A DNA stretch of 64,000 bases. Source: Methylobacillus glycogenes JCM 2850 (lineage in GTDB: Bacteria; Pseudomonadota; Gammaproteobacteria; Burkholderiales; Methylophilaceae). The stretch covers positions 1 through 64,000 of the forward strand of contig NZ_BAMT01000008.1 in assembly GCF_000617925.1 (NCBI RefSeq), given 5' to 3'. The notes under the pieces are model-generated. The model was not told where the DNA came from, did not search any database, and worked only from the letters and a program-made list of their open reading frames with translations. Shown piece after piece: positions 1 to 64,000 of the stretch (the stretch's first letter is position 1; each line of letters begins with the position of its first letter). The position numbers were made by a program, and so were the translations under genes.

Positions 1-138
1 GGCTGCTGTAGAAGCTGCCTGCAATGGAGTGGCAATGGGTTTGGCCTGGTCTCCCTGCGGTTCCGCAGCCCAGGCTGCAGTCACCACCAACATCGGCCAC
101 GTGTACTTGAACACGAAGTATTTATGCTTGCTCAACAC
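1..138 (-). CDS. Partial gene, possible exported protein (N-terminus only)
   Basis: An open frame on the minus strand runs off the left edge of the window. It is bounded upstream by an in-frame TAA at about 150. Possible starts are GTG at 138, TTG at 135 or ATG at 93, and an AAAGG stretch sits just upstream of the first. The N-terminus is basic (SKHKYFVFKY), followed by a short hydrophobic stretch (MLVVTAAWA) and a Pro/Ala/Gln-rich region, so it could be a signal peptide followed by a linker. No family is recognisable from 46 codons. Existence and start are both uncertain. Confidence 0.35.
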   Translation of the reverse strand, partial: MLSKHKYFVFKYTWPMLVVTAAWAAEPQGDQAKPIATPLQAASTAA

Positions 139-507
139 GCTCAACCTTTACGATTTATTATTATCTTGGATGAAAAAATCGGAATAAATACTGACTTGTC
201 GCTATTTGAAAACGCCAGTACTTGTTCATTCTTATCGTTAAATATATATCGTGCTTGCAGTGTTCCCCGGTAGCCTGGCTAGCAGCATATTTCGAGCCAA
301 AGCCGACATTGCGCGACTCAGTCTAATGACAAGAAATCAAAATGTCATTGTTTCCACTGTCAATTCTTCCTTTTTTAGTCCTATCGGACTAAAACTCAGC
401 AGTAAAACTGTGGGTTTTTTGATAAAAATTGCAGGCAAAACTCAAGCGCGGCCATGCCGAAAAACTGACAAAGCTGTCAATTTCTCGACAAGTTTTACGG
501 TCAGCGT
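139..507. other. Intergenic stretch, no gene recognised
   Basis: This AT-rich stretch lies between the partial left-edge gene and the 3' end of purU. An open frame on the plus strand (251-511) has no recognisable features and no ribosome binding site, and I do not regard it as a gene. A short inverted repeat TGACA-AAGC-TGTCA lies just downstream of purU (about 465-480) but lacks a T tract, so it is at best a weak terminator. Confidence 0.5.
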
Positions 508-1362
508 TTAGTCGAAGATCACTGTTTTGTTGGCATAAAGCAGGATGCGGCTTTCTATATGCCAGCGCACCGCACGTGACAGCACCACGCGCTCAAGATC
601 ACGGCCCTTCTGGATCAGGTCTTCTACTTGGTCACGGTGCGAGATGCGCGCAATGTCCTGCTCAATGATAGGGCCTTCATCCAGCACTTCAGTGACGTAA
701 TGACTGGTTGCGCCTATCAGCTTGACGCCACGCTCGAAGGCGCGGTGGTAAGGACGAGCGCCTATAAAGGCAGGCAGGAAGGAGTGGTGAATATTGATGA
801 CACGATGCGGATAACGCTTGACGAACTCCGGCGAGAGAATCTGCATGTAACGCGCCAGCACAATCAGGTCAACCTGGTGCTCTTCAAACAGGGCAAACTG
901 GCGCGCCTCGGCCTCGGCCTTGTTATCCTTGGTCACCGGGATATGGTGGAAAGGAATGCCATGGAAGTTAGCCAGGCTTTCGGTATCTCTGTGATTGCTG
1001 ATAATCAGCGGAATATCGCATTCCAGCTCACCGCTCTTGTGCCTGTGCAAGAGATCCACCAGACAGTGATCGTACTGTGACACCATGATGGCCATGCGTG
1101 GGCGACGCTGCGCACCCTTCAGCTGCCAGTCCATCGCAAACTGCTGGGCAATCGGGCCAAAGTGTTCAGCAAAGTTATCAAGATTGATCTTGGAACCGGT
1201 CAAGTCCCACTCCACGCGCATCAGGAAGAGATTATTCTCGGCATCCTGATGTTGATCAGCATGCAGAATATTGGCGTCGTGGCGGTAGAGAAAATCGGCA
1301 ATTGACGCGACTATGCCCTTGCGATCAGGGCAAGTGACGAGCAGGGTTGCGGTATTTTTCAT
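508..1362 (-). CDS. purU: Formyltetrahydrofolate deformylase PurU
   Basis: This cytoplasmic enzyme hydrolyses 10-formyltetrahydrofolate to formate and tetrahydrofolate. In E. coli it supplies formate for PurT; in a methylotroph it can also balance C1 units between tetrahydrofolate and formate oxidation. The 284 residues match the usual length. An N-terminal ACT domain (about 5-85) precedes a formyltransferase domain (about 90-284). Visible motifs are GIPFHHIPV, LARYMQILSPEF, the catalytic-loop sequence INIHHSFLPAF and the acidic DEGPIIEQD near the C-terminus. The ATG at 1362 fits the family N-terminus (KNTATLLVTCPDRKGIV). It is a monocistronic-looking minus-strand gene, divergent from the next locus. 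Confidence 0.96.
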   Translation of the reverse strand: MKNTATLLVTCPDRKGIVASIADFLYRHDANILHADQHQDAENNLFLMRVEWDLTGSKINLDNFAEHFGPIAQQFAMDWQLKGAQRRPRMAIMVSQYDHCLVDLLHRHKSGELECDIPLIISNHRDTESLANFHGIPFHHIPVTKDNKAEAEARQFALFEEHQVDLIVLARYMQILSPEFVKRYPHRVINIHHSFLPAFIGARPYHRAFERGVKLIGATSHYVTEVLDEGPIIEQDIARISHRDQVEDLIQKGRDLERVVLSRAVRWHIESRILLYANKTVIFD

Positions 1363-1532
1363 GGTAGGCCTGGGGCTGGTAAACGCAAAAGCGCCATTAT
1401 ACTGATGATTTGACGCTGCTGAGCTTTAGGCTGCAGCCAGTGACAAAGTACTGTAAAGCCTGGTGCGGTCTGTGGTATCTTTTGGCCGTAACCTTGCAGC
1501 CCCGTCATTCTGCCGAATGGCAGCTTAGAATC

Positions 1533-2081
1533 GTGAAAAAACAACTACCTTATTTCCTGCTGATCTTTCTGATTCCCGTCACCCTGGTACTCTGGTGGTG
1601 GGGCCTGTTTTCCTCTGCCGATGTTGCCATAGAAGAGCGTGGCAATTACCGCTACGCCTATCTTGAAGCCGAAGGGCCTTATTCCAAGCTATCGTCCAAG
1701 CAGGAAGAAGTGCTGCATGAACTGGTGGAACAAAAGATCAAGCCCGGTGCTGAAATCACACTGATCTTCAGCGACCCGCGCACTACCTCTTATAAAGAAT
1801 TGCACGCACGCGCTGGCTTCCTGATTGGCCCGGACGACCAGCCCAAAGCGCCTATACAGGTAGACACCGTGCCCAAACGCAAGGTCATGGTCGCCAGCAT
1901 CAAGGCGCACCCATTACTGGCCTACGGCAAAACCTACTCCAAGATACTTGAATATGTAAAATCCAAGGACACCAGCCTCAACCTGCCCACCGTGGAAATC
2001 GTCAAGGATAGTGTACTATCCGTGGAAATGCCGCTGGAAAGCAGCCCGCAACCTGAAAAGAATGCAGGAGTCTTGCCTTGA
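1533..2081 (+). CDS. Membrane-anchored GyrI-like (TEX264-like) protein
   Basis: The frame is open from 1410, but the likely start is the GTG at 1533, which gives a Lys-rich N-terminus followed at once by one hydrophobic segment (about residues 5-27, PYFLLIFLIPVTLVLWWWG). The remaining 150 residues look like a GyrI/SOUL-type small-molecule-binding fold: a YxxLExEGPY-like strand, repeated Lys/Glu helices, and a motif around GRSYSKI-like AYGKTYSKILEYV. The protein would sit on the cytoplasmic or periplasmic face of the inner membrane. Its stop overlaps the TTG start of the CobD-like gene by four bases, so the two are probably translationally coupled. The function is unknown; the fold call is inference from sequence feel. 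Confidence 0.6.
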   Translation: MKKQLPYFLLIFLIPVTLVLWWWGLFSSADVAIEERGNYRYAYLEAEGPYSKLSSKQEEVLHELVEQKIKPGAEITLIFSDPRTTSYKELHARAGFLIGPDDQPKAPIQVDTVPKRKVMVASIKAHPLLAYGKTYSKILEYVKSKDTSLNLPTVEIVKDSVLSVEMPLESSPQPEKNAGVLP

Positions 2082-2991
2082 ATTTCATTGCCCTGATCGG
2101 TGCCCTAGCACTCACCTATTATCAACCTCACCGCAAACTGGATTGGTTGCAGGAAATTGTCGCCCCCTTCGTGCAGATGCTGGAGCGCAATTTCAATGGG
2201 GGCAATCGTTTGCAGGGCATTACCGCTTGGGTACTGACCGTGGTCGTGCCCAGTTTACTGGTGGGCATCGTGTATTACGTGCTGCTGGAAATCAACGCCA
2301 TACTCGGCATTTTGTTTGGTGTGGCCATACTTTACTTCACCCTGCGCCTGAGCCAGTTTGGCCCGCGTGCCGAACAAATCATTGCTGCCCTGCGCACGCG
2401 CAATATTGATGAGGCAAGATTGTTATTGGCGCAATGGGAAAAGGTTGATAGTGATAGCTTCACCACGACGCAGGTAGCACAGTTCAGCATAGAAACCGTA
2501 CTGTCGCGCTCGCATTTTGGCTTGTTTGCCCTATCTTCTGGTTTGTGATCTTTGGCCCCGCAGGCGCAGTGTTCTATCGCCTGTCGCATATCGTCACCAT
2601 GGAATGGCAGCCGCAGGAAGTCACACCCTTCAATCAGTTGGCGCGCAAAGTGTTCACCTGGCTGAACTGGCCACCTGCCTTTGTCACCGCAGGCAGCTTT
2701 GCCATCGTTGGCGATTTTGAAGATGCCATTTATTGCTGGCGCTCACAGGCGGAATCCTGGTCGGACAAAGCCATGGGCATGATACTGGCGAGCGGTGCAG
2801 GCGCGCTGGGTGTACGCATAGGTGAGCCGCTACCCATGAATGGCATACTGGTTTACCGCCCTGAAATCGGGCTGGGAGATGAGGCCGATGCCGACTACCT
2901 GCGTAGCGCAGTCGGCCTGGTCTGGCGCGTACTGGTATTATTAATTGGTTTATTGCTGTTGCTGACTTTTGCCCACTGGCTTGGCCATTAG
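2078..2991 (+). CDS. CobD/CbiB-family membrane protein (frameshifted in this sequence)
   Basis: Two open frames, 2078-2548 and the downstream frame to 2991, together encode one polytopic protein of about 304 residues. It resembles the CobD/CbiB family proteins found in Betaproteobacteria without other cobalamin genes nearby. The start is a TTG with an AGGAG seven bases upstream, overlapping the preceding stop. Transmembrane segments are visible near the N-terminus ([19 protein letters not shown]) and the C-terminus ([17 protein letters not shown]). The family motif [10 protein letters not shown] lies just after the break. Reading is restored if the CCC at 2529-2531 is CCCC (giving F-A-P-I-F-W-F), so a single C has been lost, in the genome or in the consensus. 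The substrate of this family outside B12 synthesis is not known. Confidence 0.75.
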
Positions 2992-3041
2992 CAAAGCTGG
3001 GCCAGCTAGCCCAAGCAACAGCGCATATTGCAGAGAGAGTC

Positions 3042-3968
3042 ATGGATATAGTTTTAGCCAATCCACGTGGTTTTTGTGCCGGCGTGGACCGGGCCATCAT
3101 CATTGTTGAGCAGGCGCTGGAGAAATTTGGCGCGCCCATCTATGTGCGACATGAAGTCGTGCATAACAAGTTTGTGGTTGATGACCTGAAACGCAAAGGC
3201 GCGATTTTTGTTGAAGAGCTTGAGGATGTACCCGCAGGCAATACCGTCATCTTCAGTGCTCATGGCGTTTCCAAGGATGTACGTGCCGAGGCAGAATCGC
3301 GCGGCCTGCGTGTATTCGACGCCACCTGCCCGCTGGTAACCAAGGTGCACATAGAAGTGGAAAAGATGCGCGCCGCCGGCAAGGAAATCATCATGATAGG
3401 CCACAAAGGCCATCCCGAGGTTGAAGGCACCATGGGGCAGTCCAAGGGCGGCATGTATCTGGTGGAGTCACCCGATGATGTAGCCACCCTGCAAGTGGCC
3501 GACCCGGCCCAACTGGCCTATGTGACGCAGACTACGCTCTCGATTGATGATGCAGCTTCCATCGTCACTGCGCTCAAGAACCGCTTTCCCGATATCACAC
3601 CGCCACGCAGTGATTCCATCTGCTATGCCACCCAAAACCGCCAGGATGCAGTCAAGATCATGGCACGTGATTGCGATTTGGTGATTGTGATGGGTTCACC
3701 CAATAGCTCCAACTCCAACCGCCTGCGTGAAGTGGCGCAAAACCAGGGCATAGAATCCTATATGGTAGATAACGCCTCCTATCTGGACCCAGCCTGGGTG
3801 GTGGGCAAAAAGCGCATAGGCGTATCCGCAGGTGCTTCCGCCCCCGAAGTGCTGGTACAAGAAGTGATTGCCAAGCTGCATGAACTGGGCGCTGCCGATG
3901 TGCAGGAGCTTAGCGGTGTGGTGGAGAACGTGGTATTCAAGATACCGCGCAATCTGGCTGAAGCTTGA
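3042..3968 (+). CDS. ispH: 4-hydroxy-3-methylbut-2-enyl diphosphate reductase IspH
   Basis: This is the last enzyme of the MEP isoprenoid pathway, a cytoplasmic [4Fe-4S] reductase that converts HMBPP to IPP and DMAPP. The length of 308 residues is normal. The three conserved cluster cysteines are visible in [10 protein letters not shown] (near residue 12), [11 protein letters not shown] and [10 protein letters not shown]. Other family motifs include HEVVHN, SAHGVS and [11 protein letters not shown]. The ATG at 3042 gives the canonical start [12 protein letters not shown]. It is followed by a strong bidirectional terminator shared with the convergent DoxX gene. Confidence 0.97.
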
Positions 3969-4035
3969 GATAGCGCATGCAGCCTATGCCGCTAGGCGAA
4001 ATATAAACGCTAGGCACAATAAACTAAGCACAATA

Positions 4036-4062
4036 AAAAAGGGCGGTCATACCGCCCTTTTT
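4036..4062. terminator. Bidirectional intrinsic terminator between ispH and the DoxX gene
   Basis: A perfect 12-bp stem (A5-GGGCGGT / ACCGCCC-T5) with a three-base loop is flanked by A and T runs, so it can terminate transcription from both convergent genes. Confidence 0.9.
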
Positions 4063-4081
4063 GCATACTGCTGCCAGCAAC

Positions 4082-4483
4082 TTACTTCTTGCGCAGGTTA
4101 TCCAGGCTCCAGGCCGTAGGGGCATGCAGTGCCAGAGTGATATAACCACCTGCCAAGGCAATGTATTGCATAAAGCCCAGCAAGCCGCTGCCTGGGGTAG
4201 GGTCAGGCAGCTTGAGGAATACGGCAATAAACACGGAATAAACGGCGAGTACATAAGCCGACAATTTGGTCTTGAAACCCAGCAGCAGGCTCAAGCCAAA
4301 CAGCAGTTGCACCAAGATCATGAGGGGCGCAAACACACCTGGCAAGCCGAAGTGGCCAAGATAAACCTGATAGTTTTCATAGCCACTTGGACTATTAAAG
4401 ATGATCGCCAATTGGAACAGGATGGCCACAAGAAAAATCTGCGCCAACAGAACGCGGCCTAGAAAGCTGAGAAACTTCGTCAT
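4082..4483 (-). CDS. DoxX-family membrane protein
   Basis: This 133-residue protein has four hydrophobic segments typical of DoxX (about residues 10-30, 50-70, 75-95 and 105-125). The family hallmark is visible as LGFKTKLSAYVLAVYSVFIAVF and a Gly-rich MQYIALAGGYITLAL near the end. DoxX proteins are small inner-membrane proteins linked to oxidative stress and thiosulfate or quinone metabolism; the role here is not evident. A short GAGCAC/GTGCTC hairpin (4504-4518) covers the sequence just ahead of the start and could affect translation. A second DoxX gene occurs at 47732 in a different context. Confidence 0.88.
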   Translation of the reverse strand: MTKFLSFLGRVLLAQIFLVAILFQLAIIFNSPSGYENYQVYLGHFGLPGVFAPLMILVQLLFGLSLLLGFKTKLSAYVLAVYSVFIAVFLKLPDPTPGSGLLGFMQYIALAGGYITLALHAPTAWSLDNLRKK

Positions 4484-4810
4484 CGTTTTACCTTCTCTTC
4501 AAGGAGCACGGGGTGCTCTGCTTTGTGATTATTGATGATTGCAGGTAGCGCTCTAGCACGCTGGCGCCCGCAACAAAGGCTAGATGATGCCCGTAAGCGC
4601 CAGCTGCCGCAATACCGCACGGTCTATAGGCAGCATCAAACACTAGGCAATGAACAAAACTGATCAGCTTCTGGTCTATGCGAAAAGCCGCTCATACACA
4701 GCCAGAACTTGTGCTTAAAATTAAGTCCTAGCCCTACACACAAGATATGGCATCCCAGCTTAACTCAGCTTAACCATGCGTAACCGCGCTCAACCATTGC
4801 AGAGAACGTC
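4484..4810. other. Intergenic stretch with small inverted repeats only
   Basis: There is no credible gene between the divergent DoxX and GNAT genes. Two inverted repeats are visible: GAGCAC-GGG-GTGCTC at 4504-4518, and the perfect 8-bp arms GCTGGCGC (4560-4567) and GCGCCAGC (4597-4604). Their role is unknown. Confidence 0.5.
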
Positions 4811-5248
4811 ATGAATTATTTCATCAAAGAAGTTGATTGGCCCAGTTATCAGGCGCAGATATCTGCTGTGCGCCAGCAAGTGTTTATTGTGGAACAGCAA
4901 GTCCCCGCCGCGCTTGAGTGGGACGGCCTCGATGAAACCGCACAACACTTGTTGGCACTGACCGAGGACGGTAAGGCCATAGGCTGTGCCCGCGTGCTCA
5001 GCGATGCCAGCATAGGGCGCATGGCCGTGCTGGCAGACTGGCGCAGCCAGGGCGTAGGCCAGGCCTTGTTGAAATCGGCCATACAGCTGTGCCGCGAGAA
5101 TGGCTGGCTGGATATCCAGCTTTCGGCGCAGACTCACGCCATTGCCTTCTATGAACGCGCTGGCTTCAAGGTCAGCAGCGATGAATACATGGATGCAGGC
5201 ATACCTCACAAGGCCATGAAGTTACGTCTGGATAGCAGAACATCCTGA
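4811..5248 (+). CDS. GNAT-family N-acetyltransferase
   Basis: This 145-residue cytoplasmic acetyl-CoA-dependent acetyltransferase resembles the ElaA/YjcF subgroup. The N-terminal region reads VRQQVFIVEQQVP, a typical ElaA/YjcF feature. The acetyl-CoA binding loop is visible as RSQGVGQALLKSA (about residues 78-90), and the C-terminal motif AIAFYERAGFKV follows. The acceptor substrate cannot be read from sequence. It stands alone, 85 bp upstream of the Fae-like gene and in the same direction. Confidence 0.9.
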   Translation: MNYFIKEVDWPSYQAQISAVRQQVFIVEQQVPAALEWDGLDETAQHLLALTEDGKAIGCARVLSDASIGRMAVLADWRSQGVGQALLKSAIQLCRENGWLDIQLSAQTHAIAFYERAGFKVSSDEYMDAGIPHKAMKLRLDSRTS

Positions 5249-5333
5249 AGCCTGCCTCTCCGCGTTTGCCCCACCCCTGAGGCTTGGGTAAAATACGGCG
5301 TTTCGTTCGTTTACCTCTCCTTAAGGAAGCCAG

Positions 5334-5885
5334 ATGTCTAAAATTATTTTCAAGGCTGGTGAAGCCACCATCTTCAGCGAAGGCAAAGATGTCACCGCTG
5401 CCATGCCAGAAATCCTGATCGGTGCTGTTGATGGCCCGGTTGGTACCGCTTTTGCCAACATGATGGCGCAAAGCAAGGGCCACACTGCCATGTTCGCAGT
5501 GCGTGACATCAACCAACTGGTGCGCCCAGCCACCATGATGGTGCCTAAGGTCACCCTCAAGGATTCCATCAACATCGAACTGTTCGGTGGCGTGGTACAA
5601 GCTGCAACTGCTGATGCGATTCTGGACTGTGTGATCGAAGGCATCATCCCCAAGGATCAAGTGAATGATCTGTGCATCGTCAGCCTGGTATGGATTGATC
5701 CAGGTTGTGCTGCACTGGCCAAGGAAGGCAAGCTGGACAAGGCCGACATGTACAAGAACAACTACGATGCCACCAAGCTGGCCATCAAGCGCGCTCTGAA
5801 CGACGAGCCAACCATTGATGAACTGATCGCTAATCGCCACAAGATCAAGCACTGCATGTGGGACGAAAGCTGGGGCGAAATCTAA
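5334..5885 (+). CDS. Formaldehyde-activating-enzyme (Fae) homologue lacking the catalytic histidine
   Basis: Canonical Fae condenses formaldehyde with tetrahydromethanopterin in methylotrophs. This 183-residue protein keeps the fold signatures: an ILIGAVDGPVGTAFA segment near residue 28, GHTAMFAV, MMVPKVTLKD, GIIPKDQ and NNYDATKLAIKRAL. The segment equivalent to canonical EVAHIDLIIG reads DVTAAMPEILIG, so the histidine that acts as catalytic base in characterised Fae is missing. It is therefore a divergent paralogue (Fae2/Fae3-like) with unproven formaldehyde activity; a binding or regulatory role is possible. A ribosome binding site (AAGGAA) precedes the ATG at 5334 and a strong terminator follows. 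Family assignment is firm, function is not. Confidence 0.88.
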   Translation: MSKIIFKAGEATIFSEGKDVTAAMPEILIGAVDGPVGTAFANMMAQSKGHTAMFAVRDINQLVRPATMMVPKVTLKDSINIELFGGVVQAATADAILDCVIEGIIPKDQVNDLCIVSLVWIDPGCAALAKEGKLDKADMYKNNYDATKLAIKRALNDEPTIDELIANRHKIKHCMWDESWGEI

Positions 5886-5910
5886 GCCTGACGCTTAGTC
5901 GCACTCACAG

Positions 5911-5936
5911 AAAAAGCCCGCATCTGCGGGCTTTTT
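5911..5936. terminator. Intrinsic terminator after the Fae-like gene
   Basis: A 12-bp stem AAAAAGCCCGCA / TGCGGGCTTTTT with a two-base loop is followed by T residues. It can serve the Fae-like gene and, in the other direction, the convergent TonB receptor gene. Confidence 0.9.
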
Positions 5937-5990
5937 TATGCTCACTCAAAATACGGTTGGCAAATACTCACATAGCCCTGAGCTCAAGCC

Positions 5991-8195
5991 CTACCAGTAG
6001 TAAGTGGCACTGGCAATCACCTGACGCTTGGCCCCCAGCCAGCAATCTCCACGCGCAATGCAAGTGGATACATACTCTTTATCAAACAGATTGCTGGCAT
6101 TTACCGCATAACGCCATGAGCCATAATCCAGACCTAGCATTGCATCCACCAAGGTCACGCTGGGCGCTTTGATCTGATCAAAGTTATCACCCGAGCTACC
6201 GATGTAACGCACGCCCAACCCTGCGCGCCAGCCGTGGATATCACCGATGGCAAAGCGCTGTACCGCCCAGGCTGAGGCCAGGTGTTTAGGAATGGTTTCC
6301 ACCTGATTGCCCTGCTCTTCCGGGTTGGTGCTCTTGCTGTAGCGCGCATCGGTATAGCTATAGCTGGCAATCAGATTGAGATGACTGGTCAGCGAACTGG
6401 TCGCCTCCAGCTCCAGCCCGCGGGTATGCACCTCACCCTTTTGGATGGCGTTCATAGGACTGGCAGGGTCAGCCGTGGTGCGGTTCTGGTCATGGATATC
6501 AAAAATCGCTGCTGTTAAACGCGTGCGTGAACCTACAGGCTCGTATTTAATGCCCAATTCCCACTGCTTGCCACGCTGTGGCTTGAACAAGCTACCGCCT
6601 GCATCCGTCCCTGCCACGGGCAGAAAAGATTCTGCATAACTGATGTAGGGCGCCAAGCCATTTTCAGCGACATAAGTCAGACCGTAGCGCTCTGTCGTGG
6701 CCTGATCGCGCTTGGTATCCTGACCTTCAGCCTCGTTCTTGACTTCATCTCTACGCACCCCGGCCGTGAATATCCACTGCTTGTAACGCACTTGGTCTTG
6801 CAGATAAACCCCGGTATTGATGAGGCGTGAGAATGAAGAGTTGAGTTGCAAACCACTGGTATCTACCGGGGTGTACACCGGGTCGTAGACATCAATCGGG
6901 TTAAGCGCCCCCAGGTCAGAGCCTGCCAGCTTGGCCTGGCGGAAACGGCCAACATCCAGGCCCAGCAACAAGGTATGCGAAAACTCACCCGTATTGAAAT
7001 TGGCCTGCAGATGATTGTCGAGATTGACGGTTTTGCTATTGGTCTTGGAGACATCCACATAGCGATCCAGCACGCGCTGGTTGGCGTCTATATAGGGGTT
7101 GGCGCTGAAGCTGTTGGGATAGAGGCTGCTGTAGTTATTGGTGCTGCTGGTATAACGCGCGTTCTGGCGGAATTTCAAATGCTCGTTGAATGCATGCTCC
7201 AGCGACCAGCCCAGATGGGTGGACTCTGAAACATACTTATCAAAGCTTGGGTCACCAATATAGGTGTTGTAGGGAATCTTGCCATTGGGGTTGGGGCGCA
7301 GCACGCCAGACCAGGGCAGAAACTGTGGCGTAGGTCTGCCATCATTGCGCTGGTATTGCGTCAGCAAAGTCAGGCTGGTGCGGTCATTAGGCTTCCAGGT
7401 CAAGGAAGGAGCAATCAGCGTGCGCTCGTCATTGGCATATTTAACCTGGCTTTCACTGTCGCGACCCAGTAACACCAGGCGGTAGAACAAGGTATCACTA
7501 TCAGCCACTGGCCCGGTGAAATCTGCCTGCAATTGCTTGCGCTGGTAATTGCCCAGCATGACGCTCATTTCGCGCTTGGTTTCAGTCTGCGGCCGCTTGG
7601 ACACCAGATTGACAATACCACCTACCCCACCAGAGCCATAAAGCATGGAGGATGGGCCGCGCAACACCTCAACCCGCTCCATGGCATAAGGGTCTGGGCG
7701 TATGGTTTCGGAATAGAAGGTATTAACCTGCCTAAGGCCATTCAGGTACTGCGTGGCATCCATGCCGCGTATGGCGTAGGCATCTGAACGTGAATCCAGG
7801 CCGTATTGATCAGCCACCACACCTGCGCTATAGCGCAACACCTCCTGTATCGATTGCGCGCGTTGATCTTCAATCTGGTCAGCGGTAATCACCGAGATGG
7901 ACTGCGGCGTCTCCAAGATACTGGTATCGGTTTTGGTGGCGGTGGCGCTGCGCTTGGCGGTGTAGCCACGCACGGCACTGGTTGGCGTTTCCTTCTCAGC
8001 CTCACCACTCACCTGCACTTCAGGCAATACTGCCTCTGCGGCCAGCACAGCTTGCATGCTGCCCAGACTCAAGAGGCCAGTAAGCGGAAGGTTGATCATC
8101 AAATTACGTCTGGCCAGGAACAGCCTGGATATAGGCTTGAGCTTAGAAAAAACGGCTTTATTCAACAATTCGTTCATCACGGGTTGAAGCATCAT
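5991..8195 (-). CDS. TonB-dependent siderophore receptor
   Basis: This is an outer-membrane receptor of 734 residues for a ferric siderophore, of the FpvA/FhuA-like type. A long N-terminus ends in a signal peptide (INLPLTGLLSLGSMQAVLAAEA). The plug follows, with TPQSISVITADQIEDQ and the motif IRGMDATQYLNGLRQ. VEVLRGPSSMLYGSGGVGGIVNLVSK marks the end of the plug, and the barrel ends in NASNLFDKEYVS and a C-terminal aromatic (YYW). The siderophore cannot be inferred. It is divergent from the PepSY membrane protein, and the intergenic region carries a good Fur box, so iron repression is expected. Confidence 0.94.
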   Translation of the reverse strand: MMLQPVMNELLNKAVFSKLKPISRLFLARRNLMINLPLTGLLSLGSMQAVLAAEAVLPEVQVSGEAEKETPTSAVRGYTAKRSATATKTDTSILETPQSISVITADQIEDQRAQSIQEVLRYSAGVVADQYGLDSRSDAYAIRGMDATQYLNGLRQVNTFYSETIRPDPYAMERVEVLRGPSSMLYGSGGVGGIVNLVSKRPQTETKREMSVMLGNYQRKQLQADFTGPVADSDTLFYRLVLLGRDSESQVKYANDERTLIAPSLTWKPNDRTSLTLLTQYQRNDGRPTPQFLPWSGVLRPNPNGKIPYNTYIGDPSFDKYVSESTHLGWSLEHAFNEHLKFRQNARYTSSTNNYSSLYPNSFSANPYIDANQRVLDRYVDVSKTNSKTVNLDNHLQANFNTGEFSHTLLLGLDVGRFRQAKLAGSDLGALNPIDVYDPVYTPVDTSGLQLNSSFSRLINTGVYLQDQVRYKQWIFTAGVRRDEVKNEAEGQDTKRDQATTERYGLTYVAENGLAPYISYAESFLPVAGTDAGGSLFKPQRGKQWELGIKYEPVGSRTRLTAAIFDIHDQNRTTADPASPMNAIQKGEVHTRGLELEATSSLTSHLNLIASYSYTDARYSKSTNPEEQGNQVETIPKHLASAWAVQRFAIGDIHGWRAGLGVRYIGSSGDNFDQIKAPSVTLVDAMLGLDYGSWRYAVNASNLFDKEYVSTCIARGDCWLGAKRQVIASATYYW

Positions 8196-8392
8196 GAGTA
8201 TTCAAATCCTGCTGGTGTTTGGCCTGGGCATAGGGCCAGACCTGGAATCATGCACATTTAAACCATATGCACACACGGAATCGCTAGAGCCAATGCGCTA
8301 GCGCAACACTGTTTGAAACACCCCTGGATTAGACGCTGGCTTAGCAGCGCCCTGAGTGGCCCGCCGCAGAATAGGACAGACCTGATTATTCT

Positions 8393-8411
8393 AATAATGA
8401 TGATAATTATT
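8393..8411. promoter_or_regulatory. Fur box between TonB receptor and PepSY gene
   Basis: The 19-mer AATAATGATGATAATTATT matches the Fur consensus GATAATGATAATCATTATC (read on the minus strand) at 15 of 19 positions. It lies between the divergent receptor and PepSY genes and can repress both under iron sufficiency. Confidence 0.8.
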
Positions 8412-8607
8412 CCCGATAAGACCAGATCTAGCAAGCGCTACCGCCTGCCTGGTTTCTGCGCCGCGAGTTAATACATGCGCTGGATTTGCCGTTGTATCAG
8501 GTAGTTTATGTAACGATGACAAGCTAAATGCATTTCATTCTTGTATCGATCTCGGCTTATAATCGCCATTCACAACACTGCATTCCACCGCCTGACTCTG
8601 TCCCGCA

Positions 8608-9824
8608 ATGCGTAAATACCTGGTACTGCTACACCGCTGGTTTGGCCTGTTCGTGGCCGTTTTCCTGTTTATCTCCGGCCTGACTGGCGCCGTGATCTCC
8701 TGGGATCACGAGCTGGATGAATGGTTGAACCCACACTTATTCCATGCCAAGACTTCAGGCCAGCCACAAGATAGCCTGGCGCTGGCGCGAGCTTTGGAAC
8801 AACAGGAACCCAGGCTGATCATCAGCTTTTTGCCCTTGAGCATAGAACCAGGGCATGCACTGGGTGTTGGCGTGGCAGCCAAGCAGGACCCTGCCACCAG
8901 CAAGGCTTACCCTCTGGGCTATAACCAGGTTTCGCTAGACCCGGTCAGCGCAGAGATGCAAGGCCATAGGCAATGGGGAGCCATTTCACTCAGTAGTGAA
9001 AACCTGCTGCCCTTTCTCTATAAACTGCATTACACCATGCATATTCCGGATGGCTGGGGCATAGAGCTGGGTATGTTATTCATGGGCATAGTGGCCATAG
9101 TATGGGTGCTGGATAACCTGATTGCGCTGTGGATTTCCTTCCCCAACCTGGCTTCCTGGCGCAAGTCTTTTGCCTTCCGCTGGTCACAGGGCGGGCATAA
9201 GCTTACTTTTGATCTACATCGCTCAGGCGGGGTTTGGGTCTGGCTGCTATTGCTATTACTGGCGGTGACTTCGGTGTCCATGAACCTGAATTTCCAGGTC
9301 GTGCGTCCTTTGGTAGAAACCGTTTCTACCTTGAGCCCCAGCCCATTTGCCTCGCGCGTACCGCATGCGGAAGATGACCCCATACTGCCTGGCATAAGCC
9401 GCGAGCGCATTCTGGAAATTGCCAGGGCTGATGCCCAGCAACGTGGCTGGAGCAAGCCCGCAGGCGCGGTTTTCTATTCTCCGGCATTCGGGCTTTATGG
9501 CGTGGGTTTCTTCGAGCCTGGTCATGACCATGGCGATGGCGGCCTGGGCAACCCCTGCTGTATTACGACGCCAAGGATGGCAAACCCGCCGGGGCTGATA
9601 TCCCCGGCACTGGCAGCGCGGGCGATATCTTTATGCAGGCGCAGTTTCCGCTGCACTCGGGCCGTATACTGGGATTGCCTGGCCGCATCATGATCTCCAT
9701 CATGGGCGCTATTGTTGCCATGCTCAGCATCACTGGCATCCTGATCTGGGCGCGCAAGCGCAAGTCACGCGTGCAATCTCGCATGCCCTCTCGCGAACAA
9801 CAACTGCGCAAAATCGCTCAGTAA
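8608..9824 (+). CDS. PepSY-associated transmembrane protein, iron-uptake linked (frameshifted)
   Basis: This inner-membrane protein belongs to the PepSY-TM family that usually partners siderophore receptors, possibly as a reductase of internalised ferric siderophore. It has an N-terminal helix (LHRWFGLFVAVFLFISGLTGAVISWDHELD), a PepSY-like region, two central helices and a final helix (IMGAIVAMLSITGILIWARKR). The frame breaks at the CCCC of 9552-9555. Adding one C joins GLGNP to LLYYDAKDGKPAG and restores about 405 residues ending at 9824. Conserved histidines are visible in LHRWFG, LYKLHYTMHI and DLHRSGG. The Fur box at 8393 suggests iron regulation together with the receptor. Confidence 0.82.
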
Positions 9825-9853
9825 GTCAGTACTTGCAGCGGTAACAGCCGCGC

Positions 9854-10963
9854 TCAGACCAGAGCCAGTTGCCGCTGAGACTGAAGTTGGCTTTGCATCT
9901 GCAAGGCCTGCAATATCTTGCGCACAGGCACTGGCAAACCCGCATCGATTGCCGCTGCCAGTTCCCACCATTGCCAGCGTGGCTCGTGCGCCTGTAGCGG
10001 CAATGCCTCTACCTGCACGGTGGCCGCAGCAATATGCAACTTGAAGTGAGTAAAGGTATGACTGATATGCACCAGCGGCTTGGGACTTTGCATATCTTGA
10101 AGGTCTAGCGTTTTTGCACACCAGGCCAGGGAGTCAGCTTGCAAATCCAGCTCCGGCAAACCCCACAGCCCGCCCCAGATGCCATGATCCGGGCGCTTTT
10201 CCAGCAGCACTCTGCCCTGGTGGCATAGCACCAGCATCTGTACGGATTTTTCCGGAATAGCCTTGCGTGGTTTGGATGCAGGCAGCTCCTTGACGCGGCC
10301 GCTGATCAGCGCGCCGCAATCCAGCCGCAAGGGGCAGATATCACAGCGCGGACGGCTGCGTGTGCAAAGTGTGGCACCCAAATCCATTAGCCCCTGGGCA
10401 TAAGGCCCCATCTCGCTGCTGGGCTGCATGGCCTCTGCCAGTTGCCATAGCGATTTTTCCACGCGTGGCAGACCGGGCCAGCCTTCAATCAGGAAATAGC
10501 GTGCAAAAACGCGTTTGACGTTGCCATCCAGTATCGGCTGCGCAGAACCAAAGGCAAAAGAGGCAATAGCAGCAGCGGTGGAGCGGCCTATGCCGGGCAA
10601 GGCTTGTATGGCCTCGAAATCCTCAGGGAATATGCCGCCATGTTGCTGCACAATGATCTGTGCCGCCTTGTGCAGATTGCGCGCACGTGAGTAATAACCC
10701 AGGCCGCTCCAGTGCTGCATCACATCATCTTGGCTGGCCGCGGCCAGGTCGGCAATGCGCGGAAAGCGCTGCATAAACTTCTGGTAATAGCCTATTACCG
10801 CCGCCACCTGGGTTTGCTGCAGCATAATCTCAGACACCCAGATGGCATACGGGTCATGCGTGTTTTGCCAGGGCAGGTCATGCCTGCCATGCTGCTTCTG
10901 CCAGGCAATTAGGCGCTCGGCAATGGCGGGACGTAATGGCGTGATAGCGGCTTGTTCCTGCAC
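9854..10963 (-). CDS. mutY: A/G-specific adenine DNA glycosylase MutY
   Basis: This base-excision repair enzyme removes adenine mispaired with 8-oxoguanine. The 369 residues comprise the HhH-GPD domain (about 20-230) with QQTQVAAVIGYYQKFMQRFP, the helix-hairpin-helix LPGIGRSTAAAIASFAFG and its catalytic region. The [4Fe-4S] cysteines are in CTRSRPRCDICPLRLDC. The C-terminal Nudix-like domain (about 235-350) recognises 8-oxoG, with VLLEKRPDHGIWGGLWGLPE. It starts three bases after the stop of the upstream AsmA gene, so the two are probably one operon. Confidence 0.96.
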   Translation of the reverse strand: MQEQAAITPLRPAIAERLIAWQKQHGRHDLPWQNTHDPYAIWVSEIMLQQTQVAAVIGYYQKFMQRFPRIADLAAASQDDVMQHWSGLGYYSRARNLHKAAQIIVQQHGGIFPEDFEAIQALPGIGRSTAAAIASFAFGSAQPILDGNVKRVFARYFLIEGWPGLPRVEKSLWQLAEAMQPSSEMGPYAQGLMDLGATLCTRSRPRCDICPLRLDCGALISGRVKELPASKPRKAIPEKSVQMLVLCHQGRVLLEKRPDHGIWGGLWGLPELDLQADSLAWCAKTLDLQDMQSPKPLVHISHTFTHFKLHIAAATVQVEALPLQAHEPRWQWWELAAAIDAGLPVPVRKILQALQMQSQLQSQRQLALV

Positions 10964-10966
10964 TAC

Positions 10967-13717
10967 TTAAAGCCCCAGCAACTTGTTGAGTTTTTTCTTG
11001 GCTTTTTCTTCCGGCGTGGCGGCTGGCGGGGGTGTTGCACCTTGCTCAACAGGCTGGGCAGGTGTGGCCTGCTCTTGCTGCGGTGCAGCCTTGCCATCCT
11101 GGCGCTTGTTGAGCAAAGACTTCAGTGCATCTTCACGATTGCCTTCCAGCAGATTCTTCACCGCTTCACCCTTGCTGCCACCCACACCATCAAGCAGTTT
11201 CTTTTGCGCAAGTGCTGTGGCTAGGCCAGCAAAGTCTATGGCATAGGCAGGCTTGGCAAAGCTGCCTGTCAGTTTGACCGGAATGGTCAGGCCGTTGAGT
11301 TCCTGCAAGTCTGCCCCACCCTGACCCTTGAGAGAAGCCACCACAGTGGGCTTGGCCAGGTAATCCAGGGTTTCGTTGGCAATATCAATATCACCGCTGC
11401 CAGTGATGCGGAACAAGGGGGCTTTCATACTGAGGTCGTCGTTATGCGCAACGCCGTTCTTGAGATTAAAGCTGGCCTGCATTTCGCTAAAGTCAGTCTG
11501 CTTGCTCTTGTCGCCCGCCACTGCGCTTTTGCCCTTGAGTGCATTGAGCTTGTCCTTGGCACCACGCAGGGTGCCCGCAATGTCTATGCCCTTGACCGCG
11601 CCATCCTGTAACTTGAGCGCAGCCTTGCCATTCAGGCCGCGCTTGAGTGCAGCCACGGTGTTGCCGCTGGTGCTGATATCCAGATTGAGATTACCCTTGC
11701 CGCTGAGCATATCGTTATTGATGGCATCCACCAGCAAAGGGCCGATATCAATGCCGGACAAGTCCTGGCGCAAGGCAATGCTGGGGGTGCTGCGCGCGTC
11801 CACGGTCAGGGCGCCATTCATGGCACCCTGGTAAAGCCTAGCGGAAAAAGGGGATAGTTCGGCCACCCCCGAGTCCGCTTTCAGCTTGATGCGCACCTGA
11901 GCGCTCTTGACGTTGGCAACCTTGAGTGCGCCTATGCGCAGTTCGCCATCGGCATTGAGCTGACGTAGTGCACTGAGGTCTATGGGGGCATCAGCGGCTT
12001 TAGCCTGTGTAGTGGCTGGCTGAGCAGGTTTTGCAGGCTTGGCTTCTGAATCAGTGATGTAGCGATCCGCATCCAGGGTATCGATATCCACATCAAAGTG
12101 ATAAATAGGCTGGGCAAAGCGGCTAATGCCAAACTTGCCCTTGATGCTGGTTTCATCAAGCTTGACGTTGAAGGGGTTGATATTCAGCGTGCTGCCATCA
12201 GCCTTGATACCCAGCTTGAGGCCGCTCAAACGGTACTTCTCATAGATGATGCTGCCCAGATTGACATTGCCCTGCAGCAGCAAATCCTTGAGCGCGGAAA
12301 GGTCAGGGCCTGAGCCAGATTTAGCCGCAGCCTGCTCAGGCTTGGGCGCAGGCTGAGCAGCAGGTTTTTGCTGAGTTGGTTTTGCACCCAGCAATTTGTT
12401 CAGGTCCAGCTTGTCGCCATTGAGGTTAAAGCGGATATCTGGCTTGGCAAAGCCAGCCACTTTTACATCACCCTTGAGCTTGGTGTCTTCTACATCCAGG
12501 CTGAAATCGCTATCTACCTTTTCCTGCTTCACATCCGCCAGCAGCTTGAAATCAAAACTACCCTGGGCACCGCCTTTGGGCAGGGCAGGGTCTTTGATAT
12601 CTATCTTGCCCGCCAGCTTGGGCAGCTCGAATATCAGGTCTTGCAGATTGCCCTTGAACGGTGAAGAAAACTTGCTTTCCACACTGCGGCTAGCCTGTTT
12701 AAGGCTGACTTCACCATTAATGCCTGAGCTTTGCACAGATTTTTGTGAGCCCTTGATATCCGCCAGCACCAGCTTGGCCTTGAGCGTATCACTGCCCTGC
12801 TCCTGACTTAGTGCCAACTCAACTTGCTCACCTGATACTTCGTTTTGCTGCACGGTGAGCTTAGGCGCGATCAAATCCACGGCCAGCTTGGCTTCAGCCA
12901 GGCGGCCAGTGGCAGCCAGCTTGAGACTATTCACCAACAGTTCCATCTGCTCGGTCTTGGCATCCACATCGCCGCTGAGGCGTATATCCGCTTGTTGCAA
13001 CGTGGCTACATCTCCGGTCACGGCAGCATCGAGCTTGCGCACGGCAAAATGTTTGTTGTCGAGATCGGCCATGAAATTGCCCTGCAGCTTGACCTTGGCC
13101 TCTATCTTGGGCGTGTTTTCATTGGGTAGCCTGGCGCTCAACTCAAAATCACTGCTGAGATCAAACGGCGTGGCAGGCGCCACACGGCCAGTTTCCAGAT
13201 TGAAATTCTTTACGCTGTATTGGCTGTTGACGCCTTCATCCGTGAAGTTAAGCGCAGACTTGCTGATATTGATACCGGAAATATCGAATTTCACCGCCTG
13301 TGATGGCTCATCGTCATCCGGGCTTAACAGGTCATCAAAATTGGTGCTGCCATCGGCATGGCGCACGATATTAGCGCGGGCACCATCCACATAAACGTTA
13401 TCCACCACCAGGTCTTTTTTCAGCAAGGGCAGCAGAGCCAGCGAAACCTTAAGGCCATCAACCGCAGCAAATTCCTGGTCGCCATTGTGCTCGGAGAGTG
13501 TAACCTTGCCGAGATTGGCACCCAGCTTGGGCCAGAATGCCAGTTTGATATCACCTTCAATATTCAGCGTACGCTGTTTCTTGTCCTTGACCAGCTTCAC
13601 TATCATGGGCTTGTAGTCATTGGGGTTGAAGGTCGCGGCAAAGATGGCGACGATGATGACAAGTACCAGTACAAAACCAGCCAGGCCAAACAAGGAATAC
13701 TTAAGGATTTTATTCAT
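10967..13717 (-). CDS. AsmA-family protein
   Basis: This is a large envelope protein of 916 residues. A single N-terminal membrane anchor (about residues 8-30, LFGLAGFVLVLVIIVAIFAATF) precedes FNPNDYKPMIVKLVKDKKQRTLNIEGDI, the AsmA N-terminal signature. The periplasmic body is beta-rich, consistent with the long lipid-transfer groove proposed for AsmA/TamB/VPS13-like proteins. Ala/Pro/Gln-rich linkers near residues 440-460 and 570-590 separate repeats, and a C-terminal basic tail follows a Pro/Gln/Ala-rich segment. Members are linked to outer-membrane lipid homeostasis. It lies upstream of mutY. Confidence 0.9.
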   Translation of the reverse strand: MNKILKYSLFGLAGFVLVLVIIVAIFAATFNPNDYKPMIVKLVKDKKQRTLNIEGDIKLAFWPKLGANLGKVTLSEHNGDQEFAAVDGLKVSLALLPLLKKDLVVDNVYVDGARANIVRHADGSTNFDDLLSPDDDEPSQAVKFDISGINISKSALNFTDEGVNSQYSVKNFNLETGRVAPATPFDLSSDFELSARLPNENTPKIEAKVKLQGNFMADLDNKHFAVRKLDAAVTGDVATLQQADIRLSGDVDAKTEQMELLVNSLKLAATGRLAEAKLAVDLIAPKLTVQQNEVSGEQVELALSQEQGSDTLKAKLVLADIKGSQKSVQSSGINGEVSLKQASRSVESKFSSPFKGNLQDLIFELPKLAGKIDIKDPALPKGGAQGSFDFKLLADVKQEKVDSDFSLDVEDTKLKGDVKVAGFAKPDIRFNLNGDKLDLNKLLGAKPTQQKPAAQPAPKPEQAAAKSGSGPDLSALKDLLLQGNVNLGSIIYEKYRLSGLKLGIKADGSTLNINPFNVKLDETSIKGKFGISRFAQPIYHFDVDIDTLDADRYITDSEAKPAKPAQPATTQAKAADAPIDLSALRQLNADGELRIGALKVANVKSAQVRIKLKADSGVAELSPFSARLYQGAMNGALTVDARSTPSIALRQDLSGIDIGPLLVDAINNDMLSGKGNLNLDISTSGNTVAALKRGLNGKAALKLQDGAVKGIDIAGTLRGAKDKLNALKGKSAVAGDKSKQTDFSEMQASFNLKNGVAHNDDLSMKAPLFRITGSGDIDIANETLDYLAKPTVVASLKGQGGADLQELNGLTIPVKLTGSFAKPAYAIDFAGLATALAQKKLLDGVGGSKGEAVKNLLEGNREDALKSLLNKRQDGKAAPQQEQATPAQPVEQGATPPPAATPEEKAKKKLNKLLGL

Positions 13718-13896
13718 TAATCTTTCCTGTTTTGATTGAGCGTAAAGGCTGCGTCAGCAGAATGCCTAGCATTCACATATATTTCGCAGCAGCAGCAAGT
13801 ATTGAAAGTGTAGCACTGCCGGTGTAGTCCCGGCAGTGCGGCCAGCCAGTCAGGGGCTGGCGGAGGGATGCCATGCGCAGTAATTACCAGAAGTAA

Positions 13897-14706
13897 CTAC
13901 CAGTAATAAGCCAGGACAATGATACCCAGCACAATACGGTAATAGGCAAAGCCCTTGAAGTCATGGTTGGCCACATAGCGGATCAAGGTTTTGATCGCGA
14001 TCAATGCAGAGAGGAAGGCGGTAATAAAGCCAATCGCAAACATGGCCAGGTCATCCGCCACAAACAGCTCACGATTTTTGTAAACATCCAGTGTGGTCGC
14101 CGCCAACATTACTGGAATGGCGAGGAAGAAGGAAAACTCGGTTGCTGTCTTGCGGTTTAGGCCAAATATCATGCCGCCCAATATGGTGGCACCGGAGCGG
14201 GAAACGCCAGGCATGATGGCCAGCGCCTGGGCGCAACCCACCTTCAGCGCCTGCAAGGGGCTGATCTCGTTGAGATTGGCCGCCTTGGCAACAGGTGCCT
14301 TGTCATGCGCATAGAGATTCTCCACCAGTAAAATCACAAAACCACCAACTATCAATGCGCAAGCCACGGTAATCGAGGAGAACAAATGCTCCTTGATAAA
14401 GCTATGCAACGTCAGCCCGGCAACCGCGGCTGGCAGAAAGGCGATAAACAGGTTGAGGATAAAGCGCTGTGAAACATTGGTATTGAGGGTGGTCGCCACA
14501 TTGGTCAGGCGGCTGCGATATTCCCAGCACACGGCGAGGATGGCACCTAGCTGGATGACAATCTCGAACACCTTGCCTTTTTCGTCATTGAAATCCAGCA
14601 AATCGCCGATGATGATGAGGTGGCCAGTACTGCTGATGGGGAGAAATTCGGTAGCGCCTTCAATAACGCCTAAGATAAATGCCTTGAAGAGTAGTAAGAG
14701 ATCCAT
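13897..14706 (-). CDS. uppP: Undecaprenyl-diphosphatase UppP (BacA)
   Basis: This integral membrane enzyme recycles undecaprenyl pyrophosphate to the monophosphate carrier for peptidoglycan and other envelope polymers. The 269 residues are the normal length. The two active-site motifs are present: [15 protein letters not shown] near the N-terminus (about 16-30) and [11 protein letters not shown] (about 164-174). Eight or so hydrophobic segments follow the family pattern, ending in [13 protein letters not shown]. Loss or overexpression of this family changes bacitracin sensitivity. It is monocistronic in appearance. Confidence 0.96.
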
Positions 14707-14834
14707 GTCCTGCCATCTTTATTGTTGATATGGGCGACGCTATGCTGCCGCATGCTTGTGAACCTGCTATGAAACGCCCCCCCGCGCTTCATAGCCATGT
14801 CCGATTTTAAAAAAGTGCCAAATACTGCCTAGTG

Positions 14835-15223
14835 CTATTTAAGCAATGAAAATGCCCGCGCCATCAGTTCAGCCTGACTGGAGGGCAATTTGCCATCCGG
14901 GCTGAGCCTGTCTATGGCTTTTGGCAGGTATTGCGCCAGCTTGCTGTTGAATTCTTCAGCGCCGAAATCAAACTGCCTGGCCATCTCGGCCAATTCCTGG
15001 GCACCAAATACGTGCACCACCTGCTGCACAGTGAGCGGCAGATTGCTGCCACTGCCCAGCCATGATTCCACTTCGGCGTTAAGCCCCTGCTCGCGCATCA
15101 GCTTGAGCACACCCTGCGGCCCGCCATAGTGTTTCATGATATCCAGGCCAGCCTGCAGCATGGGGTTAGACCCAGCAGCCAGCTTGCCCATCACAGACCC
15201 TGCAATACTATCGAATAATCCAT
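14835..15223 (-). CDS. YidB-like (DUF937) protein, start region frameshifted
   Basis: This small protein of about 130 residues matches the YidB/DUF937 pattern: an N-terminal GLFDSIAGSVMGKLAAG, a central GLNAEVESWLGSGSNLPLT and a C-terminal LPKAIDRLSPDGKLP. The frame from the ATG at 15192-15194 is intact, but the expected family start MGLFDS is only reached from ATG 15223 if the CC at 15220-15221 is CCC (one base lost). Without it the protein would start inside the first helix. The molecular function of YidB is not established. It sits directly downstream of rluB (22 bp). Confidence 0.78.
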
Positions 15224-15245
15224 ATTGTCCCTGACTGCCAACTGA

Positions 15246-16619
15246 CTAGAAGCGTTCACCAGGGCGCAGATAGCGCCAGCTGCCTACTGGCAACTTGCCC
15301 AGGCTGATGCTGCCTATGCGTACCCGCTTGAGCCCCACCACGGTCAGGCCCACCATCTCGCACATACGGCGAATCTGGCGCTTGCGACCTTCACGCAGCA
15401 CAAAGCGCAGCTGGTCTTCATTCTGCCAGGAAACCCGTGCAGGCTTGAGCTTGACGCCATCCAGGGTCAAGCCGTGGTTCAGCTTGCGCAAGCCATCTTC
15501 ACTCAACTCGCCTTCTACCCGTACCAGATATTCCTTCTCGACTTCAGAGTCTTCACCTATCAACTGTCTGGCAACACGGCCATCCTGGGTGAGTACCAGC
15601 AAACCTGTGGAATCGATATCCAGACGCCCCGCTGGAGCGAGTCCGCGCAGATGGCCACGCTGGAAAATGTTCTGGCTGGGGTCTTCTGTCCATTGATTGT
15701 CCGGATGAACCAGGACGATGGCAGGTTGATAGCCATCCTCAGCCTGACCGGAAACATAACCCACGGGCTTGTGTAGCAAAATGGTGACTATGCCGGACTG
15801 ATGCTTTTGCGCTTCCTTGCTGACCTGAATTTCAGCGGTCAAGGGTACGCGTGAGCCCAGCACATCCACCACTACGCCATCGACCGTGACCCAGCCATTG
15901 ACTATGAATTCATCGGCTTCACGGCGTGAGCACAAGCCCAGTTCAGCCATGCGCTTGGACAGTCTGGGTAGGCTGTCATCACCAGTGGCGGCAGGCTTGG
16001 CTGGAGCAGGTTTGGCAGCAAAATCCTTGCGTGGCGCAGAGCGTGCTGACCTGTCATCGCGGCTATTAGCGTCACGGCTTCTAGTATCACGGCGGTTGTC
16101 TTCACGATTACTAGCATCTCGGCTGCGGTTAGCACCCCTGGTTGCGGCAGCATCGCGCGGCGCTGGTCTGCTGCGCTCGCCGTCAGGGCTGCGCGCAGGC
16201 CTGTTGTCATCTCGGCTAGCGCGGTTTTCAGTTCTCCGGTTATCGTTGTGCTGACTTGAACGGCTATCTCCGCTGTGGTCTCTCCGGCTGCCGCCTTTGT
16301 CGTCTTCCCGGCTGACTCTCGCCCCAGTCCGGCTTGGCCCTGCCTCGCCGCGACGTACAGTACGCTCGCGACCATCAGGCTGAGCGGGTCTGCCACGTGC
16401 AGGCCTGTCATCAGTGCGTGCGGCACGGGGTTCACGTGCCGGTTCAGCTTTGGATTGCTCTTTAGGCTTTGCCGGGGATTGCTCTTGCCCTGCAGCCGGA
16501 TGCGTCTTGAATACTGGCGCCTGACTGCGATCTCGCTTGCTGGGATCGGCACGACGTACAGGCGCTTTATCAGCGCTGGTTTTCTTGACGGTATTGCTTG
16601 GTAATTTCAGTGTAGCCAT
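15246..16619 (-). CDS. rluB: 23S rRNA pseudouridine synthase RluB with a long disordered N-terminus
   Basis: This enzyme makes pseudouridine 2605 in 23S rRNA. The C-terminal half holds the S4 RNA-binding domain ([23 protein letters not shown], about 212-234) and the catalytic domain with the Asp of [19 protein letters not shown] (about 330-350). The first 205 residues are low complexity, dominated by Arg, Asp, Ser and Ala with repeated RDDNR/SRDD units, and are almost certainly disordered. E. coli RluB is 291 residues, so nearly all the excess length is this tail. A positively charged tail suggests added RNA or ribosome binding. RluF/RluE paralogues are excluded by the start motif, but the RluB assignment is by similarity only. 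Confidence 0.9.
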
Positions 16620-16736
16620 GGCGCAAGTCTAACATACCACCTCATATACCATCCCATTACTGGCTGCGCTGCACCGAGGGAAAACCGCCTGTAGCTGGCG
16701 TTCAAGCAGCCATACAGCCAGGCTTGCGGCAATAAA

Positions 16737-16767
16737 AAATCCGCCCGTGCAGGCACGGAGCGGATTT
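16737..16767 (-). terminator. Intrinsic terminator of thiC
   Basis: The arms AAATCCGC-CCGTGC and GCACGG-A-GCGGATTT enclose a two-base loop. On the minus strand the stem is followed by T residues, 25-55 bp past the thiC stop. Confidence 0.8.
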
Positions 16768-16791
16768 ATATACATCTAGCAATAATGAGGC

Positions 16792-18713
<1,922 letters not shown>

Positions 18714-18777
18714 TCAGCCGGGTAAAAACATGAACGCCAGGAGAGCGCCTAAGAATAGTTACCATGAAAACCAGCAC

Positions 18778-18880
18778 GCGTTCCCTACGGCGGGATGATC
18801 CGCGTCAGGTTCAAAGGGTAACTCTCACTGCTCAATGCCTATCAATGAGTGATAAAGACAAGTAAGCAGACCCCCAGCGA
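18778..18880 (-). promoter_or_regulatory. TPP (thi-box) riboswitch upstream of thiC
   Basis: On the minus strand the leader contains GGGGGTCTGCTT, then a variable stem, then the thi-box core ACCCTTTGAACCTGA (about 18807-18821). GGATCATCCCGCCGTAGGGA completes the second helix. This is the canonical TPP aptamer, ending about 100 bases ahead of the thiC start, and it should repress thiC when thiamine pyrophosphate is abundant. Confidence 0.95.
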
Positions 18881-18964
18881 AAGGCGAATGTACGTTAAAA
18901 CCCTGTTGGAATCAAGTTTATGCTGGCGAGAAACATCCGTGCTGCCATGTGATCTTGCTGGAAT

Positions 18965-19438
18965 TTAGGGGCAATTGATGCTGGGCGCGGCAAACTCTAT
19001 GCTGCCGTCCTCGGCTATCCATGCCACTGCTTTCACGCGCGCATCCAGCACGCAGGCATTGACATAGCCTATGGCTCCTGGTGTTTCGGCGATGTAGCGC
19101 AGCATGGCTTCTTGCGAGCGCACCACATAGGGTGGCGAGGTGCCGTGGAAGTAGAGGGCATTCCAGTATTCCAGCTGGTCTTCGGGCAGGCTTTCCAGTA
19201 CTTGTTGTGAAAAACGACGGCGCAGGCTGTTTTCCGGCCCGAGGTTTACTGGTTGTATGCGCTTGCCATTGCCCCAGTAGAGTTTCTTGCGCCAGAAAAT
19301 CAGCGCCAGCTCGGGTTTGCTGATGGTGCGCACATGCTCGCCTTTGGGGATGACAATGGCCAGCACTTCACTCTCAGCCATGCCAGCACGTGGCAGGGCC
19401 AAAGTCAGCGCGGTTAGCAGGATAAGAACTAAGCGCAT
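18965..19438 (-). CDS. Exported PstS-like (phosphate-binding-type) small protein
   Basis: This 157-residue periplasmic protein has a signal peptide (LVLILLTALTLALPRAGMAES). A truncated phosphate-binding-protein-like domain follows: ISKPELALIFWRKKLYWGNGKRIQPVNLGPENSLRRRF and, near the end, PGAIGYVNACVL. Such short PBP-like proteins commonly sit beside a porin and a two-component system, as here. It overlaps the porin gene stop/start at 19438, so the two are coupled. It may be a sensor accessory or ligand carrier; no substrate can be assigned. Confidence 0.72.
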   Translation of the reverse strand: MRLVLILLTALTLALPRAGMAESEVLAIVIPKGEHVRTISKPELALIFWRKKLYWGNGKRIQPVNLGPENSLRRRFSQQVLESLPEDQLEYWNALYFHGTSPPYVVRSQEAMLRYIAETPGAIGYVNACVLDARVKAVAWIAEDGSIEFAAPSINCP

Positions 19439-20517
19439 CAGAATAGAATGGCAAACGAAGCCATGACGCCTTTGGGCGATTCCAGTCTTTCCTGATCGCC
19501 CCCCACGTATTCAAGCTTGAGCACATGCGCAGGCGTGGGACGCCAGGCGGCACCGAGCACCCAGCGCTCACTGGAGCCTTCGGCCGGGCGCTGGAAGTTT
19601 TCCAGGCGGCCTATGGCAAACCACTGATTGCCCAGCGGAGCTACCGCCTGCACATAGGCACCGCTGCCGCCATCGCGGCCGTCGGTGTAATAGCGTTGCA
19701 GGGATTCGCCGCTGAATTCCCAGCCTTTGTGCTGCACCATGAAATCCACGCCTACCATGCGGTAGCGCCAGCTACCCTCAGGCAAATCTTCTTCGGTATC
19801 CAGCAGTGACAAACCCCAGTTAAATTTACCCGTGATCTCAAAGCGCATGCCCTTGGTATCGTTGAAGGGAATGGCGCCGCTGCGGTCACGGTTACGTTCC
19901 TGCAAGGCTTCTATAAAGAATTTGTATTCAAACGCCTTATCGGAAAAAGGCGCAGCTCCATAGAACATGACGCCATTGATGGCTTCGGGGAACATACGGC
20001 TGGTGACCAATGGGCGCGACCAGGTCCAGACCAGTGGGGCGGCATGCATGACGTTCCAACGTCCGGTGGGCGTGAGAAAGCGCCCGGTGCGTAGATTGAG
20101 TTTTTCCGAGATGTTGTAATCGAGATAGAAGCGCTCTACGTCGAGATAAGAGTCTTTGCCAGTAATGCCCTCACCACTGCGCCAGGTGAGTGGTCGCTCA
20201 ATCTCAATCTCGGAAAAGAAGCGCAAGCGCCCACCCTGATCCCAGGTGATAAATAGGCTAGCCTCGTTCCACCGGGCATCGGTCTTGCCGCCAGGGTGAA
20301 AGTTGATGCCAGCGCTGGTGTAGCCGCCCAGCTTGAAACCCTGCACAAAATCATCAAAGCTGCTGTTTTGTTGTGCCGCATCATGCGCGAGTGGCGCCGT
20401 GGGCATCGTTGCCTTGTTGCTCAGCGAAAGCGGCATGGCCTCCCCGGCATGGGCAATATTGCAGGCCATTAACACCAAAGCTACACTGGCTGCTTCCAGC
20501 AACTGCATAATGCGCAT
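19438..20517 (-). CDS. Outer-membrane porin-like beta-barrel protein
   Basis: The start is taken at ATG 20517 (MRIMQLLEAAS), which has GGAG at the correct distance; the longer frame reaches 20538. A signal peptide is followed by an Ala/Pro/Thr linker and about 330 residues of alternating beta strands, with GYTSAGINFHPGG, LRFFSEIEIERPL and YNISEKLNLRTGRFLTPTGRWN. The protein ends in a phenylalanine (MASFAILF), as outer-membrane barrels do. It pairs with the downstream PBP-like gene and lies divergent from a histidine-kinase and sigma54-regulator pair that probably controls both. Confidence 0.75.
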   Translation of the reverse strand: MRIMQLLEAASVALVLMACNIAHAGEAMPLSLSNKATMPTAPLAHDAAQQNSSFDDFVQGFKLGGYTSAGINFHPGGKTDARWNEASLFITWDQGGRLRFFSEIEIERPLTWRSGEGITGKDSYLDVERFYLDYNISEKLNLRTGRFLTPTGRWNVMHAAPLVWTWSRPLVTSRMFPEAINGVMFYGAAPFSDKAFEYKFFIEALQERNRDRSGAIPFNDTKGMRFEITGKFNWGLSLLDTEEDLPEGSWRYRMVGVDFMVQHKGWEFSGESLQRYYTDGRDGGSGAYVQAVAPLGNQWFAIGRLENFQRPAEGSSERWVLGAAWRPTPAHVLKLEYVGGDQERLESPKGVMASFAILF

Positions 20518-20601
20518 CTCGTTCTCCGGACAAACCATACGTGACCCTGAACAGGCCCCACCCCCAACTGGATCACCAGAGATTCTGTCACTGGATATTC
20601 C

Positions 20602-22365
20602 TTGATAGCGCGCATTCTCGCACTGATTGATATGGCGCGAAAAGCACTGATCTCCAAAGCATCGTTGTCCAAAGCTTGGCCGTTCAAGTCATGGACTATA
20701 GGCCAACTCTTGCTGTGCGGCTTTCTGCTGGCCGTCATGCTGCCCACCACCCTGATTACCGGGCTGGCGTTTTACGAGGCACGTAGCGCACTCAAGTCAG
20801 AAATTCAGAACGCCATGCAGACTCGGGTGGCTGCCACCAGCATGGAAATTGACCGCATGATGTTTGAGCGCCTGCAAAATCTGGCCTCATGGAGCGCGCT
20901 CGATGTAATGCAGGATGCCCGTATTGGCGATATCGACAAGCGTCTTTCCAGCTTTCTCACTGAACTCAAGTTAAGTTACGCAGATATCTACACCGAACTG
21001 TATGTGACCAATACGCAGGGCATCATTATTGCCTCCAGCAACCCAGCCAGGCTGGGCAAGCTGGCACCCAGGCAACAGCCCTGGCTGACTCAGTTGCTGA
21101 GCCACGGCACGGTGCACCTGGGTCGTTTACAGCATCAGCAACTGCCGCTTTATACCGCAATCAACGATGATTTTCGTGAAGATCGCAGTTTGGGCACCCT
21201 GGTGGCGGTGTTTAACTGGCAACAGATAGAACGCATACTCGAAAGCAGCATTTCAGGCCGCAGTGCCGCCGCCCTGTTTACGCGCCAGGGTGAAATGCTG
21301 GCGGCCACGCCACGCTGGGAGAAAACCCAGGCCTCGCGCAAACTGATGGCCTCCACCCAGACCCAGGGTTATGAAGGTTATCGAGGTTTTGACTGGCAGG
21401 TAAAAACTGCGATTAATCGCTCGCAGGCGCTGACCCCAGTGCGCAAGATGGCGAATATTTTTGCCGTCCTGCTGCTGAGCACCATGCTACTTGCGGCATT
21501 GATTGCCATTCCACTCAGCCGCACCATCACCAGACCACTGGCTAGACTGACCAGCTTTGCCAGCCAGTTTTTGCGCAATCCCAGCGCCAGTTTGCCACCA
21601 GGTGGCGGCCCCAGGGAAATAGACGCCATGTCGGCCGCATTTACCAAGATGATGCAGGATCTGGATCACTCCAAGCAAAGCCTGACGCGCGCTGCGAAGC
21701 TGGCGGTGGCAGGGGAAATGGCGGCCGCCATGAGCCACGAAGTGCGTACACCACTGGGCATTTTGCGGTCTTCAGCGCAGATTTTGCTGCGTGAGCCTGG
21801 GCTAAGTGAAGAAGGCCGCGAAATCTGCGGCTATATCATTACCGAAACCGAGCGCCTGAATAAACTGGTCAGCACTCTGGTTGATTCCGCCAAGCCCAGG
21901 CTGCCGGAGCTCAATATCTGCGATATTCGTGAAGTGGTGCGGCTGTGCGCGGCCATGTTGCTGAGCCAAGCCAGTAAAAAAGGCATCAAGATTGAAATCG
22001 AGCCTGGCCCTGCAGTGTTTTGTCCATGTGATAATGAACAAATGACGCAGGTATTCCTCAACCTGCTGCTTAATGCGCTGCAGATTTTGCCTGAGCAGGG
22101 CCGCATTTATATCACGCTGCAAGAGACAGAGAACGCTGCGGTGATTACCGTCGCCGATGATGGCCCAGGGGTGGCCCCTGAACATCTGGAGCAGATTTTT
22201 GACCCTTTCTTTTCCCAGCGCCATGGCGGCATAGGGCTGGGACTGGCCGTGGTAAGGCAGATTGTGCTGGCGCATCACGGTACTATCCATGTCCGGCCTA
22301 GTCATTTAAACCCTAGCGCCTATAATGGCGCTGAATTTGTTCTGATGCTTCCTCTTAGCGCCTAA
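20602..22365 (+). CDS. Membrane sensor histidine kinase
   Basis: The protein is up to 587 residues; the first codon of the longest frame is TTG at 20602 and ATG at 20632 is an alternative. It has a transmembrane helix (about 33-55), a periplasmic sensor region of about 220 residues and a second helix (about 275-295). A HAMP linker (PLSRTITRPLARLTSFA) follows. HisKA carries the phosphoacceptor histidine in AMSHEVRTPLGIL, and HATPase_c carries NLLLNALQI, DDGPGV and GGIGLGLAVVRQIV. It resembles NtrB/ZraS-like kinases that signal to sigma54 regulators, and the next gene encodes one. The signal is unknown. Confidence 0.9.
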   Translation: MIARILALIDMARKALISKASLSKAWPFKSWTIGQLLLCGFLLAVMLPTTLITGLAFYEARSALKSEIQNAMQTRVAATSMEIDRMMFERLQNLASWSALDVMQDARIGDIDKRLSSFLTELKLSYADIYTELYVTNTQGIIIASSNPARLGKLAPRQQPWLTQLLSHGTVHLGRLQHQQLPLYTAINDDFREDRSLGTLVAVFNWQQIERILESSISGRSAAALFTRQGEMLAATPRWEKTQASRKLMASTQTQGYEGYRGFDWQVKTAINRSQALTPVRKMANIFAVLLLSTMLLAALIAIPLSRTITRPLARLTSFASQFLRNPSASLPPGGGPREIDAMSAAFTKMMQDLDHSKQSLTRAAKLAVAGEMAAAMSHEVRTPLGILRSSAQILLREPGLSEEGREICGYIITETERLNKLVSTLVDSAKPRLPELNICDIREVVRLCAAMLLSQASKKGIKIEIEPGPAVFCPCDNEQMTQVFLNLLLNALQILPEQGRIYITLQETENAAVITVADDGPGVAPEHLEQIFDPFFSQRHGGIGLGLAVVRQIVLAHHGTIHVRPSHLNPSAYNGAEFVLMLPLSA

Positions 22366-22403
22366 GCCTCTAAGTAAACACTAGCCATGAGTAAACGCCA
22401 GCC

Positions 22404-23798
22404 ATGAGCAAAACCAACAACATCCTCGCCGTTGATGACGAACCCAGCATGCTGCGCCTGCTGGAAATCAGCCTTAAGCAGGCAGGCTATCAGCCAGTGC
22501 TGGCCTCAGATGGCTACCAAGCGCTGGAGTTGCTGCGCAAGGGCGGTATCGATCTGGTCATCAGCGATCTGCATATGCCCATCAAGGATGGCCTGCAACT
22601 GCTCGCCGCCATGCAGCAGGAACATCTGGATGTACCCGCCATTATCGTCACTGCCCAGGGCGAAATCAGCACTGCGGTGGAGGCCATGAAGCTGGGGGCT
22701 TCAGACTATATCCTGCGCCCCTTCGACCTCAGCACGCTGGAAATTGCCATCACGCGTGCGCTATCACTCAAGCGCCTCAAGCAGGAAAACACCTATCTGC
22801 GCGCAGAAGCCAGCCAGACCACGCGCCTGATAGGTAATAGCCCAGCTATGCAGCAACTGGATGCCGCCATACGCCAGGTGGCCCCAGGCAAGGCCACCAC
22901 CCTGATTACAGGTGAAACGGGTACAGGCAAGGAGCTGGTAGCCCAGGCCATACATCAGCTGTCACCACGCAAGAATGCGCTGTTTGTTGCGGTGAACTGT
23001 GCGGCCATTCCCGCCGATATGCTGGAATCAGAATTATTTGGTCATGAGCGCGGCGCGTTTACCGGAGCCATCAAGGAACGTATAGGCAAATTTGAGCTGG
23101 CCGATGGTGGCACGCTGTTTCTCGATGAAGTCACGGAGATGCCTATCACCCTGCAGGCCAAGTTATTGCGCGCCTTGCAGCAAGGCAGCATAGAGCGCCT
23201 GGGTGGCAATCGGCAGATTCCTGTTGATATCCGCGTACTGGCCGCCAGCAACCGTGACCCCAAACAGGCCATTGCCGAAGGCAAGCTGCGTGACGATCTG
23301 TATTACCGCCTCAATGTGTTCCGCCTGGACCTACCACCCCTGCGCGAGCGGCGTGAAGATATTCCACTGCTTGCCGCGCACTTCCTGCAAGCCCATCACC
23401 AGCAACTGGATGAACAAGCCAGCATGGCGCTATCGGCCTATGATTGGCCGGGCAATGTGCGCGAGCTGGAAAACATACTGGAACGTGCCACCATCATCAG
23501 CAGTGGCGAGCCCATAGACTTGCGCCATCTGCCTGCTGACATCATAGACGCAGTCAATTTATATGCAGTGAATTCAGACCCTGCAAATACAAACGCGGCC
23601 AACAATGCTACGCCCGGCTCAAATGAGAGCGGCAATAGCCCCAGGCCAGGTTCACTACCCCTGGCCACCGAGCAGCTGGAAATCTCCATGATCAAGGCCG
23701 CCTTGCAGGCCACGGCGGACAACAAGAGCAAGGCGGCACGCCTGCTGGATATCAGCGAACGATCCCTCTGGTACAAGCTCAGTCGTTACAAGTTATAA
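22404..23798 (+). CDS. Sigma54-dependent response regulator (NtrC family)
   Basis: This 464-residue activator is the likely partner of the upstream kinase. The receiver domain (1-120) has DDEP and the phosphoacceptor Asp in LVISDLHMPIKDG. The AAA+ domain (about 140-370) has Walker A GETGTGKELVAQAIH, the sigma54-contacting GAFTGA loop and Walker B GGTLFLDEV. A Fis-type helix-turn-helix closes the protein (NKSKAARLLDISERSLWYKLSRYKL). A linker rich in Asn/Ala/Pro joins the last two parts. The likely targets are the divergent porin and PBP-like genes; no -24/-12 element was confirmed by eye. Confidence 0.93.
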   Translation: MSKTNNILAVDDEPSMLRLLEISLKQAGYQPVLASDGYQALELLRKGGIDLVISDLHMPIKDGLQLLAAMQQEHLDVPAIIVTAQGEISTAVEAMKLGASDYILRPFDLSTLEIAITRALSLKRLKQENTYLRAEASQTTRLIGNSPAMQQLDAAIRQVAPGKATTLITGETGTGKELVAQAIHQLSPRKNALFVAVNCAAIPADMLESELFGHERGAFTGAIKERIGKFELADGGTLFLDEVTEMPITLQAKLLRALQQGSIERLGGNRQIPVDIRVLAASNRDPKQAIAEGKLRDDLYYRLNVFRLDLPPLRERREDIPLLAAHFLQAHHQQLDEQASMALSAYDWPGNVRELENILERATIISSGEPIDLRHLPADIIDAVNLYAVNSDPANTNAANNATPGSNESGNSPRPGSLPLATEQLEISMIKAALQATADNKSKAARLLDISERSLWYKLSRYKL

Positions 23799-23900
23799 AT
23801 GCAGTGACGGCCAGCACTCAGGCTGTGGATATTGCACATTGATAGGAAACTCTGCCTTGCAGGGCTATAATCGCCAAACCCACACTCATGCGATGGAAAT

Positions 23901-24563
23901 GTGATGCATAACGATGTAGAGCAAGCCCGCTTCAACATGATTGAACAACAGATTCGTCCCTGGGAGGTACTGGACGGCACGGTGCTGGACCTTCTGGGCC
24001 AGGTGCCACGCGAGGATTTTGTCCCGCCGCAATATCACGGCCTGGCTTTTGCCGATCTCGAAATTCCCCTGGGCTTTGGTCAGACCATGCTTTCGCCCAA
24101 GATGGAAGGCCGCATACTGCAATCCCTGGCGCTACAGCCGGGTGACAAAGTACTGGAAATTGGCACTGGCAGTGGCTACCTGACCGCCCTGCTTGCCAAG
24201 CTGGCGCATGAAGTACACAGCGTGGAAATCAATAGCGACCTGAGCAAGATAGCGCGTGCGCGTCTGCAACAGCAGCACATCCACAATGTCAGCCTGATTG
24301 TGGGCGATGGTGCCCAGGGCTGGCAGGCACAAGCGCCCTATGATGTGATTGTCTACACAGGTGGCTTGAGCCTACCGCCCTTGCAGGCACAACAGCAACT
24401 CAGTATTGGTGGCCGCCTATTTGCGGTGATCGGCCATGCCCCGGTCATGGAAGCCACCATGATCAGGCGCATTGATCAAAACAGTTTCCGTCAGGATGTA
24501 TTGTTTGAAACCTGTTTGCCTGTGCTGGAAAACGCACCAGAAGCCGAGCGCTTCGCCTTCTAA
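23901..24563 (+). CDS. pcm: Protein-L-isoaspartate O-methyltransferase family protein
   Basis: This 220-residue SAM-dependent methyltransferase repairs isoaspartyl residues in damaged proteins. The family start MIEQQIRPW and VPREDFVP are present. The SAM-binding glycine motif is LEIGTGSGYLTALLAKLA (about 86-103), with the acidic loop VEINSDL following. It is a single gene ending at a strong terminator. The symbol is given for the family; some betaproteobacterial members differ in substrate. Confidence 0.9.
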   Translation: MMHNDVEQARFNMIEQQIRPWEVLDGTVLDLLGQVPREDFVPPQYHGLAFADLEIPLGFGQTMLSPKMEGRILQSLALQPGDKVLEIGTGSGYLTALLAKLAHEVHSVEINSDLSKIARARLQQQHIHNVSLIVGDGAQGWQAQAPYDVIVYTGGLSLPPLQAQQQLSIGGRLFAVIGHAPVMEATMIRRIDQNSFRQDVLFETCLPVLENAPEAERFAF

Positions 24564-24584
24564 CCCAGCATAATCCCCAATCAG

Positions 24585-24610
24585 AAAAAGCGGCTCATGG
24601 CCGCTTTTTT
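24585..24610 (+). terminator. Intrinsic terminator of pcm
   Basis: The 10-bp stem AAAAAGCGGC / GCCGCTTTTT has a short loop and ends in a run of seven T residues. Confidence 0.9.
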
Positions 24611-24734
24611 TACGTTTAATTATCAGCCAATTATCTCGTGTTCACTTTTTACTTTACATCGTTAAGTTAACGGTGTTTAATCTTCAAAAATTAGAACTTG
24701 TTACTAACTTACAACCCGAATTCGACCAGGCCGC

Positions 24735-25364
24735 ATGCCACCCAAAACCAAAACCCCAGAACAACGCAGCGCCTTGCAGCAATTGATTCTTGATGCTGCG
24801 CGTGAGTTGTTTGTGGCGCGTGGCATAGAGGCCGTCTCCATGCGTGAGATTGCCAAACGCGTGGGCTATTCACCCACCACGCTTTATTTGTATTTCCAGG
24901 ACAAGCAACACCTGCTGCAAACCCTGTGTGATCACGATTTTCTTACCCTGGCGCATGAGCTGCGCGCGCTGGAGCAGGAAGATAACCCGCTAGCGCAGAT
25001 TAAAGCCCTGTGCCAAAGCTATAGCCGCTACGCCCAGCTCTACCCCAATCAATACCGCCTGATGTTCATGACGCCCAAGTTCAACATCAGCAAGGACACC
25101 ACCACGCTAAGACATGGCAACCCAGAGCAGGATGCTTATGCCTACCTGCTGGCCATGGTGGAAAGCGCCCACCAGCAGCAGGTATTCCGCCCAGAGGCTG
25201 GCGACAGCAATCTGATTGCCCAAACTCTCTGGGCGGGGATACATGGCGTGTGCTCGCTGCAAATCATCTTTGCCGAGGATGACTGGCTGGACTGGCAAGC
25301 TTATGAAGCGCGTGTACACCTGATGCAACAAACCCTGCTGGCCGGACTGTTAAAGCCAGCATGA
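24735..25364 (+). CDS. TetR-family regulator of the RND efflux operon
   Basis: This 209-residue protein has an N-terminal helix-turn-helix (about 18-62: ILDAARELFVARGIEAVSMREIAKRVGYSP with FQDKQHLLQ) and a variable ligand domain. It overlaps the membrane-fusion-protein gene (stop and start share bases at 25361), so it is translationally coupled to the pump it presumably represses. A palindromic stretch around GTTAAGTTAAC (24661-24671), ahead of the gene, is a candidate operator. The inducer is unknown. Confidence 0.9.
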   Translation: MPPKTKTPEQRSALQQLILDAARELFVARGIEAVSMREIAKRVGYSPTTLYLYFQDKQHLLQTLCDHDFLTLAHELRALEQEDNPLAQIKALCQSYSRYAQLYPNQYRLMFMTPKFNISKDTTTLRHGNPEQDAYAYLLAMVESAHQQQVFRPEAGDSNLIAQTLWAGIHGVCSLQIIFAEDDWLDWQAYEARVHLMQQTLLAGLLKPA

Positions 25365-26464
25365 CTCTCAACCCCTACTCCATGACTAGAACCATGCAAA
25401 AACTCGCCCTGCCTCTGCTCTTGCTTGCCGGCCTCAGCGCCTGTGAAAAACCTGCCCCGGCCAGCCCGCCACCCCGGCCCGCCATGGTGATGCAGCTGGG
25501 TGAGCCTGATGGCCTGGCCCATGGCAATTGGCTGACTGGCGAGGTGAAGGCGCGCTATGAATCGGCACAGGGTTTCCGCATTGCGGGCAAGATATTGCAG
25601 CGCTATGTAGAAGTCGGTGAGCAGGTCAAACGCGGCCAGCCACTGGCCAGACTGGACGCAGAAGATACGCGTTTATCGGCAGCCTCAGCACAAGCTGACC
25701 TGGCGGCGGCAGAAGCTGAACTCAGCCTGGCCGAAACCGACCAGCGCCGCCAGCACAAGCTTTATGAGCAGCAGTTCATCTCCGCTGCCGCGCTGGACAA
25801 TGTGCAAACCCGGCTTAAATCCACCCAGGCACGCGTGGCCCAGGCCAGGGCCCAGGCAGGCGTGGCGCGTAACCAGACGCAATACACGCTGCTGACAGCC
25901 GAACGTGATGGCGTGGTGACCAGCATCAATGCCGAACCCGGTCAGGTGGTCAGTGCCGGAGAAGTGATTGCCAGAGTGGCCGTGCCCAATACCCTGGAAG
26001 TGCAGATTGCCATCCCCGAAGCCGTGCGCACCAGCTTGCAGCCTGGAGACGCCACCAGCATCAGGCTGTGGTCGCATAGAGAGCAGGTATATGAAGGCCG
26101 CATACGTGAAATTGCGCCCGCCGCCGATACCTTGACCCGCACCTTCCAGGCCAGGGTCACCATCTTGCAGCCGGACAGCCATATGCAGATAGGCATGACC
26201 GCAGGCGTCAGGCTGGCGTCGCAGACGCCGGGCTTTATTGTGCCCAGCACCGCAGTGGCCAGACGTGGCGATCAGGCCGAGGTCTGGGTAGTGGATGCTG
26301 AAAAACGTGTACACCCCAAGACCGTCAGCATAGGTGAGTTCAGCGAGCAAGGCGTCAATATCCTTGCTGGCCTGGATGGCAATGAAACCCTGGTAGTGGC
26401 CGGGGTGCATACCCTGGTGGATGGGCAGCAGGTCAACCCCACGCCCATGGAAAGACAGCCATGA
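25361..26464 (+). CDS. RND efflux periplasmic adaptor (membrane fusion protein), lipoprotein
   Basis: The first ATG overlaps the TetR stop; an ATG at 25394 begins the lipoprotein signal (MQKLALPLLLLAGLSAC, lipobox LSAC). The protein has the usual adaptor plan: a barrel-sandwich hybrid half (FRIAGKILQRYVEVGEQVKRGQPLARLD), a coiled-coil hairpin (about 105-170), the returning half with TLLTAERDGVVTSINAEPGQVV, and a beta-barrel and membrane-proximal domain. It would link the downstream inner-membrane pump with the TolC-family channel. It overlaps the pump gene start by four bases. Confidence 0.93.
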   Translation: MTLNPYSMTRTMQKLALPLLLLAGLSACEKPAPASPPPRPAMVMQLGEPDGLAHGNWLTGEVKARYESAQGFRIAGKILQRYVEVGEQVKRGQPLARLDAEDTRLSAASAQADLAAAEAELSLAETDQRRQHKLYEQQFISAAALDNVQTRLKSTQARVAQARAQAGVARNQTQYTLLTAERDGVVTSINAEPGQVVSAGEVIARVAVPNTLEVQIAIPEAVRTSLQPGDATSIRLWSHREQVYEGRIREIAPAADTLTRTFQARVTILQPDSHMQIGMTAGVRLASQTPGFIVPSTAVARRGDQAEVWVVDAEKRVHPKTVSIGEFSEQGVNILAGLDGNETLVVAGVHTLVDGQQVNPTPMERQP

Positions 26465-29400
26465 AGCGCTTCAACCTTTCTGACTGGGCGCTACATCACC
26501 GCAACCTGGTGCTGTATTTCATGCTGGTGCTGACCATGGCCGGCATGCTGGCTTATACCAAACTGGGGCAATCCGAAGACCCCCCATTTACCTTCAAGGT
26601 GATGGTGGTGCGCACCATGTGGCCGGGAGCAAGTGCTCACGAAGTGGAGTTACAGCTCACCGACAAGCTGGAAAAAAAGCTGCAGGAGTTGCCCTACCTC
26701 GACATTCTGCGCAGTTACTCGCGCCCGGGTGAATCGCTGATTTTTATTCTGGCCAAGGATGCTACACCTGCGGCAGCGGTGCCTGATGTCTGGTATCAGG
26801 CGCGCAAAAAGCTGGGCGATATACGCAACACCTTGCCGGATGGCATACAAGGGCCGTTTTTCAATGACGAGTTTGGCGATGTCTATGGCAATTTGTACGC
26901 CTGAGTGGTGAGGACTACGACTATGCCGCGCTCAAGCAGCAGGCCGAGGCCATACGTGCCGAGCTGCTCAAGATCAAGGATGTGGCCAAGGTGGAGTTCT
27001 TTGGCGAGCAGCCGCAGCGCATTTATATAGAGCTGGCCAATGCCAAGCTCGCCACGCTGGGCATCAGCACCGCCACCCTGCTCGATACCCTGCAACAGCA
27101 AAACCGCGTCAGCAGCGCCGGGGCATTTGATCAGGGGCAGGAGCATATACGCTTTGCCGTCACTGGCCGCTTTGAGGCCGTAGAGCAATTGCGCCAGCTC
27201 AAGCTGCGCGCCAATGGCAATGAGTTCCGCCTGGGTGACATTGCGCGCATTTACCGCGGCTATGAAGACCCGCCGACCTCGCGCGTACGCTACATGGGCA
27301 AGGAAACCCTGCTGCTGGGGGTTTCCATGCGCGATGGCGGCGATATTATCCAGCTGGGCAAAGCGCTGGATGCGGTCACTGCCAAGATCAAGCAGCAATT
27401 ACCACTGGCGCTGGAACTGGACACCGTGTCTTCGCAACCGCGTGCGGTAGTGCATTCGGTGAATGATTTTGTGCATTCCTTGATAGAAGCGCTGGTCATC
27501 GTGCTCGGTGTCAGCCTGCTGTCGCTGGGGCTGCGCACCGGCATAGTAGTAGCGGTGGTGATTCCTGTGGTGCTGGCCATCACCTTTTTGTTTATGGAGA
27601 TTTTTGGCGTAGGTTTGCACAAGATCTCACTGGGGGCGCTGATACTGGCGCTGGGCTTGTTGGTAGATGACGCCATCATCGCCGTGGAGATGATGTCCTC
27701 CAAGATGGAGCAAGGCTGGGAACGCATGAAAGCCGCCTCCTTCGCGTTTCAATCCACCGCCATCCCTATGTTGACGGGCACGCTGGTGACGGTGGCAGGT
27801 TTTCTGCCTATCGCCACCGCGCAATCCACCACGGGTGAATACACACGTTCCATCTTCCAGGTATCGGCGATTGCCTTGCTGGTGTCCTGGGTGGCGGCCG
27901 TAGTATTCGTGCCCTATCTCGGTTATTACCTGCTGCCGGATTACCGCAAGCTGCACGAGCAACCACCTTCACGCTTTGAACGCCTGCTGGCGCGAGTGGC
28001 CCCCAGGCTGGCCGCTGCACGTGCACGCCAGCGCGAGCATCATCTGGCGCATATGCAGCAGGGCGCAGACGCCAATATCTATGACTCACGCTTTTACCGC
28101 GCCCTGCGCAGCACCGTCACCCAAGCCGTGCGCCATCGCTGGATTGTGATTGCCATTACCGTGGGCCTGATGGCTGCCGCCGTGGTGGGCTTTGGCACGG
28201 TGCAACAGCAATTTTTCCCAGATTCCACACGCCCGGAATTGATTGTGGATTTACGTCTGGCGGAAGGTTCTTCTTATGCCGCTACTGATAAAGAGGTCAA
28301 GGCGCTGGAAGCCTGGCTGGGCAAGCAGACAGGCATAGAAAACTATGTGGCTTATATAGGCAGCGGCAGCCCGCGCTTTTATCTGCCGCTGGATCAGCAG
28401 TTAAGTCAACGCAGCTTCGCGCAGCTGGTCATCCTGACCAAGGGCAACCCTGAGCGGGAGGCCTTGCGCAGCAAATTGCTGACGCTGTTTGATACGCAAT
28501 TCACCAGCTTGCGCGCCTCGGTGCTGCGTCTGGAGAATGGCCCGCCTGTGGGCTTCCCGGTGCAGTTCCGCCTGTCTGGCCCGGATATAGACAAGCTGCG
28601 GCAGTACAGCCATCAGGTGGCCGATCTCATGCGCGCCAACGCCAACCTCGCCAATGTGCAACTGGATTGGGAAGAAGCGGGCAAGACCGTGCGCGTGGAG
28701 GTGGATCAATCCAAGGCCAGGTTGCTGGGCATCAGCTCCAGTGAAATTGCCAACCTGCTCAACGGGGCCATGCAGGGCCTGTATGTCACTGAATATCGTG
28801 AAGGCATAGAGCGCATGGATGTGATGATACGCGGCGATAGCGCCGAGCGTAGCCATCTCTCGCACCTGGGCCAGCTTATGATCCCGACGCCGAATGGCAG
28901 CGTGCCGCTGTCGCAGATTGCCACCCTGCATTCCGAGTTTGAGGACTTTGTGATCTGGCGCCGCAACCGCGTGCCTACCATCACCGTGCGCGCCAACCTG
29001 GTGGGGCAGATACAAGCTCCCGTAGTCTCGGCCCAGATTGAAGCCAAGCTGACGCAATTACGCGCCGAGCTGCCCTTGGGTTATTTGCTGGAAACTGGCG
29101 GTGCGGTGGAAGAATCCGCCAAAGGTGGTGAATCGGTGGCGGCGGGTGTGCCCTTGTTCCTGTTTGCGGTGTTTACGGTGCTGATGCTGCAATTGCAGAG
29201 CTTCTCGCGCACCATGCTGGTGGTGCTGACCGCGCCCCTGGGCCTGATAGGCGTGACCGCTGCGCTGCTGATTTTTGACAAGCCGTTTGGCTTTGTGGCC
29301 ATGCTGGGCACGATTGCGCTCTCAGGCATGATCATGCGCAATTCGGTGATTCTGGTAGACCAGATTGAGCAGGACAAACTGGCAGGAAAACCGGAATGGC

Positions 29401-29630
29401 AGGCCATTGTTGAGTCCACGGTCAGGCGTTTCCGCCCCATCATGCTGACCGCTGCCGCGGCGATTCTGGCCATGATCCCGCTGACACGCAATACCTTCTT
29501 TGGCCCCATGGCGGTTGCCATTATGGGGGGTCTTACTATTGCCACGGTCTTGACCATACTCTCGCTACCAGCACTCTATGCTGCCTGGTATCGGGTTAGA
29601 ATGCCGAACACAGAAATAAGCAATCCTTAA
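26461..29630 (+). CDS. RND efflux permease (frameshifted)
   Basis: This is an inner-membrane proton-driven efflux pump of about 1056 residues. It has the N-terminal TM1 (LVLYFMLVLTMAGMLAYTKLGQSEDPPFTFKVMVV), two porter halves, and conserved charged residues in TM4 (ALGLLVDDAIIAVEMM). A second set of six helices ends in GLTIATVLTILSLPALYAAWY. It belongs to the AcrB/MexB-like hydrophobe family, closest in feel to the single-gene pumps with a TetR regulator. The frame breaks at 26900-26901 (CC, expected CCC): NLYA is followed by a stop instead of LSGEDYDYAALKQ. Everything else is intact. Substrates are unknown. Confidence 0.92.
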
Positions 29631-29720
29631 AACCTTTAGTTATTACAAGTCTTGATTAACAAGTACTGCTTGAGCCACTTAACCTAGCCACATGAATAGT
29701 GATCTAGTCGATTCGAGAAT

Positions 29721-31106
29721 ATGAACATGAGAATGACGCACCGCCCCATCCTGGGCTTGCTGCTGATCAGCATGAGCAGCCTGGCCCCGCTCACCAGCCA
29801 GGCGGCAGATGAACAAAACCTGCTGGATATCTACCAGATAGCCGTCAACAGTGACCCAACCTGGGCCGCAGCCCGCAGCGGCAACCTCGCGGCGCAGGAA
29901 AAGATAGAACAGGGCAAGGCTTTATATAGGCCCACGGTCAATGTCACCAGCGATGCCACCCACTCTGAAACCGATATCCGCTACCTCGGAGGCAATGCCG
30001 TTTTCCGCAATGCCGGGCATGAATCGTTTGAGGTGTTTGGCTATGGCGTCAACTTCAACCAGCCCATACTGCGCCGTGAAAACTGGGTGCAATACAAGCA
30101 GGCACAGACCCAGGTTTCGCAGGCAGACAAGCAGTTGATCCAGTCGCAGCAGGAGCTCATGCTGCGTACCTCGCAAGCCTATTTCGACGTGTTGCTGGCA
30201 CAGGATCAGATAGACCTGATCAATAGCCAGAAAGCCGCCATCAGCAAACAGCTGGAACAGGCCAAGGCCAATTTTGATGTGGGCAACGCCACCATCACCG
30301 ATGTCAACGAAGCGCAGGCACGCTATGACCTGCTGACTGCACAGGAAATCACTGCCATCAATGATGCCGAGGTGCGCAAGCGTGCCGTGCAGGCCATCAC
30401 AGGCCAATTGCCCAGCCGCCTGGCCACCGTGCGCAACGACTTGCAGACCCGCGCGCCCGAGCCATTGAATATGGATAAATGGGTAGACCTGGCGGCGCAG
30501 AATAATCTGGCGCTGAGCATACAGCAGGAAGCCCTGACCCTGGCCACGCAGGAGATAGACCGCATGAACGCGGGCCACTGGCCTACGCTGGACATGGTGG
30601 GCAGCTATACCGACACCCGCGCTGGCGGCAGCGCCAACGGCTTTGGTAGCGATTTGCAGAACGCCACCATAGGCCTCAAGCTCAATATCCCGCTGTATCA
30701 GGGCGGTGCCGTAAATTCCCGCGTGCGTGAAGCTATCGCCAAACAGCAGCAAGCCCGCGATCAGCTTGAAGCCGCCAGACGTAAATCCGAGCTGGATACA
30801 CGCCAGGCATATTTGGGCCTGACAGGCAGCGTGGCGCAGGTGCAGGCTTATGAACAGGCCTTGAAATCCAGCCAAAGCCAGCTGGACTCTACCAACCTGG
30901 GTTACGAGGTGGGTGTGCGCAACAGCGTGGATGTACTCAACGCCCAGCAGCAACTGTTCACCGCCAAGCGCGACCTTTTGCAATCCCGCTATGCCTACCT
31001 TATGAACGTGCTCAAGTTGCGCTCAGCCGTGGGCCTGCTCAATGAAAATGACCTGGCAGAAGTCAACCAGCGCCTGGTCAGCGCGCATAGCGTGGTAGCA
31101 GAATAA
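29721..31106 (+). CDS. TolC-family outer-membrane efflux channel
   Basis: This 461-residue protein has a signal peptide (GLLLISMSSLAPLTSQAAD) followed by two copies of the OEP helical repeat. The pattern includes LLDIYQIAVNSDPTWAAARS, the YRPTVNVTSD strand, and long amphipathic helices at residues 150-220 and 340-420. NVGNATITDVNEAQARYD and NLGYEVGVRNSVDVLNAQQQL are the matched repeat ends. It lies 90 bp after the pump gene in the same direction, so it is probably the third component of this tripartite system and may also serve type I secretion. Confidence 0.93.
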   Translation: MNMRMTHRPILGLLLISMSSLAPLTSQAADEQNLLDIYQIAVNSDPTWAAARSGNLAAQEKIEQGKALYRPTVNVTSDATHSETDIRYLGGNAVFRNAGHESFEVFGYGVNFNQPILRRENWVQYKQAQTQVSQADKQLIQSQQELMLRTSQAYFDVLLAQDQIDLINSQKAAISKQLEQAKANFDVGNATITDVNEAQARYDLLTAQEITAINDAEVRKRAVQAITGQLPSRLATVRNDLQTRAPEPLNMDKWVDLAAQNNLALSIQQEALTLATQEIDRMNAGHWPTLDMVGSYTDTRAGGSANGFGSDLQNATIGLKLNIPLYQGGAVNSRVREAIAKQQQARDQLEAARRKSELDTRQAYLGLTGSVAQVQAYEQALKSSQSQLDSTNLGYEVGVRNSVDVLNAQQQLFTAKRDLLQSRYAYLMNVLKLRSAVGLLNENDLAEVNQRLVSAHSVVAE

Positions 31107-31160
31107 AGCGCAGCGCCAGAGCAACTTTAAAGAGTCATTGCAACGCTCAGGAATAAGGAT

Positions 31161-31724
31161 ATGGCCATGCATCACAGCCTGTTAGCCACGCAGCAAGCCA
31201 GCCAGCTCGTCATCATTGATGTGCAGGAAAAACTCGCCGCGGCCATGCAGGCAGAGCCGCTGGCGCAGCTGGTGCGTAATTGCGGCATCTTGTTGCAGGC
31301 AGCAGCCCTGCTGGAGATTCCACGACTCTATACCGAGCAATATCCCAAAGGCCTGGGGTCTACCGTGGCCGAGCTTACCCCCTGGCTGCAAGCTGCCCCG
31401 CGCATAGAAAAAACCGCTTTCTCCTGTGCCGAAGTGCCTGCCTTTCGCAGCCACCTCACCAGTGACAGGCCACAATTGATACTGGCAGGTATGGAGGCGC
31501 ATATCTGCGTGCTGCAAACCGCGATAGGCCTGCAACAGCTAGGTCATCAAGTCATCGTTGCTGAGGATGCCGTGCTCTCGCGCAAGCCCAAGCACAAGCG
31601 CAATGCCCTGGCCCGGTTGCAACATGCGGGCATTATGGTGAGCAATACTGAATCTATTGTCTTTGAATGGCTGGGCCGCGCCGAAGGTGATGCTTTCAAG
31701 GCCATTTCGCGGCTGATACGCTAG
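31161..31724 (+). CDS. Isochorismatase-like cysteine hydrolase
   Basis: This 187-residue protein belongs to the YcaC/isochorismatase hydrolase family. The triad is visible: Asp in VIIDVQEKL, Lys in PRIEKTAFS and Cys in GMEAHICVLQT. Members act on nicotinamide-like or carbamoyl substrates, and the substrate here is unknown. It follows the TolC gene by 55 bp in the same direction, so it may be co-transcribed with the efflux operon. A different, longer YcaC-type hydrolase occurs at 52193. Confidence 0.88.
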   Translation: MAMHHSLLATQQASQLVIIDVQEKLAAAMQAEPLAQLVRNCGILLQAAALLEIPRLYTEQYPKGLGSTVAELTPWLQAAPRIEKTAFSCAEVPAFRSHLTSDRPQLILAGMEAHICVLQTAIGLQQLGHQVIVAEDAVLSRKPKHKRNALARLQHAGIMVSNTESIVFEWLGRAEGDAFKAISRLIR

Positions 31725-31751
31725 GTTTGAGTTAGCCCAAACCGCGCCAGT

Positions 31752-32867
31752 TTATCGGCTGACATACTCTCCCTCAGTCAGCAAATCCACCAGTGGCTGG
31801 TTGATGAAGTAAAGATGTTTGCCCTGGCTTTGCTCTTGCACCAAGCCCACCTCCACCAGTTGCCGCAAATAGCGCACGGCTGTCTGCCGGGTGATATTAA
31901 GGTCACGTTGCACGTACTCAATTCTGGTATAGGGGTGGCGGAACAGGTTATTGAGCAAATCCTGCGAATACAGTTTGGGCAAGTCAGCGCGCATACGGCG
32001 TTTGGTTTCTGCCATTAGCTCACGCATGCCGCTGACTAGCTGCACTGTTTGTTGCGCAGTATCGGCCACGGCTTTCAGCATAAAAATCACCCAGCGCTGC
32101 CATGCGAGATAGTTAGGCTTTTCATCGCGCACGGCCTGCAGCAATTGGTAATAGTCATGCTTGTGCTGATTGATATAGCGTGAGAGATAAAGCACTGGCG
32201 TATCCAGCAAGCCCTCCTTGACCAGATAAAGCACGCACAGAATGCGGCCTATACGGCCATTGCCATCGCTGAAGGGATGGATGCTTTCAAATTGATGATG
32301 CATCAAGGCCATCTTGATCAAGCCGTCGAGATTGCCTGGCTCCTCGTTGTTGACGAACTGCTCCAGCGCTCGCATATGCCGCACTATGCTGGCGCTGTCC
32401 TGAGGTGGCACAAACACCGTGTCTCCCGTCTTCTCATTCTTGAGTACCACACCCTCATGCTGGCGAAAGGCCTCACGACTATTTTTCAGCAACTGAAACA
32501 GGGCAACCATGGTGCCATTACTCAAAATACCTTGTTGCTGCTGCATACGTTCAAAGCCATATTTCAGGGCTTCGCGATAGCGCGATACCTCTTTGGCGGC
32601 GGGTGATATTGCTTCGGCGATATGCAAATCCGCTTGAAACAGCTCATCCTGTGTGGTGATAAAGCTTTCAACTTCAGAGCTGGCTTTGGCTTCTTGCAGC
32701 ACCAAGGTATTGATGAGGATATCCTGATTGGGAATGCTGGCTGAGCAGCCTTTTAATTCTGCCAAATGTCGATGCGCGGCTACCAGGGCCAGCAGCAGTT
32801 CAGGGGTATGCAAATCCACCTGAGGCGGGGGCAGGTCAGGAATAGCGTAAGTGGCAACCAGAGCCAT
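31752..32867 (-). CDS. Fic-family protein with C-terminal winged helix
   Basis: This 371-residue Fic protein is a predicted AMP-transferase (or other nucleotidyl/phospho-transferase). The active-site motif HPFSDGNGRIGR is intact at about 197-208. An N-terminal Fic_N-type region includes the candidate inhibitory helix SSEVESF (about 63-69), the class II arrangement in which the inhibitory Glu lies upstream of the Fic core. The last 70 residues (NNLFRHPYTRIEYVQRDLNITRQTAVRYLRQLVEVG) form a winged helix-turn-helix, so the protein may bind DNA. Two identical palindromes lie in its promoter (32900-32962), which suggests autoregulation. Targets are unknown. Confidence 0.9.
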   Translation of the reverse strand: MALVATYAIPDLPPPQVDLHTPELLLALVAAHRHLAELKGCSASIPNQDILINTLVLQEAKASSEVESFITTQDELFQADLHIAEAISPAAKEVSRYREALKYGFERMQQQQGILSNGTMVALFQLLKNSREAFRQHEGVVLKNEKTGDTVFVPPQDSASIVRHMRALEQFVNNEEPGNLDGLIKMALMHHQFESIHPFSDGNGRIGRILCVLYLVKEGLLDTPVLYLSRYINQHKHDYYQLLQAVRDEKPNYLAWQRWVIFMLKAVADTAQQTVQLVSGMRELMAETKRRMRADLPKLYSQDLLNNLFRHPYTRIEYVQRDLNITRQTAVRYLRQLVEVGLVQEQSQGKHLYFINQPLVDLLTEGEYVSR

Positions 32868-32899
32868 ACATGCTCCTGTTAATTAAATGGCATTTTTCG

Positions 32900-32962
32900 A
32901 ACATGATGACATTCTCATGTTAAAAAATACACATTTTTTTAACATGACATTCAACTCATGTT
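32900..32962. promoter_or_regulatory. Two palindromic operators in the Fic promoter
   Basis: The same palindrome AACATGA-N8-TCATGTT occurs twice, at 32900-32921 and 32941-32962. The starts are 41 bp apart, about four helical turns. They lie between the Fic start and the 5' edge of the intergenic region, so the Fic protein's own winged helix is the obvious candidate binder. Confidence 0.75.
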
Positions 32963-33014
32963 AACTTTTTCGCTATTTTATAACTTGAGGTTAGCGCTCG
33001 AGCTATGGGGAAGT

Positions 33015-34334
33015 TCAGGTTTTTTGGCTAAGGTACAGGCTCACCAAATCCGCAATCCGCTGCGTAGCCCCACCCGCGCTAGTGCTGAACTCCAGCGCTT
33101 TCCAGCCCATGGACTGACGCAGTTCCGGGTCGCCAAACAGGCGTTGCAGCGCACGGCCAAGATCGGCGGGGTCGCGCACGCGCCAGGCGGCCTTGGCTTC
33201 TAATGCCAGTTCGGTGGCGGCAGCAAAGTTGAAGGTGTGCGGGCCTATCAGCACGGGCTTGCCCATGGCACTGGCTTCTATGAGGTTTTGCCCGCCCAAC
33301 GGTTGCAGGCTGCCGCCGATAAATGCGGCATCGCAGGCAGCGTAATAGGCAAACATCTCGCCCATGCTATCGCCCAGCACCACTTCTACGCTGGCGGGTA
33401 CGGCTTCAGATAGTTTGGAACGCCGCAGAAAATGCGTACCGCGCCGATTGAGCAGATTGCCGACTTCTTCAAAACGTTGCGGGTGCCTGGGGACAATCAC
33501 GGTGAGTAACTGTGGAATTGCTGCCGCCTGCACCGCGTCCAGTATCATGGCTTCTTCACCATCGCGCGTGCTGGCCGCCAGAAATACGGGCCGCCTGCGG
33601 CCAAAATAAGCCCGCAGGGTTTCGCCCAATTCTGCCGCCGCTGCTGGCGGGGTAACATCAAACTTGAGGTTCCCCATCACGCTGATATTGAGCGGCTGAG
33701 CGGCTGACAAGGCTTGCAGGCGCTCGGCATCCTGCGCTGTCTGCGCGGCTATTGCACTGAGTTGGGCCAATCCATTTTTTACCAGGCCATTGCTGGCCAG
33801 GCCACCACCCAAGAGCTTATCCAGCTTGGCATAACCCCTGGCTGATTTTTCCGACAGCCTGGCATTCACCAGCAAGATGGGGATGTTCCTCGCCTTGCAG
33901 CCCGCAATCAGGTTAAACCAGAGTTCGGTTTCCATCAGCATGCCCAGCACCGGGCGGTAATGCTTGAGAAAGCGCGCTACCGCCCCCGGTGTGTCATAAG
34001 GCAGGTAGCAGCGCAGTACTTGATCGCCAAACAATTGCTCACCCGCCTCACGGCCTGTGGGTGTGGCATGGGTGATAAGGATTTGATATTGCGGATACCT
34101 TGATTGCAGCTCCTTGATCAGCGGTGCTGCACCACGGGTTTCACCAACCGAGACACAGTGCATCCAGATCACGGGCCGCGTGACACGCTGATTTGAATTT
34201 GCCTGGCTGAAAAAGCCCATGCGTTCTGCCCAGTGGCTGAGATATTCACGCTGGCGCAGGCCGCGCCACAACAGGCGCAAGGGGGCAAAAGGCAACAGCA
34301 GGTAGATAAGCAGGGAATAGAGTAGGCGTGGCAT
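33015..34334 (-). CDS. waaA: 3-deoxy-D-manno-octulosonic acid (Kdo) transferase WaaA
   Basis: This inner-membrane-associated GT30 glycosyltransferase adds Kdo to lipid IVA during LPS inner-core synthesis. The N-terminus has a short membrane anchor (LLYSLLIYLLLPFAPLRLLWRG). Domain signatures are WMHCVSVGETRGAAPLIKEL (with the catalytic Glu), the METELWFNLI and VNARLSEKSARGY segments, and the C-terminal GGSLQPLGGQNLIEASAMGKPVLIGPHTFNF. The length of 439 residues is normal. It is a single minus-strand gene. Confidence 0.96.
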   Translation of the reverse strand: MPRLLYSLLIYLLLPFAPLRLLWRGLRQREYLSHWAERMGFFSQANSNQRVTRPVIWMHCVSVGETRGAAPLIKELQSRYPQYQILITHATPTGREAGEQLFGDQVLRCYLPYDTPGAVARFLKHYRPVLGMLMETELWFNLIAGCKARNIPILLVNARLSEKSARGYAKLDKLLGGGLASNGLVKNGLAQLSAIAAQTAQDAERLQALSAAQPLNISVMGNLKFDVTPPAAAAELGETLRAYFGRRRPVFLAASTRDGEEAMILDAVQAAAIPQLLTVIVPRHPQRFEEVGNLLNRRGTHFLRRSKLSEAVPASVEVVLGDSMGEMFAYYAACDAAFIGGSLQPLGGQNLIEASAMGKPVLIGPHTFNFAAATELALEAKAAWRVRDPADLGRALQRLFGDPELRQSMGWKALEFSTSAGGATQRIADLVSLYLSQKT

Positions 34335-34557
34335 GCGGCGATTTTCTCATGACTGCAGGGCTATACGCCATCTAAACACCCGCACTCGGATGGCTAGGCG
34401 ATGATTAGGGGTAAGCTTTTTGACCAAGAATTTTATTTTTTCAACGCAAAAATCCTAGCTCAGCCTTACGGATTCGCGCTACAGCAAGGCTTGCGAACTA
34501 GTCACCAAAATTCATGCGCCAAAAATGAGCGTATGCACTAAAAAATACGCTTGACCG

Positions 34558-34604
34558 CAACTACAAATTGACATAATTTTTCACAAAATCACAACATCTT
34601 GTGG
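34558..34604. promoter_or_regulatory. NrdR boxes in the nrdJ promoter
   Basis: The downstream box TCACAACATCTTGTGG at 34589-34604 matches the NrdR consensus ACACWATATNTWGTGT at 13 of 16 positions. A weaker partner CAACTACAAATTGACA lies at 34558-34573, exactly 31 bp upstream, the usual three-turn spacing of paired boxes. A TTGACA (34568-34573) overlaps the upstream box, so a repressor here would cover the promoter. Confidence 0.65.
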
Positions 34605-34681
34605 TCTGGATTGAATCAAGCCAAAACCTGCGCATCACAACAAAAACGATGCAGCCCCCGCTAAAAACAGGAAGGAACGTC

Positions 34682-36841
34682 ATGCTCAAGGCCGTGAAAT
34701 CTGCTCAATCATTGCTTCAGGACCCGGAAGTGCAGGAAGTGACCATGCAATCGGTCTCCCTGGATATCTGGGACAAGAAATACCGCCTGAAAACCAAACA
34801 GGGCAGTTTCATCGATCAGGACATAGACGATACCTACAAACGCGTGGCACGCGCACTGGCCGATGTAGAGGCTGAGCCAGCACAACGCGATATCTGGTTT
34901 GAAAAATTCCTCTGGGCCTTGCGCCGTGGTGCCATCCCCGCAGGCCGCATTACTTCCAATGCCGGGGCGCTGGAACATAAACCCGCCACCAGCACCATTA
35001 ACTGCACAGTATCTGGCATCGTTGAAGACAGCATGGATGGCATTTTGCAGAAGGTGCATGAGGCTGGCCTGACGCTCAAGGCAGGCTGTGGCATAGGTTA
35101 CGAGTTTTCCACCCTGCGCCCCAAGGGTGCTTTTGTTGCCGGAGCAGGCGCTTACACCAGCGGCCCGCTGTCGTTTATGGATATCTACGACAAGATGTGT
35201 TTCACGGTATCTTCCGCCGGGGGTCGCCGTGGTGCGCAAATGGCTACCTTTGATATTTCCCACCCCGATATCACCGATTTCATCAAGGCCAAGCGCGAGG
35301 CTGGCCGTCTACGCCAATTCAACCTCTCCTGCCTGATTACCAAGGAATTCATGGAGGCGGTGAAGGCTGATGCCGACTGGAAACTGGCTTTCCCGGTGAC
35401 CGCGAAGGAGGCCGAGCTGGATCAGCTGGACCTGGGCAATGACAGCCAAGTGGTATGGCGTGAGTGGCCAGTGGCGGGGAAATATCTGACGCGTGAATCT
35501 GATGGCAAAGTGGCTTGCCGCGTTTACCGCACCATACGCGCCCAGCGCCTGTGGGATGTGATCATGTCCTCGACTTACGATTTCGCTGAGCCCGGTTTTA
35601 TTCTCATAGACCGCGTCAATGAGATGAACAACAACTGGTATTGCGAAAACATCCGCGCCACCAACCCCTGTGGCGAGCAACCCTTGCCGCCTTATGGTGC
35701 CTGCCTGCTGGGTTCGGTCAACCTCACCAAGTTTGTACGCCAGCCCTTCACCGATGCTGCGTATTTTGACTGGGATGAATACCGCGAAGTGGTAGCCATC
35801 TTCACGCGCATGCTGGATAACGTGGTGGAAATCAACGGCCTGCCGCTGCAAGAGCAACGTGATGAAATTGCGCGCAAGCGCCGTCATGGCATGGGCTATC
35901 TGGGCCTGGGCTCTACCCTCACCATGCTGAAAATGCATTATGGCGCGGCAGATTCGCTGACCTTTACTGAAGAAGTCACGCGCATCATGGCGGAAGTAGG
36001 TTGGGAAGTGGGCGTAAGCCTGGCCGAAGAAAAAGGCCCGGCGCCGATTATGGAAGAAGAATTTGAAGTTACGGCCGACATGCTGGCCAAGCGCCCGGAA
36101 ATGCGTAACGACGGCATCAAGCTGGGTGACAAAATCAAGGGCAAGGTATTGATGGGGCTTTACAGCCGCTATATGCAGCAATTCCCCGAAGCCCTGCGCC
36201 AGCAAATCGCCCGCAGCGGTGCGCGCTTCAGCCACCACAGTTCAATTGCGCCCACAGGCACTATTTCCCTCAGCCTGGCCAATAACGCCAGCAACGGCAT
36301 AGAGCCATCATTTGCCCACCACTACAGCCGCAACGTCATCCGCGAAGGCAAAAAATCCAAGGAAAAAGTCGATGTGTTTTCCTATGAACTGCTGGCCTAC
36401 CGCGAGCTGGTCAACCCCAGAGCCATGCCCTTCTCTGAGCATGCCGAGGAACAACTGCCGGATTACTTCCTCGATTCATCCAGCATACAAGCCAAGGCCC
36501 ATGTGGACATTCAGGCCGCAGCGCAAAAGTGGATAGATAGCTCCATCTCCAAAACCATCAACGTGCCCACCGATTACGATTACGAAGATTTCAAGAACAT
36601 CTATCTCTACGCCTATGAGCGCGGCCTCAAGGGCTGCACCACCTTCCGCTTTAACCCGGAAGCCTTCCAGGGCGTGCTGGTAACCGAGAAAGACCTGGAA
36701 AACACCACCTATAAATTCACGCTGGAAGACGGCAGCGTGATTGAGGCCAAGGGCAATGAGGAAATTGAGTACGACGGTGAAATTCACACCGCGGCCAACC
36801 TCTACGACGCCATGAAAGAAGGCTATTACGGCAAGTTCTAA
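34682..36841 (+). CDS. nrdJ: Adenosylcobalamin-dependent ribonucleotide reductase, large part (NrdJa)
   Basis: This class II reductase makes deoxyribonucleotides using adenosylcobalamin instead of a metal-radical subunit, so it works with or without oxygen. The ATG at 34682 is chosen because AGGAAGGA precedes it; the open frame extends to 34601. The 719 residues carry the family core: NPCGEQPLPPYGACLLGSVNL with an active-site Cys, RGGRRGAQMA-like SAGGRRGAQMATFDISHPDI, and APTGTISLSLANNASNGIEPSFAHHY. The C-terminus is short because the zinc-ribbon tail is encoded by the next gene, as in split NrdJa/NrdJb systems. It depends on cobalamin, yet no B12 riboswitch is visible. Confidence 0.93.
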   Translation: MLKAVKSAQSLLQDPEVQEVTMQSVSLDIWDKKYRLKTKQGSFIDQDIDDTYKRVARALADVEAEPAQRDIWFEKFLWALRRGAIPAGRITSNAGALEHKPATSTINCTVSGIVEDSMDGILQKVHEAGLTLKAGCGIGYEFSTLRPKGAFVAGAGAYTSGPLSFMDIYDKMCFTVSSAGGRRGAQMATFDISHPDITDFIKAKREAGRLRQFNLSCLITKEFMEAVKADADWKLAFPVTAKEAELDQLDLGNDSQVVWREWPVAGKYLTRESDGKVACRVYRTIRAQRLWDVIMSSTYDFAEPGFILIDRVNEMNNNWYCENIRATNPCGEQPLPPYGACLLGSVNLTKFVRQPFTDAAYFDWDEYREVVAIFTRMLDNVVEINGLPLQEQRDEIARKRRHGMGYLGLGSTLTMLKMHYGAADSLTFTEEVTRIMAEVGWEVGVSLAEEKGPAPIMEEEFEVTADMLAKRPEMRNDGIKLGDKIKGKVLMGLYSRYMQQFPEALRQQIARSGARFSHHSSIAPTGTISLSLANNASNGIEPSFAHHYSRNVIREGKKSKEKVDVFSYELLAYRELVNPRAMPFSEHAEEQLPDYFLDSSSIQAKAHVDIQAAAQKWIDSSISKTINVPTDYDYEDFKNIYLYAYERGLKGCTTFRFNPEAFQGVLVTEKDLENTTYKFTLEDGSVIEAKGNEEIEYDGEIHTAANLYDAMKEGYYGKF

Positions 36842-36926
36842 ACTCAGCAGGCGGCAAGGCGGCTGAAGCCCGCCCAACCTCAACGCCGCGCCCGCATTTA
36901 AACCCTGGGTGCATCAGGAGAACAAC

Positions 36927-37649
36927 ATGGCGATCAAGATAGAAAAAAAGATTACTGGCTACAACGTCATCACCGAAGAAGACCGCCTCAAGGCAGAGCA
37001 AGTGGCCGCCGAACAACAGGCCCACGCGCAGAAAATTGCCGAGATAGTGCAATTGGGCGAGCCGCTGAGCCGCCCGGAAATGCTGGTAGGCAACACCTAC
37101 AAAATCAAAACCCCAGTCACCGAGCACGCGCTCTACATCACCATCAATGATGTGATCATGAACGAAGGCACGCCGCAGGAGCATAGACGCCCGTTTGAGA
37201 TCTTCATCAACTCCAAAAACATGGAACACTTTCAGTGGATAGTGGCGCTAACCCGCGTGATGTCTGCCACCTTCCGCAAGGGCGGCGACATCACCTTTTT
37301 GGTGGAAGAACTCAAAAGCGTGTTTGAACCCAGCGGCGGCTATTTCAAAAAAGGCGGCAAATACATCCCCAGCCTGGTGGCTGAAATTGGTGAAGTGCTG
37401 GAGCAGCATCTGTACCAAATCGGCATGCTGAAAAAAACCGAACCCGATGTGCACCAGCAAAAACTCATCAACGAAAAGCGTAATGAGTATCTGGAAAAAC
37501 AGGCTCAGGCAGGTGCTGCGGGTAATGCGGAAAACAGCGAAGGTTTTCCACCCGGGGCTCAGTTATGCAATAAGTGCAGCACCAAGGCAGCGATTGTGAT
37601 GGATGGGTGTTTGACTTGTTTGAATTGTGGGGATAGTAAGTGCGGGTAG
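36927..37649 (+). CDS. NrdJb: C-terminal TSCPD/zinc-ribbon part of class II ribonucleotide reductase
   Basis: The ATG at 36927 follows AGGAGAAC. The 240 residues contain a TSCPD-like domain (about 45-155, EHALYITINDVI, RPFEIFINSKNMEHFQWIVALTRVMSATFRKGGD). A C-terminal zinc-ribbon follows with CNKCSTKAAIVMDGCLTCLNCGDSKCG, whose cysteines probably relay electrons from thioredoxin to the active site. It is separated from NrdJa by 85 bp. Its stop codon lies 24 bp before the target duplication of a Tn7-like element, so its 3' end is the probable attachment site of that element. Confidence 0.9.
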   Translation: MAIKIEKKITGYNVITEEDRLKAEQVAAEQQAHAQKIAEIVQLGEPLSRPEMLVGNTYKIKTPVTEHALYITINDVIMNEGTPQEHRRPFEIFINSKNMEHFQWIVALTRVMSATFRKGGDITFLVEELKSVFEPSGGYFKKGGKYIPSLVAEIGEVLEQHLYQIGMLKKTEPDVHQQKLINEKRNEYLEKQAQAGAAGNAENSEGFPPGAQLCNKCSTKAAIVMDGCLTCLNCGDSKCG

Positions 37650-37673
37650 GGGAAAAAATATAGCACTAAGGAT

Positions 37674-37678
37674 TTATC
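37674..37678 (+). repeat. Target-site duplication, left copy (TTATC)
   Basis: The five bases TTATC immediately precede the TGTG terminus of element 1 and recur immediately after its right terminus at 42484-42488. Confidence 0.9.
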
Positions 37679-37687
37679 TGTGGTTTG

Positions 37688-37746
37688 CACCATAAGTTGC
37701 AAGTTTGACACCATAAAGTGCAAGTTTTTACATCATAAGGTGCAAT
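37688..37746 (+). repeat. Three TnsB-type binding sites, left end of element 1
   Basis: The sites are CACCATAAGTTGCAAG (37688-37703), CACCATAAAGTGCAAG (37709-37724) and CATCATAAGGTGCAAT (37731-37746). Start-to-start spacing is 21 and 22 bp, and all are oriented inward from the TGTG terminus. Confidence 0.88.
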
Positions 37747-37797
37747 TACAAAGCCCACTTATTATGGGCTTTGTAATTTATAAAATACTTAGACAGA

Positions 37798-38022
37798 TCA
37801 CTCTGACGATTTTTGCCAGTTTGGAAATTTCATTTTCAACCGCTCTACAGTGTGTCGCCATTTAGGAGTAGTAGGCCTACATACCGTATTTTGGTTTCCA
37901 AATAAACCAACTTCATTTAAAGCTTCATCGCTATCTACTGTTTGTAACCATTCAATCCTAACAAAATATTCAGCTTGATCAGGATCAAATACCGACGAAT
38001 TGCAAAGCTGATCTTTTGCAGC
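37798..38022 (-). pseudogene. 3' remnant of an unidentified gene
   Basis: A minus-strand frame open from 38022 to a TGA at 37798 has no plausible start codon in frame and is interrupted upstream by a TGA. Its sequence is protein-like: DPDQAEYFVRIEWL, then NEVGLFGNQNTVC and PKWRHTVERLKMKF. The GLFGNQNTVC-type ending seems familiar as a conserved C-terminus, but I cannot name the family. It looks like the tail of a cargo gene truncated at about 38000, where the TniQ-like fragment of the other strand begins. Confidence 0.55.
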
Positions 38023-38483
38023 TCATAGTGTCTGGGAAGTTGAAGCCTAGTGGTAGATGCGAATCTGCACCAAAGAATCTTATCTTTGATCGCCTAGAGG
38101 CAGAAACAGCTACATCCAATGTATCTGTTGATGGAGATAGATTCATTTCTAGTGCTGCTGCGAACAGCCAATATTATCTAAATCCTCCTACAGCAAAGCT
38201 TCTATGCACGTTAGGCAAAGTTGAATATTACAGATGCCGCAATAATCACTGGATTTTAAGAGAGTCTATTGATGCCTTCATGAAAGGCATCGTATCCTGC
38301 GCTTGGATAGCTCAGACATGTAAGATTAAATATTCCGCTTTAGAAAATATATGTGAGGAGATGGGTATTCCCCTTCTTAAACTGTCACCAGAGTTACCAA
38401 TTGAGCAAAGCTTTATCAATACCTCGTATTTAGCAGCCTTAGGCATTGCACACTCTTTCCAAACTTTGCAGGATGATGACTAG
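38016..38483 (+). pseudogene. C-terminal fragment resembling TniQ/TnsD
   Basis: The frame is open from 37962; a TTG at 38016 is the first possible start but is unlikely to be a true one. The 155 residues look like the C-terminal part of a TniQ-family target-selection protein: LLQLIVSGKLKPSGR, then LIFDRLEAE, then two helical repeats with LNPPTAKLLCTLGKVEYYR and WILRESIDAFMKGIVSCAWIA. The zinc-ribbon N-terminus of TniQ is missing. Its position next to the left end fits a remnant of the transposition module. An intact TniQ-like regulator with a different start is unlikely. The assignment is by pattern only. Confidence 0.5.
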
Positions 38484-38491
38484 GATCATTT

Positions 38492-39058
38492 GTGGAAACA
38501 ACAAAGTTTAGTATATGCGGCATTAAAGAGCTTAATCAGCATACTCACACAGGGGCTACACATGTTCTCTCTTTCGTAGACCCAGAGCTGCAAGTCATTG
38601 AAGGCCTTGATCAGATTGATTGTATAGAGAAATCAGTATTTCGCTTTCATGACATTATTGAGCCTAAGCAAGGCTATGTACTTCCTACTAAAAGCGATAT
38701 GGAAAAGATTATTGCGTTAGGAGAAAAGTACATGCATCTTAAAGCGCATGTACTGCTTCATTGCCATCAAGGGGTATCAAGATCAACAGCAGTCCTTATT
38801 GCATTATTTGCTCAATCTCAGCCAGAATTGGCAGAAGATGAATTATTTGCAATACTGCGTTCATATCGCAAACAGGCATGGCCAAACTCTTTGATGATTC
38901 AGCACTTTGACGATTTACTAGGGAAAAAGGGAAAGTTAGTTAAATCATTATCTCGTCATTATGCTTTTCAAATCGCATCCAGACCCGCGTACCTTCGATT
39001 GATGAGAGTTTTAGGCAGACAAAAAGAATTAGAAATGGGATTAGCAGTAGAAAAATAA
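38492..39058 (+). CDS. Tyrosine/dual-specificity phosphatase-like protein
   Basis: The GTG start at 38492 has AGGA six bases upstream, the site overlapping the stop of the TniQ-like fragment. The 188 residues contain the PTP loop HCHQGVSRS (Cys91, Arg97: C-x5-R) and a likely general acid Asp54 in FRFHDII. This is the plan of bacterial dual-specificity-like phosphatases that act on phosphotyrosine or phospho-nucleotide-like substrates. No signal peptide is seen, so it is cytoplasmic. It heads a run of same-strand cargo genes beside two nucleases, an unusual context for a phosphatase. Confidence 0.8.
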   Translation: METTKFSICGIKELNQHTHTGATHVLSFVDPELQVIEGLDQIDCIEKSVFRFHDIIEPKQGYVLPTKSDMEKIIALGEKYMHLKAHVLLHCHQGVSRSTAVLIALFAQSQPELAEDELFAILRSYRKQAWPNSLMIQHFDDLLGKKGKLVKSLSRHYAFQIASRPAYLRLMRVLGRQKELEMGLAVEK

Positions 39059-39155
39059 TTATTTATGCATTATAAAAACTCAATCAATCCCTACTCGACT
39101 CTTACCAACTAATATCATCCATACAGCTAACGGATATTCATAAGTTATTAATTTC

Positions 39156-39791
39156 ATGAAAAACAATATAAAATTAAATGATATAGAAGCAGCCATTGCT
39201 TTGTATAAGAAAAATAAATTTTCATGGAATATTCGACCTGTTGATTGGCACATAAGCACACCCACTGGTGAGTTATATCCACTTAAATATATTTATGCAA
39301 TTGCGATAGGTAAAAATCCTCCTCAATTCACAACCAATCAGGCTAAAAATGCAATGCTTCATTTAAATCTTCCTTACGTTAGCTTGAGGTTTGTGAAAGA
39401 GAATGAAATAGCTTTACACAATGATGTGGATGCATCACTACAAGACAGGGCATCCCGATTGCATCGATTGGAAACAGCCAGTAAAGTCCCAACAAAACGT
39501 TTGGTTATAAGAGAGGAATACGACCGCAACTCTGATGTTATTGCTGAGGTTCTAGATAGAGCCAAGGGTTACTGTGAAAGTTGTAATGAAAAAGCACCAT
39601 TTAACCGTCTAAGGGACAATAGGCCTTATTTAGAGGTCCATCATATTGTTAGGCTAGCAGACGGTGGAGATGATAGCGTACAAAATGCAGAAGCATTGTG
39701 TCCAAATTGTCACAGACAAAAACATTTTTGGCTGACAATTTTTAAATTAATCGAAAAATTTCAGTCAATGCAAATTGAACATAATAAATAA
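39156..39791 (+). CDS. McrA-type HNH endonuclease with an N-terminal recognition-like domain
   Basis: This 211-residue protein carries a classical HNH nuclease at the C-terminus: Cys140-x2-Cys143, LEVHHI (His162/163), Asn177, and LCPNCHRQKH (Cys182, Cys185, His190). The first 80 residues (YPLKYIYAIA, PQFTTNQAKNAMLHLNLPYVSL) resemble the head domain found ahead of HNH modules in ScoMcrA-like modification-dependent restriction enzymes; that link is inference. A helical linker joins the two. It could cleave modified or invading DNA. It is followed six bases later by the unknown gene at 39797, so the two are probably translated together. Confidence 0.85.
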   Translation: MKNNIKLNDIEAAIALYKKNKFSWNIRPVDWHISTPTGELYPLKYIYAIAIGKNPPQFTTNQAKNAMLHLNLPYVSLRFVKENEIALHNDVDASLQDRASRLHRLETASKVPTKRLVIREEYDRNSDVIAEVLDRAKGYCESCNEKAPFNRLRDNRPYLEVHHIVRLADGGDDSVQNAEALCPNCHRQKHFWLTIFKLIEKFQSMQIEHNK

Positions 39792-39796
39792 ATAAT

Positions 39797-40950
39797 ATGA
39801 ATTTAAATACATTCTCTCGCAGTTCTGATGTTATTTCTTTCGTATCATGGTTCAATGAAAATTATCATTCTTTAATTATAAATTTCCGAATAATAAGAAC
39901 AAGATTTGTTCCTGAAGGAATCTATATATCAGGCACAGGGTTTTCATCGGCACTCAACCACTATCGTTGGTTAGCTACTGGCATGCACACGGGTGATTGG
40001 CAAGAAACAAAAGATAAACTATCAAACTTTAGGACTTCGTTACGTAAATTTACAAAAATTAATGACTCTGAATTCGCTCTACAGACTTGCGCAGAAATTC
40101 TGAAATGGGGAGGAGATAGAAATTCAAATTTTGGAGCATATCCATTCCTTTATGGTAAATATAAAAACAAAGAACTAACAACCTATCTTGAAAAATCTTC
40201 TGAAACCTTAAAGCTCGAAAAATCAAATTTGGAAGAATTGTCTGGTATTGAAAAAATGAATGCAATGCTGACGAAAGTCCATGCAATTTACTCAGATGAT
40301 GGCCTACCAATTTATGATTCAAGAGTTGCAGCAGCAATTGCTACATTAATTGAAATGTGGAGACGTGCATCTTCAAAAGAAAAAGAAGCGCTTCCACCAG
40401 AACTCACATTTCCCTCCACAACGCGGACTCGCAGGGTTATCAATGCTTATCCAGATGCTATCTACCCGCACACCATAAGTTACAACCAATCTGACTCAGC
40501 TATTTTATGGGCAAGCGCAAAAGTAAGATTGGGATGCTAATCAAATTAATACTAAAAGATAATCCAGATTTATTTAGCCATGAATCAACAAGTGAGCGCA
40601 TGCATGCTTTTGAAGCATGCCTTTTCATGATCGGCTACAATGTAGGATGCTTAACAAGCTATGAAAAAAAGATACCTTCTCGAAATATATCTAATGAATC
40701 TCCAATAAAATCCTTCAAAAATGAAACCACAACATTAACTGGCGATACCGTCATTCAATACAATATAGATTTAATATCTTATGGAATTACATGCAAATGG
40801 GGTAAAACAAGATTTAACTTTGAAAAAGAGTTAATAGATGACATATTATTATTATGTCCTGAAAGCACATCTTTGCCTCTTGGAGCAAATATGACAGGAA
40901 ATTCCCCTAATTTATCATTAGGATCTTGCTTCAAAATGCCCATGCAATAA
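39797..40950 (+). CDS. Unknown 384-residue cargo protein (frameshifted)
   Basis: Two overlapping frames, 39797-40540 and 40507-40950, become one protein of about 384 residues if the GGG at 40531-40533 is GGGG (reading RLGMLIKLILK). I recognise no named family. Visible features are a helical N-terminus with HYRWLATGMHTGDW, a conserved-looking ILKWGGDRNSNFG, and MLTKVHAIYSDDGLPIYDSRVAAAIATLI, a PIYDSRV motif that feels like part of a wider family found beside restriction genes. There is no signal peptide and no transmembrane segment. It sits between the HNH nuclease and a PD-(D/E)XK nuclease, which suggests a partner or sensor role. Residues HTISYNQ are encoded by a near-copy of the element's TnsB site (40471-40486). 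Confidence 0.65.
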
Positions 40951-41092
40951 ATCCCAGGTGGCTTCCTGTCTTGCTGCTGTGTTAGTTAAAGAGAATCTCG
41001 CTGAATGGCATAAGCTAGGTTCATCTATAATTCTCACCTTCAAATAAAACTTTATCAACTCCCAAATAGTCATTAGACCGCCACAAAATTAA

Positions 41093-41500
41093 GTGATGAA
41101 AAGACTAGATAAGAAAACAAAAAGACTACTACATTTTTTAGATCAACAAGGCTTTGATTGGTTAATTCATGAGTTAAAAATTTTGAGAAGTCATAATAAT
41201 GCATTTCGTAATGACTCAATCGATACATTAGGAGTCATACAAGATAGAAGCATCCAGACATACGATGATCATATAAGTTACTTACTCTTCAGGATCAAAC
41301 AAATAACCCAAATGATAGATGCAACAAATATGATTGCATCTGAATTAAATATTGAAAGCATTAAACTATCACGCACAAATGCGAGCATGGAAGAATCTTC
41401 GGTCTCAAGAATAAGTAACATCGAATACAATGAAATTTCAAATAAATTTCATAGACTTATCAACGAAGTCGAGAGACTATCAAACAATGAACGACGATAA
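41093..41500 (+). CDS. Small helical protein of unknown function
   Basis: This 135-residue protein is rich in Lys, Asp, Ile and Ser and is predicted helical by inspection (DKKTKRLLHFLDQQGFDWLIHELKIL, then LLFRIKQITQMIDATNMIASEL). A possible coiled coil spans the middle. No catalytic motif is visible. Its 3' end overlaps the nuclease start at 41487 by 14 bp, so the two are translationally coupled, which suggests it is a dedicated partner or inhibitor. A toxin-antitoxin relationship is conceivable but not supported by any motif. Confidence 0.6.
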   Translation: MMKRLDKKTKRLLHFLDQQGFDWLIHELKILRSHNNAFRNDSIDTLGVIQDRSIQTYDDHISYLLFRIKQITQMIDATNMIASELNIESIKLSRTNASMEESSVSRISNIEYNEISNKFHRLINEVERLSNNERR

Positions 41501-42284
41501 ACAGGCTCTTTTAACAATAAAAAATATTTTGTCCGAGATAGTGAGCACTATCCCTACACTACAAGAAGCTAAAGGTGCGGGTCGTATTTTTGAGCTTTAT
41601 GTACTGATGAAGCTTGCAAGAGCACTGAAAACATTAAAATGGGATATTGAAGTACTTTCCCCAAATGGAACACTTACGGGTACTTTCATACAGCGAGCTG
41701 GGGCACCATCTGGTTTCACCCCAACAGACATTAATGGACCTACTTCTTTAAAAATAGTTAAAGGTGCTGCTGAATATGAAATTTGGAATGGGATTCAGTT
41801 TGAAGGGCGCAGCAAAACAAGACATGAGATAGACATTTCGGTTATTCCTCATGCGATGGCTCAGGCTATGCGTAAAAAACACATTGACTCATTTCCATTT
41901 GGTCGACCACGAGTATGTGTCGAATGCAAAGATGTTATGAGTACTGGTAGCTTGGATGAAATGCGAGCATTCGTTGCTCGGTTATACGATCTAACCATTC
42001 TTAATATTCATTCAAGTAAACTTTATCCCCCTCTATCGTTTTACGGGCACATCTACGACTCCAATCCGCCGACTTATGCTCATCCTCCTTCCCCTATAAC
42101 TTTCCGTGATTCAAATAGAGATTCTTTCAGTGCAATAGCTAGAAGCACGGGGTTTTCAAAAGGGACGGATCCTTTGTCTACTTATTATAATATTCACCGT
42201 TTTGAAAACATTGTTGAACCCAGCACTTCCGCCGATAAATTTATTGAAAATCTTGCGAAATGGATTGATCAAAAGTTGCACTAA
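41487..42284 (+). CDS. PD-(D/E)XK-type nuclease, putative
   Basis: The start is taken at ATG 41487 (MNDDKQAL); the longer frame from 41430 overlaps the previous gene further. The 265 residues contain the nuclease signature: Glu36 in GRIFELYVLMKLA, Asp116 in HEIDISVI and Glu146-x-Lys148 in VCVECKDV, in the right order and spacing for a PD-(D/E)XK core. The C-terminal 100 residues are unassigned. Many restriction and defence effectors carry this fold; nicking or cutting of foreign DNA is the likely activity. No associated methyltransferase is visible in the element. Confidence 0.75.
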   Translation: MNDDKQALLTIKNILSEIVSTIPTLQEAKGAGRIFELYVLMKLARALKTLKWDIEVLSPNGTLTGTFIQRAGAPSGFTPTDINGPTSLKIVKGAAEYEIWNGIQFEGRSKTRHEIDISVIPHAMAQAMRKKHIDSFPFGRPRVCVECKDVMSTGSLDEMRAFVARLYDLTILNIHSSKLYPPLSFYGHIYDSNPPTYAHPPSPITFRDSNRDSFSAIARSTGFSKGTDPLSTYYNIHRFENIVEPSTSADKFIENLAKWIDQKLH

Positions 42285-42348
42285 GGCCAACACCCATGTT
42301 CGATTGAACTTGCTGAGACCACAATCATCCCAGGCATGAAATCTACTA

Positions 42349-42475
42349 GTTGCAACTTATGCGTAATTCAATCGCTAAACTTGCAATTTATGGTGATAAT
42401 TGATTGCAGCTTATGTTAATCATTTAGTGGGTAGTTTATTGAATTACATATTTATTAAGTGGCAGCTTATAGGTT
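42349..42475 (-). repeat. Four TnsB-type binding sites, right end of element 1
   Basis: Inverted relative to the left sites: GTTGCAACTTATGCGT (42349-42364), CTTGCAATTTATGGTG (42380-42395), ATTGCAGCTTATGTTA (42403-42418) and TGGCAGCTTATAGGTT (42460-42475). Start spacings are 31, 23 and 57 bp, ending 8 bp before the terminus. Confidence 0.88.
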
Positions 42476-42483
42476 AATGCACA

Positions 42484-42488
42484 TTATC
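42484..42488 (+). repeat. Target-site duplication, right copy (TTATC)
   Basis: TTATC directly follows the ACA terminus of element 1 and is identical to 37674-37678. Confidence 0.9.
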
Positions 42489-42548
42489 TCTGTGCAACAG
42501 ACCATGAGTTGCCATGGATTTTATTTAACAGAATCATTAACTTAAATA

Positions 42549-42578
42549 GAAAACCCGTAGCAATCGCTACGGGTTTTC
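42549..42578. terminator. Terminator-like hairpin downstream of element 1
   Basis: A perfect 13-bp stem GAAAACCCGTAGC / GCTACGGGTTTTC has a four-base loop (AATC). It could be carried by element 2 near its left end, or it could be the original nrdJ terminator. Confidence 0.75.
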
Positions 42579-42812
42579 TATTTATAGGGTGAAAATCTGC
42601 CCAAAATCCCTACATTTTTTTTCGCTAATGACGGTTTCATTGAAATGTCTGATAGTCGAAAATCTTATATTCGGGGCATTGGTGATATTGGATTACCAGA
42701 GAGTAGCAGACTGACTAACAGTTCAGATATTAGGACTTCAGTCTCTTTGTTAGACAATTTAGGGGTTCCAACTTTCAAACTCTTGACCGTCCATTGGACG
42801 GACTCATTGAGC

Positions 42813-43739
42813 CTACTTCAATTCGACTCTATAACCTGCTAATTTCCAGGCATCGATACCACCTGCCAAAGGCCTAACATTCAGGTAGCCTTTACTAATA
42901 AATGCCTTGGCGATCTTGGCGGCAGTAACTTCGTTAGGGCATGAGCAGTAAAGAATTATTTCCGCATTATCCGCGATCTCAAGTTCAAGCTCATGCAACT
43001 TCGCCAGGGGCAAGAATTGTGCGCCTGGGATCCAGCCATCCTCCAGCAGATCTGGAGTTCTGGTGTCGATGATGACAGGCCTCTCGCCGCGCTCCATTAG
43101 TTCATTCAGGCTTTCCACGCTGATTCTCGCCATGCGTAGCTCTTTCATAAACCTGTACCGCTCCAGCCATTTATACGCAACAAACGTAATTAGACCACCA
43201 ATCACCAGCATGGCACCCCAACGTCCCATTTCCACTAGCACCAGCAATAACTGATCAATAACTGAACTGAATGTAATGCCTAACCAGAAGGCTGAACCGG
43301 CCCAAATTGCAGCTCCCAAGCCATCCATGATCAAAAATGTTAACAGCTTCGTGCCAGATGATCCGGCAAGCGCACTGGAGATTGAGGCAAAACCTGGGAC
43401 AAACTTACAGACCAGCAAGGCTGGAGGGCCTATGCGCAAGTACAATGCTTCGGTTTGCTTGATACATGAATCCGGTGAAAGCGATAGTTTGCAAAGCTTG
43501 CCCAATACTCGCTTGCCATAGCGCCTGCCAGCGAGATACCAAATGGTGTCAGCAATCAATGCGCCGCTGACAGCAAGAAGTAGCAGCGTGGCAATGGCAT
43601 GCTCGCCTGAAGTATTCAAAGCAGCAGTCACGATCAGAGTGGGATAAGCTGGGATGGGTAATCCCAGTTGCTCCAGCAGCACGTTCAGGAAAACAATCAC
43701 CAAACCATATTGCTGCAACAGTTCTACAAAGTATTCCAA
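42813..43739 (-). CDS. DedA-family membrane protein fused to a rhodanese domain
   Basis: The N-terminal 200 residues are a DedA/SNARE-associated domain, with LPIPAYPTLIVTAAL, a GALIADTIWYLAGRRYG stretch and KFVPGFASISSALAGSSG. Such proteins act in membrane lipid (undecaprenyl phosphate or phosphatidylethanolamine) scrambling. The C-terminal 110 residues are a rhodanese domain (PVIIDTRTPDLLEDGWIPGAQFLP). The active-site loop is YCSCPNEVTAAKIA, with Cys in the sulfur-carrying position. It is the first cargo gene of element 2, next to an AraC regulator on the same strand nine bases away, so the two may be one transcript. Confidence 0.9.
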   Translation of the reverse strand: MEYFVELLQQYGLVIVFLNVLLEQLGLPIPAYPTLIVTAALNTSGEHAIATLLLLAVSGALIADTIWYLAGRRYGKRVLGKLCKLSLSPDSCIKQTEALYLRIGPPALLVCKFVPGFASISSALAGSSGTKLLTFLIMDGLGAAIWAGSAFWLGITFSSVIDQLLLVLVEMGRWGAMLVIGGLITFVAYKWLERYRFMKELRMARISVESLNELMERGERPVIIDTRTPDLLEDGWIPGAQFLPLAKLHELELEIADNAEIILYCSCPNEVTAAKIAKAFISKGYLNVRPLAGGIDAWKLAGYRVELK

Positions 43740-43748
43740 AGCCTAACC

Positions 43749-44573
43749 TTACATCAAGACATATTGACCAGGAGTGACGCCAGTCTTGCGTTTGAAGCTT
43801 CTGGTCAGATGACTCTGATCAGAAAATCCACACACTGGTGCGATGTCACCCAGCGAGAAACCAGAGGTAATCATTTTTCTTGCGTGAATCACCCTGATCA
43901 TTTGTAGATAATCATGCGGTGTAAGGCCCATGGCTCGCCTGAACTGCCTCAGCAGCACAAAAGGATTCATCCCTACAAGATCAGCGATATCCTCCAACTT
44001 GATATTCAATTGGAAGTTTTCCCTCAAATATTCAACTACCATCCGCAATTGTGGTTTGCAATTAAATCTGTTGCTGACGGTCTTTACAGCACGCTTCTCG
44101 TAAATCAAGCCTTGTAGCAATACAGCCAGGTAGCTGGACTTTTCAAGTTCGCAATCACTGCTCTCCAAAGTGGAGTGTGCCCTGAAGAATAGGCCACGTA
44201 ACTCAGGGTTCTTGACCATATGATCACTGAAATCGATAGCAGCCAGATCAATCTGATAATTTTCACTGAGGTTCAGGAAGGTGGATGGGGAAAAACGTAT
44301 TTCCCTGCAAATGGCTCCCCAAGGGGCCACGTATTCAGAATCAAGGGAAAAGATTTGACCCGCATCTCTAAAAACCAGTGCGTCCGGGGTCTCAATGAAT
44401 GTATTGCCATTCTGGTTACATCGCCATGCACAATCCTTGAAACCAATGATGGCTATTTCATCATGGAAAACCTTATCCATGGATATGACTGAAGCCGGAT
44501 GAATATCGAAGCGGAACAAATTACACTCAGCCACCTTCCAACTTACTATCCTACTTTTGTTCGCTTTATTCAT
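43749..44573 (-). CDS. AraC-family transcriptional regulator
   Basis: This 274-residue regulator has an N-terminal cupin-like sensor half (KSRIVSWKVAECNLFRFDIHPAS onward). The C-terminal pair of helix-turn-helix motifs (about 175-270) contains LEDIADLVGMNPFVLLRQFRRAMGLTPHDYLQMIRV and GDIAPVCGFSDQSHLTRSFKRKTGVTPGQY. The effector is unknown. It lies directly upstream of the DedA-rhodanese gene and could regulate it or the nearby hydrolase operon. Confidence 0.92.
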   Translation of the reverse strand: MNKANKSRIVSWKVAECNLFRFDIHPASVISMDKVFHDEIAIIGFKDCAWRCNQNGNTFIETPDALVFRDAGQIFSLDSEYVAPWGAICREIRFSPSTFLNLSENYQIDLAAIDFSDHMVKNPELRGLFFRAHSTLESSDCELEKSSYLAVLLQGLIYEKRAVKTVSNRFNCKPQLRMVVEYLRENFQLNIKLEDIADLVGMNPFVLLRQFRRAMGLTPHDYLQMIRVIHARKMITSGFSLGDIAPVCGFSDQSHLTRSFKRKTGVTPGQYVLM

Positions 44574-44645
44574 ACCTCCACCCTTACAGCCAATTTTAGC
44601 AAGGAGTATAGAAGCAATTTTTATACCCCTCTGTGCGGTAGCCGT

Positions 44646-45474
44646 TTAACTCTGCACAAATGCCAGAAGATCATCGTTCAAACGGTCTTTGCTGGTATCG
44701 CCCAGACTGTGTGAACCACCTTCATATATCTTAAGTACTGAATCTTTCACGAGTTTTGCAGCTAGCAGTGCCGAGGTTGCTATTGGCACAATTTGGTCAT
44801 CGTCACCGTGAATAATCAAGGTAGGGATATCAAACTTTTTCAGGTCTTCTGTGAAATCCGTTTCTGAGAAAGCTTGGATGCAATCGAATGTGTTTTTGTG
44901 TCCGGCCATCAAACCCTGCATCCAGAAAGCATCTATCATCCCTTGTGATTTGGGCGCACCTTCCCGATTGAAGCCAAAGAAAGGGCCGCTAGCCAATTCT
45001 TGGTAAAGCTGTGATCTGTCCTTGATGGATGCTGCACGGAGTCCATCAAACACTTCTTTGGGCACACCATTGGATTAGCCTCTGTCTTGAGCATCAAGGG
45101 TGTTACCGCCCCCATCAACACTGCCTTGGCCACCCTGGCTGTGCCATGGCGCCCTATATAACGCGCCACCTCACCGCCGCCGGTGGAGTGACCGACTAGA
45201 ATCGCGTTTTGAACACTTAGGTGATTCAGCAACTCAGCCAAGTCATCCGCATATTGATCCATATGATTGCCAGTCCAAGGCTGACTGGATCGTCCATGAC
45301 CTCGTCTATCGTGAGCAATGCACCTGAAGCCGTGTTCAGCCAAGTGCAGCATTTGTGACTCCCAGGCATCGGAGCTTAATGGCCAGCCATGGCAAAATAC
45401 CACTGGAATGGCTGCGCCTGATCCCCAATCCTTGTAATAAAGCTCGGTGCGTCCTGCGTCGTGAATTTGGGCAT
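44646..45474 (-). CDS. Alpha/beta hydrolase, non-haem haloperoxidase-like (two frameshifts)
   Basis: This is a 277-residue-type alpha/beta hydrolase of the chloroperoxidase subgroup. The ATG at 45474 gives the family start MPKFTTQDG once a base is added at 45450; the frame then reads [11 protein letters not shown]. The nucleophile elbow is VGHSTGGGE, the acid Asp and His are in [10 protein letters not shown] and GGSHSLG. A second break lies at 45070-45073 ([12 protein letters not shown]), where one base is also missing. Both fit the window-wide deletion pattern. The gene lies 41 bp downstream of the alginate-type porin gene on the same strand and ends the metabolic operon of element 2. Confidence 0.85.
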
Positions 45475-45515
45475 GTGTCGTTCTTTCGAGAAAGGTGTAA
45501 AAAAGTAAACTTGGC

Positions 45516-47021
45516 TTACCAAAGATAGCTGACCCAGGCTGCGGCATAATCAACGTCGGCACCACCTGCGCTCTCGACATAATCACTGGTATACATGTGC
45601 ACGTATGAGGCTGTCGCTACCAGATGACGGTTGATTTTCCATTGCGCGGCAGCTTCAATGGTTGAACCTACATAACGACTAGAATTGCTGGTTTGCGCTG
45701 GCAGGCTAATAGCGCCATTGGTGGCGTAAACTGCATCATTCCTGCTGAACCGCCATATGATGTCGTGACCCAACGTCACTGTTAGATTTTCGAGCGGCTG
45801 TGCCTGCCATGAGAAATGTAAGTCCGTGATATTGGCTGGACGCAGCAAACTGGCATCGTTGAAGTAACCTGCCTTGAAAAACAGCGGATTGAAGGTGCCA
45901 ACCTTATCATCACCTTGATTTCTATCCCCGCTGGCCACATCAAACTTGACACCTAGGCGCGGCTTCCATGGATGCTGCTTGAATGTATATCCCGCGTCAG
46001 CAGCCAGCGTCCAAGCCAGAATATCCTTGTCCGCAATCTTGCCCCATTGGAAGACAGGCTCAAGGTCGTAATCCCAGTTGTCCAGCTTGCCGAAAAAACG
46101 CCCACCCACGCTATGGCGAATTTCAGTACCAGAGGCATCTACAAACTGTGCCCCTTCATCGCGGTACCCAAGGTAATAGGCATCGATGCTTAAAGATGAA
46201 TTAACAGGTTTGCTGATATATAGACCACCAAACAGCTGTTCAGGATTGGCACGATCAGGTCGGTAACGTTGCTCTTCGACTGGCCTGGTTAAAAAGCCAT
46301 AAACTTTGCTGTTGCCACCGGAAGAGGCAATGAACTGTACGCCGTCAAACTTTAATGGAATATTGGTTGCCGCTCGAGTGGCAACCAGACGACTGGAACC
46401 ATACGCCATGGAGAATCGACCACCTCGCAACGTGAAGCGATCACCATTAGGAGTATTGTCACCCCAGGTATAGTCGGCAAATGCCTGCTGGAGATCCAGC
46501 GGGTTTTGATTTACGGGTGCCTTATTGGCACCACCAAACTGCACCCCAGAGATCCCTTGAGCAAATATCCTGAAACTGCTGGTGAGATGCAGATCAGCAT
46601 GCACCATAATCCGTTGCAGTCCGAAATCATTACTCGCCGGGCCGCGAACGCCAAAGTTTTGATTATGAAAACGCTCATATCGCTCACGCACTTCACCACC
46701 AAAACTCAGGTAGCGTTCTGGGTCGTTTTCATCCAAGGATATATATTTAACAGGATCAAAAAAATCCCGGTTTGCGACCGGATTTGCGAGGTAGGAGTAG
46801 CGTTCATTGTAACGTAACAGGGTATAAGGCACAGACTTGGGATTAGGTTTGCCTGCGGTAGCATCCTCCGCAAGCGCTGAAGCTGCGGGCGGAACCAATA
46901 CCTGCCCTGTTGCAGGATTGATAGGCGTGATGCCGTCATTCGCCTGGGCAGTGGTGATATAACCTCCACCGCCCAGCGCCAGGAAACCCAGCACCCCAAA
47001 TACTGATTTAATGCGTTGCAT
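45516..47021 (-). CDS. Alginate-export-family outer-membrane porin
   Basis: This 501-residue protein has an N-terminal signal ([23 protein letters not shown]), a Pro/Ala-rich linker and an 18-strand-type beta-barrel domain. The barrel includes [35 protein letters not shown] and a C-terminal [10 protein letters not shown]. The alginate-export family (AlgE-like) includes general porins for organic acids and aromatic compounds, and in this context it probably imports the operon's substrate. Its start overlaps the end of the upstream gene by 14 bp. Confidence 0.87.
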
Positions 47022-47730
47022 GGTTCACGTACTTGGAAGCGCTACGGGCGTCTATCGCTGTTTTAGCTTTAAGGATGGCGGCATCAACCTTGGTATTCAC
47101 TGCATCGTAAAACTTCGGGCCTGCCTCAATTACCCACTCATCTATGCTGAAAGGTTTCGCCAGCCCCTGTGACTGCAGGCGCTTTTCAGTATCGTAGGCA
47201 AGGATGAGTTGTTCCACAATCGCAGCATCTCCCTCAGCAACATCAATCTGGCTATTTCCCTGATCACGCAGCATAGGCGCGAATGACACATGCTTTGCCC
47301 CAAGACGAGTGGCTTCACGCAAGGCAATCTTGCCCGCCAGCTGCAACTTATCCAAGGAAAGCTCCTTCTCATCGCCAAGCCCAATTAACAACACCTGAGT
47401 AGGCGTAATGGAGTTGGCTGGCGGCGTGTAGAGCAAAGTTTCCCCTTGCTCACCAACGAACTCACCACGAGAGCGTATGTTTTTGATGAAATCACCTTGT
47501 TTGGCATTGAAATCATCCATAGCCTCAATGTACTTATCACTAGCAGAGTGCTTGAGGAACGTAATGATCTGCAGATCAGTGCTTTGCGTGACCGGGCCGA
47601 TCTGCTTGACTGTCACCTTAAGGTTATAGGGGGCATTGAATGACTTTTCCGGTGTCGCTGCAAAAGTCTGAAAGCTCATTAGCAAGCCTGCAGCAAGGAG
47701 GATAGAGCGGATGATTTTGGATGATTTCAT
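47008..47730 (-). CDS. Exported protein with a leucyl-aminopeptidase (M17) N-terminal domain only
   Basis: The 240 residues start with a signal peptide (IIRSILLAAGLLMSFQTFAAT). They continue with the N-terminal M17 domain pattern (DDFNAKQGDFIKNIRSRGEF, TQVLLIGLGDEKELSLDKLQLAGKIAL). The metal-binding catalytic domain is absent and the protein ends with a His-rich tail, so it cannot be an aminopeptidase as it stands. Such N-terminal-only proteins are known near porins and DoxX genes, with no assigned function. It overlaps the porin gene. Confidence 0.75.
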   Translation of the reverse strand: MKSSKIIRSILLAAGLLMSFQTFAATPEKSFNAPYNLKVTVKQIGPVTQSTDLQIITFLKHSASDKYIEAMDDFNAKQGDFIKNIRSRGEFVGEQGETLLYTPPANSITPTQVLLIGLGDEKELSLDKLQLAGKIALREATRLGAKHVSFAPMLRDQGNSQIDVAEGDAAIVEQLILAYDTEKRLQSQGLAKPFSIDEWVIEAGPKFYDAVNTKVDAAILKAKTAIDARSASKYVNHATH

Positions 47731-47731
47731 T

Positions 47732-48145
47732 TTAAATAGTGTCCTGTTGTTGATCTCGCCTATGTACGAGAATGAAGGCTAGAAGGCCAGCCACCACGGC
47801 AAGGTTCTTTAAGAACTCCTTACGTAGGCCTATGGCCTCCTGCCCACTCAGATTCCAAAAATCGAAATAGAAAAAATTAAGTACAAAAACATAGCCTGCC
47901 AGCATCAATGCGGCCAAAGGCAGCTGGAAACGTGTAAGCAATGCAATGCTGCCCAACACCTCCACTGCGATAGCCATCGCTAATGCCAAGGCAGGGAATG
48001 GGATGCCCTGTTGCGTGGTTTCCTGCAGATAGAAATGCCAGTGCAAGCTTTTATCAATGGCACTTTCAATGAACATCACTGCCATCAGCATGCGAATCAG
48101 CAACCAAGCCCAGGCCTGTGGGGAAGTCTTTTGCATGGCTATCAC
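47732..48145 (-). CDS. DoxX-family membrane protein
   Basis: This 137-residue protein has four hydrophobic segments. The DoxX pattern is seen in LIRMLMAVMFIESAIDKSLHWHFYLQ, then FPALALAMAIAVEVLGSIALLTRFQ. It is one base from the next gene, so it belongs to the same operon (amidohydrolase, MFS, XapX pair, DoxX, M17-like, porin). Its role in this pathway is unknown. Confidence 0.87.
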   Translation of the reverse strand: MIAMQKTSPQAWAWLLIRMLMAVMFIESAIDKSLHWHFYLQETTQQGIPFPALALAMAIAVEVLGSIALLTRFQLPLAALMLAGYVFVLNFFYFDFWNLSGQEAIGLRKEFLKNLAVVAGLLAFILVHRRDQQQDTI

Positions 48146-48334
48146 TTATTCGCTGGCAACAGTTGCAGGACTTGCATCATTAGTGAACACGTAGTCACCA
48201 GCCAGGAAACCCAGCGTCATGCAAACCACCAATAAAGCGCCAACAATATTGGGTGGCGAGGGCAAAGGAATATCAAACCAACGGCAACCAAAGCCTATCG
48301 ACAGGCCCAATCCAATTCCTAACAACAACATCAT
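48146..48334 (-). CDS. XapX-domain small membrane protein
   Basis: This 62-residue protein has two hydrophobic helices around the XapX signature GFGCRWFDIPLPSPPNIVGALLVVCMTLGFLAGD. The G-x-x-x-P-x-P-x-x-P-P motif is typical. Function is unknown; it is one of two tandem XapX genes here and ends directly ahead of the DoxX gene. Confidence 0.85.
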   Translation of the reverse strand: MMLLLGIGLGLSIGFGCRWFDIPLPSPPNIVGALLVVCMTLGFLAGDYVFTNDASPATVASE

Positions 48335-48346
48335 CTTGCTTATCTC

Positions 48347-48568
48347 CTAGTGGCCTTCTGAATGTGGCTTACCGGTAGGGCCGCCACATAAATGTTTGGT
48401 CGTACTTTGGTGCTTTGCGATTTTGTCGGCGATCAAGTAACCAATGGTCATCGACAACACCAATAATGCACCTGGTATTACGGGAGGTGACGGCACAGGC
48501 ACACCTATGCCCTTACATAACAGGCCAATAGCAAAGCCCAGTAAAAGTCCCAGAAAAATCTTAATCAT
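48347..48568 (-). CDS. XapX-domain small membrane protein, second copy
   Basis: This 73-residue relative of the previous gene has GLLCKGIGVPVPSPPVIPGALLVLSMTIGYLIADK and a His-rich tail (HLCGGPTGKPHSEGH) that may bind a metal. Its start overlaps the MFS gene stop by 8 bp, so it is translated together with the transporter. The tandem duplication within one operon suggests a homo- or hetero-oligomer. Confidence 0.85.
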   Translation of the reverse strand: MIKIFLGLLLGFAIGLLCKGIGVPVPSPPVIPGALLVLSMTIGYLIADKIAKHQSTTKHLCGGPTGKPHSEGH

Positions 48569-50204
48569 GGTGATGCTCCGGTAATGGTTCGAAAACGGTG
48601 TTTGGGTTGGGCGTTACTGCATGCAGCACCTTGGGTGCACTCTCGCCTTGGTGTAATTTGCGTATGAGTTCCTGCAGGGTCTTATGGCTCCCTGACACTC
48701 TTAAGTGCTGGCGCATATGCGCGACCCAGGACTCTTCCATAAAGACTTCAGTGAATTTGCCCTTGGCGCTGATATCTTCAAAGATGCCCCAGTTCACCGC
48801 GCCATCACGCCTGCGTAATGTACCCAGCTCTTTCACCAATCTTTGGAACTCTTGACGGTCTGCATCCTGGATGACGTACTCGATAGTGACCAATACTGGC
48901 CCATCCTCGGTTTCCACATGCCCAGCGGGCACAGGCTCAGCCCAATGTCCTGAAGGCAGGTAATCTTCGTGTTCGCCCAGATTGAGTTTGAACTTCCAGG
49001 TCAAGGGAATCAGCACCAGTGCGGCAACTGCTGCAGCCGTCAGGGTCGTGGATAGTCCAAGCACGCCAGCCAGCTTGCCCCAAACCAGGGAGCCCACGGT
49101 CATGGCTCCATAGAACATCATTTGGAAGATAGCTAGTCCACGAGCTCTCACCCATTCTGGCAAGGCCAACTGGGCAGAGACATTCAGTGAGGAGATCACC
49201 ATGATCCAGGAAATCCCTGAAACAAAACCTGCGACTATGCCTGCCACTTCACTGCCTCCATAGGCAAACAGCAGCATGCCCAGCGCACTGCCGACAGTAC
49301 CCAGCAATACCATCATGTCTGGGCCAAAGTATTTCTTAAGGCTAGACATGAGGAAAGTACCCGAAACCGCACCGGCACCCAGCGCTGTCAGCAAGATACC
49401 GAATAAGCTGGGCCCACCGTGCAGCAGCTCTTTGGCCACCAGCGGCAGCAAGGCCCAATAGGCGGAGGCAAAGGTGAAGAAGGCAAGACCTCGCCCCATG
49501 GTAGCTAACAGTGGTGTACTGCGCAGGGAAAATGCCATGCCAGCACGCATTGCCCCAACCATTTTTTCTCTAGGCAAGGTATCCGCTTGCTTCTGAGCCG
49601 CGTGCCACCATAGCAATGCTGCCACCACAACGATGTAAGAAACCGCATCCAGTACTACGGTAGTGATGGCACCGGCCGCAACCAGAACAAAACCACCTAA
49701 AGCAGGCCCGATAGCACGTGCAATATTGACACTCACGCCATTGAGCGCAATTGCGGGTTGCAACGCCTCCTTGGGCACAAGCTTGGGCACGATGGCCTGC
49801 CATGCAGGCATGGAGAAAGCAGCACCTGCACCAGTCAAGAAGGTGAAGAGCAACAACGTCCAGGCATTGACCTGTCCTACCCATAGCAGTCCTGCAAACA
49901 CGAACAACATGGCAGCAGAAAATATCTGCGTGATGATGAGCAACTTGCGTCTGTCAAAAATATCGCCCAGTGCACCTGCCGGAAGGGCAAACAGGAAAAT
50001 GGGCAATGCTGTAGCTGCCTGCACCAAAGAAACCATGAAGGGGGATGGGGATAGATCTGTCATCACCCAGCCCGAGGTCACGTTAAACATCCAGGTGCCG
50101 ATGTTGGATATCAGCGTTGCAATCCACAACACTGTAAACACACCAAACTTAAATGGTGTGAATGCAGATGCGGTCTTAGGTATTTGAGGTGTATTTGTCG
50201 TCAT
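48561..50204 (-). CDS. MFS transporter with a C-terminal monooxygenase-like domain
   Basis: The first 410 residues are a 12-helix major facilitator of the MFS_3/EntS type, with the loop GALGDIFDRRKLLIITQ between TM2 and TM3 and a charged central loop (HAAQKQADTLPREKMVG). The last 130 residues form a soluble domain (VLVTIEYVIQDADRQEFQRLVKEL, then FEDISAKGKFTEVFMEESW) with the dimeric alpha-beta-barrel look of antibiotic-biosynthesis-monooxygenase proteins. It probably moves the operon's small-molecule substrate out of or into the cell. It lies 6 bp from the upstream amidohydrolase gene. Confidence 0.9.
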   Translation of the reverse strand: MTTNTPQIPKTASAFTPFKFGVFTVLWIATLISNIGTWMFNVTSGWVMTDLSPSPFMVSLVQAATALPIFLFALPAGALGDIFDRRKLLIITQIFSAAMLFVFAGLLWVGQVNAWTLLLFTFLTGAGAAFSMPAWQAIVPKLVPKEALQPAIALNGVSVNIARAIGPALGGFVLVAAGAITTVVLDAVSYIVVVAALLWWHAAQKQADTLPREKMVGAMRAGMAFSLRSTPLLATMGRGLAFFTFASAYWALLPLVAKELLHGGPSLFGILLTALGAGAVSGTFLMSSLKKYFGPDMMVLLGTVGSALGMLLFAYGGSEVAGIVAGFVSGISWIMVISSLNVSAQLALPEWVRARGLAIFQMMFYGAMTVGSLVWGKLAGVLGLSTTLTAAAVAALVLIPLTWKFKLNLGEHEDYLPSGHWAEPVPAGHVETEDGPVLVTIEYVIQDADRQEFQRLVKELGTLRRRDGAVNWGIFEDISAKGKFTEVFMEESWVAHMRQHLRVSGSHKTLQELIRKLHQGESAPKVLHAVTPNPNTVFEPLPEHHHD

Positions 50205-50210
50205 GATGTC

Positions 50211-52091
50211 TTAGTAGGCAAAGCAGCCGCAGCCTACGCTCCAGGGGTTATCGAACTTAGGCATCTTGGATGCAATATCCAGGCCCAGCCATGTAGAGAG
50301 CTTGCCGTCATGCCCATGCTGATGCGAGGCATGCGAGCAACCTGGTGTTGTGCAGCTATTCTTGGCAAGTGCAGCATATTTGCCTTCCCCATACTGATAG
50401 CCACCGAATACGCGCACAGGCGACCAGTCTGGGCTGGCAGGTGGGATAGGCCTATCCAAATCCTGGTAATCATCGGCCGCATAAACCACCTGACCACCAA
50501 CCACCGTCAGTACTGCACTAATGGACTTGATGTCTTCATCAGGAATGGTCAGGAAGTCTGCAGACAACACAGCTACATCGGCATACATTCCCGGAACCAT
50601 CGCACCCTTGACGGTCTCTTCATTGGACTTATAGGCACTACCTAGCGTCCAGAGTCTGAGGGCTTCTTCACGCTCCAGAATATTGCTGTCGTCATACAGT
50701 CCCAGCCCACCTATGGTTTTACCGGTCACCATCCAATACAGTGATACCCAGGGGTTATAACTGGCGACACGTGTCGCATCTGTACCGCCGCCAACTGGAA
50801 CACCAAGCTCTAGCATTTTGCGGATTGGAGGTGTTTGTTTAGCTGCATCCTTGCCATAGCGATCCACGAAGTACTCGCCCTGGAAGGCCATACGATGCTG
50901 AATTGCAATGCCACCGCCCAATGCCTTGATCCGCTCCATGCTCTTTTCAGAGACAGTTTCGGCATGATCAAAGAACCAACGCAGATTATTGAATTTCGTG
51001 TCCTGATTGATGGCCTCGAAAACATTCAAGGCGCGGTCTATGGTTTCGTCGTAGGTGGCATGCAAACGGAAAGGCCAACGCTGCTCCACCAGGAAACGTA
51101 CAACCTCGCCTAAATCTTTTTCCATGTTGCCCGACATGTCAGGTCGTGGCTGGAGGAAGTCTTCAAAGTCAGCGGCGGAGAATGCAAGCATTTCTCCAGC
51201 GCCGTTGTGGCGCAGGAAGTTGTCACCGCTATAGGGGGTGATAATCTTCGACCACTTCTGGAAGTCTTGTAATTCCTGGCCCTTATTCTGGGTGAATAAG
51301 TTGTAGGCGATACGCACAGTCATGTCACCCTCGTTATGCAGATGTTCAATGACTTCGTAATCTTCGGGGTAATTCTGGAATCCACCGCCAGCATCAATAC
51401 AACTGGTCAGACCCAAGCGGTTGAGCTCACGCATGAAGTGACGGGTAGAGTTAATCTGATCTTGCAATGGCAACTTCGGGCCTTTGGCCAAAGTTGAATA
51501 AAGAATCATGGCATTGGGTTCTGCAATCAGCATGCCGGTTGGATTGCCATTTTGGTCACGCTCTATGCGCCCACCAACAGGATCCGGGGTGTCTTTTGTA
51601 ATACCCGCAGCCCTCAAGGCTGCTCCATTAAGTAATGCCCTATCGTAAAGGTGCAAAATGAATACGGGGGTATCTGGTGCGACTGCATTGATTTCCGCCA
51701 ATGTTGGTAACCGTCGCTCTCTAAACTGAAACTCACTCCACCCGCCCACTACCCGCACCCATTGGGGTGCCGGTGTACGATCTGCCTGGATTTTCAACAT
51801 TTCAAGGGCATCAGCCACACTGGAGACACCTTCCCAGCGCAACTCCATGTTGTAGTTGAGACCTCCACGAATCAAGTGGATATGACTGTCATTCAAACCT
51901 GGAATGACGCGCCTGCCTTTGAGGTCTATCTGTTTAGTGGTGCCATTTACCAGAGCTTTAATCTCTAGATCAGTACCTAGTGCCAGCACCTTGCCATCTT
52001 TGAATGCAATGGCAGTCACTTCAGGCTTTTGCGGGTCTAGCGTTGTAATCTTGCCGTTATACAAGATGGTTTCGGGAAATTGCGTGCTCAT
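50211..52091 (-). CDS. Amidohydrolase family protein (YtcJ-like)
   Basis: The 626-residue protein is a metal-dependent amidohydrolase of the imidazolonepropionase/YtcJ group. Visible elements are ETILYNGKITTLDPQ at the start, the metal-binding LNDSHIHLIRGGLN, FRLHATYDETIDRALNVFE, and GGGTDATRVASYNPW carrying the active-site Asp. A C-terminal extension HASHQHGHDGKLSTW is His-rich. It is cytoplasmic (no signal peptide) and the first gene of the metabolic operon. The substrate is unknown; a cyclic amide or N-acyl compound is expected from the family. Confidence 0.88.
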   Translation of the reverse strand: MSTQFPETILYNGKITTLDPQKPEVTAIAFKDGKVLALGTDLEIKALVNGTTKQIDLKGRRVIPGLNDSHIHLIRGGLNYNMELRWEGVSSVADALEMLKIQADRTPAPQWVRVVGGWSEFQFRERRLPTLAEINAVAPDTPVFILHLYDRALLNGAALRAAGITKDTPDPVGGRIERDQNGNPTGMLIAEPNAMILYSTLAKGPKLPLQDQINSTRHFMRELNRLGLTSCIDAGGGFQNYPEDYEVIEHLHNEGDMTVRIAYNLFTQNKGQELQDFQKWSKIITPYSGDNFLRHNGAGEMLAFSAADFEDFLQPRPDMSGNMEKDLGEVVRFLVEQRWPFRLHATYDETIDRALNVFEAINQDTKFNNLRWFFDHAETVSEKSMERIKALGGGIAIQHRMAFQGEYFVDRYGKDAAKQTPPIRKMLELGVPVGGGTDATRVASYNPWVSLYWMVTGKTIGGLGLYDDSNILEREEALRLWTLGSAYKSNEETVKGAMVPGMYADVAVLSADFLTIPDEDIKSISAVLTVVGGQVVYAADDYQDLDRPIPPASPDWSPVRVFGGYQYGEGKYAALAKNSCTTPGCSHASHQHGHDGKLSTWLGLDIASKMPKFDNPWSVGCGCFAY

Positions 52092-52192
52092 GGTTTGACA
52101 CCTCTATCAATGCGTTCAACTTGGGTACTGCAGAAACTCCAAGGGTTTTAATGCCATGAGGGGAAGACTAAGCCTTCCCCTCATCTCACAAA

Positions 52193-52858
52193 TTACTTGC
52201 TAACCTTGTGAGGGTGAGTAGTACGCTGTGGGTAGTCGTGCAGCAATGTTGCTGCGTAATCAATGCCCATGCCATAAGCACCAAAGTGCTCACGCGCAAT
52301 GTCAGTGGTGCCTACATAGGTTTCTTTTCTTGCCCAGTCACGTTGCAGTTCAAGCAGGAGCTGAACGGATGTGATGGACTGTGCACCGTGCATTTCGCAA
52401 CGGCGGATGGCAGCATCATGTGCCTCTTGGGAAGTACCGCCGGATGCATCGGTATTCATGATGACGTCGTAACCTTCATCCAAGGCACAGATTGTTGGGA
52501 ATATCAGGCAGGCTTCAGTCCAGAGCGCTGCAATTACAATCTTCTTGCGGCCGGTAGCCTTAAGAGCTTCGATGAACTTAGGATCTTCCCAGCTGTTCAT
52601 GCTGGTACGTTCGATAGGATCTTGTTGCAACACTTCCATCAGCTCTGGCCAGATGTAACCACTGAAGGATTCGGTTTCAACCGCAGTCAGAATAGTTGGG
52701 ATGTTGAAATGCTTGGCAGTCTTTGCCATAGCGATGGTGTTATTTTTGAGCAGTTGGCGGTCAATGCTTGTCACGCCAAACGACATTTGTGGTTGATGAT
52801 CGACAAATACGAAAACGCAATTGTCTGGGGTCAATAATTTTTCTGTTGCTGCGGACAT
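52193..52858 (-). CDS. YcaC-type isochorismatase-like hydrolase
   Basis: The ATG at 52858 (MSAATEKLLTP) is preferred; the longer frame adds a non-homologous stretch. The 221 residues include the YcaC features CVFVFVDHQPQMSFG (Asp), ERTSMNSWEDP, and ALWTEACLIFPTICALDEGYDV with the nucleophilic Cys. YcaC-type hydrolases form octamers and act on small amides. It lies 101 bp upstream of the amidohydrolase gene on the same strand, so it may share the LysR-controlled promoter. Confidence 0.9.
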   Translation of the reverse strand: MSAATEKLLTPDNCVFVFVDHQPQMSFGVTSIDRQLLKNNTIAMAKTAKHFNIPTILTAVETESFSGYIWPELMEVLQQDPIERTSMNSWEDPKFIEALKATGRKKIVIAALWTEACLIFPTICALDEGYDVIMNTDASGGTSQEAHDAAIRRCEMHGAQSITSVQLLLELQRDWARKETYVGTTDIAREHFGAYGMGIDYAATLLHDYPQRTTHPHKVSK

Positions 52859-53068
52859 GACTAAACTCCCTAATAAAAAACTCAATGAATGTTTCTACGC
52901 ATGTCAGGCTTCACCCCAGCCATCACTGGATTTTGACGAGCCCTGTCAGGCTGTAGGACACGTTTACGATTTATAACAAACGCCAAAAAACCTGTATTGC
53001 ACAATATTGACCGCTAATGGAAAGTGGTCATTGAGACCCCACCCAAAACGACTGGGTGGAGCCCTCAT

Positions 53069-53770
53069 TTAGTACGGCAAGTCGAAGAGCAAGAACTCAA
53101 CTTCTTTACCCTGAGTAAACTCAAGTCTGTCTTCATGGACGACCTTGAGAGCATCTCCAGTTCTAAGCTGCCGACCGTTCACAACCACTTCACCCCTGAC
53201 GATATGCACGTAACCTATTCGGCCTGGCTGAAATTGGTACTCAGCCCTTTGGTCGCCATCCAGAATTGAGCTGTAAAGATAGGCATCCTGATGAATGAGG
53301 ACTGAACCATCACGACCATCCGGAGAGGCGGTCAGCAATAAATTGCCTTCTTTCTGCGTGACATCGAAATGCCGCTCCTCATAGCTAGGTGCTATACCTT
53401 CTACATTTGGCTGAATCCAAATTTGCAGGAAATGCACCCGCTCTGTAGTGGAGTGGTTGAATTCACTATGACTGACGCCAGTGCCAGCACTCATTCTTTG
53501 CACATCGCCATAACGAATCACCGAGCCAGTGCCCATGCTGTCCTTGTGCTCCAGAGCGCCACTAATCACATAGGAAATGATTTCCATATTGCTATGCGAA
53601 TGGGTACCGAAGCCCCGGGATGGCTGAACCCGGTCTTCATTGATTACCAGCAATGGCCCAAAGCCCAATTGCTCAGGGTTGTAGTAGTGACCAAACGAGA
53701 AAGAGTGATTGGATTGCAACCAACCATGGTCTACAGCACCACGGGCATTGCTTTGATGAACTGTTAACAT
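53069..53770 (-). CDS. Pirin family (bicupin) protein
   Basis: The ATG at 53770 is taken because GAGGTAG precedes it; upstream codons lack similarity. The 233 residues form two cupin domains. The metal site is in the N-terminal one: GFGTHSHSNMEIISYVISGALEHKD with the His-x-His-x5-Glu-type pattern. Pirins act as redox sensors or quercetinases and are often adjacent to YcaC-type hydrolases and LysR regulators, as here. It is divergent from the LysR gene with 170 bp between starts. Confidence 0.92.
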   Translation of the reverse strand: MLTVHQSNARGAVDHGWLQSNHSFSFGHYYNPEQLGFGPLLVINEDRVQPSRGFGTHSHSNMEIISYVISGALEHKDSMGTGSVIRYGDVQRMSAGTGVSHSEFNHSTTERVHFLQIWIQPNVEGIAPSYEERHFDVTQKEGNLLLTASPDGRDGSVLIHQDAYLYSSILDGDQRAEYQFQPGRIGYVHIVRGEVVVNGRQLRTGDALKVVHEDRLEFTQGKEVEFLLFDLPY

Positions 53771-53940
53771 GATCTCTACCTCTCTAAATGAGAGCACATC
53801 CAAAATGCTCGCTATATATGCAATAATTTCGAATTACGCATTTCCGTTAAAACTGCGTATTCGTTGGATGTGTGAAGTATGTAGAAAATGATTCGTGAAG
53901 AAAAACGGATAGATTACCAACCTATAATCGAAAATTTCGA

Positions 53941-54859
53941 ATGTTCAGAATAAGCCTTGATGCACTGCTGGTTTTAGATGCTATTGATCGCCTGGGATCC
54001 TTTGCCGCTGCTGGCAATGAACTCTTTAAAGTTCCTTCCACCATTTCCTACACCATCAGCAAACTTGAGGATGATTTGGGGGTGAAGATATTTGAGCGGC
54101 AAGGGCCAAAGGTGTCATTAACCACACCTGGAGCTGAGCTCTTAAAGGAAGGGCGCTATCTATTAAAAGCTGCCGGTGATCTGGAGCAACGCGTGCGCAG
54201 AGTGGCATCCGGCTGGGAGACGGAACTCGCAATTGGCATGGACACCATGTTTTCCCCAGCCGTATTGTCCGATGACATAAAAGACTTTTACACGGTAGCA
54301 GGCAAGACCCGCTTGAAAATTAGTCAGGAATCATTGTCTGGCACATGGGAAGCACTGCTGAATGGAAGAGTGGACATTTTGATTGGGGCTGCGGGTGAGC
54401 CTCCCTCAGGTGGTGGCTATAGCTGCATAAATTAGGCACCATGGATTTTGTCTTTGCTGTTGCACCTCAGCACCCATTAGCTGCACTAACCCACCCATTG
54501 GGCAAAGATGATTTGAGCCCGCATCGCGCCATCGTCGTCTCAGATCAGTACGCCAAATGGCACCCAAAACTATTGGCGTGTTGTTTGGGCAGGACAACCT
54601 GGCCGTGCCAAACATGCGCTGCAAGCTTGAATATCAAGTCGCGGGCATAGGATTTGGTTTTTTACCTGACTTTATTGCAAGGCCATATATTGACGCAGGG
54701 GTTCTCGTTGAAAAATCTGTAATTGAGCACAGGCAACAAGAAGAGGTCTACTTGGCTTGGCGCAGTGACGCTACTGGAGAAGGCCTGAAGTGGTGGATTG
54801 AGCGCATGAAACAAGCCGATCACTTTGAGGCTTTCAAGATTGCACTCCCACGTCAATAA
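53941..54859 (+). CDS. LysR-family regulator of the metabolic cargo operon (two frameshifts)
   Basis: A LysR-type activator of about 306 residues, with an N-terminal winged helix-turn-helix (LDALLVLDAIDRLGSFAAAGNELFKVPSTISYTISKLEDDLGVKIFER) and the periplasmic-binding-like effector domain. Two breaks interrupt it: at 54429-54431 (AAA, expected AAAA; gives IKLGTMDFVF) and at about 54563-54569 (gives KWHPKTIGVLFGQDN). With both corrected it ends at 54859. It is divergent from pirin and probably controls pirin, the YcaC-type gene and the downstream operon. Confidence 0.85.
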
Positions 54860-54876
54860 AGGGGTTGGCTGCGCGT

Positions 54877-55406
54877 TCATTTAATTGGATGGAAATAGAC
54901 TGTCACATCATGACCAAGACCTGTCGGCCATTTTTCAATTTTGATCTCAGTCCGCCAGCTATCGCCTTTGATGACACCTTTTTTTCCAGCTAAGATCATC
55001 TTCTCAACCTTCTTCTTTTCATCTCCGTCCAAGAGTACAGCCAACCTGCCTGCTACCCTGGCAACTTCTGCGTGCCAGCAGCCTTGGCTTTTTCATTGTT
55101 TACATTAAGTATCAGTGAAATCCTCATCAACTGGCGGGGATTGTCATAATCACCCATGACATAGAAAGCGAGGTTATTCCTCATGCCATTCCTGCCTGGA
55201 CCACCAGTTAAATCAACCATATTGCTCGCGCAACTAACGGTTGAGTTGTTATATGGACGGGCTGGGTAACCAATTTCTTTGCCAAGACTACAATAGCTCT
55301 GGGGGAGCTCCTTGCTGGACAATGCAGCAACTGCACAGGATGGCGAAAATACGGCAAGAGCCAATAAAAACAAGCTGACACGCCAGGCTAATGCTACCAT
55401 CGACAC
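54877..55406 (-). CDS. Small exported protein of unknown function (frameshifted)
   Basis: The start is ATG 55406 with a signal peptide (LFLLALAVFSPSCAVAALS). The frame as given stops at 55053 after GTQKLPG, but the sequence downstream remains coding in another frame (AEVARVAGRLAVLLDGD ... IKIEKWPTGLGHDVTVYFHPIK, ending 54877). One base added in 55071-55076 joins them into about 176 residues. Two cysteine pairs in the mature part (YCSLGKEIGYP, VSCASN) may form disulphides. No family is recognised. It is the last gene before the right end of element 2. Confidence 0.7.
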
Positions 55407-55445
55407 AATCCCTACTAATTTCCATTAAAAACAACAAGTTGCAAT

Positions 55446-55582
55446 AATGACATTTTATGCTTGTTTTTCATACATTAATGACATTATATGGTGCCAATTT
55501 AATGACAGGTTATGGTGATGATCAATATGTATGTCATTGATTTCTAATATGTAATAAATGAAAACTTATGGTGTGTTGCACA
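55446..55582 (-). repeat. Four TnsB-type sites and right terminus of element 2
   Basis: The sites on the plus strand are AATGACATTTTATG (55446), AATGACATTATATG (55477), AATGACAGGTTATG (55501) and AATGAAAACTTATG (55557). Start spacings are 31, 24 and 56 bp, against 31, 23 and 57 in element 1. The terminus GTTGCACA ends at 55582. Confidence 0.8.
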
Positions 55583-55687
55583 ACTGTGCAGGCGATCAAT
55601 CCATGCGCCAGACTAGCCCATGGATTTTAGTCTATGAATCTCAGGCCATGTATTTCCAGACCATGGATTCTCTTGCAGTCACTCACG

Positions 55688-56347
55688 CTAGCATGCACTG
55701 CCGCAGACTTCGTGGCCCACAACCAGAGCGGTCCAGCCTATTGCAGCAACGCCACCCAGCAGCAATGCGCCAGCGCCAACCACACCGTCAGCCACGACTG
55801 TTACTGGTGTCAATAATACTTTCGCTCCCGGGCTGCCGTGATAGGTGACATCAACGACATACTCCTTTTTGAGCTTTTCCGTCACGCCCAGGGGCAAGGC
55901 TTTGGCTTTGTAGCGCACGCCCCTGATGTAAGGGGAAACCTTGCAACCGAGATTTTCTGAGCAATGATAGCCAGCGGCGGCTGCGGCTTGCGCAAACTCT
56001 GGAGATGCATCCTTGTTCAGAGACAGGTGAATCCTGCCAGTGGTTGTCTGATCATTTGCCACAAAAAAACGATCAATGCTTGCAGTGACCTGGGTACGAT
56101 AATCAGCTTTGATGGTGGATAAAATCTGCGGATTCACATTGAAAATATAGTGGTAATCCTGGCCAATGATGAGCATTTTTTTGCCATCTTCGGTGACGAG
56201 GATAGATGAAATCTTTTCCTTATAGTTGACGTCGCTGTTCAGCAATGCCTGCGTCATACAGCCGCTCAGGCTGAAGACGGCAACACTGAGCATCAAACCG
56301 CCCAATAATCGCCCCAAGAATTGCATGCGATGGGATAGAAATTGCAT
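55688..56347 (-). CDS. Lipoprotein of unknown function
   Basis: The ATG at 56347 has AGGA nearby; an alternative is ATG 56326. A lipoprotein signal ends in the lipobox LSGC. The mature part is 195 residues with alternating strands (ILVTEDGKKMLIIGQDYHYIFNVNP, TASIDRFFVANDQTTTGRIHLSLN). A glycine-rich hydrophobic C-terminus (GVVGAGALLLGGVAAIGWTALVVG) could insert in a membrane. A Cys pair near residues 145 and 150 and one at the C-terminus are notable. It is the most downstream of three exported genes that seem to form one operon. No family recognised. Confidence 0.72.
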   Translation of the reverse strand: MQFLSHRMQFLGRLLGGLMLSVAVFSLSGCMTQALLNSDVNYKEKISSILVTEDGKKMLIIGQDYHYIFNVNPQILSTIKADYRTQVTASIDRFFVANDQTTTGRIHLSLNKDASPEFAQAAAAAGYHCSENLGCKVSPYIRGVRYKAKALPLGVTEKLKKEYVVDVTYHGSPGAKVLLTPVTVVADGVVGAGALLLGGVAAIGWTALVVGHEVCGSAC

Positions 56348-56421
56348 GATCATTCCTATAATTTGGATAGTAAGAGTGTTGATGGCAAGTGGCTTGCTCA
56401 TAAGCAGACGCCCGTGTTAAA

Positions 56422-56997
56422 TCATGCCTTGCATTGCTGGGCCAGGTCTGTGCTCAGTTGCTCCAGCAATCGTGAAGCAGCAATGTTCAGCGTGGTGGTG
56501 TATTCACTATCGGTATTGGCCCAGTTGGATTTGGTGCCAATCACTCGGTATTGCTTGCTGACGACAGCGCCCTGGCGATTCTGCAGCGAGGTATTCACGA
56601 CCAGCGTGGCATAGATGTTCATGCTGTGAAACCAGACATAAGCCTTGTCCAGCTGCACACTCAGCACATTCTGCTGCGCCAGGTTTTGGCCTTCATCGGC
56701 AGCTGCAGTCTTGAACCCTAGTCGTTTTAAATCCAGCAAGGCCTGATTGAGCCACAGTGTGGGTGCCTGCTTGCTTATGATGGCGTTATCGGCATAGGTG
56801 ATACCTAGAGTTTCCTTGTTAAGACGTACATCCTCGGGCGCTTTGATCACTAATTCACAACCATTGGATTTCACAACTTTTGCATTAGGGGAGATTTCGG
56901 CTTCATAGCGCAAATCAAGAAGGGATTCATCCTTTGCCACACTGTGCAAAGACATGAGCGACAAAGTGCAAGCCAGCAGAACGGAAGGGAAGCGCAT
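56422..56997 (-). CDS. Exported protein of unknown function
   Basis: This 191-residue protein has a cleavable signal peptide (VLLACTLSLMSLHSVAKD). The mature part has a single Cys pair (NGCELVIKAPEDV and QQCKA at the end) and a pattern (TLWLNQALLDLKRLGFKT, NIYATLVVNTSLQNRQGAVVSKQYRVIGT) that resembles YajG-like or ABC-transport auxiliary lipoproteins, but no lipobox. The stop lies 74 bp from the neighbour upstream in the operon. The function is unknown. Confidence 0.72.
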   Translation of the reverse strand: MRFPSVLLACTLSLMSLHSVAKDESLLDLRYEAEISPNAKVVKSNGCELVIKAPEDVRLNKETLGITYADNAIISKQAPTLWLNQALLDLKRLGFKTAAADEGQNLAQQNVLSVQLDKAYVWFHSMNIYATLVVNTSLQNRQGAVVSKQYRVIGTKSNWANTDSEYTTTLNIAASRLLEQLSTDLAQQCKA

Positions 56998-57014
56998 GGA
57001 AGTGGCTCTTTATA

Positions 57015-57869
57015 TCAATTGGATGGGGTTGAATACAGCGCGCCTATGTTGGCACGTATGGTTTGTCTATGATCACTTTTCTCGGTAATGTGCCCCTCGA
57101 CTGCTGTAGGCATAGGGCTGGGCAAGAGATAGTTGATTTTGGCATGCTGGGCAGCAGCGCTGAACACCGTGGCATTGTCCGGGGCTGCCAGGTCTTGCTT
57201 GAGCAGCTTGGCCAGCACGGTGGCGCTATCGGCAAATGCCTGGGCCAGTGCCTCACCATGATTGTGCGCCCACTGGTCCAGGGGCTTGTCGCCACTGACG
57301 GCAGCAGAGACATACACCAGCTCATTCTTGTAAACCGGCTCCACTGCCTGATTGTTGATCAGTTGTGCGCTGGCAAAGACCAATAACTGGGTCAGCGATG
57401 GTGAAAATTCATACCATATCCGTAGGCCAAAGAATGCAGCGTCAGACTTCAGGCCGGCTTTTTTCTCTGCCAGTATGCTTTTGGAAATACCGGTGGCAGA
57501 CGCAGCAAACTGTAAGGGCGGCAGGATGTTTTGTTGCTTGATCTCGGCATTGAATGACTTGCTGAATATCTCGCGGAAGTCCACCTGCTGACTGGCATAG
57601 AAAGGCGCTGAAAGTGACTCAAGTTCACTTTGCCTGGAGGCATTGATGGAGCCTTCAATTAATGCTGGCAGCAAGCCATAGCCCATGGTTGCAGCAATAT
57701 TGGACGCCTGGGCGCGTACGATAATCTCATCACCGGGGATGGCAAGCTTGGTGCTGACATTGGCAATGTTTGCGGCGGCTTGGGGCGCCAATGGAGTTCT
57801 TGCAATTGGGGTACAGGCTGGCAGTGTGGCGGTGATAAAAAACGCGATAAGCAGGTGATGGATTTTCAT
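57015..57869 (-). CDS. Exported lipoprotein of unknown function
   Basis: The start at ATG 57869 (MKIHHLLIAFFI) is preferred to the TTG two codons earlier. A lipobox LPAC ends the signal. The mature 265 residues begin with a Pro/Ala-rich linker and contain NAEIKQQNILPPLQFAAS, GLRIWYEFSPSLTQLLVFASAQLI and a helical stretch with HGEALAQAFADSATVLAKLLKQDL. It is the first gene of a three-gene operon of exported proteins (this, 56422, 55688), suggesting an envelope complex. No family recognised. Confidence 0.7.
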   Translation of the reverse strand: MKIHHLLIAFFITATLPACTPIARTPLAPQAAANIANVSTKLAIPGDEIIVRAQASNIAATMGYGLLPALIEGSINASRQSELESLSAPFYASQQVDFREIFSKSFNAEIKQQNILPPLQFAASATGISKSILAEKKAGLKSDAAFFGLRIWYEFSPSLTQLLVFASAQLINNQAVEPVYKNELVYVSAAVSGDKPLDQWAHNHGEALAQAFADSATVLAKLLKQDLAAPDNATVFSAAAQHAKINYLLPSPMPTAVEGHITEKSDHRQTIRANIGALYSTPSN

Positions 57870-58479
57870 GATCAAATCATTGTTATTGTTTAAATGGTGT
57901 ATGTCTTGCCACAGATTATTGTCATTGTTCAGACCTGATGTACGTTCTGTTGATACGCAATTTATGACTGCAATAAAACGCTTTCAGGTATGAGATTCAA
58001 TGCGCCGCTGATTATGCATTTAGCCGAATAGTGTGTCTATGGTATTTTGAGGATAAAAGCGCAATATTGTTGATTTTTTCTGCAGAACAAGCGAGCCCTG
58101 ATCGGCAGCTGTTGCAATCGCAGCAGGGGAATATTCTGCTGTTTATTTTCCATCAGGATTATCCTGTATTAAACATAATCAGGTCACTAGGCTGCAGCAT
58201 GAATTGCCAGAAATGCATGAGAGAGTGCAGTAGAAATTTCTTCGCCATTTCTACCCTCTAATGACAATTAGAATCGAAAATTTTGCTGAACTCAGCAAGG
58301 ATTCAGCCCTTAGACTAATTTGCGCTTTATGCGTAACCGTAATTTCTGGAAGACGCAAGTGCTAATGCTGCGAGATCCAATCCTGCCTATTCACGTTGCT
58401 CGCTCAACATGACGACATCTCAACTAACGCTGACAGAGTCTGTCATCAGCCAATTGTGAAGCCAAGCATCGGATGCCTA
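57870..58479. other. Intergenic stretch, no gene recognised
   Basis: The 600 bases between the lipoprotein operon and the CGNR gene are AT-rich. The open frame at 58031-58261 has no recognisable features and no ribosome binding site. The stretch probably contains the promoter of the lipoprotein operon (57.9 kb, minus strand), but no -10/-35 pair stands out. Confidence 0.5.
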
Positions 58480-59064
58480 CTACTCAGCCTTCTTCCTCGA
58501 CCTAAACGCCGCAACCTTCATCCGATTCCCGCACACCGCCATGCTGCACCAGCGCCTGCGGTGCGATTTGGTCAAATCATGAAACAGCAAAGTGCAGTCA
58601 TGGGCTTCGCATTCCTTTACCAAGCCCAACTGGCTATCCGTCAGCAAACTCACCAGGGCTTGCGCCACAGGCTCTAGCAGGCTTGCTGCGTCGTCGTGCC
58701 GACGATGTGCCACCAGCTTGAAAGTCTTGCTGGCGCTATCCCACTCCAGCTCGCGCGCACTGCGGCCCGCTTCTAATATTTGGTTCACCACATCAACGTC
58801 TACATCTCCTTCCAGCCTGGCGGCCTGTAGCAGTGATTTTGCGCTTGCACGCAGTGCCAGGGCCAGTTTGAGCAGCCCTGGCGGCGCAGGCTCAAAATCT
58901 TCAGGCAGTAGCTGTGCGGCTTTTAGCCAGTTCACTACGCTGCTGTCGTCTATCAGGCATTCACAATGCGCTGCCCCCACGCCGTACTGGGTGTTGATGA
59001 AGTCTAGGGCGAGGTTATCGCCGACGAATAGGAGTTCTGGCTGGCTGGATGGGTTTTCTGTCAT
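58480..59064 (-). CDS. CGNR zinc-finger transcriptional regulator (ABATE domain)
   Basis: This 194-residue protein has the N-terminal ABATE domain (LLFVGDNLALDFINTQYG) and the C-terminal CGNR zinc finger: Cys in CEAHDCTLLFHDLTKSHRRRWCSMAVCGNRMKVAAFRSR. Such stress-linked regulators bind DNA by the zinc finger. It is divergent from the exported alpha/beta hydrolase gene, and the intergenic region has two matched inverted repeats likely to be its operators, so it presumably controls that gene and itself. Confidence 0.93.
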   Translation of the reverse strand: MTENPSSQPELLFVGDNLALDFINTQYGVGAAHCECLIDDSSVVNWLKAAQLLPEDFEPAPPGLLKLALALRASAKSLLQAARLEGDVDVDVVNQILEAGRSARELEWDSASKTFKLVAHRRHDDAASLLEPVAQALVSLLTDSQLGLVKECEAHDCTLLFHDLTKSHRRRWCSMAVCGNRMKVAAFRSRKKAE

Positions 59065-59073
59065 GCCATTAAT

Positions 59074-59145
59074 GTAACCTATAAAAATCTAGTTGACTAG
59101 TTACACAAATCCTATGTAACCTTTAATAACACATTTACTGGTTAC
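59074..59145. promoter_or_regulatory. Tandem inverted repeats, candidate CGNR-protein operators
   Basis: Two similar palindromic units with 5-6 bp arms lie between the divergent genes: GTAACC (59074) with GTTAC (59100-59104), and GTAACC (59116) with GGTTAC (59140-59145). The unit starts are 42 bp apart, four helical turns. Confidence 0.6.
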
Positions 59146-59157
59146 AAGGAGATGGCA

Positions 59158-60093
59158 ATGAATTCCAAACAGGCATTAGTCGCAGCAGGTCTGGCCACAG
59201 CAGTGCTGAGCAGTGGCGCGCAGGCAGCAGATTTACAGGTACAGCACAGGTTTGAGCAGGTGGGAGATGTGAAGGTGTTTTACCGTGAGGCGGGTGATCG
59301 CAATGCGCCTACGGTGCTGTTGCTGCACGGCTATGCGGCATCTTCGTTTATGTATCGCAACCTTATCCCCAAGCTTGCAGATAAATACCACGTCATTGCG
59401 CCTGATTTGCCGGGCTTTGGCTTTACTGAGGCCCCGGCGCGTGGGCAATACAATTACACTTTTGAGCAGCTTGCACAGACCATGACCCAGTTCACCGAGC
59501 AACTCAAGCTGGAACGCTATGCCATGCAGGTGTTTGACTATGGCGCCCCCGTGGGCTGGCGCATGGCTCTGGCCCACCCTGAGCGCGTGACTGCCATTGT
59601 TTCGCAAAACGGCAATGCCTATGCCGAGGGTCTGGGCGCAGGCTGGGCACCCATACAGAAATATTGGCAGGCACCAACCCAGGCCAACCGTGAAGCCCTG
59701 CACGAGTTCACCACGCCTGCTTCCATCAAGTGGCAGTATCTGGAAGGTGTGCCAGATAAAAGCCTGGTGGCACCAGATGCCATTGCGCTGGAGAGTCTGT
59801 TGGTGAGCCGCCCTGGCAATGCCGAGGTGCAGTTGGACCTGCTGTTGGACTATGCCTCCAATGTGGCGAAATACCCTGAGTTTCAGGCTTATTTCCGCCA
59901 GCATCAACCGCCATTACTGGCAGTCTGGGGCAAGAACGATCCCTTCTTTTTGCCTGCGGGTGCCGAAGCCTGGAAGCGGGATATCCCCCATGCGCAGGTG
60001 CATTTTTATGACACCGGGCATCTGGCGCTTGAAACCCATGGGGAGGAAATCGGCAAGGTTATACGGGCGTTTCTGGATCAACACCTAAAGTGA
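59158..60093 (+). CDS. Exported alpha/beta hydrolase (haloalkane-dehalogenase/epoxide-hydrolase-like)
   Basis: The ATG at 59158 is six bases from AAGGAG; the earlier ATG at 59152 abuts it. A signal peptide (ALVAAGLATAVLSSGAQAAD) directs it to the periplasm. The hydrolase core shows the oxyanion-hole HGYAAS, the nucleophile in VFDYGAP (an Asp as in dehalogenases and epoxide hydrolases), and the final acid-His pair DPFFLPAG and GHLALETHG. The length of 311 residues is normal. The substrate is unknown. Control by the divergent CGNR regulator is likely. Confidence 0.9.
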   Translation: MNSKQALVAAGLATAVLSSGAQAADLQVQHRFEQVGDVKVFYREAGDRNAPTVLLLHGYAASSFMYRNLIPKLADKYHVIAPDLPGFGFTEAPARGQYNYTFEQLAQTMTQFTEQLKLERYAMQVFDYGAPVGWRMALAHPERVTAIVSQNGNAYAEGLGAGWAPIQKYWQAPTQANREALHEFTTPASIKWQYLEGVPDKSLVAPDAIALESLLVSRPGNAEVQLDLLLDYASNVAKYPEFQAYFRQHQPPLLAVWGKNDPFFLPAGAEAWKRDIPHAQVHFYDTGHLALETHGEEIGKVIRAFLDQHLK

Positions 60094-60219
60094 AACCTCT
60101 GCTGGCTGCTCCTTCCATGGGGGTAATGAGCAGCCAGTCTGCTAAGGCAACGTGCTGGGCAATGCGTGGATGTAGCCCTTGCATAGGTCTATACGTTTAC
60201 GCACGCCCTCACCCCTTTC

Positions 60220-60906
60220 TCAACATTCAGTCTTGAGGATTTCCATGCTTAGCCACGGGCTATCGCTGCAGGCCAAATGCAGACAGGCATATCCCAACAG
60301 CAGAATGACAAGCAACAATAGCCAAAGCGACCAGTAACTTTCCGAAGTTTTGAAAGGACTGTTGCTGGCAGGCATGGCCTTGGTTGCAGGTTTTGCACGA
60401 TGGCTGCGGGGCTGTTTTTGCTGCGCAGGCGGCAGTGTCATGGCCGCAGCTTCCAGTTCAATTTCAGGCAGATCTGACAGCTCTGGCAAGTCAGCCAGTT
60501 CAAACCCACCTTCATCATCCTGGGAAATCACCGTTAGCGCCTGCTCGGCATATTGCTCAGGTACCAGCACCATGAAATTGCCTACATCGCCGGGAATAAT
60601 CGCATAACCACCGCCCTGCAGTTCGGCTGGAATATCATGTGCGAGCAGCAAGCCATAAATCAACTGCGCCTCGGGCTCTATGAGTTGATGAGCCACACGC
60701 ACATAAGTAATGGAATTGTCCGGTTCCAAAGTGGTATTGAGATTTTTTCTCGCAGCCACGCCCGCATCAACACCACGGCTTCTCAATTCCCTGTAAGCCA
60801 CTGACTGCGCCAACTCGGTCAAATTGCCTGTAGCCAGCATGCGCTGCAATTCAGCATCGGCCAGCTCGTGATAAAGATGCTCCAGATCTTCCCTAGTAAT
60901 ATTCAT
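60220..60906 (-). CDS. DUF2007-domain protein with a C-terminal membrane anchor
   Basis: The ATG at 60906 (MNITREDLEHLYHELADAE) is preferred because the upstream extension is unlike the family. The middle contains the DUF2007 pattern (VRVAHQLIEPEAQLIYGLLLAHDIPAELQGGGYAIIPGDVGNFMVLVPEQYAEQAL). The acidic/Pro/Gln linker and a final hydrophobic segment (YWSLWLLLLVILLLGYACLHLA) follow. Proteins of this domain are predicted signal-transducing proteins resembling PII. The anchor is not typical of the family. It is a single gene. Confidence 0.8.
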   Translation of the reverse strand: MNITREDLEHLYHELADAELQRMLATGNLTELAQSVAYRELRSRGVDAGVAARKNLNTTLEPDNSITYVRVAHQLIEPEAQLIYGLLLAHDIPAELQGGGYAIIPGDVGNFMVLVPEQYAEQALTVISQDDEGGFELADLPELSDLPEIELEAAAMTLPPAQQKQPRSHRAKPATKAMPASNSPFKTSESYWSLWLLLLVILLLGYACLHLACSDSPWLSMEILKTEC

Positions 60907-61074
60907 GTTTAACCTGTTGTTATTCTGACCATGCCTCTCAGCCAAGCCGTGGACTTAATCTTTAGTGCTAATAAGCTAATACTGCTGGGCTTGATGGGGG
61001 CCAGCAGGCAGGCTAGGATTAAGCAATACGCTGCAAAAACTTGCTGAATCTTAATCGCTCAAGCCCCAAATCCT

Positions 61075-61461
61075 ATGCATATTCTAGACCTGGACCATCT
61101 GGTATTAACGGTGAAAAACCTTGATGCAACAATCAGGTTTTACACCACAGTATTGGGCATGGAAGCCGTCACTTTCGGTGACAACCGCCATGCCCTGGTG
61201 TTTGGCGATAAAAAGATCAATCTGCACCCGCTCAAATCTGATATTCAGCCGCGCGCGCATGCGCCTAAAGCCGGGTCTGCCGATTTGTGCTTTCGGCTGG
61301 CCACACCGATTGAAGAGGTCATTGCCGAGTTGCAGCAACACGGCATTACTATCGAATCAGGCCCGGTGCGCAGAACCGGGGCTTATTCCGCCTTGATTTC
61401 GGTATATCTGCGCGACCCTGATCAAAACCTGATTGAGCTTTCCAACGTGATTACTATGTGA
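61075..61461 (+). CDS. VOC (glyoxalase/bleomycin-resistance) family protein
   Basis: This 128-residue protein has the VOC pattern: LDHLVLTVKNLDATIRFYTTVLGMEAVTFGDN, a central KINLHPLKS and the final DPDQNLIELSNV. Metal-binding positions are the first His (LDHLVL), the Glu/His in the middle and the Glu in LIELSN. It could be a lactoylglutathione lyase-like or dioxygenase-type enzyme; the substrate is unknown. The ATG at 61075 is the natural start. Confidence 0.9.
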   Translation: MHILDLDHLVLTVKNLDATIRFYTTVLGMEAVTFGDNRHALVFGDKKINLHPLKSDIQPRAHAPKAGSADLCFRLATPIEEVIAELQQHGITIESGPVRRTGAYSALISVYLRDPDQNLIELSNVITM

Positions 61462-61547
61462 TTCACATCATGTGATTCAAATCATGTAATTCACATCTTG
61501 TAGCGACCAGAATTAGTCCACAGCATAAGCAGGACGATTAACCCTAC

Positions 61548-62948
61548 TTACTCTGCCTCCCCCTTATCCAGCGCTGCAAACTTGGCGGCCATGGTGGGGT
61601 TGTTTTTGGTCAGGCGTTTGATGGTCACGTCCTGGGCCTTGTCATTCGCCAATCGCAAGTTTCTGTCTGTGCCCAGCAGCGCTTCCTTGGTTTTCTGCAG
61701 ATGATCTATAGACTTGTCTATTTCATCAATCGCCGTCTGGAAGCGCCTAGAGGCCAGGTCATAATTGCGCGAGAACGCCGTTTTAAAGGCATCCAGCTCG
61801 GTTTCAAAATTGGTGATGTCTACACTTTGTGCTTTCACCAGCGCCAGCTCGTTTTTGTATTGCAGTGAGTTCATGGCGGCGTTGCGCAGCAGGGTGATGA
61901 TGGGAATAAAGAACTGCGGCCTGACAACATACATTTTTGGGTAGCGATGGAACACATCCACAATGCCTGAATTGTAGAGTTCACTTTCCGGCTCCAGCAG
62001 AGACACCAGAATGGCGTACTCGCAGCCCTTTTCTATGCGGTCTTTATCCAGCTCCTTGAGAAAATCTTCATTCTTGTTTTTGCTGGCGGTTTTATCGCTC
62101 TCGTTTTTCATTTCAAACATGATAGAGACAATTTCAGTGCCCGCTTCATCCACATCCCTGAAGATAAAATCGCCCTTGCTGCCGCTACGCGCGTCGTTGT
62201 CTTTCTCAAAATAAGCGCGGGGGAAGGCGGTTGAGCGTATGCGATTGAATTCAATCTCGCAATGCTGCTCCAGGGTCTCGCCCACCATCTTGGTCGAGAG
62301 TTTGGCTTTCAGGTCCTTGAGCCGCTCAATGGCATCATCTCTATCCCTGATCTGGGTTTCATATTTATCCTTGAGCGCTCTTTCAGCAAGCTGCTTTTCT
62401 AGCTCGGCGCGGTTGAGGCCGCTCTTGAGCTCGTCGCGCTCCCTGGCCACCGTGGTTACGGCTTCATTGATGGCAAGCTTGCTGGCAACCTCAGCCGATT
62501 GCAGCCTGGCCTTGAGCTCCTGAATTTCGGTATCTTTGGCCACTGCGGATTTTTGCAATTCGTTGGCCAGCCTGGCTTCCGCCAGATGCAATGCGGCCTG
62601 ATTGTCTTTTCTGATCTGGGCAATTTCATTGGCCAGCACATCGCGTTCTTTTTCCACACTACTCAGCGCCTGCGCCAGTGCCAGCTTGCCTTCAACCTCG
62701 CTCGCATTCAGTGTGGCCTGCAGTTGCTGAATTTCAGCATCCTTGGCGGCGGCAATTTTTTGCAGCTCGTTGGAGACCCTGGCTTTTTCCAGTTCAACTG
62801 CGGTTTTTTTCTCCTGTTCCGCCAAGGCCAGCCTGGCTTCCAGTTGCTCATCAAAATCCTTGTTTCTCACCTGGGTCAGAATATCGGCATAGCCAGACTC
62901 GTCGATCTTGAACGCTTTGCCGCAATGCGGGCAACTGATGTCATGCAT
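61548..62948 (-). CDS. DUF2130-domain protein with long coiled coil
   Basis: This 466-residue protein starts with a zinc-ribbon-like [20 protein letters not shown] long coiled coil (about 30-230) follows, with repeated EL/KA heptads. The DUF2130 core (about 235-420) contains [27 protein letters not shown] and [41 protein letters not shown], an acid-Lys pattern of a PD-(D/E)XK-like fold. Such proteins are found near DNA metabolism genes but have no proven activity. A perfect AT-rich palindrome lies just past its start (62984-63007). Confidence 0.85.
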
Positions 62949-62983
62949 GTTGATACTCTCTCGAATTAATCTGTGACTGATCT

Positions 62984-63007
62984 GATAAATTTTACTGAAA
63001 ATTTATC
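62984..63007. promoter_or_regulatory. Perfect AT-rich palindrome ahead of the kdp operon
   Basis: The 10-bp arms GATAAATTTT and AAAATTTATC are separated by ACTG. It lies between the divergent DUF2130 and kdpF genes, 127 bp before kdpF, and could be an operator; no regulator is assigned. Confidence 0.5.
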
Positions 63008-63133
63008 GTTTAGAAGTTTTTATACTTTTTTTACGCCGCACACCCCACTCCTTACAGCATCTTTATCTGCCCATCATTACGCTGCTCAATCAGGCACCCG
63101 CACTGGGTGCAGCTTGAATTGAGGGGTAATCAA

Positions 63134-63223
63134 ATGAACATCTTATATGCAATCAGCGGCCTGATTGCACTTGGCCTGATGGCCTATCTGCTGTTGGCTT
63201 TATGCCAGCCGGAGCGCTTCTGA
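63134..63223 (+). CDS. kdpF: KdpF, small subunit of the potassium-transporting ATPase
   Basis: A 29-residue single-helix membrane peptide (MNILYAISGLIALGLMAYLL then LALCQPERF) stabilises the KdpFABC complex. The ATG at 63134 has GGGG/TAAT rather than a clear Shine-Dalgarno. The stop overlaps the kdpA start ATGA. It is too short for most ORF callers and is identified by position and sequence. Confidence 0.88.
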   Translation: MNILYAISGLIALGLMAYLLLALCQPERF

Positions 63224-64000
63224 TGACGGTCAATGCGCTGCTGCAGTTTGGACTTTTTATCATCGTGCTGTTGTTGCTCACCAAGCCTGTGGGGCACTAC
63301 ATCCACCTTGCCATGCAGGGTAAGCTGCCCTGGCTCAGCACACTAGTGCGCCCGCTTGAAAACCTCATCTACAAACTTGCAGGCATCAACCCGCAGCAAG
63401 AAAGCGGCTGGAAGCATTATGCCCTGGGCTTGCTGCTGTTCAACCTGCTAGGCTTGCTGGTGGTCTTTTTGTTACAGCAATGGCAAGCCTGGCTGCCTTT
63501 TAATCCGCAGCATTTTGCTGGCATTTCGCTGGATTCCTCTTTCAATACCGCGGTGAGTTTTGTTGCCAATACCAACTGGCAGGGCTATGCCGGTGAGTCC
63601 ACCATGAGTTATCTCACGCAAATGCTGGCATTGACGGTGCAAAACTTTCTTTCAGCCGCCACAGGCATTGCCGTGGTCATTGCGTTGATTCGTGGCTTTG
63701 TGCGCCACTCGGCGCAGACCATAGGCAATTTCTGGGTAGATGTCACGCGCATTACGCTTTATATCCTGCTGCCACTATCGCTGTTGCTGGCCACGGCCTT
63801 GATGAGCCAGGGGGTAATACAGAACTTCAGCCCTTATCAATCTGTGCACACGCTAGAGACTAGCCACTACCAGCAGCCTATGCTGGATGAAAGCGGCGCC
63901 GTGATCAAGGATGCCAGCGGCAATGCGCTCACCCAGGCGGCCACCAGCATCACACAGCAAATCGCCATGGGCCAGTGGCCTCGCAGGAAGCCATCAAGTT
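63223..64000 (+). CDS. kdpA: KdpA, potassium-binding subunit (partial, frameshifted near the right edge)
   Basis: The potassium-translocating subunit of the KdpFABC P-type ATPase begins at ATG 63223. Family motifs are visible: TKPVGHYIHLAMQG, NPQQESGWKHYALGLLLFNLLGLL, and the selectivity-filter segment NTAVSFVANTNWQGYAGES. The frame then reads QQIAMG-QW where the family has QQIAMGPVASQEAIK; one base added at 63972-63973 (CC to CCC) restores it. The gene continues beyond 64000. kdpB and kdpC presumably follow. Expression is normally controlled by KdpDE under potassium limitation. Confidence 0.92.
   Translation, partial: MTVNALLQFGLFIIVLLLLTKPVGHYIHLAMQGKLPWLSTLVRPLENLIYKLAGINPQQESGWKHYALGLLLFNLLGLLVVFLLQQWQAWLPFNPQHFAGISLDSSFNTAVSFVANTNWQGYAGESTMSYLTQMLALTVQNFLSAATGIAVVIALIRGFVRHSAQTIGNFWVDVTRITLYILLPLSLLLATALMSQGVIQNFSPYQSVHTLETSHYQQPMLDESGAVIKDASGNALTQAATSITQQIAMGQWPRRKPSS

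What the first reader, a model, noticed from the sequence alone, without database searches (positions are those of the whole stretch)
37674..55582. Two stacked transposase-less Tn7-like elements downstream of nrdJb
Element 1 has perfect TTATC duplications, TGTG...CACA termini and inverted TnsB-type site arrays. Element 2 starts 2 bp further on and has 18/20 matching ends of a different site family. The right-end site spacings are nearly identical (31/23/57 against 31/24/56). Because their site sequences differ, target immunity would not prevent stacking. I know of no Tn7-like element pair described at nrdJ, and both lack tnsABC, so they would have to move in trans.
Basis: partly seen in the sequence, partly recalled or inferred. 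Interest (0 to 1): 0.93.

Follow-up and report, generated by a model that had tools for sequence, protein, structure and literature searches.

The report
Stacked Tn7-like transposons behind nrdJ
Two Tn7-like transposons, neither carrying a transposase gene, lie end to end just behind the nrdJ gene of a Methylobacillus relative, and related genomes show that the end of this gene is a recurrent landing site of a whole transposon family, likely steered there by a protein predicted to recognise the gene.

Summary
Element 1 (37679-42483) has exact TTATC duplications, TGT...ACA termini, three left and four right sites. Element 2 (42491-55582) starts 2 bp past that duplication; its ends match 18/20 and its right-end spacing is 31/24/56 against 31/23/56. 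Of 79 nrdJb genes with readable downstream DNA, 15 have such a left end 21-33 bp after the stop (0.035 expected). In seven genomes an element with a left end there carries tnsA-tnsB-tnsC-tniQ; in two more the operon lies 12-16 kb from nrdJb. Their TnsB and TniQ cluster apart from five operons with no nrdJb in view. Stacking recurs: in G133 the second element also starts 2 bp past the first one's duplication, with another site family. Element 1 keeps the last ~157 residues of the nrdJ-type TniQ inside its left end; a second transposase-less element (L052) keeps ~54. Both look like internal-deletion products. No cognate transposase was found in the assembly (92.8% complete). Against: element 2 has no target duplication, a worn left end and no relatives found; two of five stacks pair look-alike sites, so immunity evasion is not required. 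This is a Tn7-like subfamily at a site I did not find in print.

The parts
34601..36841 (+). nrdJa, large part of a split class II ribonucleotide reductase
   Evidence: NrdJ_Z E 2.7e-171, above cut-off
36909..37649 (+). nrdJb, C-terminal part of the reductase; its 3' end is the likely attachment site
   Evidence: matches positions 577-759 of 759 of a B12-dependent reductase model, TSCPD; left ends 21-33 bp after the stop in 15 of 79 relatives
37674..37678 (.). left copy of the element 1 target duplication, TTATC
37679..42483 (+). element 1, 4805 bp, Tn7-like, no tnsABC
37691..37744 (+). element 1 left end, three likely TnsB sites (CATAA cores at 37691, 37712, 37734)
37745..37777 (.). inverted repeat just inside the left end, a likely terminator
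   Evidence: read from the sequence
37962..38483 (+). open frame with the C-terminal ~157 residues of an nrdJ-type TniQ (ORF 38016-38483); the rest of the gene is missing
   Evidence: profile hit positions 467-623 of 628, E 5.4e-15, best decoy 0.7; 0 Pfam families
38492..39058 (+). cargo: dual-specificity-phosphatase-like protein
   Evidence: PF00782 E 1e-6, below the curated cut-off
39156..39791 (+). cargo: HNH endonuclease, type IV restriction-like
   Evidence: PF01844 E 2.5e-12; PADLOC mREase_IV E 2e-21
39797..41044 (+). cargo gene of unknown function; its 417-aa relative is spread here over three pieces in two frames, so it is broken
41430..42284 (+). cargo ORF, 284 aa, no family
42357..42483 (-). 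element 1 right end, four likely TnsB sites (cores TTATG at 42357, 42388, 42411; TTATA at 42467)
42484..42488 (.). right copy of the element 1 target duplication, TTATC
42491..55582 (+). element 2, 13092 bp, Tn7-like, second site family, no tnsABC
42491..42542 (+). element 2 left end, one clear terminal site, worn inner sites
   Evidence: 24/30 to the right end
42543..42584 (.). perfect 19-bp inverted repeat inside the element 2 left end, a likely terminator
   Evidence: I3
42813..54859 (.). element 2 cargo: VTT/rhodanese protein, AraC and split LysR regulators, hydrolase, alginate-export-like porin, DoxX, MFS carrier, amidohydrolase, isochorismatase, pirin
   Evidence: Pfam; the part from 45.5 to 54.7 kb is collinear in G035 and G047
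55455..55582 (-). element 2 right end, four likely TnsB sites (cores at 55455, 55486, 55510, 55566; the second reads ATATG)

Best explanation
Positions 37679-55582 hold two Tn7-like elements lying end to end 29 bp after the stop codon of nrdJb, likely placed there in two separate insertions by TnsD/TniQ-type target selectors that are predicted to read the 3' end of nrdJb, and the first element has likely lost its transposase genes by internal deletion, since it still carries the tail of such a TniQ gene. Shown: the ends, the exact duplication around element 1, the near-fixed distance from nrdJb in relatives, tnsA-tnsB-tnsC-tniQ relatives at the same place, recurrent stacking, and the TniQ tail. 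Inferred: that TniQ binds the nrdJb 3' end and places the insertion about 25-30 bp downstream; that TnsB binds the arrays; that element 2 went in first and element 1 later, between nrdJb and element 2; that element 1 descends from a complete element by a deletion running from near the left end into tniQ. Leaving nrdJb intact would keep the site open for the next element, which would give a growing stack.
For: Ends and duplication. Site: 15 of 79 nrdJb loci have a left end 21-33 bp after the stop (0.035 expected, from 7 hits of the same test over 710,235 upstream positions); 15 of 187 family genomes hold the array pattern, reversed control 0; nrdJb in 14 of the 16 array regions extracted. Machinery: TnsA (PF08722), TnsB (rve_3, Mu-transpos_C), TnsC (TniB) and TniQ (PF06527) in one operon in G133. 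With a left end at nrdJb and the four genes 0.5-18 kb further: G006, G077, G116, G178 (TniQ short, 386 aa), G133, G014, L008; G116 has a second set in its second element. G074 and G098 have the four genes 16 and 12 kb from nrdJb but no left end was recognised; G001 has a cut tnsB; in L079 only TniQ was found. nrdJ-linked TnsB separate from five operons with no nrdJb in view at 97/97 and TniQ at 94/95, with G130, whose place is unknown, inside. Exact 5-bp duplications in 6 of the 9 elements with both ends found. Stacks: G133 CACGT, then 2 bp, then a second-family left end; G116 TTGTT overlapping a left end that leads to another tns set; G014; G181. Empty sites: L053 for L052, L074 for L071/G133. 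TniQ tails: window E 5.4e-15, L052 E 1.8e-5; no decoy hit up to E 1.
Against: Element 2 has no target duplication and a worn left end; its sites cluster in no other of 150 family genomes and a strict two-site pattern finds no other of 369 class genomes. L052 and G001_C1b also lack an exact duplication. A right-end search over 399 order genomes found nothing, but the pattern was too strict and missed even this window. TniQ binding and TnsB binding are by analogy with Tn7; nothing was tested in the laboratory. One array (G001_C1a) has no nrdJb or tns gene in the 40 kb read. Four nrdJ left ends (G017, G055, G106, G148) show no right end or tns gene in the 38 kb read past nrdJb. 64 of 79 nrdJb loci have no recognised left end. 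The TniQ tail is only 21-24% identical to single relatives.
Confidence: 0.85

Rival explanations
1. Element 2 is not one transposition unit: its left end and its right end come from two different insertions of one site family that were fused by a deletion, so the 13 kb between them is a mixed remnant.
For: No target duplication; worn left end that fails the scan; LysR in two ORFs; in G116 and G014 further left ends follow the first element, so fusions are easy.
Against: The two ends match 24/30 and lie where a second element is expected, 2 bp past the duplication, as in G133; the cargo from 45.5 to 54.7 kb is one collinear block in two other genomes.
Confidence: 0.2
2. Both elements are working satellites: non-autonomous elements moved in trans by complete relatives with the same sites, not dead leftovers.
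For: Element 1 keeps both ends, an exact duplication and the kind of sites that complete elements have; a second small transposase-less element, L052, exists, with an empty site in L053.
Against: No cognate TnsB or TniQ in the assembly, 92.8% complete; element 1 DNA found in 1 of 112 family genomes, its own; the 417-aa cargo gene is broken; L052 and element 1 keep TniQ tails of different length and share no cargo detected at E 1e-4, which points to separate deletions.
Confidence: 0.25
3. An ordinary genomic island placed by a tyrosine or serine recombinase, with chance repeats.
For: Duplicated nrdJb 3' fragments occur in G014 and L079, as recombinase islands can leave.
Against: No recombinase family among the 20 ORFs of the two elements scanned with Pfam; TGT...ACA ends with spaced arrays, 5-bp duplications and tns operons at the same place; reversed control 0.
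Confidence: 0.02

Closest known systems
Tn7 and Tn7-like transposons with a TnsD/TniQ attachment-site selector
   Same: TGT...ACA ends, three left and four right TnsB-type sites (as told in passages of PMC8649781), 5-bp duplication, tnsA-tnsB-tnsC-tniQ operon in relatives, insertion just past a conserved gene.
   Different: The site is nrdJb, not glmS, a tRNA gene, parE, IMPDH/guaC, yciA, SRP-RNA or comM (sites named in passages of PMC11406308, PMC6360697 and PMC10293859); the two elements of the window lack tnsABC.
[quoted passage not shown]
   Same: Nearest solved relatives of the G133 TnsB (PseTnsAB E 1.6e-80, Tn6677 TnsB E 3.5e-61) and TnsC (VchTnsC E 1.8e-24); Vibrio ends printed in PMC6360697 also hold ACCATAA (table passage).
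   Different: No cas gene among the 20 ORFs of the two elements scanned with Pfam nor among the 20 of 34 listed ORFs of G133 and G178 given to PADLOC (two more ORFs spanned a stretch boundary and were left out); most nrdJ-type TniQ are TnsD-like proteins of 510-638 aa.
Adjacent or nested Tn7-like insertions
   Same: [quoted passage not shown] stacking at attTn7 (Parks and Peters 2007) is recalled, not read.
   Different: Here the second element starts 2 bp past the first one's duplication in two separate pairs (window, G133), each with two site families.

Membership tests
Tn7-like transposon (element 1) | TGT...ACA termini with spaced transposase-site arrays at both ends | tested here: met
   three left, four right sites
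Tn7-like transposon (element 1) | 5-bp target duplication | tested here: met
   TTATC twice
Tn7-like transposon (element 1) | own tnsA, tnsB, tnsC and target selector | tested here: not met
   no TnsA/B/C profile hit in the window below E 0.05; only the C-terminal part of TniQ. So it is filed as a derivative, not as a complete member
Tn7-like transposon (element 1) | fixed attachment site downstream of a conserved gene | tested here: met
   29 bp after nrdJb; 15 of 79 loci at 21-33 bp
Tn7-like transposon (element 2) | TGT...ACA termini with site arrays at both ends | tested here: inconclusive
   right end met with one core letter off; left end has one clear site only
Tn7-like transposon (element 2) | 5-bp target duplication | tested here: not met
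   ATCTC against ACTGT
Tn7-like transposon (element 2) | own tnsABC and target selector | tested here: not met
   for TnsA/B/C, for TniQ. Element 2 is therefore filed only as a probable worn derivative with Tn7-like ends
Tn7-like transposon | transposition by TnsAB with TnsC and TniQ, in the laboratory | not testable with these tools
   -
CRISPR-associated transposon (type I-F3) | cas genes and a CRISPR array in the element | tested here: not met
   no cas family among the 20 ORFs of the two elements scanned with Pfam; CRISPR arrays not searched for

The most novel reading that the evidence does not exclude
Transposase-less nrdJ elements keep the DNA-reading tail of TniQ on purpose: the tail, still encoded just inside the left end of element 1 and of L052, sits on the nrdJb attachment site and either wards off new insertions or calls in a helper's TnsABC, so these small elements live as guarded or helper-dependent satellites in a stack at one ribonucleotide reductase gene.
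Probability: 0.08. Interest if true: 0.85.

Novelty: new variant of a known kind. Interest (0 to 1): 0.64.

Why it matters
A conserved gene end (nrdJb) becomes a further Tn7-like landing site with tns operons, several site families and natural stacks. The stacks let target immunity be tested with pairs whose order of arrival can be read from the duplications, and the end grammar (21/22 left, 31/23/57 right) finds elements without any transposase gene, which surveys that start from transposase genes would miss. The two complete relatives whose cargo was scanned carry defence genes (Wadjet jetABCD in G133, PD-T4-6 and HEC-08-like genes in G178), so the site may be a defence-island slot in Methylophilaceae.

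Tried and rejected
Own-genome operon at C18 (tnsA, tnsB, split tnsC, two TniQ, beside groES/groEL) as helper for element 1 or 2: held unlikely, since its TnsB is 27% like the nrdJ type and neither site pattern occurs in its 28 kb at 2 or fewer mismatches. Order-wide right-end pattern: 0 of 399, but the pattern misses this window and the genomes known to hold such an end exactly (G178, G014) were not in the draw, so it says nothing. Order-wide TniQ search: 5 of 399 at E 1e-20, one of them G030, which is at nrdJ; in the 3-5 kb held for the other four no nrdJb was seen, which is too short to judge. A third element starting at 55585: CCATGnATT words recur there but without regular spacing and without a partner end; dropped. 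Element 1 on plasmids: 4 records, under the HNH gene only, 60-80% identity. Homologues of the TniQ tail by word search: none of 37 candidates; the profile found it instead. Mu-transpos_C in the own genome: nothing rang, in the controls either, so uninformative. Papers: nrdJ with Tn7, 3 unrelated papers (listing); ribonucleotide reductase with Tn7-like and tnsB, 0; Methylophil with Tn7-like, 0; Tn7-like with target immunity, tandem and genomic island, 0, without genomic island, 3 on CAST engineering or structure (listing); two wider searches (listings only). nrdJ and ribonucleotide reductase have 0 occurrences in the main text of PMC10293859 and PMC8649781, and nrd 0 in PMC11406308 (passages seen, not the whole papers). 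Supplementary tables could not be read, and most subscription papers are not held, so absence from print is not shown.
Full report
What is there. nrdJb ends at 37649; the ORF pair 34601-36841 and 36909-37649 matches class II (B12-dependent) ribonucleotide reductase models. Twenty-nine bases later element 1 begins: TTATC (37674-37678), TGTGG......CACA (42483), TTATC (42484-42488). Its left end has CATAA cores at 37691, 37712 and 37734, its right end TTATG-type cores spaced 31/23/56. Two bases past the duplication, at 42491, element 2 begins; its right end closes at 55582 with spacing 31/24/56, and the two ends match 18 of 20 and 24 of 30. The flanks of element 2 do not match (ATCTC, ACTGT). Element 1 carries a phosphatase-like gene, an HNH endonuclease of the type IV restriction kind and further ORFs; element 2 carries metabolic and transport genes. 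No TnsA, TnsB or TnsC profile built from relatives hits the window convincingly (best 0.085 and 0.99, both outside the two elements).

The site in relatives. In 79 with at least 80 bp downstream (L065 was too short), 15 have TGT plus at least two correctly spaced CATAA cores, the first such TGT lying 21-33 bp after the stop, median 30. The same test over 710,235 upstream positions gave 7 hits, or 0.035 expected for 79 windows. Two more (L048 and L085, the latter from a Ferrovaceae bin) look like left ends by a looser test. A two-site pattern found arrays in 15 of 187 Methylophilaceae genomes, 0 in the reversed control. Of 16 array regions taken out (the window aside), 14 hold nrdJb; G181:C88 is a 3.4-kb stretch and G001_C1a is a true exception.

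The machinery. G133 has, 11 to 17 kb inside the left end, TnsA 226 aa (PF08722), TnsB 664 aa (rve_3, Mu-transpos_C), TnsC 343 aa (TniB) and TniQ 629 aa (PF06527). Seven genomes have a recognised left end at nrdJb and these four genes 0.5 to 18 kb from nrdJb: G006, G077, G116, G178, G133, G014 and L008. In G178 TniQ is only 386 aa. G116 has a second set in its second element, 35-40% like the G133 proteins, its TniQ 35% like that of L079. G074 and G098 have the four genes 16 and 12 kb from nrdJb, but no left end was recognised. G001 has a cut tnsB, and in L079 only TniQ was found. Four operons (G059, G094, G040, G168) showed no nrdJb in the 22-40 kb read, and the own-genome C18 operon none in 28 kb. 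In trees of 16 TnsB and 18 TniQ rows the nrdJ rows fall together, apart from those five operons, at 97/97 and 94/95; G130, whose contig starts inside the element, lies among them. Several rows have long branches, which the tool warns about. By sequence the nearest solved TnsB and TnsC are those of type I-F3 CASTs. A protein search with the G133 TniQ listed 88 relatives at E 1e-3 among 7,995 scored candidates.

Duplications and stacks. Both ends are known for nine elements. Six have exact 5-bp duplications: window element 1 TTATC, G077 TTGTT, G116 TTGTT, G178 ATTTA, G014 GATAT and G133 CACGT (its fourth right-end core does not fit the spacing). Three have none: L052/G025, G001_C1b and window element 2. 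Stacks: in G133 the second left end (CATAAGCGACTAG sites) follows CACGT by 2 bp; in G116 a second left end (CATAAGTTGCGATT sites) overlaps the TTGTT copy and leads to the second tns set; in G014 and G181 a look-alike left end follows; the G181 stack is on a contig stretch without nrdJb. So three of five stacks, the window included, pair different site families and two do not. Immunity evasion by site change fits but is not needed. Empty sites exist: L074 has the same 29 bases after nrdJb as L071 up to the insertion point; L053 reads GCCCCTTTATTTTGTTGTCGGTAG, and L052 has GCCCCTTT before and TTTATTTTGTTGTCGGTAG after its element.

Origin of the transposase-less elements. A profile of 11 TniQ proteins of 560 aa or more (ten nrdJ-linked and G130) hits one place in the window: 37962-38480, profile positions 467-623 of 628, E 5.4e-15, best decoy 0.7. 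The place is 283 bp inside the left end, on the + strand, the orientation of tniQ relative to nrdJb in the mapped operons except G001. In the loci read with that profile (14,343 open frames), separate tails occur also in L052/G025 (positions 571-624, E 1.8e-5, about 150 bp inside its left end) and in the middle of G014; decoys gave nothing up to E 1. The two small elements thus look like products of deletions from near the left end into tniQ, with different break points and no shared cargo found. The 417-aa cargo relative of element 1 is in three pieces here, a sign of decay. The own assembly has one TnsB relative (C18, 27%) and two TniQ genes, both there.

Element 2. Its sites form a cluster only in this genome among 150 family genomes (70 of 150 have some match at two mismatches, outside this genome scattered), and a strict two-site pattern finds only this genome among 369 of the class. 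Element 2 is best read as an older, worn element that picked up a metabolic block; a fusion of two insertions is the main rival.

How it likely works, by steps. Inferred from Tn7 knowledge: TniQ reads the 3' end of nrdJb, TnsC links it to TnsB on the arrays, TnsAB cuts and joins about 25-30 bp past the stop. The last 75 bases of nrdJb are well kept across 81 loci (0.77-0.84 in 15-base steps against 0.67-0.80 in the 105 bases before), which fits a target but also follows from the protein. The gene stays whole, so the site stays open and later elements would land between nrdJb and earlier ones.

Verdict. A new attachment site and stacked, deleted variants of a known kind of transposon; I found no print record in the searches named in Tried and rejected.

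Noticed in passing
G000:C18:81525-87458 (L005): The own genome holds another Tn7-like operon beside groES/groEL: tnsA, tnsB, a tnsC split over two ORFs, two TniQ genes; a likely left end with TTGCAAT-type sites lies at about 79905, and no partner end was recognised on the contig.
   Followed up: partly
G014 joined region 32576-32689 (L018 genome); L079 11738-12022: Extra copies of the nrdJb 3' end lie about 31 kb and 1 kb downstream of the true gene, as if another kind of island or a recombination had copied the attachment site.
   Followed up: partly
window 37745-37777 and 42543-42584; L008, L010, L034, L049, L052, G077: Several left ends have a terminator-like hairpin right after the last site, which could replace the nrdJ terminator pushed away by the insertion; others (L018, L036) have none there.
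   Followed up: no
G001_C1a, joined region 2100 to about 3540: A left array and inverted right-type sites 1.3 kb apart, away from nrdJb and without tns genes: perhaps a miniature element.
   Followed up: no
L081 15928; L021 11053: Left ends of other site families lie 5.2 kb and 0.34 kb past nrdJb with no recognised first element before them, perhaps what remains of older stacks.
   Followed up: no
window 53941-54859: The LysR-type gene of element 2 is in two ORFs; both match neighbouring DNA of the collinear cluster in G047 and G035.
   Followed up: partly
window 55585-55670: CCATGnATT-like words just past element 2, irregularly spaced; no partner found.
   Followed up: partly
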